From Bacteroidota bacterium (GTDB lineage Bacteria > Bacteroidota > Ignavibacteria > Ignavibacteriales > Ignavibacteriaceae): a DNA stretch of 37,562 nt. The translations under genes were made by a program, and so were the position numbers. The stretch is taken from contig JAKAGV010000025.1 of the NCBI GenBank assembly GCA_021815405.1, positions 1 to 37,562 of the forward strand, read 5' to 3'. Positions 1-37,562 of this stretch are shown piece by piece (position 1 is the first letter of the stretch; each line of letters opens with the position of its first letter). The notes under the pieces are model-generated. The model saw nothing but the letters and a program-made list of their open reading frames with translations, ran no database searches and was not told where the DNA came from.

Positions 1-93
1 CAGCTTTGTATCGCTCCATTTAGACCATTGCGGAGAATCTGCCCAATTCCAATTAATATAATTAACCACACTATCAACCGACTTAAATTCCAT
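1..93 (-). CDS. Possible partial reading frame running off the left edge
   Basis: A minus-strand frame is open from an ATG at 93 to the window edge (31 codons) and encodes a tryptophan-rich stretch containing INWNWADSPQW and WSDTKL. Such Trp/Asp-rich stretches occur in glycoside hydrolases, but the piece is too short to assign. An in-frame TGA lies directly before the ATG and no good ribosome binding site is visible. It may be a fragment of an older gene rather than a true gene start. The sequence beyond the left edge would decide. Confidence 0.25.
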   Translation of the reverse strand, partial: MEFKSVDSVVNYINWNWADSPQWSKWSDTKL

Positions 94-595
94 TCATGTA
101 ACAAAGTTTAGAAAAGGGAATATATTCAAGCAAGATTTGGCATTATCAAAAGCAGACCTCCTCAAGTTATATTGGCAATAGGCTTGGTGTTAGTTTATCT
201 GATTTCTTTTTCTAATAAATTCTTTCAAGGCTTCACCCCCATGATCAATTTTGTAGAATTTTGAAAGCACATGCAGGATGTGATCGGTTAAATAGCATTA
301 TTCTTTTGGAACACCCACCCACATCCCATATGAGTCGCTTCAAGGTCGCTTTAATTGAAGATTTGAAGCGATTAAGTAGCGACTCATATATGGTTTGTAT
401 CGTTCCCTTGTATGTGTTTTGCTTATAACATAATTATGACATCCGGAAGCTGACTCTTAGTAGCTACCGATTTATTTTTTGTCGGTCAGTAGTGATAATT
501 AATCATCTTGATTCCCGTGAAAAAGAAACGACAGACAGGAGAATAATCAGCAAGAGCTTCCAATAATTTCGTAATATAATCTCACCCATAGAATT
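94..595. other. Gene-poor stretch downstream of the ROK genes
   Basis: About 500 bases with no convincing gene. A minus-strand frame open from 297 to 190 could be a coding remnant: it contains YKIDHGGEALKEF and ends in TAA, but has no ATG and a TAA directly before it. The strongest feature is the nested hairpin at 328-389. A weaker hairpin (ACCGA, an 11-base loop of mostly T, TCGGT) lies near 467-487. As the first sequence after the last gene of the minus-strand series, it plausibly contains that transcript's end. Confidence 0.4.
328..389. terminator. Nested inverted repeat, possible transcript end
   Basis: Perfect 12-bp arms ATATGAGTCGCT (328-339) and AGCGACTCATAT (378-389) enclose a second 5-bp pair, CGCTT (347-351) and AAGCG (366-370). 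There is no T-run directly after either arm, so it is not a standard intrinsic terminator. It lies about 200 bases past the stop of the last ROK gene and may act as a transcript 3' end, a processing hairpin or a protein-binding palindrome. Confidence 0.4.
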
Positions 596-1567
596 TTATT
601 TGTTCATTTTCTGAATTTCATGCCATATTAAAGCACTTGCGCCAAGTATAGCGGCGTTACCTTTAGTTAGTCCTGAAAGCAAGACCTCTACTTTGCCTTT
701 GTATATATTCAATAGATTTTTTTCCATATTGATTTTGGTAGGTGTTAGCAATAAGTCTCCAGCCATCGCCAAACCTTCAGATAAAATAATTACTTCCGGA
801 TCCAGATAAGCAACTGCGTTAGCCAGGGCTTCACCTAATATTTTGCCTGTAATCTCAAAAGTAGTGTTTGCAAGCTTATCTCCATTTTTTGCAGCATCAT
901 AAATCAGTCTAGCGGTAACTTCTTCCGGCGGAAATTCTTTTAAAACACTTACTTCATTTAATTGTGAAATCAATTCATAAAATGTTCTTATTAAACCGCT
1001 CGTAGAAACATAAGTCTCAAGACAGCCGCATCTTCCACATCCGCAGCTTCTACCGTTCTTTTCTACAATTGTATGTCCAATTTCTCCCGCGAATCCATCT
1101 TTGCCGTATACAATATTACCGTCCACAACGATTCCACTGCCGAATCCTTTATCAAGGGTAAGTTGAATAAAATTTTTCATTCCTTTTGCCGCACCGAATT
1201 TCATTTCTCCAAGTGCTGCAGCGTTCGCATCGTTTGTTATAACTGTGGGGAGATCATAATATTTTTTAACTATCTCAACAATATTGACGTAGCACCAATT
1301 TAAATTTGATGAATAATCTATTGTTCCGTTGTAGTAATTCGCTCCAGGAGCTCCAATTCCTATTCCCTGCAGTTTGTATTTATAGGAATATTCCTTATAT
1401 ATTTTATTAAATTTATTAAACAATCTTTCAAATAAAGATTCCGGCGATTCATTTGGCTTTGTCGGAATTCTACTCTCAACAAAGCTGTTTCCCTTTACAT
1501 CAACTAAACCGAACGAAGTATGAGTACCGCCAATTTCGATTGCCAACGTTACTTCAGTTAAACTCAT
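596..1567 (-). CDS. ROK-family sugar kinase paralogue with altered ATP-site motifs
   Basis: A 323-aa ROK (repressor/ORF/kinase) protein of the kinase type, without an N-terminal DNA-binding domain. ROK kinases phosphorylate hexoses or amino sugars such as glucose and GlcNAc in the cytoplasm. The likely catalytic Asp is D113 (ITNDANAAALGE). The zinc site is present: H165 and CGCGRCGC with C175, C177, C180 and C182. Three nucleotide-binding positions differ from the adjacent paralogue: E11 for Asp in the first phosphate loop (IEIGGTHTSFG), D139-K140 for GT in the second (TLDKGFGSG), and E264 for Gly in the C-terminal GG motif. Activity may be weak or lost, or the specificity may have shifted. 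It is 32 bp downstream of the other ROK gene and arose most simply by tandem duplication. Substrate is unknown; amino sugar is a guess from the neighbouring hexosaminidase and glucosaminidase. Confidence 0.85.
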   Translation of the reverse strand: MSLTEVTLAIEIGGTHTSFGLVDVKGNSFVESRIPTKPNESPESLFERLFNKFNKIYKEYSYKYKLQGIGIGAPGANYYNGTIDYSSNLNWCYVNIVEIVKKYYDLPTVITNDANAAALGEMKFGAAKGMKNFIQLTLDKGFGSGIVVDGNIVYGKDGFAGEIGHTIVEKNGRSCGCGRCGCLETYVSTSGLIRTFYELISQLNEVSVLKEFPPEEVTARLIYDAAKNGDKLANTTFEITGKILGEALANAVAYLDPEVIILSEGLAMAGDLLLTPTKINMEKNLLNIYKGKVEVLLSGLTKGNAAILGASALIWHEIQKMNK

Positions 1568-1599
1568 TACTTTACTCTGTAATTATTTCGAAGCCATAG

Positions 1600-2613
1600 T
1601 TAGAATTTTAATTTATCTTTCCCTTCGGTTAACAAACCAGAAGGAACAACTGCTTTTAGCTTATGCCACATTATAGCAGCAGCACCCATTATTGCTGCAT
1701 TATCATAATTCATAAGCCGAGACACAAGAAGCTTTACCTTGCCTTTATATAAATGCAGCATGCTTGATTCCAGGTGCCGTTGTACCGGACTTAAAATTAA
1801 ATCTCCTGATAAAGCCAAACCGCCAAAAAGAATTATTGCTTCGGGATTCAAATGCGCTACTACATTAGATAATGCCCTTCCTAATTTTTTGCCTGTATAT
1901 TCGAATGCCAAGTTTGCTACCTTATCACCCTTCAATGCAAATTCATATATTAATTTGGAGTTAATGGAATTATAGGAATATTCTCTTAAACAACTGTCTT
2001 CATGATAAATTGAAAGCAGTTCAAAAACCGTTCGTTTTATTCCCGTTGCCGAAACATAAGTTTCCAGACAGCCCCTCCTACCGCATCCGCAATATCTTCC
2101 GTTCTCCTCAACAATTGTATGACCAATTTCTCCTGCAAATCCATCCTGTCCATAAACAATATTGCCATCTACCACCAACCCGCTTCCTAAACCGGTGCCC
2201 AAAGTAATCTCAATAAAATTTTTGAAATTTTTCGCAGCACCGTATTTCATCTCACCAAATGCAGCAGCATTTGCATCGTTAGTAACAACTACAGGTAGAT
2301 CATAGTACTTATTGATTAATTCAACAACATTAATGTAACCCCAATTCAAATTATTTGGATTTTCAACCGTGCCTTTAAAATGATTAGCTGAAGGTACTCC
2401 CAGACTAATTCCGACAAGTTCGAATTTGTCATTTCTTGTTTCAAATTTCCTTCTAAATGAATCGAACAATCGCTCAAAAAAAGATTCCGCAGGAAGATTT
2501 CCTTGTGTCGGAATTTCGTCATGTAAATAACAATTTCCTTCTTCATCAACTATCCCAAAGAAAGTATTGGTTCCACCAATATCTATACCTAATACAACCT
2601 GTGTTAAACTCAT
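1600..2613 (-). CDS. ROK-family sugar kinase (canonical motifs)
   Basis: A 337-aa ROK kinase, predicted to phosphorylate a hexose or amino sugar at the expense of ATP. Motifs are canonical: phosphate loop DIGGTNTFFG beginning at D11, catalytic-type VTNDANAAAFGE, second phosphate loop TLGTGLGSG, and the zinc cluster GHTIVEENGRYCGCGRRGCLE. The C-terminal IILFGGLALSGD retains the GG motif. No helix-turn-helix precedes the kinase fold, so it is an enzyme rather than a repressor. It starts 17 bp after the PorV-like gene stop and is followed 32 bp later by its divergent paralogue, so the two are probably co-transcribed. Exact substrate (glucose, GlcNAc, glucosamine) cannot be read from sequence; compared with its neighbour this is the copy more likely to be active. 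Confidence 0.9.
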   Translation of the reverse strand: MSLTQVVLGIDIGGTNTFFGIVDEEGNCYLHDEIPTQGNLPAESFFERLFDSFRRKFETRNDKFELVGISLGVPSANHFKGTVENPNNLNWGYINVVELINKYYDLPVVVTNDANAAAFGEMKYGAAKNFKNFIEITLGTGLGSGLVVDGNIVYGQDGFAGEIGHTIVEENGRYCGCGRRGCLETYVSATGIKRTVFELLSIYHEDSCLREYSYNSINSKLIYEFALKGDKVANLAFEYTGKKLGRALSNVVAHLNPEAIILFGGLALSGDLILSPVQRHLESSMLHLYKGKVKLLVSRLMNYDNAAIMGAAAIMWHKLKAVVPSGLLTEGKDKLKF

Positions 2614-2630
2614 AGTCCAATATTTTCTAT

Positions 2631-3665
2631 TTAAAATCCAATCCCTAAGGTAAACTGCTGAATATAAGTCAGCCGACCGAAGTTTTGATAAGCATAATCC
2701 AGCTTAACGGTAACACTTCCAAGCAACAGTTGCTTAAGCCCGATTCCAAGCGTAAAAGACTCTTCCGAGCTCTGGAGAAATAATGATTTATATCCTCCTC
2801 TTAAAGCCAATAGATCGTGAAAAACATATTCTCCACCGATATTCACACTTTCATAATTATCACTCGGATGAAGTGCATCTACTGCGATTGTAAATTTATT
2901 ATTCTCGGAAGAAATCGGTGTGTATGCAAGACCGACTCTAAAGAGAAGAGGCATAGACCAGTAATCGGTACTTAAGTTCGCAGCAATTTTTCCGTTGTTG
3001 CCAGATGACGATAGATCAGGGTCATAAGTAACAAGTGTAGTGTTGCCCTGCATTTGCATCTTGGTTCCGAAATTTGAAATAGACATTCCAAGCATTATCC
3101 CGTCAAACGGAGTTTTGTATTGAACACCAAGGTCCATTGCAAAGCCTACTGCGCTTGCTTCCCAGATTGATTGATAAATTATTTTTGGATTAAATCCGAT
3201 CGCGAAGTTATCCGTAAGATTCAAAGCGTAGCCAATGCTGAAAGCAATATCAGAAGCTGAAAAGATTTGTCCTGTACCTTCCGGTGCATCGACCGTTGTT
3301 ACTTTCATATCTCCGTAAGAAGAAGATAAAAAGCTGAAGCCTACAGTCCCCATTCCACCTAAATTGTACGTTGCGGCTAAGTAATTATAGGCAACATCAG
3401 CCAGCCAGTTTATATGATTAAACATTATGCCTATACCGTCTATTTTTGCTAAGCCTGCTGGATTCCAGTAAAATGCACTCTGATCATCTGATACTGCAAC
3501 AAAAGCGCTTCCCATTGCGGTGGCTTTAGCGCCTTCACTTATGGTAAGAAACGGTGCTGCGGTCGTTCCTCTTTTGGAAACGTCCGAAACAAAATTATTT
3601 TGACAAAATGTAATTGCATTTAATAAAATTAACGCAGTTAACATATAGCTCAGTTTGATTTTCAT
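2631..3665 (-). CDS. PorV/PorQ-family outer-membrane beta-barrel protein
   Basis: A 344-aa protein with a Sec signal peptide (about residues 1-22, ending at FCQ) followed by a beta-strand-rich body and a terminal aromatic residue (FTLGIGF), as usual for outer-membrane barrels. The early segment around GAKATAMGSAFVAVSDD and FYWNPAGLAKI is characteristic of the PorV/PorQ/FadL-like family linked to type IX secretion. PorV shuttles T9SS cargo to the attachment complex; members encoded next to T9SS cargo may act as dedicated partners. Here it follows a 1044-aa T9SS protein by 14 bp and a TonB receptor beyond that, which supports a common surface complex. Its specific cargo is not known. Confidence 0.8.
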   Translation of the reverse strand: MKIKLSYMLTALILLNAITFCQNNFVSDVSKRGTTAAPFLTISEGAKATAMGSAFVAVSDDQSAFYWNPAGLAKIDGIGIMFNHINWLADVAYNYLAATYNLGGMGTVGFSFLSSSYGDMKVTTVDAPEGTGQIFSASDIAFSIGYALNLTDNFAIGFNPKIIYQSIWEASAVGFAMDLGVQYKTPFDGIMLGMSISNFGTKMQMQGNTTLVTYDPDLSSSGNNGKIAANLSTDYWSMPLLFRVGLAYTPISSENNKFTIAVDALHPSDNYESVNIGGEYVFHDLLALRGGYKSLFLQSSEESFTLGIGLKQLLLGSVTVKLDYAYQNFGRLTYIQQFTLGIGF

Positions 3666-3679
3666 CTTTGCATCCTCCG

Positions 3680-6600
3680 CTACTTTATTACAGCAAATTT
3701 TCCAATATATTCACCGATTCCTGGTGCATCGACATGGAATAAATAAATACCGTAAGCAATATCCATCCCATCATCTGAAACTAAATTCCATGATATTGCA
3801 CCGCCGTTATTTAAATTCGAATTATCCTTATATAGCGTTTTTACAAGAGCACCGGCAATAGTATAAATTCTTATTGTGCATTTTGCCGGAAGATTCGTGA
3901 AGTCAATTTTTCTATCTCCTCTGCCCGTCGGATAAAGTGATCTTGATTCCCACGTAGCTGTTGCAATGTATGGATTAGGTACAACGGAAATCTTAGACAA
4001 GTTTTGATTTGCTTGTAAATTATTTACCGAAGAAGTCTTCGCTGTAAAGTTGAAATAATCTCCTTCATAAAAAGGCTTCTTCGTATAGATACGAAACTTA
4101 TCACCCGCTTGCGGATAAACGGGAGTAGTGGAAGGATTAGCCGGCGGCTGGTAATGTATCCTCCACGAATATTTTATTTGACTCCCTATGTTTTGAATTA
4201 ATATTATGTCATCCCCAAGAGTAAGTGATTTTGATTTATCATTATCTATGATTTCCGTCTTTACTGAATCACCGGTATTCAAATCCAATATTGTATAGTT
4301 TATAGGAATTTTATTGTATGGAGTTGTTGCCACCGTATGATCAAAAAATTCCATTTGATAATCAGTTGGCCATCTTACATCCTGACTTGCGGAAATATTA
4401 TCAGGGACAACACTAATATTAAGATTGCTGTTTCCCGAATACCAGCCTGTTAAAGTATCGTTAATTGAAACTGTTGTATCGTTGTTAAAAGAAAATACTA
4501 TTCCGTCAAATGGAAGGCTTGAAACGGTTTTTCCGAATCTTGTTGCATCAACATTATTTTGAATAGTATCCGTAGCCCCGTTGAATTCTTTAATTATATT
4601 GTAAGTGGTTGTTCTATAATTTGGAACAATACCCGAGGCATTAAAAAGAATTTTATACCTTGCACCATTACTTATAGCATCTGGATCAAGAACCTGAACG
4701 TTTATAGAACCGGTACCTAAACCGTTTGATACTTTATTCAAATCACCTATTATCTGCGGAGGAACATAGCCAGCTACCGGTGCGTTAGGAGTTACTTCGG
4801 CACAATTTTGATCTACGAAAGTAATTTTACCGGCAACATCCTGCCTGATAATCTTTGAACACTCGGTCGGCTGAAGACCTGTTGCGATTCCGTTTACTAC
4901 GTTGTATGCTGAATCGCCCATAGTATACGAACATACTGCATAATAATATGTCTTACCATTCTCAACTGTAGTATCTACAAACGAATGTTGAAGCCCTGTA
5001 TTATTGCCGCGCCAAAATCTTGCGCCATTTATGCCTACAGGGTCAGGACCATAAATTAAATCTACCAGATCGAACTGAGCGATTGGCTTCCAGTAAGTTG
5101 GCTCGCTCTGAGAATCAGTAATAAGCTTTACATCTTCAAACTGAGGCTCTTCGCTTCTGTATAACGTGTATCCTTCAAAAGTTTTTTTATAACCCTGTTT
5201 GGGATCGTTGTTTTCAAAACCTAAGAACCTGTCCCTAAAAGTCTCGGCAATATTGTCCCAGTACAAAAAGACTCTTCTATTACTTGCCACTGCATGAACA
5301 GTGGGTTTATACGGAGGTTTTGAAAAATTATAATTGGCATTATAGATCTGCTGAACAGTTTCCTTATGAAACATCAATTGGTTCAAATCATTTCCCATTA
5401 GTAGCGACATGGAAAATCTTTCTCTTAATCCTTTGCCTAGAGTAAATGGACCGGAAGCAAACACAAGATAAATATTTGCATTCTGAACCAGTGTATCCTT
5501 AAATGCATTGTTCATCGCATTCCACATTACGTTGTCGTTCTTCCCCCATAATCCGAAAGGACCCGCCGATTCGTCGAGTACTCTTACAGTCATTGAGGTC
5601 AATCCAATTTGATCGGATTCATCCTTGTCTGTTTCATCAAAGTTCGGCTCACCATGTGTCGGAACTCCATCGCCTTCGCCTGCATCAGGTCCTGTGTATC
5701 CCGGATCAGCCGGGCCAATACCATCTTTACCAACATCATCATTCAGCGGCTCACCCGGATCCCATTTACCGTTTCCATTTAGATCTGTATAGGGAACCCA
5801 ATTATGGTTATCATCAATATTATTATCTCTGCGTTCATCAATCATACCATCTTCATCGTTATCAATATGATCATAAGGATTTCCCGGACTTTCAAGATAT
5901 GCAAATCCTAGGTAACCGGTTTTCCAGTTGCCGGGATTTCCCAGACCACCGGGTGCCCAGCAATAAGCAATATCCAGTGCTGTGTTATAGTAAGCGCTGT
6001 TTGGCGGCTCGGTTCCATTAGCTCCTCCTACTCCGGGATCGGAATAAAAACCAAACACTGTGCTGTCATAATTATGATCTGAAATATTGACTATATCATA
6101 ATGCCAGAAGATACAATCCTCTGCAAGAACATGAGACCACTGGAAACCTCTGACTTCTACTCTTAAACCAAGTCCTGCTCTATTTGAATCACTTGCAATT
6201 GGGAAATAATAATATGGTGTCTTTGTAAACTTTTTCGCCTGAGAATCATCCAGAACGAAGAAAGTTTCAAAGTCGGCATTCGAGACTCCTTTCCCAAAGT
6301 AACCATACCATTTGCTGTTCCAAGAAGGATCAAGATCGAGCGCAGTTGGCCATTCAGGCGGTAATGTTGTCGTGTCTATATTTATTGCCGGACTTGTACT
6401 CTGAGGATTTTGATATCCCGGCACCGGCTCCAATCCCCAGTGAGTTCCTGTTACAGGATCCTGGCTGTCATTTTCTCTGTAACGGGTAATTAGCGGATTT
6501 ATTTTATAGCCTGTTGAAGTTGTAACCCTAGAGGAAATAAGTATTGCTGTACCGTCAAGATTATTGTGTCCGGTACCGGCAGGCCATTCAACAGAAGGCG

Positions 6601-6814
6601 CGAATTGCCAATAGCCTACTTCACCGTAATTATAGAAAAGTGTGTTTATTCTATTACCCACCATTACTCCCTCTCTTTCATATTGGGAGTTTCCGTAAGG
6701 TTCTTTTCTATAAAGATCTATCCTGGGATCTACCTGAGCAACTGAAAATTGAGTGCCTACTGCATTAGACAATATACTTAAGACGAATAAGATTTTACTA
6801 AGCTTTAATTTCAT
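3680..6814 (-). CDS. Large secreted T9SS protein with calcium-loop region
   Basis: A 1044-aa exported protein with a signal peptide (about residues 1-26). Around residues 315-400 lies an acidic stretch with repeated Asp-rich loops (DNDEDGMIDERRDNN, DLNGNGKWDPGEP, DAGEGDGVP) resembling calcium-binding EF-hand/thrombospondin-3-like loops. A middle part containing YYYAVCSYTMGD looks like fibronectin-III-type beta sandwiches. The C-terminus (NPYIATATWESRS, then YGIYLFHVDAPG, ending GKFAVIK) has the form of a T9SS type A sorting domain, so the protein should be displayed on or released from the cell surface. It lies 22 bp after the TonB receptor gene and 14 bp before the PorV-like gene. No catalytic domain was recognised; a surface binding or scaffold role next to the receptor is inference. 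Confidence 0.75.
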   Translation of the reverse strand: MKLKLSKILFVLSILSNAVGTQFSVAQVDPRIDLYRKEPYGNSQYEREGVMVGNRINTLFYNYGEVGYWQFAPSVEWPAGTGHNNLDGTAILISSRVTTSTGYKINPLITRYRENDSQDPVTGTHWGLEPVPGYQNPQSTSPAINIDTTTLPPEWPTALDLDPSWNSKWYGYFGKGVSNADFETFFVLDDSQAKKFTKTPYYYFPIASDSNRAGLGLRVEVRGFQWSHVLAEDCIFWHYDIVNISDHNYDSTVFGFYSDPGVGGANGTEPPNSAYYNTALDIAYCWAPGGLGNPGNWKTGYLGFAYLESPGNPYDHIDNDEDGMIDERRDNNIDDNHNWVPYTDLNGNGKWDPGEPLNDDVGKDGIGPADPGYTGPDAGEGDGVPTHGEPNFDETDKDESDQIGLTSMTVRVLDESAGPFGLWGKNDNVMWNAMNNAFKDTLVQNANIYLVFASGPFTLGKGLRERFSMSLLMGNDLNQLMFHKETVQQIYNANYNFSKPPYKPTVHAVASNRRVFLYWDNIAETFRDRFLGFENNDPKQGYKKTFEGYTLYRSEEPQFEDVKLITDSQSEPTYWKPIAQFDLVDLIYGPDPVGINGARFWRGNNTGLQHSFVDTTVENGKTYYYAVCSYTMGDSAYNVVNGIATGLQPTECSKIIRQDVAGKITFVDQNCAEVTPNAPVAGYVPPQIIGDLNKVSNGLGTGSINVQVLDPDAISNGARYKILFNASGIVPNYRTTTYNIIKEFNGATDTIQNNVDATRFGKTVSSLPFDGIVFSFNNDTTVSINDTLTGWYSGNSNLNISVVPDNISASQDVRWPTDYQMEFFDHTVATTPYNKIPINYTILDLNTGDSVKTEIIDNDKSKSLTLGDDIILIQNIGSQIKYSWRIHYQPPANPSTTPVYPQAGDKFRIYTKKPFYEGDYFNFTAKTSSVNNLQANQNLSKISVVPNPYIATATWESRSLYPTGRGDRKIDFTNLPAKCTIRIYTIAGALVKTLYKDNSNLNNGGAISWNLVSDDGMDIAYGIYLFHVDAPGIGEYIGKFAVIK

Positions 6815-6836
6815 TATCTGCTCCCAATCGATTTCA

Positions 6837-9557
6837 TTAAAATCCTACACTCACGCCGATTCGTACTTCTCTTGGCGCTGAGTAACTGGATGGATCGTTT
6901 AAATATTGCTGAAGTGTATTAAGTCCGATAATTGTTCCAGCTCTATTTATATCTTGATTTAAAAGATCATTAGCCCTTCCCGTTGCGGAATTAACAATTA
7001 TTTCATTCTTTATATCCAAGAGATTGTAGACTAAGAGGAACAAATTCAAATCTAACCCTTTTATCGTAAATGTTTTTTGCGCTCTCAAATCAACATTATA
7101 AGTTGGCGGCTTCAGTCCATTATTTTCAAAGCGAAGTCCTTGAGATATTCTAACATCTTCAGTGTAAGGGAACCCGGAACCATAATTAAAAATTACTCCA
7201 ACATTCCAGTCGTCCGGCTTTCCGATATTTGCAGATACATTCAATGTCGATCTTTGATCCCAATCCAGCGGTACAAATGTTTTATTTGTTTGTAGAGGCG
7301 GATTGGTCTGATTATTATAATAGACAGACATCGGATCCGAGGCATCTCCCTCGGCTAATTGATAAGTATAATCCAGCTTAACACTAAAATATTCGGAGAA
7401 TCTCTTATCGATTGTTACGATAAATCCTCTTACATTAGCATAATCTCTATTTATGTACCTGGCATACTTAGCACCGTGATAAGTATCTATGATTTCCATA
7501 CCAAGTAAGTTTCTTATGTCTTGTGAGTAAACCGTAAAATCAAGTGTAAGGTCAGATGCTAAAGCTTGCTGCAAACCTAGTTCATACTTTACTGTTCTTT
7601 CGGGCTCAAGGTCTGGATTTCCCATTACTGTAGATAATGAACCATTGGGCATTATTATCTCATCAGAATTTATATACAGATTAGAGAAGCTCGGAATCTG
7701 AAAAAAATGTCCATATGAAAAATGTATAATTCCCTGATCGGTAATTGGAAAAGATATCCCAATACGGGGGCTAAGCTGAGTTTTAGCTTTTGCCTCAACC
7801 ATTCTACCTGCATTGGGAAAGTTCACGTCTCTTTCCGGATTCTGCAAATCGTAAAGATATTGTGAATTTGACTTGAAGTAATCAAACCTCAATCCAAAGT
7901 TGATAATCATAATATCATATTCAGCCTTATCCTGAACATAAGCAGAAAACGACATCGGATATTTTGTATATGACTGGTTACCCGGCGAACCTAAGTTTGG
8001 ATACAACGGAGTATAAACTGAATCAACATTTGAACCGGTATTGGGACTTATTAAACCATAGCTGTGGTCGTAAAGCTTGTACAATTCGGCTTCAGCACCA
8101 ATTCCTATTTTATGCTCTCTCGAAACCTGTGCATTAAACTGCCATTGAAGTATGCTTTCAATTGTTTGTCTTTCATATCTGTCCCCCTGCTGACCGCCAT
8201 ACTCAAATGTAAATCCAGAGCTAGGAACTCCCGTCGCAGGATCAACATAACGTTGATCAAATGCATCAGCATAAACATATCCCCGATAATCATAGCGGTT
8301 AATGGAAAACTTTAACGTCTGATATATGCTTTGAGAAGGAATATGCGTTATTTGAAAGCTATGAATCCAACCGGTTGAATAGTTATTTAAAATACCATCC
8401 GGGTTCCATGCCCACTGTTGACTGAAGTTTTTGTTCCATCCTTTATTCCAGAATAAGCTGTATGAAAATTTAAATGTTGGGTTCAAATAAGTAAGTTTGC
8501 CGTTAAAAGTATATCTTTCGAGTGGATTCATTGAAACGAATGCACTATCACCGGAGTTTATAATTATCGGATTCCCGTTCTCATCTTTTGGTCCGTTAAG
8601 AGGATTATCTGACACATTATAAATTCTTCTTCCGTACAGATAACCTTGATTGCTATAATACCTTCCGGTAGTAAAGAAAGTAAGATACTGTGAAATCAAT
8701 GAGGGACCGCTTAAACTAAATTGATAATCTCTCGTCCTTAGATTAGAAGCCTTATTAACATTTGGGAAAAAATCAGAATTGGAAGTGAAATAATCACCAG
8801 TGTATAATGCAAGTGTCCCGTGAAAATCTTTAGATCCGTCTTGCGTAACAATATTTACAACACCGGACATAGCGCTTCCATACTCAGCATTAAATGTTCC
8901 GCTTATAACTTCCATCTCTCTTATAGAGGAGTTTTCTATTTGAAGCGGAAGCGAGCCGTTAAATGCATCTGTTACCGGCATGCCGTCAACTAAATAAGAA
9001 ACTTCATCCGAACGACCGCCCCTAAAATGACCTCCGACTACGCCGGCTTGCAGATTGATAATCTGCCCTACGCTTTCAACGGGCATCATTTTAATTTCAT
9101 TAGAAGAAACAGTAACAGCAGTAGAAGTCAAATCTTTCTGAACCAATGGTCTCTGAGCAGTAACAATAACTTCCTGTGCATTTACCGTAGCTGAGTTCAT
9201 TTTTACATCTAATCTATATGTAAGATCAATTTTAACAGGAACTCTTTTGACGAGAACTTTTTCATATCCTATTGAACTGATAACAACTGTATAATTTCCG
9301 GGAGGGATATTATTTATATAGTAATATCCGTCTGGGTCAGTTGCTGCACCCATGTAAGTACCCTCTAACATTATATTGGCACCTATAATAGGCTCTCCTG
9401 TTTGTGCATCCGTAACCTTTCCGGAAATCTTTCCAGTGGTCCCTGCATGAACTGCAAATGGGAAAACGATTACCACTAAGAATACTATAAGCAATCCTTG
9501 TAGGATATCAATGGGATATTTTGTTTTTAGTTTATTCTGATTGTCATAGTTGTTCAT
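6837..9557 (-). CDS. TonB-dependent outer-membrane receptor
   Basis: A 906-aa TonB-dependent receptor. A hydrophobic export signal (about residues 18-38) precedes a carboxypeptidase-regulatory-like domain (about 42-118: GKISGKVTDAQTGEPIIGAN, DGYYYINNIPPGNY). The plug domain follows (about 125-245, with VSYLVDGMPVTDAFNGS and EYGSAMSGVVNIVT), then a beta-barrel ending in the terminal Phe of GVSVGF. It should import a ligand across the outer membrane using TonB/ExbBD energy. No SusD-like lipoprotein is encoded nearby; instead it is followed by a large T9SS protein and a PorV-like barrel, 22 and 14 bp apart. The ligand is unknown; oligosaccharide is plausible from the surrounding hydrolases. Confidence 0.92.
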   Translation of the reverse strand: MNNYDNQNKLKTKYPIDILQGLLIVFLVVIVFPFAVHAGTTGKISGKVTDAQTGEPIIGANIMLEGTYMGAATDPDGYYYINNIPPGNYTVVISSIGYEKVLVKRVPVKIDLTYRLDVKMNSATVNAQEVIVTAQRPLVQKDLTSTAVTVSSNEIKMMPVESVGQIINLQAGVVGGHFRGGRSDEVSYLVDGMPVTDAFNGSLPLQIENSSIREMEVISGTFNAEYGSAMSGVVNIVTQDGSKDFHGTLALYTGDYFTSNSDFFPNVNKASNLRTRDYQFSLSGPSLISQYLTFFTTGRYYSNQGYLYGRRIYNVSDNPLNGPKDENGNPIIINSGDSAFVSMNPLERYTFNGKLTYLNPTFKFSYSLFWNKGWNKNFSQQWAWNPDGILNNYSTGWIHSFQITHIPSQSIYQTLKFSINRYDYRGYVYADAFDQRYVDPATGVPSSGFTFEYGGQQGDRYERQTIESILQWQFNAQVSREHKIGIGAEAELYKLYDHSYGLISPNTGSNVDSVYTPLYPNLGSPGNQSYTKYPMSFSAYVQDKAEYDIMIINFGLRFDYFKSNSQYLYDLQNPERDVNFPNAGRMVEAKAKTQLSPRIGISFPITDQGIIHFSYGHFFQIPSFSNLYINSDEIIMPNGSLSTVMGNPDLEPERTVKYELGLQQALASDLTLDFTVYSQDIRNLLGMEIIDTYHGAKYARYINRDYANVRGFIVTIDKRFSEYFSVKLDYTYQLAEGDASDPMSVYYNNQTNPPLQTNKTFVPLDWDQRSTLNVSANIGKPDDWNVGVIFNYGSGFPYTEDVRISQGLRFENNGLKPPTYNVDLRAQKTFTIKGLDLNLFLLVYNLLDIKNEIIVNSATGRANDLLNQDINRAGTIIGLNTLQQYLNDPSSYSAPREVRIGVSVGF

Positions 9558-9737
9558 GACCTAATTCCAATTAGTAATAATTTTTATAAATCTTATCTAA
9601 TCTTTTTTTAGTAGTGGTTTCAATTCAATCGATTCTGCTCTATTGAAGTAACCTTCGAGCTATTCCGCTTCAGCAGAATTCGCTCGAAGGTTATTTTTAA
9701 TCATAAGTTTTATGTTACCTCAAATATTACAATGTCG
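9558..9737. other. Intergenic region with a strong hairpin
   Basis: 180 bases between the T9SS carbohydrate-binding protein gene and the TonB receptor gene. It contains the palindrome at 9650-9692. The remaining sequence is AT-rich and could carry a promoter for the receptor unit, but no box could be assigned with confidence. Confidence 0.5.
9650..9692. terminator. Long GC-richer hairpin between two T9SS/TonB units
   Basis: Perfect 11-bp arms AACCTTCGAGC (9650-9660) and GCTCGAAGGTT (9682-9692) with an inner ATTC-c-GCT / AGC-a-GAAT pairing, so almost the whole 43 bases fold into one stem. A T-run follows only on the plus side (ATTTTTAA). It lies 45 bases beyond the stop of the minus-strand T9SS gene, consistent with a transcript end or a stabilising 3' hairpin. 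Confidence 0.5.
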
Positions 9738-12302
9738 TTATTTAAGTAACATCATTTTTTTGACGTTCTGGAAATCACCGGCTTGCAGTTTATAGAAGTA
9801 TACGCCGCTTGCCAACTTTGATGCGTTAAAGCTGATTTCATGAGTACCTTGATTCTGATATCCGTCAATCAAAGTAGTTACCAAACGACCAAGAATATCA
9901 TAAACTTTAAGAGATACCTTTCCTGGCTTCATTAAAGTATATTGAATTTGCGTCGTTGGGTTGAACGGATTAGGATAATTCTGGAACAACTGATAAGTAG
10001 ATATAGTCTGATTCTTGTTATCATTTACTCCGGTAACAAACCATTTATTTCCTATCCAGGTATAAGTCCATAATGAAGGGCTTGTCCATGAATTACCTTC
10101 TGCTATCGGAGAATAATCTACCTGCCCATCCCTTTGATTTGCACCCGGGCTCACCGTATTTAATTCGAAGTCAATCGGAATTCTCATTCCTTCCTGTGGA
10201 ACAAGAACGCCGTTTGTTCTTAGTGTTCCGTTGTCGGATTTATGTGCTAAATCGTCCCATGAAATTCTTGCTTCGATATTATATCCTGGTAAAGGATCCG
10301 GGAATCTTGAAGGATTCCATGCATAGTTTGGTCCGTAAATTTCAAGTGAATCTACTCCCCCAATGTTATCTATATGAACATGATTCTGGCAGAATCTAAT
10401 TTGATAATCTGATTCGGCACCGGTTTCCAAGCTTGCATGAGGCGTTCCATGCCAATCGTAAGTACCTAAAAACATATCAACAGATGTATTCAGCCAGGAT
10501 TGTCCGGTTATATCCCAGTTTATATCATAAAATACATTGTTTGTATTAACGTGACAGGCTATATATAAATAATCTTTATCTGCTGCTAAATAGATATCGG
10601 CGGAGCTTGCAGTATCACTTGGGACATAAGTATTTTGAACAACTGTTCCGCTTCCATCACTTGGATATAATCTAATCGGTCTAATATTTGCTGTTGTCCA
10701 TTCGCTTAAATCTGCATCGGCATTAAAGTTTGCAGGAGCGCCCCAATTGATAGTCGGGACACCTTTTGCCATATTTGTTGTAGGACTGCCTGTTGAGCCT
10801 GGAGATCCCATAATCAAAGATCCGCTTTTGCATACTACAGCATAATAATATGTTACGTTTTGATCGGTTGCAGGTGCCCTTAACACATGCGTTGCGGATT
10901 GAACTGTCGGACCAATTCCAGTAGCTGCAACTTCAACACCGGAATCATTAATATCGATAATAGGATTTAATGAATAGTAAATATAATAAGTTCCTTGCGG
11001 CTGATTAGGTACATCAGTCCAAGTAATCGTGTTAGTTTTATCATTATTAGCTGTTACTGAAATACCTGTTGGCGCCTGCGGAGGAACAACATCAAGTATT
11101 GGATTGCCAGTCCATAAATTTGAAATATATGCAACCTTTCCTACAATGCTGTTATCCGCATTTTGAGTCAGTATCCCAAACTTATTTATACCTGCTGGAT
11201 CAAAACCGGTTGTATTGTCCATCGGAACCATATCTTTCAGTGGGAAATCATACTCATGCCAGAGTGTATCATTTGCTGCAGTAAAGGTTACGCCAACTCT
11301 CGCTTGGGAACCGGTAACGATAGAACTCGGAGATTCAAATTGAGCAGCGAAAGAAACACCTTTAGCATTCGTCTTCATCATAAACTTCAAACTGTCCGGC
11401 TGCCAGCTTGCATTTAAATCAGTACTGGTAACAAAATTGAAACTAAATCCGTTCTTTCCGTTTCCGTCTTGGTTTGCCATCGTCCATTTTAAAGAATTGG
11501 AATTAGGAACCGGTCCAATTTTTTGTGCAATATCAACAGTAGCACCGCCAGAAACTACAGGATTTCCAATCTGCGGATTCAATTTCATTCCATCGAAAAG
11601 AACAAACGGACGCTCGTGAGCGCCTTTCAATCTCAAATCATCAATTATAATTTTGCCTCTTGCAATTTTTGTAGTTTGTTCGTTCATGTTAAATTCAAGA
11701 GACCAGCCTTTAATTTTATCAAGGTCTAATGTACCGTTGCCATATTGAGTACCACCCCACATTTCAAGAGCAAATCCGTTTCCATTCATATCACCATTAT
11801 TAACCAGCGGAATGGAAACATAATGCCAGCCGGGTGCAGTCGTCATTATGTGGTGAAATGAGAAATATCTTTCAATTTCTTGATATGAATACGTATTATT
11901 CCCATTCGGAGAATTACTTACGTCAAAAAGATTGAATCTTAAAAGAAAATCAAATCCGGTATCAGCAGGGACTTCATTATAATACCAAAAGCTAATACTA
12001 TCATAACCTGAAAAATCATAAGTTTGAGTAGGATCCTGATTCCAATGATCCATTACCACCTCTTCGCCCCAGGATTCCCATCCCGAAGTTCGATAGGTAA
12101 TTTCTAATGCACCTGGTCCAACTTTCACCAGGTTTGTTTCATAATTTAAAACTAGTGAGTCGCCTTGGTTTTTATAATCCATTATAAATCGCCAATAGTT
12201 AGTGTCTGATGGAGCGGAATCAAATCCATCTACTAACTGTTGAGCTAAACCGGAAGCGCTGAAGACAACCATTGCGAAAAAGTATAAAAGCTTTTTCATC
12301 AT
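9738..12302 (-). CDS. Secreted modular carbohydrate-binding-like protein with T9SS domain
   Basis: An 854-aa exported protein. A signal peptide (about 1-20, ending at GLAQ) is followed by two beta-sandwich modules resembling galactose-binding/CBM-type folds (about 22-230 and 235-410, with YDSISFWYYNE and GKIIIDDLRLKG). A fibronectin-III-like module follows (about 410-510), then a CBM9-like module (about 525-745: NADADLSEWTTANIRPIRL, DIYLAADKDYLYIACHV, YNIEARISWDDL). A clear type A T9SS domain ends the protein (NYPNPFNPTTQIQYTL to KKMMLLK). No catalytic domain is recognised, so it is probably a surface glycan-binding protein. An AGGAGG lies directly upstream of the double ATG. About 115 bp upstream is the tandem TGCTGTGA element shared with the symporter gene that starts at 28427. 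Confidence 0.8.
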   Translation of the reverse strand: MMKKLLYFFAMVVFSASGLAQQLVDGFDSAPSDTNYWRFIMDYKNQGDSLVLNYETNLVKVGPGALEITYRTSGWESWGEEVVMDHWNQDPTQTYDFSGYDSISFWYYNEVPADTGFDFLLRFNLFDVSNSPNGNNTYSYQEIERYFSFHHIMTTAPGWHYVSIPLVNNGDMNGNGFALEMWGGTQYGNGTLDLDKIKGWSLEFNMNEQTTKIARGKIIIDDLRLKGAHERPFVLFDGMKLNPQIGNPVVSGGATVDIAQKIGPVPNSNSLKWTMANQDGNGKNGFSFNFVTSTDLNASWQPDSLKFMMKTNAKGVSFAAQFESPSSIVTGSQARVGVTFTAANDTLWHEYDFPLKDMVPMDNTTGFDPAGINKFGILTQNADNSIVGKVAYISNLWTGNPILDVVPPQAPTGISVTANNDKTNTITWTDVPNQPQGTYYIYYSLNPIIDINDSGVEVAATGIGPTVQSATHVLRAPATDQNVTYYYAVVCKSGSLIMGSPGSTGSPTTNMAKGVPTINWGAPANFNADADLSEWTTANIRPIRLYPSDGSGTVVQNTYVPSDTASSADIYLAADKDYLYIACHVNTNNVFYDINWDITGQSWLNTSVDMFLGTYDWHGTPHASLETGAESDYQIRFCQNHVHIDNIGGVDSLEIYGPNYAWNPSRFPDPLPGYNIEARISWDDLAHKSDNGTLRTNGVLVPQEGMRIPIDFELNTVSPGANQRDGQVDYSPIAEGNSWTSPSLWTYTWIGNKWFVTGVNDNKNQTISTYQLFQNYPNPFNPTTQIQYTLMKPGKVSLKVYDILGRLVTTLIDGYQNQGTHEISFNASKLASGVYFYKLQAGDFQNVKKMMLLK

Positions 12303-12516
12303 TTTCCTCCTTAGATTGTTAGTACTTTATAAATACTATATGGAATTTGAGTTAATTAAATAACTGAGTTTCTACATTATTAAATTATTGTTTTGCATTA
12401 GGTTTGTTCACTTTATTGCTGTGAGTGCATTTATTTTGCTGTGAACGAGTAATTGAGAGAATAAAAAAATCCGACTATTTCCTCTTTTGACTTCCCTAAT
12501 TACTGTAATTAAAAAT
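12303..12516. other. Regulatory intergenic region
   Basis: 214 bases separating the GH16-like gene from the carbohydrate-binding T9SS gene. It carries the tandem TGCTGTGA element at 12417-12444, and otherwise AT-rich sequence. It is the likely promoter region of the downstream T9SS / TonB / PorV / ROK series. Confidence 0.55.
12417..12444 (-). promoter_or_regulatory. Tandem TGCTGTGA element, copy 1
   Basis: Two identical 8-bp boxes TGCTGTGA (as read on the plus strand; TCACAGCA in the direction of the genes) start exactly 20 bp apart, at 12417 and 12437. The 28-bp block matches the block at 28533-28560 at 25 of 28 positions. It lies about 115 bp upstream of the start at 12302. Direct repeats two helical turns apart suggest an operator for a protein that binds as a head-to-tail dimer. 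The regulator is unknown. Confidence 0.65.
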
Positions 12517-13389
12517 CTATTTACTCTCAGGAATAAATTCTACTTTATCAATTACAACTTCTATATTTTTATTGAAAAGCGGCGCCCTGTTGTATTCTTC
12601 ATTTCCTGCAAAGAGCCAAAGATTTATATGCAGCTTTGTCTCCTTACCAGGCTTAGGTATTACAATCGGTTCGGAATAAATCCCATCAATTACAACTCTT
12701 CTTGATGGATTTGTGTTTTGAAATTTCCAATTTGCAATTTCATATGATGTTGGATTACCGATGCCTGAATAACTTGTAAAAGTTACAACGGAGTCTGTCC
12801 AGGTAAATGTATGAGTCGAATAATTATCAGCAAGCTGCATATATCTTTGATAAGTTCTTTCGGAATAAAATCCGGTTTGGACGTCAGGTCCGTATACCGG
12901 CTGAACCGAGTACTCAAGATTTTTTCCTGTTGGATTTTTCCATCTCGAAACCTCAATATCAATCTCCGAATTCGCATCTGTTACACCCGAAATATCATTC
13001 CAGGTAAATAATCCAAGAACCGCATTCGGATCTAGGCTATCCACTCTGCTTGATAAATAAAATACATAAGTCCCATAGCCGACAGGTTTTTCAGTATAAA
13101 TTTCTGCGCATTTCCATATGCCCTGGTTCAATGTAATTTTCATGTGAAGTTTACCGGCATTATCCACCCAGACATTTTGCTTGCTGCGTGAGAAATAATT
13201 TTCTCCAGGACCGACAGGCTTAGTGCTTTCTTTTATCTTCCACTTTTGTCCTGAGAATTCTATTGTACTGTCATTCTCTAATGAATTATTTTGTATAGAA
13301 GTAATTTGTGTACTCTTACAACCGCTCAATGAAAAAATCAGATAAATTATTATTGTTGAAGCCCACCTATTTTTTAATGCAATTCTCAT
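12517..13389 (-). CDS. GH16-like lipoprotein (putative beta-glucanase)
   Basis: A 290-aa protein from the ATG at 13389; an upstream TTG at 13401 is less likely. A lipoprotein signal with lipobox LSGC (Cys24) indicates membrane anchoring. The body resembles the concanavalin-A-like jelly roll of glycoside hydrolase family 16, with the ExDxE catalytic signature in NSEIDIEVSRW (Glu142, Asp144, Glu146), the beta-bulge-free form typical of lichenase-type members. GYGTYVFYLSSRVDS before it fits the strand pattern of the family. GH16 enzymes hydrolyse beta-1,3/1,4-glucans or galactans, but the substrate cannot be named here. It lies 86 bp after the arylsulfotransferase-like gene that starts the block to its right. 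Confidence 0.7.
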   Translation of the reverse strand: MRIALKNRWASTIIIYLIFSLSGCKSTQITSIQNNSLENDSTIEFSGQKWKIKESTKPVGPGENYFSRSKQNVWVDNAGKLHMKITLNQGIWKCAEIYTEKPVGYGTYVFYLSSRVDSLDPNAVLGLFTWNDISGVTDANSEIDIEVSRWKNPTGKNLEYSVQPVYGPDVQTGFYSERTYQRYMQLADNYSTHTFTWTDSVVTFTSYSGIGNPTSYEIANWKFQNTNPSRRVVIDGIYSEPIVIPKPGKETKLHINLWLFAGNEEYNRAPLFNKNIEVVIDKVEFIPESK

Positions 13390-13475
13390 GTTTACTATCA
13401 AAGTACTTTATCTGCTTGTTTTGTTTTAGTATTCAATTGCGTCTTACAGTTGCAATGTTTGATGAACCCGATTCC

Positions 13476-16346
13476 TTATTTTAAAAGTAACATTTTCTTA
13501 ATCGCAAAGAAATTCTTACCGGAATTTTCGGCGGCTCTAACAGAATAGAAATAAACTCCTGAAGAAAGACCTGTTGCATTGAATTCAAATTTGTAACTTC
13601 CAGCGGGTTTTTCTTCATTAATAAGCTCCAAAACTTTTCTTCCAAGTATATCATAAATATTTATTGTTACTTTACTGCGCACCGCTAACTGATAACTGAT
13701 GACCGTACTCGGATTAAAAGGATTGGGATAGTTTTGGGAGACAAAAAAATCTTCAATGATTTTATTCTTATTTTCAATATTAGTTACTTCCCGTACAATC
13801 GAAAAAGCATTTTCACTTATTCCGTAAATTTTAGGATTAATTAAGCTAGTCACTTCAATTTTATAGGATGAGTCTTGCTGTAAGGTATGAGGCACTTTCC
13901 AGCTAAATGCATGAGTCTTTGAAACAGTCGAATCTGAAATAGTGGAAATGATATCGCTGTCTTTTATTAATTTTATGTTTACAGGGTCATCTATATTAGA
14001 TTGCCAACGTAAAATGAAAGTTGAATCCTGATTAATTTTTTCGCCGCCGTTCGGATTTATTATTTTGATAAAAGGCGAAGCAGTAAAAAATTTAAAAGCA
14101 TCAGACCACCCGCTCGTACCAGCCTGGTTGGTACTATTAACACGCCAATAATATTTTGAATTATTCATTAATGTGTTAATTTTAAATGAGGTTGAAGTTA
14201 AATTTGAATAATCAGCTAAATTATTTTGAAAAGTTGAATCACTCGCAACTTGAATACGGTAACTCCTAAGTATTCCGCGTGTCCCCCAAATTAAATTTAT
14301 AGGGTTTTCACCATCTACTATTTCATTATCTCCCGGTGAAATAGGAATCGGCGCATAAACACTTACTGCTTGGGAAATGCCGAATGTGAATTCACCAAAA
14401 TTAGAAATAATAAAAACTAATTCGTTTTTTGTGGAATCATAACTCGTTGCCAGCGGAATGAAAATGTTGCTTGAGTCAGGTCTCTCATATACTATCGTTT
14501 TTTTAGGGGCGGTGATGCCGGGAAAGTAATTTAAATTTAAATGAACTTCGCCTGTGAAAGAAATTATTCCCTGTCCTTCCAAATTAAAATAGTTCGCTGA
14601 AAAAATTGGCGCTTCGTTCTCAAACTTCGGATTTATTGGCGCATAATCATATTTTGAAAGGACTGCATTAGAATAGTCATTAGCATCAAGCTGATTAAAG
14701 ATTATCGTTATTCCCGTGGTGTCTGTCGAATTATCAAATGTATAAGTATTTCCCTGAAGAACTTCATAAGCCTTTACAGTAACTGCCGGAGCCTGGCTTA
14801 CCCAAGGATGTTTAAGCGAAAGGTGTGAAATTTGTCCGGTAGGCAAAAACATTTCCAGCGCAGTAGAATTATCCGGATGAATTTCAGTAAATGCAGGAAT
14901 CCCATTACCGTTTGCAATGCCCCAGCCTATCAGCGAATTTCCATTTGAAAGCCTTTGAACAGATCCCATTGCAGAAGTAAAAATATCTGGAGAATGTCTG
15001 TACTGCCAAACTAATGTGGCTGTTTTATTTTTTTCATCTAATTTATATTCTACTCCGCGGGAATATTTTAGCGGATGCTGATTCCCGTTATCGAACAAGG
15101 TAATATTTCCATTAGGCAAAACGCATATATCATGCTGGTATGAAAAATATGTCGGACTATTAGACTCATCTTCATTAAAAAAAGTAAACTGATTCTCTTT
15201 GCCTCCTAATATCCAATCAATGTCTCCTGTCTGCCGGTTTATTTTTATAATGCACGATAGATGCCTAAGAGATGCAAGGATATTTCCATCGGCATCAACT
15301 GCCAATCCGTTCATGTGAATTAAATCGATATTCTGTGAAGTAAGATCAAAGTAAGAATCTGTTATGGGAAGATAATCCCAAGAACGCCATTGGAAGACAA
15401 CATTTTTATCTGCGTCTATCTCTTGAATTACGATTCCCGTTACAATTGCATTTGGATTACCGCCAGGGACAACCTTACTCATGTCAACTGGTTCTGGATC
15501 ATATGCAAACAAAAGTCCATGTCCGTTCGGCAGAAGGAAAAAATCATGTGAGTTTGCAGTATAACCGTTTCCGCATTTAAAAGTATCCACCGGAGTTAAT
15601 GATGTATCAAGCAATATCCAGTTTATTCCAGCTCTGTAAGAAAAAGACAGATAGCCGTTTGGCTGCATCTTAAAAATATTTGCGGGTTGGGGAAGTTCTT
15701 TACATTTAGCAACAGTCCCATCATTGTTTATAATCATTAAATAATTTCCGATAGATTTATTTAACGATGCTGCAAGTTGATTGGTAATAAATATTTTCCC
15801 ATTTGAAGGATTATTCGAAGTACCGACAGTAATTTTGGGAAAATCAGATGGCAGCGAATCTGTTGTAATGCTTTTACCTGATATTTTATAAGGAATTTTT
15901 TCTTCATCCTGATTATTCGGCAATTCATCATATTGATTTATGTTAGAATTTAAACTTATGCTATGTGCCAACCAGGTAGTATGAAATTGAAAAGTAAGTT
16001 TTGAAAATTCATTCCCCTCTACAGTTTTAATACCCGGTTCAACAGTGACATTTACTTCTTCGTCGGGTAAAAATTCATTTTTAACGAAAAATAATATTGT
16101 CTTTTGATCATCCGATAATTTAACATCCCCTAAATGTCTTCCACTTTTATTCCCTTCAATAATAAATTCATTGGGAGAAAGGCTTGTGTAAGAAATGTTC
16201 TCCGACGATTTAAGAATTATGTTTGTACTTAATGATACCAACGAAGAATTATTCATTGGCGAAACGTACTGGAAAGATTGAGCTGCAATAAAATTACTTC
16301 CCAATAAAAATATCAATGATGTAAAAATGTATTTTAATGTTTTCAT
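13476..16346 (-). CDS. Secreted arylsulfotransferase-like protein with Ig-like, Fn3-like and T9SS domains
   Basis: 956 aa from the ATG at 16346, chosen because it has an AGGAG ribosome site 5 bases upstream and begins directly with the signal peptide; the longer frame to 16391 adds a non-signal leader. An N-terminal Ig-like domain (about 24-125) precedes an arylsulfotransferase (ASST)-type beta-propeller (about 165-600). Three His in family-like positions are H267 (SHDFFLLPNGHG), H344 (HMNGLAVDADGN) and H405 (YQHDICVLPNGN). ASST enzymes move sulfate from one phenol to another. Fibronectin-III-like segments (about 670-770) and a second sandwich follow, and the protein ends in a T9SS domain (NYPNPFNPSTVISYQL to KKMLLLK). 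The adjacent gene is a shorter paralogue. Donor and acceptor are unknown. Confidence 0.8.
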   Translation of the reverse strand: MKTLKYIFTSLIFLLGSNFIAAQSFQYVSPMNNSSLVSLSTNIILKSSENISYTSLSPNEFIIEGNKSGRHLGDVKLSDDQKTILFFVKNEFLPDEEVNVTVEPGIKTVEGNEFSKLTFQFHTTWLAHSISLNSNINQYDELPNNQDEEKIPYKISGKSITTDSLPSDFPKITVGTSNNPSNGKIFITNQLAASLNKSIGNYLMIINNDGTVAKCKELPQPANIFKMQPNGYLSFSYRAGINWILLDTSLTPVDTFKCGNGYTANSHDFFLLPNGHGLLFAYDPEPVDMSKVVPGGNPNAIVTGIVIQEIDADKNVVFQWRSWDYLPITDSYFDLTSQNIDLIHMNGLAVDADGNILASLRHLSCIIKINRQTGDIDWILGGKENQFTFFNEDESNSPTYFSYQHDICVLPNGNITLFDNGNQHPLKYSRGVEYKLDEKNKTATLVWQYRHSPDIFTSAMGSVQRLSNGNSLIGWGIANGNGIPAFTEIHPDNSTALEMFLPTGQISHLSLKHPWVSQAPAVTVKAYEVLQGNTYTFDNSTDTTGITIIFNQLDANDYSNAVLSKYDYAPINPKFENEAPIFSANYFNLEGQGIISFTGEVHLNLNYFPGITAPKKTIVYERPDSSNIFIPLATSYDSTKNELVFIISNFGEFTFGISQAVSVYAPIPISPGDNEIVDGENPINLIWGTRGILRSYRIQVASDSTFQNNLADYSNLTSTSFKINTLMNNSKYYWRVNSTNQAGTSGWSDAFKFFTASPFIKIINPNGGEKINQDSTFILRWQSNIDDPVNIKLIKDSDIISTISDSTVSKTHAFSWKVPHTLQQDSSYKIEVTSLINPKIYGISENAFSIVREVTNIENKNKIIEDFFVSQNYPNPFNPSTVISYQLAVRSKVTINIYDILGRKVLELINEEKPAGSYKFEFNATGLSSGVYFYSVRAAENSGKNFFAIKKMLLLK

Positions 16347-16474
16347 ATTAGCTCCTGTGAACTTCCAATTGCATCTTATTTTCTGTGTCACTTTTACCTA
16401 TGTTTTCAATATTTCCTGTTCACGTCATTTATAGTTCAGAATTCTAGTATTGATAATATGTGAAGCTCGAAATG

Positions 16475-17956
16475 TTATTTAAGAATCATCATCTTCCTTG
16501 TGCTTACAAAAGCGCCTGCATTCAATCTGTAGAAATAAACTCCGTTAGAAAGTATAGAACTGCCAAATGTAACTGAGTATTTCCCGGCAGGTTTATTCCC
16601 ATTCACAAGTATCGCAACTTCTTTTCCAAGTGAATTATACACTTTAAGCTTTACATAGCTGCCAGTTGCTAACTGATAATTGATAACGGTCTTTGAATTA
16701 AACGGATTTGGAAAATTTTGCGATAAAGAAAATTCAGCAAGTTTGTTTTTATTTACATTAGAAGGAGAAACTTTGCCTTTCCACGGAAACCTATAAGCTC
16801 TGTATGAATAAATATTTTCCTGAAATGAAATTTCGAATGATTTGGTTCCATCAGGTCGGACTTCAGTTACGGTAGGCAACGCGGCGCCCCATCCGATTAA
16901 GGTATTTCCGTTATTTAATCTTTGTGCATATCCTAACCCGATGCTGTATATATCAGGTGTATTTCTGAACTGCCAAACCATTTCGGCTGTGTTTGATTGC
17001 GTATTAAGCTTATATTCTACTGCTCTGGAAAAAGACATTAAAGCAGGCTGGCGCTTACATCCGTTATCAAATAATATTATATTTCCGTTAGTTAATTTCC
17101 GTGCAGCATGCTGCCAAGAAAAGCCTAAGCTGTCATTGAGTAATTTAAATTGACTCTTTTTACCGCCAAAACGCCAAATTATGTTTCCTGTTTCTCTATC
17201 GATTTTATCAATCTCTTGTAGGTTCCGGAAAGAAACTATCAGATTTCCGTCATCATCAATATCAATTGAGTTTGCATGAGTAAAGTCAATGGTACTTTGT
17301 GTGAGATCATAATAAGAATCTGTAATATCCAGATGATCCCAGCAAAGCCATTGAAACACCACATTTTTATTTTTATCCAGTTCCTGGATTACATTGCCTA
17401 TTACAGAAGCATGAGTTGAACCACCGCTGATAGTCTTACTCAAATCCATCGTCCGGGTATCTCGCCCGATGAGCAAAGCATGACCGTTAGGCAGCAGCCT
17501 TAATTCATGGATATCAGTTGTATAGCCGTTTTCACACTTAAAGCTGTCTACAACAGCATAAGTAGAATCCATTGCGTAATAGCATCCCGATTTCATGTCG
17601 TAATAAGTCAATAAACCATTCGGCTGTACTTTAAAATCATAGGTACCGCTTGGCGTTCTTTTATAAAAGATAGGTCTGCCGTTATTATCCAGTATCATTA
17701 TGTAAGGATTGTTTGCAGAAGTCACTCCAAGAAACAAATAGTCAGGATCAGGGTTGTTTGAAACAGTTATTTTGAACTTAGGAAAGTCGGCGGGAAGTCC
17801 TTCAAGTATATGAACGGCATTCTTATCTTCTTTGAAATCTTTCCCACCTGCTTTCACTATACTGTAGAGGCATAGATAAAGAAAAACTAGAAACGCATAT
17901 CTGATTAAATCTGAACCTCTAATTCCATTACCTATAAAATATCTGCCGGATTTCAT
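16475..17956 (-). CDS. Secreted arylsulfotransferase-like protein with T9SS domain
   Basis: A 493-aa paralogue of the next gene in the series. It has an N-terminal hydrophobic signal (about 18-38), an ASST-like beta-propeller, and a C-terminal T9SS domain (NFPNPFNSKTVINYQL to TRKMMILK). The three His of the family are conserved in spacing: H150 (DIHELRLLPNGHA), H227 (FTHANSIDIDDDGN) and H283 (WQHAARKLTNGN). It lacks the Ig-like and Fn3-like domains of the larger copy, so it is close to a minimal secreted ASST. It starts only 7 bp after the GH3 stop, which indicates co-transcription with the glycosidases. Sulfation of a phenolic or glycosidic product is an inference only. Confidence 0.82.
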   Translation of the reverse strand: MKSGRYFIGNGIRGSDLIRYAFLVFLYLCLYSIVKAGGKDFKEDKNAVHILEGLPADFPKFKITVSNNPDPDYLFLGVTSANNPYIMILDNNGRPIFYKRTPSGTYDFKVQPNGLLTYYDMKSGCYYAMDSTYAVVDSFKCENGYTTDIHELRLLPNGHALLIGRDTRTMDLSKTISGGSTHASVIGNVIQELDKNKNVVFQWLCWDHLDITDSYYDLTQSTIDFTHANSIDIDDDGNLIVSFRNLQEIDKIDRETGNIIWRFGGKKSQFKLLNDSLGFSWQHAARKLTNGNIILFDNGCKRQPALMSFSRAVEYKLNTQSNTAEMVWQFRNTPDIYSIGLGYAQRLNNGNTLIGWGAALPTVTEVRPDGTKSFEISFQENIYSYRAYRFPWKGKVSPSNVNKNKLAEFSLSQNFPNPFNSKTVINYQLATGSYVKLKVYNSLGKEVAILVNGNKPAGKYSVTFGSSILSNGVYFYRLNAGAFVSTRKMMILK

Positions 17957-17963
17957 CTTTTAT

Positions 17964-20594
17964 TTATTCAATTACATTATCAACGCCGCTAAGAGTAACT
18001 TTTGCTTGAACAATATTTTTCTTTTCAGTCAATCCCTTACCCGGCTGACTTCCGCCAACAAATATTTCAACTTCGCCCGGAAGAACTACTCTTTTGTTAT
18101 CGTTGCTTATAACCGATAAGTTTGCCGGCGTCAGATTGAACTCAATCAATTTTTCCTCGCCCTTCTTCAAGTGCACTCTCTTAAATCCTTCAAGCGCGAG
18201 AACCGGAACTGACACAGGCAAATTAGCATGCCTAACATAAAGCTGAACGACTTCATCGCCATCCATACTACCGTTATTTTTAACTTTCACTCTTAAATTA
18301 ATTGTATCCGAGGTAGAACAATTCTTTTTCGCTTCAAGTCCGCTGTAAACAAAAGAAGTATAGCTTAGACCGTATCCAAAAGGATATAAAGGTTCTCCTT
18401 CAAAATATCTATACGTCCGACCTTTCATATTGTAATCTTCAAATGGAGGCAATTGCTTTATAGATTTGTAAAATGTGACCGGCAATCTGCCGGCGGGATT
18501 ATAATCACCGAATAAAGCACTCGCAATTGCAGTACCACCTTCCTGTCCCGGATACCATGCCTCAAGAATTGCAGGAAGGTTCTTTTCTTCCCAGTTAATC
18601 GCTAAAGCACTGCCATTCATCATTACAAAAACGATAGGTTTGCCGGTTGCTTTTAACTCTTTAAGAAGCTTTTCCTGAACAGCCGGTAAGTTGATCGAAG
18701 TTCGGTCTCCGCCGACGAATCCCTCATAATTAACACCCATCTCTTCGCCTTCAAGTGAGGGAGAAATTCCGCCGCAGTAAATTATAATATCAGATTTCTT
18801 TGCTACCTCAAGAGCTTCTTTTTCTCTGTCTCTACCATAAATGAACCAGGCAAGCTTTATAGATGCACCGCCAGCACTCTGAAAATATTCTAACTTAATT
18901 TTGTGTTTTGTTTCCTTGAGCCAATCAACATTAAAAGTTTTAGTGGGCGATACATGTTCTGACCAATCGTTTATAATCAGGCTGTCGTCTAAAAATAATC
19001 TATAGCCGTCGTCGCCGGTAACCGCAAATTGATACTTGCCTGAGTATGGCGAAATAATTTGCCCTGTCCATCTGACAGAATAATTTTTGGGAGAAAAATT
19101 CTTTGCAGGAATTAAGTCGTCCCAAACAAAATTAATAGTCGGATCAATTCTAACCTCTGAAGGCACTCCTGATAAATTTGTATTAGTAAAATATTCACCT
19201 TTTAAACCATGATGTTTTCCCGTCAATAAAAATTCAGCAGGAACTACCTCAGGAGTTGTTTGTCCTTCCACAAAATCATCACCAGAAGCATAATATACTT
19301 TTGTATTCTTTGAGACTAAGTTTTTTATTCCCTGCAAAGGAGTAACATATTTTGAAGGTATTCCGTTATAGTTACCATACATAACATCTGGGTCATCTGC
19401 ATTAGGTCCAATTACTGCGATGGCATTTAAATTCTTCTTCAACGGTAAAAGATTTTTCTCATTTTTTAATAGTACCATGCTTTGCTGAGCAACTTTAATA
19501 GAAAGCATCCGGTGTTCATGAGAATCATTTACTCCCGGACTGATATTATTATACGGTACTTTATTATCCGGATCGAACATTCCCAAACGAAATCGAGCTT
19601 CCATTAATCGTTTTACAGATATATCAATGTCTTTTTCGGTAAGATATCCTTTTCCAATTGCTTCTTTCAGATGACTGTAAGAATTGCCGCAATTAAGATC
19701 ACATCCTGCTTTGACTGCATCTGCGGCTGCTTCCTCGATTGATGAAGCATATTTATGTCCGAAGTAAATATCACCAACTGCGTCGCAATCTGAAACGACA
19801 TAACCTTTGAAGCCCCACTTGTTTCTTAGCATATCGGTAAGAAGATATTTGCTCGCACTTATTGGAACATCTTTGTAACTGTTATAAGCAGACATAATAG
19901 AATAAGCTTTTCCTTCTTTTACACAAGCTTCAAAAGCAGAAGCATAAGTATCAAGAAAGTCTCTCTCTCTTATTTCTGCATTAAACTTATGTCGCTGAGG
20001 CTCAGGACCACTATGCACGACATAATGCTTAGGAGTAGCTACTGTCTTTAAATAAAAAGGATCACTGCCTTGCATACCTTTTACAAAGGCAACTCCCATT
20101 CTTGATGTAAGGAAAGGATCCTCGCCGTAGGTTTCCTGCCCCCTTCCCCATCGCGGATCACGGAATATGTTGATGTTTGGAGACCAAACAGTTAAACCTA
20201 TCATACCAATATTCTGTTTATCTTTTAAATAAGCATTGTATTTGGCTCTAAATTCATCGGAGATAACAGTTGCAACTTTGTAAAGAAGACTATCGTTAAA
20301 AGTTGCTGCTAATCCTATCGCCTGTGGGAATACAGTTGCAACTCCCTTACGCGCTACCCCATGCAAACCTTCATTCCACCAATTATATTCCGGAATCCCC
20401 AATCTTGGGATTTCAACTGCTTCATTCATCATCTGTGAGATTTTTTCATCTAATGTCATTCTCCCGACGAGGTCATTTACTCTTTCTTCAACCGGTAAAG
20501 ATGGATTTTTATATGGCTCGACCTGTGCCGCTGCTTTAATATAAATCAGCATGCATAATGATAAAATAAGCCTTGAATAAAGAAAATTTTTCAT
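17964..20594 (-). CDS. GH3 beta-glycosidase with inserted PA14 domain
   Basis: An 876-aa periplasmic glycoside hydrolase of family 3, with a signal peptide (about 1-24, ending at AAAQ). The N-terminal barrel carries WNEGLHGV, DPRWGRGQETYGEDP, the KH motif (ATPKHYVVHSG) and the nucleophile region YVVSDCDAV with Asp269. A PA14 domain (about 461-586, GLKGEYFTNTNLSG to SIKLAWF) is inserted in the second, alpha/beta domain, a known arrangement in GH3. A C-terminal fibronectin-III-like domain (about 770-860) follows. Family members cleave beta-glucosides, beta-xylosides or related sugars; the GLHGV and YGEDP signatures fit the beta-glucosidase/beta-xylosidase group. It lacks a T9SS domain and should act in the periplasm. 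It is downstream of the 558-aa gene by 56 bp. Confidence 0.92.
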   Translation of the reverse strand: MKNFLYSRLILSLCMLIYIKAAAQVEPYKNPSLPVEERVNDLVGRMTLDEKISQMMNEAVEIPRLGIPEYNWWNEGLHGVARKGVATVFPQAIGLAATFNDSLLYKVATVISDEFRAKYNAYLKDKQNIGMIGLTVWSPNINIFRDPRWGRGQETYGEDPFLTSRMGVAFVKGMQGSDPFYLKTVATPKHYVVHSGPEPQRHKFNAEIRERDFLDTYASAFEACVKEGKAYSIMSAYNSYKDVPISASKYLLTDMLRNKWGFKGYVVSDCDAVGDIYFGHKYASSIEEAAADAVKAGCDLNCGNSYSHLKEAIGKGYLTEKDIDISVKRLMEARFRLGMFDPDNKVPYNNISPGVNDSHEHRMLSIKVAQQSMVLLKNEKNLLPLKKNLNAIAVIGPNADDPDVMYGNYNGIPSKYVTPLQGIKNLVSKNTKVYYASGDDFVEGQTTPEVVPAEFLLTGKHHGLKGEYFTNTNLSGVPSEVRIDPTINFVWDDLIPAKNFSPKNYSVRWTGQIISPYSGKYQFAVTGDDGYRLFLDDSLIINDWSEHVSPTKTFNVDWLKETKHKIKLEYFQSAGGASIKLAWFIYGRDREKEALEVAKKSDIIIYCGGISPSLEGEEMGVNYEGFVGGDRTSINLPAVQEKLLKELKATGKPIVFVMMNGSALAINWEEKNLPAILEAWYPGQEGGTAIASALFGDYNPAGRLPVTFYKSIKQLPPFEDYNMKGRTYRYFEGEPLYPFGYGLSYTSFVYSGLEAKKNCSTSDTINLRVKVKNNGSMDGDEVVQLYVRHANLPVSVPVLALEGFKRVHLKKGEEKLIEFNLTPANLSVISNDNKRVVLPGEVEIFVGGSQPGKGLTEKKNIVQAKVTLSGVDNVIE

Positions 20595-20650
20595 TGATAG
20601 TATCCTGTCTTTTCGAAATTTTTTTGTGAATCTAATTGAATTATCGCTTT

Positions 20651-22327
20651 CTAAAATGATATTGTAATTTTTTCTCCGTGAATATGTTTGACTCTCAGAA
20701 CTCCACCTTTATCAAGGGCATTCCAAGTAAATCCTTCTTGATTTAAGTTACTTAACTCTTCAATCTGAACATTATCAACTCTAATCATTATTGGTTTTGA
20801 AATAAGTCTGAAAACTTCAACGGACGAATTATCGAATGTTGTATATCTAATTTCTTCCGGTGAATATATAATATCTTTTATGACTGATGTTGAACCAAGT
20901 AAATGGTTTTCATTCTGCGGTGCCCATTCCGGTATCGCAGCCATTCCTTCCACAAAATGTCTGATATAGTCACCATAACCATCCGTAAACCACGATGTTG
21001 ACCATTCAGGTCCGGTCCAAACGTAGCCTTTATTTTCGCACATGTAAGTTGCAGTATTGAAAAAATGGTATGCTTCTTCTTTATAATATTTGTCTCCGGT
21101 TTTTTCATACCAAAGTGCACAGATAGAGGCATAGCGAGCCGTATGGCTGCCCATAGGCTCATAGCAGTATGTTTGTTCTCTGATTGCATCCATTCCCTTA
21201 ACTCCAAAAGTACTGGCAACCCATGTTAATAATGCAGGAATGTCTTTCTTCCAGATTAAATCTTTTTCAGGATGTTTTAAAATATATCGGGCAGTTTCCA
21301 TCGGTGTAATTTCAATTCTATTTATTCTGTTTGAGTCGCTTGGGACATCTTCAAAATAGCCGTTCCAGATAAAAGTTTTCATAGGACCGTTTTTTGAAAA
21401 TAACCAGTTCCATGCTAATTCACCAGCTTTTTTATAAGCTTCAATTTTCCCTTTTCCCAAATGAATTTGAGATTTAATTCGTAGCAATTCATCAAACAGT
21501 TTTACAGGATCAACAACATTAGAGCAATAATCATCTTTAATTTTTCCCGTTTTCGCATTAACTCTGAATGCCCAGGGAGATGAAATAGAAAAGTCTGTTG
21601 AGAATTTTGTAGTCGGTGCGGATACATTTCGTACATGCTTTGCTAAGGCATCAGCACAATTGATTGCGGCATCCAGATATATTTTTTCTCCTGTGATTTC
21701 GTAAAACTGTAAGTAAGCAAAACCAAGCTTACCGACTTTGTCAGGCTCAATGAAATACCTTCCATCTCCACGACCTTCATCTTCCCAATTTGTAGCTCCT
21801 TCATAATAACGGCTTCTGGGGTTTGCACTAGCATATGGACAATTTGCCCAAACCCAATCATCCGGTGTTGTTCCATTTGATAAAATTTGATCAAGGCATT
21901 CTCTTACAATAGAAATATATGAAGTATCTCCTGAAAATGTAAGGTAATCAACGGCAAGGCTTTGTGCAAAATCTGCAAATGTACATGCAGGATTAGGCAT
22001 CCATCCTGAGCCGCTTACTCCTTTATAAAAATCTTTATTCTGATTTGGTCCGTCAAAATCTGCATGGACCATATAAAGTTTTAATTTGGTAGTTGGCTCA
22101 ATTGGACAATCTTTTATAAAGCGCGCTGCTAATTCAACGACACGAGCATAACCAGCGCCCGGTATTTCCGGTTTGAACCAGGGAAGAATTTTGCCGTCTT
22201 TATCATAAATTGCCTTATGAGAGCAAATCGTATCAACCGGCGAAGAAGTACATTCAAAATCATTCTGCGCATTTAAGTTGCATGTTATCGACAAAAACAA
22301 TATGATTAAGTAAAAATATTTTTTCAT
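20651..22327 (-). CDS. Putative periplasmic (alpha/alpha)-barrel enzyme of unknown specificity
   Basis: A 558-aa protein with a signal peptide (about 1-20, ending at LNAQ). I do not recognise a named family. The body is rich in helical pairs with Trp/Tyr/Asp clusters (ADFAQSLAVDYLTFSGD, WVWANCPYASANPRSRYYEG, KVGKLGFAYLQFYEITGE, ARYASICALWYEKTGDKYYKEEA), a pattern typical of six-hairpin (alpha/alpha)6-barrel glycosidases and lyases. Near the C-terminus a beta-rich piece (about 470-558) may be a small sandwich domain. Its place between a GH20 and a GH3 gene supports a role in glycan breakdown, for instance an unsaturated or substituted oligosaccharide hydrolase. This is inference; no catalytic residues are assigned. 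Confidence 0.6.
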   Translation of the reverse strand: MKKYFYLIILFLSITCNLNAQNDFECTSSPVDTICSHKAIYDKDGKILPWFKPEIPGAGYARVVELAARFIKDCPIEPTTKLKLYMVHADFDGPNQNKDFYKGVSGSGWMPNPACTFADFAQSLAVDYLTFSGDTSYISIVRECLDQILSNGTTPDDWVWANCPYASANPRSRYYEGATNWEDEGRGDGRYFIEPDKVGKLGFAYLQFYEITGEKIYLDAAINCADALAKHVRNVSAPTTKFSTDFSISSPWAFRVNAKTGKIKDDYCSNVVDPVKLFDELLRIKSQIHLGKGKIEAYKKAGELAWNWLFSKNGPMKTFIWNGYFEDVPSDSNRINRIEITPMETARYILKHPEKDLIWKKDIPALLTWVASTFGVKGMDAIREQTYCYEPMGSHTARYASICALWYEKTGDKYYKEEAYHFFNTATYMCENKGYVWTGPEWSTSWFTDGYGDYIRHFVEGMAAIPEWAPQNENHLLGSTSVIKDIIYSPEEIRYTTFDNSSVEVFRLISKPIMIRVDNVQIEELSNLNQEGFTWNALDKGGVLRVKHIHGEKITISF

Positions 22328-22491
22328 TCATTTGCTCATGTAGTACAACATTCGTAGTTATAAAATCCATTTATTCTTGAATATTAAATCGAAAGTATTT
22401 TTTATTACTCTATATTCATTTTCCCAAATAAGCAATACATTTTATTTAACAAGAATAGAGAATCCGGTATCCAGAATCTAGCATCCAGCTA
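22328..22491. other. Intergenic region with heptamer repeat
   Basis: 164 bases between the GH20 stop and the 558-aa gene. The GH20-proximal end has a short tandem heptamer array (22461-22488); the rest is AT-rich with no clear promoter or terminator. Confidence 0.5.
22461..22488 (-). repeat. Four tandem heptamers, consensus CTGGATN
   Basis: Read on the minus strand, four 7-bp units follow each other without gaps: CTGGATG, CTAGATT, CTGGATA and CCGGATT. A fifth, degenerate unit (CTCTATT) may follow. The array begins 3 bases after the GH20 stop codon. Its role is unknown; replication-slippage repeats of this size occur between genes in various bacteria. Confidence 0.55.
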
Positions 22492-24009
22492 CTACCACTC
22501 TCCATTTTCATATTCAAATCCTTTAGAATTTAAGTAAGGTCTAATAGCGTTAACACGAGTTAGAAAATTCTCATAATTTTTATTTTTCTCTGGGCTCCAG
22601 ACTACTTCAGAGAACGCAAGAATTCTTGGGAATATCCGGTGCTGAACATCATTTTCAAGAACTAATTCCGTCCACAATGCACATTCACTGCCTATTACAA
22701 ATTTCTTTTCACTTTCCTTTAAACTGTCGGGCGTAGGATTGAATGAATAAACTTTTTCCAAATTTAAAACCGGCATCCAATCAGGTCTGTTTTTCTTTTC
22801 TTCGCTATTGTAAGGGTAATCAAAATAGACATAAATATTATCTGCATTAACTGTATAATAACCGTTTCTTGCGGCTTCCCATGATTCGCCCGGATGCCAT
22901 CCTTCAACAATCTGATTTTTAGGAACTCCGTCTTTAATATTTTCTGCCCAGGCTAATGTCTTTACGCCTTTGCTTGAGATATAATTGCAGATATCTTTCA
23001 TAAAATAATTCTGAAGCATGTCTTCATTAGCTAATCCTAATTTTGAAACCATCGCTTTACACTCCGGACATTTTTCCCAAACACCTTTTGGTCTTTCATC
23101 TCCGCCGACATGAATAATTTCCGGCTTAAAAATATTTATCACTTCAGCGAGCTCAATCTTAATGAATTTATAATCACTTTCATTACCGGCACAATAAGTT
23201 TTGCCCCCGGAATCTGTTGGGCATAATAATTCAGGATAACTTTCCATCACCGCTCTCGAATGCCCGGGCATTTCAATTTCTGGTATAATTTTTATGTAAA
23301 GCTTTTTTGCATATTGAATTACTTCTCTAATTTCGTTAGCTTTATAGTAGCCGTTTCTTTCCCTTGCATTTAATGAATCAAGATAAGAGCCGACAAGGTT
23401 TAACTTAGGATACTTTTTACTTTCAATCCTCCATCCTTCATCATCAACCAGGTGCCAGTGAAATGTATTGAGCTTAAGTAATGCCATTACATCTAAGACC
23501 CTTTTTATAAAATGAACTGACTGAAAATGCCTGCTTGCATCTAGCATAAATCCTCGGTAAGGATATCGCGGATAATCGGCAACTCTGCAGCCTGGGAAAA
23601 AAACTTTATCATCTTTACTTAAAATTTCCTTGAGAGTTTGAATACCGTAAAAAATTCCGTTGCAGTTTTTGCCTGTAAGTCTTACTTCGTTTTTATTTAT
23701 TGTTAATTCGTACCCGTCTGGTTTGATGCTGCTTTTTTTATTTAAGTCTATAATGATTCCGTAACCCGGAGTTCCTCTTCTTAATTTTAGATTTATCCCG
23801 GTACGCTCATGAATTGAGGTTTGCAGCATGCCGACAATCCTTTTTAACTCTGCATTATTCGAAGTAATAAAAATGTTGCTTCCATCTTGAAGAATAAATT
23901 TTCCATTTGTAGCAGTCGCAGCAACCGGCTCCGGAATTATATTTAGACTCTGTGCAAAGCACGAGCTTAGAAATGAAAATAGAAAAAATATAACGTACAA
24001 TCGCTTCAT
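22492..24009 (-). CDS. GH20 beta-N-acetylhexosaminidase
   Basis: A 505-aa periplasmic enzyme with a signal peptide (about 1-20, ending at CFAQ). An N-terminal alpha/beta domain of the GH20b type (about 21-145) precedes the catalytic barrel. The barrel has RGFMLDASRHF, NTFHWHLVDDEGWRIE, IIPEIEMPGH and the family catalytic pair D304-E305 in HVGGDERPKGVW. GH20 enzymes use substrate-assisted catalysis to remove terminal beta-GlcNAc or beta-GalNAc. The start codon overlaps the stop of the upstream symporter by 4 bp (ATGA), so the two are translationally coupled and the symporter plausibly imports the released sugar. The nearby GH2 exo-glucosaminidase supports an amino-sugar (chitin- or chitosan-like) substrate, though glycoprotein glycans are also possible. 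Confidence 0.93.
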   Translation of the reverse strand: MKRLYVIFFLFSFLSSCFAQSLNIIPEPVAATATNGKFILQDGSNIFITSNNAELKRIVGMLQTSIHERTGINLKLRRGTPGYGIIIDLNKKSSIKPDGYELTINKNEVRLTGKNCNGIFYGIQTLKEILSKDDKVFFPGCRVADYPRYPYRGFMLDASRHFQSVHFIKRVLDVMALLKLNTFHWHLVDDEGWRIESKKYPKLNLVGSYLDSLNARERNGYYKANEIREVIQYAKKLYIKIIPEIEMPGHSRAVMESYPELLCPTDSGGKTYCAGNESDYKFIKIELAEVINIFKPEIIHVGGDERPKGVWEKCPECKAMVSKLGLANEDMLQNYFMKDICNYISSKGVKTLAWAENIKDGVPKNQIVEGWHPGESWEAARNGYYTVNADNIYVYFDYPYNSEEKKNRPDWMPVLNLEKVYSFNPTPDSLKESEKKFVIGSECALWTELVLENDVQHRIFPRILAFSEVVWSPEKNKNYENFLTRVNAIRPYLNSKGFEYENGEW

Positions 24010-25469
24010 GGTAATATCTCCGTTGTTGAAATCCTATTATTAATCTCTAATTCTTTATTCGAAAAAAGTAAGGAACCGATAACCATTCCAATTGGCGCGA
24101 GTATAAAGCTCAATAACCCGGCATGAACAGGATTAACCCCCGAGTTGATTATTGAATAAATCGGTGGAACAGCGCTTAATACAAACGCGGCATATGCGCC
24201 ATAAGTATTCGCTTTTTTCCAGTATATACCGGCAACCAAACCGGAAATTATTCCCGCATAAGATAAAGAACCGGTTAAGGCAATTATTCTAAAAACAGTA
24301 TCAGAAAAATTGTAATAAACTCCCCAGAAAAATATGAATAGACCTATTACCATAATTCCAATTCGTGTATACGAAATTCTTTTGCTGTCCTTAACTTCTT
24401 TTCTAATCAACGGACTAACAATGTCTTGTGCTAAAATTGCACTAAAAGAAAGAAGATAACTGGAATAGGTTGACATAGAAGCTGCTAAAAATCCTATAAC
24501 AATAAATCCTATCATCCAGACTGGAACAACTTGTAGCAGCATTGTTGGTAGAGCAGTTTGTGTATGTGTAACAGGTCCTAAAATTGCAAGCGCAGCTATA
24601 CCCCATAATACTGGCACACTGGATCTAAAAAACATGAAAACACTCGTAATTCTAAATAGTTTTAATGCCGAAGTAACACTTTCCATACTTAATGTTCTTT
24701 GAACTACCGGCTGCCATGATGACCATCCGCTTAAGTAATAAAGTGTTGTCCATATTATAAAAACAAAACCATACTTTGGAGCATTAATAACATCAAATCC
24801 CTTATGACCGATGTATTTATTTACAGATGCAATCATTCCGGAAATTCCATTCGCACTTCCAAATGCATAAAATGAAACTATCACTATACCTATTAGAATA
24901 AGAACAAATTGAAAAACATCTGTTATAACTACCGAGTACATTCCGCCTAACACGGTATAAATTATAACAAAGACAAGTAGCACTCCCATAACAACCGCCA
25001 AGCTGTTAAGCGGCAAACCTAATATTATACAAAGAAATCTTCCTTCCACCTGTAGAAATATTCCCATGTTTAATACGCCGGTAAGAAATGTTAAAACCCC
25101 TGCAATTACCCTAATATTATTTGAATATCTTAGTGTGAAGTATTCCGGAACAGTTCTGATTTCCATTGCCCTTAGCTTTTTGATAACAAAACCTGTTCTT
25201 CCAATCAGCCACATAGTGAAGCCAGCAATTACACCTGTAATTAAGGCGACAAATCCGTTTTCAAATGCTTCTTGCGAAAAGTAAACAATAGTTACAAGCC
25301 CCATTTCAGTGCTGCTTAATGTAGCTAATCCCCACACCGATTTTATTTTTCTACCGGCAACAAGAAAATCATCTATGCTTTCATCTTTGCCGCGGCTTAC
25401 CCAAACACCAAGCGCAAGGCTCAATAAAAGAAAGTCGACTACAAGAAACCACGTTAGATAAAAGCTCAT
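24006..25469 (-). CDS. Sodium/solute symporter (SSS family), coupled to GH20
   Basis: A 487-aa inner-membrane protein of the solute:sodium symporter (SSS) family, with about 13 hydrophobic segments. The first helix begins at the N-terminus (WFLVVDFLLLSLALGVWV), and the next loop has ESIDDFLVAGRKIKSVWGLA, typical of the family. It should import a sugar or related solute with sodium. It follows the Gfo/Idh/MocA gene by 20 bp and overlaps the GH20 gene by 4 bp, which suggests transport of the GH20 product (amino sugar) or a matched oligosaccharide. The substrate is inferred only from context. It is clearly divergent from the other SSS protein encoded at 26649-28427. Confidence 0.85.
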   Translation of the reverse strand: MSFYLTWFLVVDFLLLSLALGVWVSRGKDESIDDFLVAGRKIKSVWGLATLSSTEMGLVTIVYFSQEAFENGFVALITGVIAGFTMWLIGRTGFVIKKLRAMEIRTVPEYFTLRYSNNIRVIAGVLTFLTGVLNMGIFLQVEGRFLCIILGLPLNSLAVVMGVLLVFVIIYTVLGGMYSVVITDVFQFVLILIGIVIVSFYAFGSANGISGMIASVNKYIGHKGFDVINAPKYGFVFIIWTTLYYLSGWSSWQPVVQRTLSMESVTSALKLFRITSVFMFFRSSVPVLWGIAALAILGPVTHTQTALPTMLLQVVPVWMIGFIVIGFLAASMSTYSSYLLSFSAILAQDIVSPLIRKEVKDSKRISYTRIGIMVIGLFIFFWGVYYNFSDTVFRIIALTGSLSYAGIISGLVAGIYWKKANTYGAYAAFVLSAVPPIYSIINSGVNPVHAGLLSFILAPIGMVIGSLLFSNKELEINNRISTTEILP

Positions 25470-25489
25470 GATTTTGCCATAATGTTTAG

Positions 25490-26506
25490 TTATAAATCTA
25501 TCGGCTGTTTAGTTTGAGCTGATTTTTCCAATGCTGCTATTACTTTAGTCGCTTCAAGTCCATCCTCGGCTGTAACAAATGGATTTGCATCATTAACAAT
25601 GCAATCAATAAAATGCTGAATGGAAACTTGCCCTTGCGGATTTCCTTCAAGATCATATTGTTCGCCGACATCGAGCATTGCAGTACCAACCGGAGAATAT
25701 TTTTCAATCATTCGATGATGGCTGATATCAACCTTTACAGTAGTTTTTGATCCGATGAATTCCGCTTTGAATTCGTAAACACTTGGAGCGCTTTCTGCAA
25801 TTATCCAGCAGTTCTCCATGTATACAGTTCCGCCATTGTTTAACTCAAGAATTGATTGGAAAAAATCCGGTGTGTCAATTCCCATACTCTTTAGTAGCTT
25901 TGATTGACTTACAGAATAAACTCTGTTAATTTCCGTACTCGATACCCAGCGAATCAGATCGACTAAATGAGTGCCCAAAAAATTTAAAGCGTTGGATTTT
26001 GAAGCCCAGCTTAACATTTTTGTCGGGACGTAAATGGTATCGTTCAATTTTATATTTACCATTTGTAAATCACCTAGCTCACCTGAAGTAATAAGTTTTT
26101 TGACTTGAATGAACGGCGTTTTCCACCTGTTGCTGTAATTCACCATTAATTTCTTACCCATCTTATCCCGCAGATTTATAATTCTTCTGCAGTCCTCAAC
26201 TGTTGTAGCCATCGGCTTCTCAACAATAATATGCTTACCCGCTTCAAGCGCTGCACATATTAATTCTGTGTGAGTAAAATCCGGGGTAACAATTGATACG
26301 GCGTCAATATCCTTATTTTCCAGCATTGCATTCACATTATCATAAGCAAATAGGGTATTATACTTTTCGGCAAATTGCTTTGCCCTCCCTAAATCAAGAT
26401 CGCAAATGCCAACCAATTTAGAATTAGGTGATTGAGAGAGTGTTCTTGCATGAACATCGCCCCATGTACCGCAGCCAATAATTCCAAATCCAATTTCTTT
26501 TTTCAT
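25490..26506 (-). CDS. Gfo/Idh/MocA-family oxidoreductase
   Basis: A 338-aa cytoplasmic NAD(P)-dependent oxidoreductase. The Rossmann motif GxGxxG is G11-C-G13-T-W-G16 in GIIGCGTWG, followed by the family EKP motif (E96-K97-P98 in VEKPMATTVEDC). The C-terminal alpha/beta domain (from about residue 125) carries GTHLVDLIRW, with a His/Asp pair in the usual catalytic region. Family members oxidise or reduce sugars, inositols and their derivatives, or act as NAD-dependent glycosidases. It is 20 bp upstream of the symporter/GH20 pair, so it probably works on the imported sugar. Exact substrate unknown. Confidence 0.88.
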   Translation of the reverse strand: MKKEIGFGIIGCGTWGDVHARTLSQSPNSKLVGICDLDLGRAKQFAEKYNTLFAYDNVNAMLENKDIDAVSIVTPDFTHTELICAALEAGKHIIVEKPMATTVEDCRRIINLRDKMGKKLMVNYSNRWKTPFIQVKKLITSGELGDLQMVNIKLNDTIYVPTKMLSWASKSNALNFLGTHLVDLIRWVSSTEINRVYSVSQSKLLKSMGIDTPDFFQSILELNNGGTVYMENCWIIAESAPSVYEFKAEFIGSKTTVKVDISHHRMIEKYSPVGTAMLDVGEQYDLEGNPQGQVSIQHFIDCIVNDANPFVTAEDGLEATKVIAALEKSAQTKQPIDL

Positions 26507-26648
26507 TTAATTTCTCTATTAGTTTAAGATGAACATTTTTTTGATTAACTCATTTTAAGCTTTTAAATCTTTGCGTTGGTTGATCTTTCTCTTAATCGGG
26601 TTTAAATCCGATTAAGATTACGAGCAAGAATTACCAGTGTAATTTCAT
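26507..26648. other. Intergenic region with palindrome
   Basis: 142 bases between the two transport units, with the palindrome at 26590-26617. No -10/-35 pair could be chosen reliably. Confidence 0.5.
26590..26617. terminator. Palindrome between symporter and oxidoreductase genes
   Basis: Perfect 10-bp arms TCTTAATCGG (26590-26599) and CCGATTAAGA (26608-26617) around an 8-base centre GTTTAAAT. There is no T-run after either arm. It lies 32 bases past the stop of the 592-aa symporter and could be a transcript end, an mRNA-processing hairpin or a dimeric repressor site controlling the downstream oxidoreductase unit. Confidence 0.4.
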
Positions 26649-28427
26649 TTAGTTCGATAAAGTCTCCCAGCCACGCTTATTCATCTTATAGAAAATAATG
26701 CTGCCGAAAATAATCCCGGCTATTAAGAAAATTATTCCGAGAGAAAGACTGCCAAGAATAATTTGTCCAAGTCCAAATAGAAATGAATATATCATTGCAA
26801 CGCCGCTAATCCAGTTTATCAAATTTAATATTCCATCTTTCACAGGTACGACGTCCGGCGTCTTTTTTGCAACCGGCAGCCAGAACCTTGCATTCGGTTT
26901 CACCTTCCTATAGAATGAAATTAATTTATCATGAGGTTCCGGATTGGTTAAAAATGTTACGACCACCCAAACTGAAGTTGTAAATGCAACGGTAATCAGC
27001 AGAAGATGAGCAAATTGGCGCGGATCATTTTCGTTAAAGTGAAATCCAAACTGAAGGATGAGCGAAATTGTAAACGCCGCAACCATCGCTGAGATTTCAC
27101 TCCATGCGTTTATTCTCCACCAGAACCAGCGTAAGATATAAACCAATCCCGTACCGGCGCCAATCGCCATTAAAAACTGCCATGCACTTGCTATCGAATC
27201 CATATAAAAAGTTACTATTGCAGAAAGAATCATTAAAATCATAGTTACAAGCTGGGAAAAATTCACATAGTGCTTTTCACTTTTGTTTTTGACATATCTT
27301 TTATAAACATCATTAACAAGATAGCTAGCCCCCCAATTAAGCTGCGTTCCAATAGTCGACATATAAGCTGCTGCAAAAGCTGCTATCATCAAACCTCTCA
27401 AGTAAGCCGGCAAATCCGTTATCATTATTCTTATGTAACCGGTCTCTGGATCATTTAAAAATTTCGGATCATGTTGCAAGCGTACAACTGCCACTAGTGC
27501 AACAAGAATCCAGGGCCACGGACGCAATGCATAATGAGCAACATTAAACCAAAGAGTTGCAAGAAGCGAATGCTTTTCATTCTTAGCACTGAATATTCTT
27601 TGCGCAACATATCCGCCTCCGCCGGGTTCAGCACCTGGGTACCATGATGCCCACCAATTTACAGCAATGAATACAAAAAAAGTTATCATCGGCATCCAGG
27701 TAGAATTTAGATCCGGCACCATCGATAAGATTGAGCTTGTTGCCTCCCTGGATTTATCTACGGCATGCAATTGTGTAATCAAAGAGTTCATCCCGCCAGT
27801 AGCATTAACTGCAAAAACTGCAAGTATAATTACCATTCCCATTTTTAATATAAATTGGAAAAGGTCTGTCCATAAAACTCCCCACAAACCTGATAAGGTA
27901 GAAATGGATGCAGTAATAAACATAATAGCAATCGCAATTGCCAGAGCTTCTATCTTGTTAATTCCGAGTACGAGCATCATAATCTTTACAATGGCAAGAT
28001 TTACCCATCCCATAATAATTAGGTTTATTGGAAGTCCGAGATAAGCCGCACGGAAAACTCTTAAGAACGCAGCAGGCTTTCCGCTGTAACGTATTTCAGC
28101 AAACTCAACATCGGTAAGAACGCCTGCCCTGCGCCATAGCTTTGCATAAAAAAATACAGTGAGTATTCCGCTGAAAGCCATACTCCACCATATCCAATTG
28201 CCTGCAATTCCGTTTCTTGCTACGAGACCAGATACAACAAGCGGAGTATCTGCCGCAAAGGTTGTAGCTACCATCGATGTTCCCGCAAGCCACCAGCTTA
28301 CATTCCTGCCGGAGACGAAAAAATCACTTACGCTTTGTGTAGCACGCTTTCTTAAATAAAGACCGACCCCAAGATTAAATAAAAAGTAAAGTGTAATTAC
28401 GATAAAATCAATGTAAGTGAGCTGCAT
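26649..28427 (-). CDS. Sodium/solute symporter (SSS family), larger paralogue
   Basis: A 592-aa SSS-family symporter with about 13-15 hydrophobic segments. Family features are the N-terminal helix YIDFIVITLYFLFNLGVGLY, the loop QSVSDFFVSGRNVSWWLAG and the core ATTFAADTPLVVSGLVARNG. An extra C-terminal extension (after about residue 480) with two more hydrophobic segments (SGVAMIYSFLFGLGQIIL and GIIFLIAGIIFGSIIF) makes it longer than the other SSS protein in the locus. It should take up a sugar with sodium. Upstream at 28533-28560 is the second copy of the tandem TGCTGTGA element, about 106 bp before the start. It opens the central carbohydrate block, so it is likely a regulated first gene. 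Confidence 0.85.
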   Translation of the reverse strand: MQLTYIDFIVITLYFLFNLGVGLYLRKRATQSVSDFFVSGRNVSWWLAGTSMVATTFAADTPLVVSGLVARNGIAGNWIWWSMAFSGILTVFFYAKLWRRAGVLTDVEFAEIRYSGKPAAFLRVFRAAYLGLPINLIIMGWVNLAIVKIMMLVLGINKIEALAIAIAIMFITASISTLSGLWGVLWTDLFQFILKMGMVIILAVFAVNATGGMNSLITQLHAVDKSREATSSILSMVPDLNSTWMPMITFFVFIAVNWWASWYPGAEPGGGGYVAQRIFSAKNEKHSLLATLWFNVAHYALRPWPWILVALVAVVRLQHDPKFLNDPETGYIRIMITDLPAYLRGLMIAAFAAAYMSTIGTQLNWGASYLVNDVYKRYVKNKSEKHYVNFSQLVTMILMILSAIVTFYMDSIASAWQFLMAIGAGTGLVYILRWFWWRINAWSEISAMVAAFTISLILQFGFHFNENDPRQFAHLLLITVAFTTSVWVVVTFLTNPEPHDKLISFYRKVKPNARFWLPVAKKTPDVVPVKDGILNLINWISGVAMIYSFLFGLGQIILGSLSLGIIFLIAGIIFGSIIFYKMNKRGWETLSN

Positions 28428-28589
28428 TTATCTCCAACAATTTTTTTGATGAATGTCATTTACATAAATGACTTTTTTATACGCTTTCTGATGGTCGAAA
28501 ATTAAATATCAGGCAATAAATAATAATTAAAATGCTGTGAATGCGTATATTTTGCTGTGAGTAATACATACGTTAGGAGCTTAAGTCCC
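28428..28589. other. Regulatory intergenic region upstream of the larger symporter gene
   Basis: 162 bases between the broken PPIase gene and the symporter gene. It holds the second tandem TGCTGTGA element (28533-28560) and AT-rich sequence. This is the probable promoter of the symporter/oxidoreductase block. Confidence 0.5.
28533..28560 (-). promoter_or_regulatory. Tandem TGCTGTGA element, copy 2
   Basis: Two TGCTGTGA boxes begin at 28533 and 28553 (plus-strand reading), exactly 20 bp apart, as in the copy at 12417-12444; 25 of 28 positions agree and the second box is preceded by TATTTT in both. It sits about 106 bp upstream of the symporter start, close to the 115 bp of the other copy. A shared regulator is inferred. 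Confidence 0.65.
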
Positions 28590-30435
28590 CTATGGAGCGA
28601 GAGTTGATTTATTCGGTACGTACTTAATCCAGTCATACCATGCATCGAGGTATGGCAATGCTGCAATCCTTCCGCCGAATCCTATAAATTTGTACATGGA
28701 CATCGGTATTTGCGTTAACTTTAGATATTTCAAGTTTTCTTCGTTAATTGTCACTTTGTATTTATCGGCGAGGCTTGCAATGTATTTAAAAAATTTTTCG
28801 TTGAATTTTTTCTCAAGAAGTTCATCCCTCAACAGTGTTTTTTATGGAATCGAAGCTATCAACAGTTTTTATCGGGACAAATTTTTTGCCGATAAGCTTA
28901 ATTACAGAATAACCGCTGTATGTTTTTATTGGTCAGTAAACATGATTCGGTTTCAATTTAGAAGTCACCTCCCCAATTTTACCCAAAGCATAAACCCTTA
29001 AAAAACCTGACTCTACGCCGTTAGCTTTTATCAATTTTTGCTGTGTATACTGTTTCGCAACCTTGCGAAAGTCTTTGCCCTCGCGTAGTTCATCAAATAC
29101 ATTCTCAATAATATCAAGATTGTTATTTAATATTTCTTCAACATTTACCAGCTCAATTTCCTTTTTCGTTTTGTAATAATTTTTTACATCTTCGTTAGTA
29201 AGGGAGACTGAATCTCAAAAAGAATTTTCAACATCTTCGCTAGATAATTATCGCTCCAGATACTAACATCTTCTTTAACAGTTGGATTATTTTGAAGTCT
29301 CTCTTGCAATCCCTCTTCGCTTAAAAATTTATATTGAATGTACTTATTTAAATTAGCCATCAACCTGTAAGCAGTTGTGTTAAAATCCGGATCTTTTATA
29401 AATAAAGGATAAACAAGCAGACTATATAAATATTCTTTCACAGTAACAGGATATTTTTTAATATGCACAAGAATTGAATTGGAGTTCGCTCCAAGCTCAT
29501 TCAAGATTTTTATTATGTTCCCTTCACCAAGGTAAATATTTTTTTGAGCTTTATTGCCTTATAGGCTTTCTTTTTCAGATAATGCAGTTGATACCTTCTG
29601 TACAATATTTAAAAACAATGTACTGTTGATTTCTGCATTTGCATCTTTATAGAAATTCGTTAGGTATTTTATGCCGATCATTCTGGATTTTCTTAATCGA
29701 AGGACATCCATAACTGCCTTCTTACTTTCCACTTCACCAGCATTAGATGGAACCTGAGAATTTATCCTGATAAGTTTGAATATTAACCATCCGCCTTCCG
29801 TTTTAACCGGTGAAGAGATGTTTACTATTTTCTTATTGTACAAGGTATCTTCAAAGTAGTCATCTCTCATCTGTCCGAAAATAATCTTTATCGGAGCTTT
29901 GTTTGAATCATATTCTAACAGGTCAGAAATCTTTTCTAATGAATCGAAAGAAGCACCGTTTTTTAATTCATCATAATATTTGAAAATAATAATTGAATCA
30001 CCGCTTACTATTATTTTTACTTGAAGAGACTCCGCACTTCTATCAAGCGCTTTCTGAATTTCTTTCTTATTGAATTTTACCATGCTTGAAATTACTTTCT
30101 TGTAAAGCTCATCGCGCACGTAAAGGTTCTTCATTTAAAAAATTGAGTTCTTAAAATAATCGTTATCTGCAAGCCAAGTTCATTGACTTCAATATCTAGC
30201 AGCTTTTCTGCTATTATCTCGAGTTAAGTAAGTCCTGTTTGGAAGAATCTTCATTTTACGGGTCGCGAGAAAAATGAGGCACTAGCTAATATCTTATCTC
30301 GAATTCTTTTTCACTTATCATTTTGTCCCCTACATTTGCTAAAGTTTTATTTATAACCTGCGAATAAGATTTTATGTTCAGAATAAGAAAAATCGTATTA
30401 ATAATTTTCACAAATCGCGGGATCACAATTTTCAT
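28590..30435 (-). pseudogene. Broken SurA/PpiC-type peptidyl-prolyl isomerase gene
   Basis: The region encodes pieces of one roughly 600-aa exported PPIase in several frames. From the ATG at 30435 come a signal peptide (about 24 residues, ending SYSQ) and a SurA-N-like start (KTLANVGDKMISEKEFEIRY), stopped by TAG at 30286-30288. The alignment then shifts frame (IIAEKLLDIEVNELG), meets a TAA just before 30134, and continues in frame from 30134 to a TAA at 29559-29561. After the TAA the frame resumes to about 29208, where a frameshift leads into a PpiC-type domain (EDVKNYYKTKKEIELVNVEE, REGKDFRKVAKQYT, NHVY). A TGA at 28933-28935 replaces an expected Gly codon. A last shift in an A-run near 28840 joins the C-terminal piece ending at 28590. 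Such proteins fold outer-membrane or exported proteins in the periplasm. With so many lesions it is a pseudogene, not a sequencing slip. Confidence 0.85.
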
Positions 30436-30476
30436 ATATTGCTGACATCTTTCTTAATTTAATTGAAATAATATGA

Positions 30477-31244
30477 TTAGAAGAAAAGATATTTCTTAAG
30501 CTTGGAGAAATATCTCTGGCTGATTGTAAAAGGCTGTTTAATATTTTTCAAGTAAACGATATAAGACCGGTTATAAAATTTTTCTACGCGGTCAATATAT
30601 TCGAAGTTAATTATCGTTGACCTATGGATTCTTATAAACATATTATTTGGCAGAACCGTCTCCCATTCCCTAAGTGATTTTCTAATCACCAGCCTTTTGG
30701 AATTATTTAAATAAATATTTGTGTATTCATTAAAAGATGCTATACATTCTATCTCGTTAATTTTTACAAACTGCGGTTTATTTCCTTCTGCAACAAACAA
30801 ATGCTCACCAACTTGTTTTTTCAGTTCTGATTCTTCGGGGGTACTTTTAGCAGCAACGCATGCTTTACTCCCTTTAGCTTTTTTATTAAGACGAATTTCA
30901 ATAGTTTTATAAAGGTCTGCTGCTAAGAACGGTTTGACTATATAATCATCAGCGCCTAAATTCATTCCATATCTTAAATCAGTCATTTTTGATTTTGCCG
31001 TTAAAAAAATAAAAGAAATCGAAACTGTCTCCTCGTACTTTTTTAACTGATGCAACACTTCATACCCGTCAACTTCCGGCATAATAATATCGCAAAGAAT
31101 TAAATCCGGAAGTATTTCTTTTGCTAATTTAATGCCTTCTGTTCCGCTATCAGCAGTAAATACTTTGTACTTTTTTATTTCAAGCAAATCTCTAATGCCA
31201 GTTCTTACCGGCTGCTCATCTTCTATTACTAGAATTTTGTTCAT
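30477..31244 (-). CDS. LytTR-family response regulator
   Basis: A 255-aa response regulator. The receiver domain (about 1-120) has the acidic pair E8-D9, phospho-acceptor D52 (LILCDIIMPEVDG), T82 and K104 (YIVKPF). A linker leads to a LytTR DNA-binding domain (about 145-255: KINEIECIASFNEYTNIYL, RKSLREWETVLP, FIRIHRSTIINFEYI). LytTR proteins bind direct-repeat sites, usually two short boxes about two helical turns apart. It starts 50 bp after the stop of the adjacent histidine kinase, its presumed partner. A possible target is the tandem TGCTGTGA element at 12417 and 28533; the spacing fits, but the box does not obviously match the published LytTR consensus, so this link is inference. Confidence 0.9.
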   Translation of the reverse strand: MNKILVIEDEQPVRTGIRDLLEIKKYKVFTADSGTEGIKLAKEILPDLILCDIIMPEVDGYEVLHQLKKYEETVSISFIFLTAKSKMTDLRYGMNLGADDYIVKPFLAADLYKTIEIRLNKKAKGSKACVAAKSTPEESELKKQVGEHLFVAEGNKPQFVKINEIECIASFNEYTNIYLNNSKRLVIRKSLREWETVLPNNMFIRIHRSTIINFEYIDRVEKFYNRSYIVYLKNIKQPFTISQRYFSKLKKYLFF

Positions 31245-31294
31245 AATATTTACCCTTTTTTAATGGAAAAAATAAATGTCCCTAAAATGTTAAG

Positions 31295-32056
31295 TCAAAC
31301 AATAGTCATTAATGGAATTGAAATATTAAAAGTAGTGCCCTTATTTAACTGACTTTTAAATTTTATAGCTCCGCCGTGAGACTCAATGCATCTTTTTACA
31401 ATTGCTAAACCCAAACCAGTTCCTTGAATCCCTTTTGTATTTTTACCACGATAAAAGCTTTCGAAGATATCCTTTTGATCAGTCTTCGGTATACCAATTC
31501 CATTATCAGATATTATAAACTCCAAATTCGAGAGCGACAGCATTACTTTCATATTTATATTACCGCCTTCCGGCGAATATTTTACCGCATTCGATAATAG
31601 ATTGGATAAAATATGCTGCAGCAGTTTGTCGTCTACTATAGCATATTTTTCATTTAGCATATAATCCAAATCAATTTTATGCCCTACGGTGGACATGTTA
31701 CATGCAGTTTCAATTAGCTTTGAACAAAAATTGAATAAATTTATTCTGGACGGATTAAACTTCCATTCTCCTAATTCTGTTTTATTTAGAGTAAGCAAAT
31801 CATCGAGTAAGCTGGTCATGTACATAACAGCATTTTGAATTTTAATTATATGCTCGAGATATTTTTCCTCATCTATTGTCTTTCCAACCATTAAAAGTAA
31901 TTCCGAAGACGTCAAGATCGTTGTAAGAGGAGTTCTAAACTCATGCGAAGCAGTGGTAATAAACCTTGACTTCAGCTCATCAAACTGTTTTTTTGTTTGA
32001 TTGAGCAAATATATGTTTTTACTTTTTACTCTATTTTTAACTTTTTTTCCCAGCAT
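31295..32056 (-). CDS. Small histidine kinase without visible sensor domain
   Basis: A 253-aa histidine kinase. A short coiled N-terminus (1-35) leads straight to the HisKA box with H38 (FITTASHEFRTPLTTI). The HATPase domain follows, with the N box (LSNLLSNAVKYSPEGG), G1 (SDNGIGIP) and G2 (GTGLGLAIVK). No signal peptide, membrane segment or sensor domain is seen, so it is cytoplasmic and must receive its signal through a partner, or has lost its sensor. No in-frame coding continuation was found in the 145 bases upstream. The HisKA type paired with a LytTR regulator is unusual, since LytTR proteins more often pair with His_kinase/LytS-type enzymes. Confidence 0.88.
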   Translation of the reverse strand: MLGKKVKNRVKSKNIYLLNQTKKQFDELKSRFITTASHEFRTPLTTILTSSELLLMVGKTIDEEKYLEHIIKIQNAVMYMTSLLDDLLTLNKTELGEWKFNPSRINLFNFCSKLIETACNMSTVGHKIDLDYMLNEKYAIVDDKLLQHILSNLLSNAVKYSPEGGNINMKVMLSLSNLEFIISDNGIGIPKTDQKDIFESFYRGKNTKGIQGTGLGLAIVKRCIESHGGAIKFKSQLNKGTTFNISIPLMTIV

Positions 32057-32201
32057 TTTAATTCTTTCTTTTAATAGTTATTCTAATACCCCCATTTTCC
32101 AATTTATTTCCTAGCTCTCTTAAAATTTAAAGAAATAAAATTATTAAAAAGCTAATACCCAAATTCATCATAGTAAAGCACTGCGACTCCAAGTATTAAA
32201 T

Positions 32202-34829
32202 TTAATCAACATTCCAGCCCGATACTTTAATAAAAGGTTTGGCTCCTTCAAGTTCTTCATTAGAAAAATATCCTTTTATTTTTCTTTTCTCACCGGGAAG
32301 CAAACTAAAATAATTGTCATCCCAGGAAACCGGCAATATTGATTCTCTATTTTTTCCTTTATGAACTGAGAGTACAACTTGAAATGCCAGTTTATTCGAG
32401 TTGTTTACAAGTTCAACTTCCACTTCACTACTCTTGTTCTTCGTAATTATCTTTTCTTTAATTGATAAATGTACTTTACCAAGATTATTCAGCTCCGTCA
32501 AGTCGGAATATTCTTTAGTTGGCGTCAATATCCAAGTTGTTTTTGCAGTATCTAATTCATCATGTTTAGTAGACAGACAATAAAAATTAGAACTTACAAG
32601 TTTATTATTCTGTAAAAGTTTTAAATCAACAAAATACGTTCTGCTTAAATTATCGATGGTTGGTAGCTTCAGTAGGTCCTCTTTTCTTTCTGACGGTAAT
32701 TCAAATGAAATATCTTTCATAAATTTTTTTGATAAATCAAAATTTAGAACTTGTATCTTAGCTGTCAAATTCACCTGTTTTTGAAATGTGCTATTAACTG
32801 CAATTATATTATTGTTTGCGTAATCATATAAAATATGAAGAGGTTCTAAGGCTTTCTTTGTACCATAAAAAGCACCTCCAGGCATTAAGTAGTAATCATA
32901 AAGTTGCCACCATAGTTTGGGCCATGCCGAATTTAACATCCAGTAAATAACACCGGTCGCTTGGTATTTGTTTGCAGTGTTTGCTTCAAACATTGCTCGC
33001 GTACCTTCGTAATTTTGATACTGAGCTTTAGTACAATATTCTTCCAGATCGTTGGGTTTTCCAAGACGATTGAATAAGGCATTATTATAATTTTCTAAAT
33101 TTCCAAAATCATTTTTGCCGCAATGGAAATACCAGACGCTGTCAATTGGCCATAGATGGTTTTCAGGGATCATTCTTTTTATGCTTTCAATCGGAGGTAT
33201 TTCTACACCTGGTCCTATTTCAGTATTGAATCCGACAGCACCGCCGTTTTGTTTATCTGTCCACCAGTAAGCAGGCGTAACGTAATCATAAGGTCCTTTC
33301 ATCTTCACTCCGGTCTGTCCCGAAACTTCACTTGTCATTTGTTTTGCGGCTGCAAGATGACAACAAGACGGATGAAACTCATTTAAGATTTGTAAGTAAT
33401 TTTTTTCTAATTCCGGTCTTGGAATTTTATCGCTTCCATACAGCCATAGAAAAATACTTGGATGGTTTCGCAGCCATTTAATCTGGTCTTTCCATGAATT
33501 TGAAATCAAATTCATTTCATTTGGAGTTTGTATGCCTCCAAATTCGTCGACCGGTTTGCCGATATAGATATCCCACTCCCATTGACAGCTTAAGCCTAGC
33601 ATAATTAATATTCCGTTTTCGTCGCAAAGGTTATAGAGGTCCTGGCTAGTCCCCCATATACCTTCAAGCCGAAGCGTATTCAATCCCATCTCTTTAACAT
33701 AAGCAATTTGGGATTTCAAATTTTTATAATTATTATTCAGAAATATATTATCAACCCAGCCGCCGCCTAATATTTGAATCTTTTTTCCGTTAAGTTTATA
33801 GCCGCGATTCCCTTCTTTATTTATGTAATCTGATACTTCCCTTATTCCAAATGTCGTTTCGCTTTTATCGGAAATTTTTCCGCCGATATTAAACGACAGT
33901 TTTAATTTGTATAGCTCAGGCTTGCCAAAATTATAAGTCCACCATAACCGGGGATTCTTTATTTTTAATTGTGGATAATCTTCCTGACAAAAAGCAACTT
34001 TCCTCTTTTCATTCGGTGTCAATGTTATATTTTTAGAAAACTTAATTTTTCCTATTTCACCTGATAATTCACCGGAGATATTTTTATTACTGTTGTTGAA
34101 AAGTTCCGTTGAAACTGTAAGCTCTGCGCTTTTTAATGTTTTCAGATTTATTTTACTTTGAACAAACGGATAATTTATGGATACATCCCCGCTAAACTTT
34201 ATTTTGACATCCCTCCAGATACCCATGCTTTTATCAGGTGGTGTAGGATTCCAATCCACAAATCCTATAGATGGCTCGCCTGGCTTGGGAGGGAATATTT
34301 CTACGGCAAGAATATTTTTCCCTTCTCTTTTAATGAGATTCGTCATATCAAATGCAAATCTACGATAGACTCCCTCAGTACTATCCGCATTAGCAATCTG
34401 TTTCCCGTTAAGCCAAATATTTGCACGGTAAATAATGCCGTCAAATTTTAGCTTTGCAAATTTCCATTTAATGTTTTTGGAAATTGTAAATTCCGTTCTA
34501 TACCACCAAGGTACTTCAAATTGTTTTGAGAGAATATTTTTTAAATTATCACCCAAGAAAATATCTTTGTAAACTTTATCGTTCACAAGAGTTCCCATTA
34601 CTGTAGATGGAACAGTTGCCGGATACCAGTCTTTCGCCGAATATCTTTCTGAAGATATCAAAGAACCATTATCCTTAATCTTATCGGATGATTGGATCAT
34701 CCATGGCTTTTTTAATATTAACTCATTTCCTAAAATATTTAACTGAGCACAAATTTTATTCTGACTTATTATCAGAAAGAAAACGAGTAAAAAATTAACG
34801 TGATGTAATTTGAAACTATTTTTATACAT
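32202..34829 (-). CDS. GH2 exo-beta-D-glucosaminidase-like enzyme
   Basis: 875 aa from the ATG at 34829, chosen because it starts the signal peptide (to about residue 28, KICAQ) and abuts the stop of the upstream gene; a frame extending to 34871 would overlap that gene. GH2 architecture is complete: jelly-roll sugar-binding domain (about 35-215), Ig-like sandwich (220-325), TIM barrel (about 330-650) and C-terminal beta domains. The acid/base motif is GSD (D467 in WLYGSDKIP) instead of the usual NE of GH2, and the nucleophile is E537 (FNTEIGPG). The exo-beta-D-glucosaminidase CsxA is known for this Ser-Asp substitution with catalytic D469 and E541, almost the same positions. It should release glucosamine from chitosan-type oligomers in the periplasm. 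Confidence 0.87.
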   Translation of the reverse strand: MYKNSFKLHHVNFLLVFFLIISQNKICAQLNILGNELILKKPWMIQSSDKIKDNGSLISSERYSAKDWYPATVPSTVMGTLVNDKVYKDIFLGDNLKNILSKQFEVPWWYRTEFTISKNIKWKFAKLKFDGIIYRANIWLNGKQIANADSTEGVYRRFAFDMTNLIKREGKNILAVEIFPPKPGEPSIGFVDWNPTPPDKSMGIWRDVKIKFSGDVSINYPFVQSKINLKTLKSAELTVSTELFNNSNKNISGELSGEIGKIKFSKNITLTPNEKRKVAFCQEDYPQLKIKNPRLWWTYNFGKPELYKLKLSFNIGGKISDKSETTFGIREVSDYINKEGNRGYKLNGKKIQILGGGWVDNIFLNNNYKNLKSQIAYVKEMGLNTLRLEGIWGTSQDLYNLCDENGILIMLGLSCQWEWDIYIGKPVDEFGGIQTPNEMNLISNSWKDQIKWLRNHPSIFLWLYGSDKIPRPELEKNYLQILNEFHPSCCHLAAAKQMTSEVSGQTGVKMKGPYDYVTPAYWWTDKQNGGAVGFNTEIGPGVEIPPIESIKRMIPENHLWPIDSVWYFHCGKNDFGNLENYNNALFNRLGKPNDLEEYCTKAQYQNYEGTRAMFEANTANKYQATGVIYWMLNSAWPKLWWQLYDYYLMPGGAFYGTKKALEPLHILYDYANNNIIAVNSTFQKQVNLTAKIQVLNFDLSKKFMKDISFELPSERKEDLLKLPTIDNLSRTYFVDLKLLQNNKLVSSNFYCLSTKHDELDTAKTTWILTPTKEYSDLTELNNLGKVHLSIKEKIITKNKSSEVEVELVNNSNKLAFQVVLSVHKGKNRESILPVSWDDNYFSLLPGEKRKIKGYFSNEELEGAKPFIKVSGWNVD

Positions 34830-34830
34830 A

Positions 34831-35346
34831 TCAAGTAATTTTAAATCCATCAAAAATTTCTTTGATAGCAAGTGTAGTGGCGCCCATCAGTCTCGGCAGT
34901 ATATCTTTAATTGAAGTACGAAGGATATTCATGTCCATTCCTCTCTCCCCAAAAGCACACTTTGCACTTACATACTGCATGTCGGGATAACCTAAATCCC
35001 ATGCGTCTGTAATTTTGACTTCAATAAAAACTACGCGCGGATCTATCGCTTTAATTGAAGAATCAATATCAACCGCACCTATAAAATATTTGCCTAACTT
35101 TATAAATAAGTTGAAGAGATTTCTGCCAATGTTTTGGTCTTCATTTACAAGTTCATAAATTAAGTCTTCTTTAAGTAATTCTGAAATAATACTTGAAACA
35201 GTACTTTTATTAAGTCCGGTATTTCTGGCAACATTTACTCTTGATATTAGTTGAATCTCCCTTATCATGCTTAAAATCATCACCTGGTTTATCGCTATAA
35301 CTATTTTGGCATTTCCTGTTATTATCATCGCCCTATTCGAATTCAT
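34831..35346 (-). pseudogene. Internally deleted ROK-family transcriptional repressor
   Basis: A 171-aa frame that fuses the two ends of a ROK repressor. Residues 1-70 form the winged helix-turn-helix (VNVARNTGLNKSTVSSIISELL at about 37-58), and QNIGRNLFNLFIKLGKYFIGAVDI matches the linker and start of the sugar-kinase-like domain. After about residue 97 the sequence jumps to what looks like the last third of the family (VVFIEVKITDAWDLGYP, KCAFGERGMD, RLMGATTLAIKEIFDG). Normal members have about 380-410 aa, so about 230 aa of the ligand-binding core, including the zinc site, are missing without breaking the frame. The DNA-binding part could still work, perhaps as a ligand-blind repressor. It lies 1 bp upstream of the glucosaminidase gene, so it would have been the local regulator. 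Confidence 0.8.
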
Positions 35347-35391
35347 AATTAAAACTTTAATTGCTATTTAACAATCAATTAGTTGGTTAAG

Positions 35392-35418
35392 CAAACAAAC
35401 TTAATAAACTTAGTAAAC
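35392..35418 (-). repeat. Three tandem 9-bp units over the ROK/GH2 promoter
   Basis: On the minus strand three consecutive 9-mers read GTTTACTAA, GTTTATTAA and GTTTGTTTG (35410-35418, 35401-35409, 35392-35400). They overlap the predicted -10 box. The first unit continues an AAACGTTT palindromic core just upstream. A repressor-binding site, perhaps of the ROK protein itself, is possible. Confidence 0.4.
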
Positions 35419-35435
35419 GTTTTTTTTTATGTCAA
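35407..35435 (-). promoter_or_regulatory. Predicted sigma-70-type promoter for ROK repressor/GH2
   Basis: On the minus strand a perfect -35 TTGACA (35430-35435) is followed by a 17-base spacer and TAAGTT (35407-35412) as -10, 61 bases before the ROK start codon. Bacteroidota often use a different promoter consensus, so this remains a prediction. Confidence 0.45.
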
Positions 35436-35705
35436 GCTTTAGTTTAATTAAGCGAAAATTTTTTATAATGAGTAGCCGTTTGATGAACCGCTTCAAATTC
35501 TGCGCCGCTTTTATTCTTTATCTTTCCCCAATTAAATTTTTTAGGAGTGTTTTTTCTCGCTTAAGTGGAATATTCATCTACTATTTTAAGAAAATGAAAA
35601 TACTTATGCTGCTTTGCATAATCGCCTTTTCTCACACCGTAGCGCCTAAGAATGTTGCAGTAATTTCGAACCCGCTGTACTATTGTGGATGTTGTTATAT
35701 TGTTC

Positions 35706-35737
35706 TTGTAGGAATTTGAATAATCAAATTCCTACAA
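35706..35737 (+). terminator. Perfect 14-bp hairpin followed by T-rich tract
   Basis: Arms TTGTAGGAATTTGA (35706-35719) and TCAAATTCCTACAA (35724-35737) around a 4-base loop ATAA, followed on the plus strand by ATTTTTATTATT. It has the form of an intrinsic terminator reading rightwards. On the minus strand it would follow the truncated Rrf2 gene. It may serve either direction. Confidence 0.55.
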
Positions 35738-35790
35738 ATTTTTATTATTCAATTAAAATGATCCAGTATTATATGGTAAATATCCAATTT

Positions 35791-35804
35791 TCACTACTGT
35801 CCGG
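35791..35804. repeat. Insertion sequence left terminal inverted repeat
   Basis: TCACTACTGTCCGG, exact reverse complement of the repeat at 37101-37114. It abuts the transposase stop codon. Confidence 0.85.
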
Positions 35805-36972
35805 TTATAAGTTAAATAAATTCAACTGGCTATCGGGAGCAATGATTTTTGAACTGTAATCAGCATTATTTATAAGCCCTAAAATTGGGCTTTTTTCAAA
35901 AATCGATATACTTAAAATCTGTCGAAAATTGTAGAGCGATAAACTTATATTCAATCTCTTCTTTACTATTGCTACCAGTAAATAAACCGAAAGTGCAATC
36001 CATATTTGAGTTTTAACTGCATTCTGATTTGTTCCGTAAAAAGATTTAATCCTTAGATGTTGCTTGATCCATTTATAGAGCAATTCAATCTGCCATCTGT
36101 TCTTAAATATTTTAGCAATCAGTAATGTCTGTAATCTAAAATTATTGGTTAGAAAAGTAAGATGTTTACCTCGCTGAAAATCATAATACTCAATTCTTCT
36201 TAATTTGTCCGGATAATCTTTTGAAGGATGGTAACCACTTAAAGAAATTATTCGATCACAAACAACACCAGTGGCTCTATCTACCGGATTCGAATATATT
36301 CTCTTAAAGCCCATATTAGATTTTGCACGTGTTACAAAAAATGAATTGCTTAAATGCAAAGTGTATAGACGAGCAAAGTCAACATAGCCTCTGTCCATTA
36401 CATAAAAGCTCCCGCTTCAGGAACGATTATATCAAGGATATTTACTTCATGAACCATCGCCGTAGTTTATAAATAAAGGTCGGAATGCTTGTTTGTACAT
36501 CTAACAAAGTGTGAAGTTTTATTCCACCTTTATGCTTTCCGAATTTTGCCCATGGGAACAATGATAGACATAAATCTATTGTTGTAGCGTCTAATGCATG
36601 AACTGTTTCATCAAGTTCTTTCGCAAATTCTTCTTGCTTGTATAATCCTTTTGCTTCCGCAATTAGTATCTGTGCAAAGTCGGCATATATTCTCCAGTCT
36701 CTTTTTTAGTTGGCTTCTGCCAGAGTACTTCTTGATACTTTGCCTCTTATTCCCATATGATAATGTTTTGGCTGCATTGCTCTTAAACATATTTCAATAT
36801 CTCTTAGACTTTCTCGATATGTCAACTGCGCAAAACTCATGCAAAGAAATTGATCCCAACAACTAAACTTTTTGACTTTATAATATCCTTTGTAATGATC
36901 TACACATTGACGAAACTTATCCATTGGCAGACAATCCAATAATTGACTGAATACAGTTTGACCTATGTTCAT
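35805..36972 (-). pseudogene. IS4-family transposase, disrupted
   Basis: The N-terminal part (36972 down to 36706) has the DUF4372-like start (NIGQTVFSQLLDCLP, QFLCMSFAQLTYRESLRDIE) and ends at a TAA (36706-36708) where a Glu codon is expected in AEAN-KRDWRIYADFAQ. The same frame continues with the first catalytic Asp (ALDATTIDLCLS). Frameshifts near 36450 and 36405 follow. The C-terminal part (36398-35805) begins with the second Asp region (MDRGYVDF) and carries the third acidic residue in the YREK-type motif, where Tyr is replaced by Phe (FKNRWQIELLYKWIKQHL). At least one nonsense and two frameshift lesions make it inactive. Confidence 0.87.
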
Positions 36973-37082
36973 TTCTTACTCCTTAAATTCTCAAGCAGTA
37001 AAACAACGAAAACTTAATTTTCATTTCAAATCGATTATTATTACTTTTTCTTATAATTCATTACAAATTAATCCCTTACAGA

Positions 37083-37238
37083 CTATCTCTTGATCGTATT
37101 CCGGACAGTAGTGACCAATATTATATTCTTAAATTTTTTTGCAATATCAATTGACAGAACAAGTCCGTCGTCCGAATGGTTAATCAGATATACAATCGAG
37201 TTCAAAGTATAACTTAATGATATATTAAAAATGTGCAT
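37083..37238 (-). pseudogene. Rrf2-type regulator gene cut by the insertion sequence
   Basis: From the ATG at 37238, with a strong AGGAGG 6 bases upstream, the frame gives an Rrf2-like N-terminus (MHIFNISLSYTLNSIVYLIN, then LVLSIDIAKKFKNI). This is the first helix and part of the winged helix-turn-helix of that family. At 37114 it enters the insertion sequence and stops at a TAG (37083-37085) after 51 codons. Rejoining the flanks across the element gives a short continuation (DIYHIILDHFN) and a stop, so the rest may have been lost already. Rrf2 proteins such as IscR and NsrR are redox or Fe-S sensing regulators; the sensing part is absent here. Confidence 0.7.
37101..37114. repeat. Insertion sequence right terminal inverted repeat
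   Basis: CCGGACAGTAGTGA, exact reverse complement of the left end at 35791-35804, lying inside the Rrf2-like reading frame. Confidence 0.85.
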
Positions 37239-37270
37239 AGCATGCCTCCTGATAATTTGCTGAATTAAAG

Positions 37271-37499
37271 TTTAATAGAATTAATTGATATGAATAGACT
37301 CCCATTTCAAGACGTAAATTAGTTCTTAGTTGAAATTTGGGATAAAAAAAATAGAGACTCCCTTCAGAAATATTAAGTTTGATTAAGTAAAAAAAACAAA
37401 ACTTAAAGAAAGGAATCTCTAAGATGCAAGTAAGTCTTCCCCCATTCCCTGTACAGGAAAACCGGTAATTTAAGGTGGATTAATTTAATAGAATTAATT
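37271..37499. repeat. 16-bp direct repeats bracketing a 197-bp segment
   Basis: TTTAATAGAATTAATT occurs at 37271-37286 and again at 37484-37499. The enclosed segment contains the long hairpin and no gene. The pattern resembles a remnant of a small non-coding mobile element with duplicated target, but AT-rich repeats can arise by chance. Confidence 0.35.
37352..37421. repeat. Imperfect two-stem inverted repeat
   Basis: Outer arms TAGAGACTCCCTTC (37352-37365) and GAAAGGAATCTCTA (37408-37421) pair at 12 of 14 positions. Inner arms TTAAGTTT (37373-37380) and AAACTTAA (37399-37406) pair perfectly. A related GACTCCC string occurs near 37300. It may be paired ends of a collapsed insertion element or a folded RNA. 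Confidence 0.4.
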
Positions 37500-37562
37500 A
37501 TTTAAAAGAACTACTGACCTGCAAAATATATCTGAGACGGTGTTTTGTAATTTAACGATTGA

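Follow-up and report, generated by a model that had tools for sequence, protein, structure and literature searches.

The window analyzed here is a stretch of 37,562 nucleotides from a Bacteroidota genome of the family Ignavibacteriaceae, and it carries two blocks of large genes on the - strand. One block begins with a secreted protein bearing a T9SS sorting tail (9738..12302; Por_Secre_tail), followed by a TonB-dependent receptor (6837..9557) that scores far under the SusC/RagA cut-off, a 1044-aa protein (3680..6814), a PorV-like outer-membrane protein (2631..3665) and two ROK-family proteins (596..2613; Pfam ROK); the receptor and the PorV-like protein were recognized by profile match. The 1044-aa protein, which adjoins the TonB receptor in relatives too, has no Pfam or NCBIfam match at E <= 0.001. 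The two ROK proteins are probably sugar kinases; their best NCBIfam model is the ROK glucokinase, at a score under the model cut-off, and in both of them the ROK domain match begins at residue 8 and an HTH match is absent. The other block begins with an SSF sodium:solute symporter (26649..28427; Pfam SSF) and continues with a Gfo/Idh/MocA oxidoreductase (25490..26506, profile match), a second SSF symporter (24006..25469, profile match) and a GH20 enzyme of the beta-N-acetylhexosaminidase family (22492..24009; Pfam Glyco_hydro_20, 9.3e-99). A GH3 enzyme with a PA14 domain (17964..20594, profile match) is a putative member of the symporter transcript. Together these genes point to an amino-sugar glycan that would be captured, taken up and catabolized. 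The predicted structures of the T9SS protein and a 558-aa protein have mean pLDDT values of 49.8 and 46.8, respectively.

Each block is preceded by a copy of a 28-bp element, an exact match to the pattern TGCTGTGA-N12-TGCTGTGA: operator 1 (12417..12444, - strand) heads the T9SS block, and operator 2 (28533..28560, - strand) lies upstream of the SSF symporter block. Both are LytTR-type direct repeats with a period of 20 bp. The initial annotation had described the two copies as identical at 25 of 28 positions, each with two TGCTGTGA boxes 20 bp apart and shortly before a start codon, and as the only copies in the window. All of this holds: the window has no exact TGCTGTGA 8-mer on either strand besides the four boxes, and the starts at 12302 and 28427 follow after gaps of 114 and 105 bp. 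Two points needed correction. The large genes of both blocks all lie on the - strand, so that the box reads TCACAGCA on the gene strand, and the half-site, as judged from relatives, is longer than 8 bp (about CGYTYACWGCA on the gene strand). With up to three mismatches allowed, the pattern has three matches in the window where 0.19 are expected, a number reached by none of 100 shuffles; the third match (15311, three mismatches) lies within an ORF. The genome-wide scan proposed beforehand returned the exact pattern twice in 4.97 Mb, both times in the window. The same genome holds 22 matches at <=3 mismatches (two exact, none with one mismatch, one with two and 19 with three) and one match of a reversed control pattern. 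Such weak matches are commoner than the control yet look like chance, and those with two or three mismatches, 15311 included, were treated as such; the nine remaining own-genome matches in the six-genome list described below all fall inside ORFs.

Upstream of operator 2 lie a regulator gene and a kinase gene that the initial annotation overlooked. The first (30477..31244, - strand) encodes a response regulator with a receiver and a LytTR DNA-binding domain (Pfam Response_reg 8.7e-27, LytTR 2.3e-20), both scoring above the curated cut-offs. Residue D52 of the receiver, which we take to be the phospho-acceptor aspartate, is invariant in all four aligned orthologues, those of G116 and G111 having been left out of the alignment. 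The same invariance holds for FIRIHRS (residues 203-209), a DNA-contact motif of the FhRhHRS kind described for LytTR domains in excerpts of PMC4227749. The proposed partner (31295..32056, - strand) is a HisKA/HATPase_c histidine kinase core without the N-terminal part of its homologues; no sensor part is recognizable in it, and PAS domains are present in three of four scanned homologues. Between the regulator and operator 2, the window contains 1916 bp with broken ORFs. No kinase was recognized beside the regulator of G111 in a look-up that covered the neighboring 534-aa protein, which has no Pfam match, and left out a 184-aa ORF beyond it. The initial view that the element is an operator of an undescribed type is not supported: it has the geometry of LytTR response-regulator sites, and the locus itself codes for a LytTR regulator. 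The specific motif and regulon were not found in our literature search.

The element accompanies this regulator in related genomes. Of 164 genomes of the order, six carry an orthologous regulator, and the pattern with at most one mismatch occurs in all six of them versus 3 of the 158 others, an association with some circularity, given that four of the six loci (window, G038, G019 and G046) had supplied the pattern. In this count, as in the symporter count below, G040 and G042, with regulators 53-55% identical, stand as genomes without the orthologue. In total, 13 such matches were found in the order versus one for the reversed control. A site lies beyond the regulator gene, 11-52 bp past the stop codon, at all five other orthologue loci, two of which (G116 and G111) came to light once the search rule was fixed on the others; in G019 and G111 the gene after this site is not the symporter. 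Conservation of the element spans three families of the order and regulators 68-78% identical to that of the window, and it does not extend to the flanks. Lack of conservation upstream of orthologues had been named beforehand as grounds for abandoning the operator, and in relatives the same element precedes homologues of both blocks. Homologues of the T9SS protein follow sites in G019 (L082:19103), G038 (L242:5158 and L243:5629) and G046 (C65:13924), and extra sites on other contigs stand before homologues of both blocks in G038 (C56 and C57), G116 (C7) and G046 (C65). In G046 a single element heads a close run of genes drawn from both blocks, and the weaker second site at C65:13924 precedes the T9SS-protein homologue and then homologues of the GH20 enzyme and the 558-aa protein. 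These sites and the G046 run support the earlier proposal that an operator-like element ties both blocks into one regulon.

At <=3 mismatches, the six regulator-bearing genomes yield 56 matches versus 9 for the reversed control, and 12 were accepted, three of them on account of the genes behind (G019 C27:19103 with two mismatches, G116 C7 with three and G046 C65 with three). Forty of the 45 matches first set aside lie inside ORFs of >=100 aa, and one of the 45, on G046 C65, was the match accepted later. More than one accepted site is present in five of the six genomes, and in G111 just one site is found at <=1 mismatch. The three G038 sites may belong to one split locus, since each is within 6 kb of contig ends. 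The T9SS-protein homologue of G116 (L176:3279-5855) has no site by the search rule used.

A search of 395 genomes of the phylum, drawn evenly, gave no regulator orthologue at E <= 1e-85 beyond G038 and G116, and in a search of 85k species the best 80 of 517 relatives comprised the G116 and G019 contigs, followed by whole-length relatives of <=48% identity and receiver-only matches. In G049, which lacks a close regulator orthologue, two good matches occur. One adjoins a LytTR paralogue of 42% identity; the other precedes an MCP-type gene, and the 11 kb read around it contain no LytTR gene. Neither match has a clear -7 box (see below) at 28-29 nt. At loose TGCTGTGA matches, a LytTR gene was present in the stretch read at 0 of 29 loci in relatives and 0 of 17 weak-match loci of the own genome (leaving out L008, which is in the window, and L018 and L019, which repeat L017 in tandem; no separate locus was given for G038:C39:285), and at one of seven further match loci from G049, G064, G138, G038 and G116.

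Promoter-like sequences stand at a constant distance from the repeats. Putative -7 boxes, TAATTTAA (12380..12387, - strand) and TAATTTTC (28497..28504, - strand), start 29 nt past operator 1 and 28 nt past operator 2 on the gene strand, and a TAnnTTTG-like box is found 28-29 nt past the repeat at all 12 accepted sites. The box score over the first 11 sites was reached by none of 1000 resampled sets; at the twelfth (G046 C65) the box matches at four of six letters, and 7 of the 44 other set-aside matches score as high. With start sites inferred from the -7-like boxes, the repeat is centered near -54. Its placement upstream of the box at 28-29 nt is as expected for an activator.

A comparison of symporter promoters ties the site to the regulator from another side. 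The first SSF symporter has matches at E <= 1e-200 in 22 of the 164 order genomes. The site stands before the orthologue in all three copies from regulator-bearing genomes versus none of 20 others, a count made without G038, where the symporter runs off the contig end, and without G019 and G111, which have no match at that threshold. The site-free copies include ten from the same genus that are 82-93% identical.

Judged from these sequence comparisons, both elements are very probably operators of the LytTR regulator at 30477..31244, which would activate both transcription units; the two units appear to form a new LytTR regulon, probably serving the use of an amino-sugar glycan. The kinase at 31295..32056 would phosphorylate the regulator, after which paired LytTR domains would bind the two half-sites (about CGYTYACWGCA, with a 20-bp period), which face almost the same side of the helix. 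With its end 28-29 nt before the -7 box, the repeat would span roughly -68 to -41 relative to the transcription start, a position from which the bound regulator may help RNA polymerase and activate both units. One unit would comprise the SSF, Gfo/Idh/MocA, SSF and GH20 genes and perhaps genes beyond, the GH3 and ASST-like ones included, and the other the genes for the T9SS protein, the TonB receptor, the 1044-aa and PorV-like proteins and the two ROK proteins. Sequence alone thereby matches a regulator with a defined operator and with defined target genes, in a group that has been little studied. This match would bring a T9SS-tail protein and the uptake and catabolism of a probable amino-sugar glycan under one two-component system, and it can be tested in few assays with the 28-bp sites, the regulator and the natural site-free symporter promoters.

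The same regulator could instead act as a repressor, or in a looped complex joining promoters 16 kb apart. The pairing of regulator and site leaves the sign of regulation unfixed, and the two sites of the window locus, like the multiple accepted sites of most regulator-bearing genomes, would suit a loop. We nevertheless regard this as rather improbable, given that all 12 accepted repeats lie upstream of the putative -7 box at a fixed distance, not over it, and that G111 has its single site at <=1 mismatch; looping retains some room, because the contigs with the other sites of G038, G116 and G046 may be neighbors on the chromosome of each genome. A different direct-repeat transcription factor encoded elsewhere, of the AraC type found in Bacteroides hybrid two-component systems, is decidedly unlikely. 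AraC-type proteins likewise recognize direct repeats, spaced by about two turns of the helix, but no AraC domain occurs among the 20 window proteins scanned against Pfam (smaller and nested ORFs left out), and the site before the SSF gene tracks the LytTR regulator. The 25/28 identity of the two blocks could also reflect chance, or a leader or promoter segment that was recently duplicated and has no regulatory role, both of which we consider very improbable: the flanks of the two window copies differ and identity stops where the element ends, leading us to reject a duplicated leader; the window and genome pattern counts reject a chance origin of the two copies; and only the element is kept across the diverged regulators. 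Least credible is a CRP/FNR-like or ROK/NagC-like operator, for although TGTGA is part of each box and the T9SS block includes ROK genes, a CRP/FNR-type site is a TGTGA-N6-TCACA palindrome, the element is a direct repeat, and both window ROK proteins lack an HTH match.

Activation by the LytTR regulator may be one instance of a broader arrangement in Ignavibacteriales. At 26 loci of paralogous regulators, 20 bp was the only repeat period reached by more than one locus (4 of 26 versus 0 of 46 control loci), a count that also speaks for the LytTR reading of the window elements; the repeats at L028 and L047 had been noticed before this count was made, and, against that reading, 22 of the 26 loci have no such repeat at the threshold used. 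A family-wide pattern, GYAGTRARYG, has 16 matches versus four for the reversed control. A LytTR gene is present within 1.5 kb of three of these 16 matches, and of five (L234, L236, L238, L239 and L091) when longer stretches are read, some of them ended by the contig. We tentatively suggest that a whole lineage of LytTR regulators in this order might share one operator format (an AGTRARYG core, a period of 20 bp, often beyond the regulator gene) in which each regulator reads its own variant, and that regulator and operator together could form a portable promoter module placeable before resident sugar-use genes. If true, this would explain the site at the window symporter beside the 82-93% identical same-genus copies without the site or the orthologous regulator. 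Ancestral presence followed by repeated loss is the plainer alternative. Paralogous regulators with related repeats also offer material for working out which residues of the LytTR domain specify which bases.

The closest known systems are other LytTR regulators, which, in the sections of the reports consulted (PMC4064291, PMC4847170, PMC4227749), typically bind two imperfect direct repeats of 8-13 bp, about 12 bp apart and near the promoter. The window elements, with exact 8-bp boxes and a 12-bp spacer, resemble in geometry the operators of AgrA, YpdB, YehT/BtsR, VirR and PlnC. The AgrA repeat is centered near -60 and the window-type repeats would be centered near -54, both upstream of the promoter. 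The YehT-site oligonucleotide of Escherichia coli yjiY, as given in part of PMC4847170, contains CGCTTAC, which resembles the G046 half-site GCGCTTACTGCA, and the AlgR core CCGTTCGTC (from an excerpt of PMC4064291) has CGTTC in common with operator 1 (CTCGTTCACAGCA). LytTR sites are described as lacking a common consensus in the relevant section of PMC4847170, so these short matches prove little. The window differs from known LytTR operators in its half-site sequence, its period of 20 bp and its glycan-use and T9SS-tail targets, and its kinase is of the HisKA type, not the LytS type. In the chitin utilization locus of Flavobacterium johnsoniae, deletion of CusS/CusR abolishes growth on chitin, according to an excerpt of PMC5127042. 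That locus likewise holds a two-component pair within a glycan locus, a GH20 enzyme and an inner-membrane sugar transporter, but it has SusC/D-like pairs and GH18 chitinases where the window has a TonB receptor scoring far under the SusC/RagA cut-off, SSF symporters and ROK proteins. The hybrid two-component systems of Bacteroides, as outlined in part of PMC11253607, similarly place glycan-use genes under phosphorelay control; in them the kinase and regulator form one polypeptide, whereas in the window they are separate proteins.

Both 28-bp blocks reported in the initial annotation, at 12417-12444 (operator 1) and 28533-28560 (operator 2) of the minus strand, are present in the window. Each pairs two 8-bp boxes across a 12-bp spacer; all four operator boxes read exactly TGCTGTGA, an 8-mer of which the window has no further exact copy. 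Sequence identity between the surroundings of the two operators stops at the element edges. At up to 3 mismatches the pattern has 3 matches in the window, against 0.19 expected by chance. The entire genome (4,974,758 bases, 31 contigs) holds two exact matches, both within the window (itself a complete contig), and 20 more with 2 or 3 mismatches, compared with 1 for the reversed pattern. One weak match is repeated three times in 432-bp steps (L017-L019; G000:C18:216741, 217173, 217605), indicating a tandem repeat.

The large genes of the locus lie on the minus strand. Operator 1 is followed by genes for a T9SS-tail protein, a TonB receptor, a 1044-aa protein, a PorV-like protein and two ROK proteins; operator 2 by those for an SSF symporter, a Gfo/Idh/MocA oxidoreductase, a second SSF symporter and a GH20 enzyme, after which come a 558-aa protein, a GH3 enzyme and two ASST-like proteins with T9SS tails. 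The upstream side of operator 2 carries a LytTR-domain response regulator (30477-31244, minus strand) and a HisKA kinase (31295-32056, minus strand); the pair is absent from the earlier account of the locus. The kinase is adjoined by a GH2 protein whose Ig domain is of the exo-glucosaminidase type. This protein and, in the blocks, the GH20 and GH3 enzymes, the ROK proteins and the SSF symporters suggest an amino-sugar glycan, for example chitin oligosaccharides, as the probable substrate. The kinase (253 aa) comprises the HisKA/HATPase core only: four homologues measure 377-537 aa, PAS matches occur in three of these, and a tblastn search of the window for the absent portion detected nothing. 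Near the contig end, ORFs at 35805-36398 (197 aa) and 36706-36972 (88 aa) resemble, by sequence appearance, a fragmented transposase (35805-36972). A 171-aa ORF at 34831-35346 with a weak, below-cut-off winged-helix match (HTH_24) is possibly a remnant of a ROK-type repressor.

Regulator matches at E ≤ 1e-80 occur in 8 of 164 genomes of the order, most likely Ignavibacteriales, and in none of the other 12 genomes of the same genus. We took six genomes, including that of the window, as bearing orthologues (67-100% identical), leaving out the matches in G040 (55%) and G042 (53%). In all five other orthologue loci the regulator stop is followed by a site after 11-52 bp, compared with 1916 bp in the window. 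Set against this short gap, the intervening stretch at 28590-30134 has the look of a gene that was inserted and is now decaying; it contains three ORFs in broken succession, of 80, 106 and 191 aa, and one of them gives a marginal match to a PPIC-type isomerase. A refined pattern at ≤1 mismatch gives 13 matches in nine of the 164 genomes (reversed control: one match), namely all six orthologue-bearing genomes and 3 of 158 others (G049, G064 and G138). The resulting association (Fisher 3e-9) is overstated, because the pattern was drawn from four of the six orthologue loci on which it was tested; the zero-mismatch sites at the predicted place in G116 and G111 are cleaner confirmations. In G049, which has no close regulator orthologue, a very good operator-like repeat (L233:2938, contig C99) precedes an MCP-signalling gene.

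The symporter gene provided a control. SSF symporter matches comprise 23 copies in 22 of the 164 genomes, and we scanned 320 bp upstream of each. Where the genome bears the regulator, 3/3 copies have a site there, with scores of 15-16 of 16, against 0/20 copies elsewhere (best scores 9-12 of 16; Fisher 0.0006); ten of the site-free copies, from nine same-genus genomes, are 82-93% identical. The element therefore goes with the regulator, not with the symporter gene.

The six orthologue-bearing genomes contain 56 matches at ≤3 mismatches (reversed control: 9). Eleven were first accepted as sites: nine at ≤1 mismatch, and G019 C27:19103 and G116 C7 on account of their downstream genes. Among the 45 set aside, 40 fall within ORFs at least 100 aa long; one of the remaining five, G046 C65, has a homologue of a window gene behind it and was accepted as the twelfth site. 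Two more sites of G038 are on other contigs. One is upstream of a T9SS-protein homologue with 59% identity, which GH3 and 558-aa homologues adjoin; the other stands ahead of a homologue with 44% identity, after which come a GH43-type gene and both ROK genes. A second site precedes a T9SS-protein homologue in G019. On another contig of G116, a weaker site (3 mismatches) stands ahead of the TonB, 1044-aa and PorV genes, its downstream promoter sequence almost equal to that of the symporter. In G046 one site heads a close run of SSF, ROK, ROK, ASST, TonB and 1044-aa genes, and another contig has a weaker site (3 mismatches) upstream of a T9SS-protein homologue with 38% identity, with GH20 and 558-aa homologues further on. 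Site-bearing contigs within a genome may adjoin each other. The occurrence of sites before homologues of both blocks in these relatives supports the proposal that the blocks form one regulon.

Eleven sites from six genomes give a gene-strand half-site of about CGYTYACWGCA, longer than the box noted initially. A box resembling the Bacteroidota -7 element, given as TAnnTTTG in PMC7366714, starts 28-29 nt past the repeat in 11/11 sites. Its summed score is 55 of 66, a value reached by 0/1000 resampled sets (best 44), and this offset is also where the score peaks in the three sites that joined the set once the box had been recognised. Here the twelfth site has a score of 4 of 6, a level equalled or exceeded by 7 of the remaining 44 set-aside matches; for both G049 matches a clear -7 box was not found. 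Placed from the putative -7 box, the repeat would span about -68 to -41, comparable to the AgrA repeat, described near -60, and we infer from this position that the regulator acts by activation.

Paralogous regulators (42-55% identical) were compared at 26 loci: the core AGTRARYG recurs at period 20 in four, two of which had been seen before the count, and not in the other 22, and no further period between 12 and 32 occurs in more than one. Control loci show period 20 in 0/46 and other periods in at most one. This hints that the operator format is common to a wider LytTR regulator family. The C-terminal part of the regulator alone has 3d6w as its top solved-structure match (E 3.7e-06), and its FIRIHRS motif compares with FFRCHNS in AgrA and FhRhHRS in VirR. 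Sites of LytTR regulators are typically direct repeats of 8-13 bp separated by about 12 bp (PMC4064291, PMC4847170), a geometry that the 8-bp boxes and 12-bp spacer fit. According to PMC4847170, almost all LytTR regulator sites have repeats of 9-11 nt and spacers of 11-13 nt, and a common consensus is absent. An earlier description of this regulon was not found among the listed matches in open-licence literature (titles and abstract starts). The nearest studied parallel found is the chitin locus of F. johnsoniae, where growth on chitin requires the two-component pair of the locus (PMC5127042).
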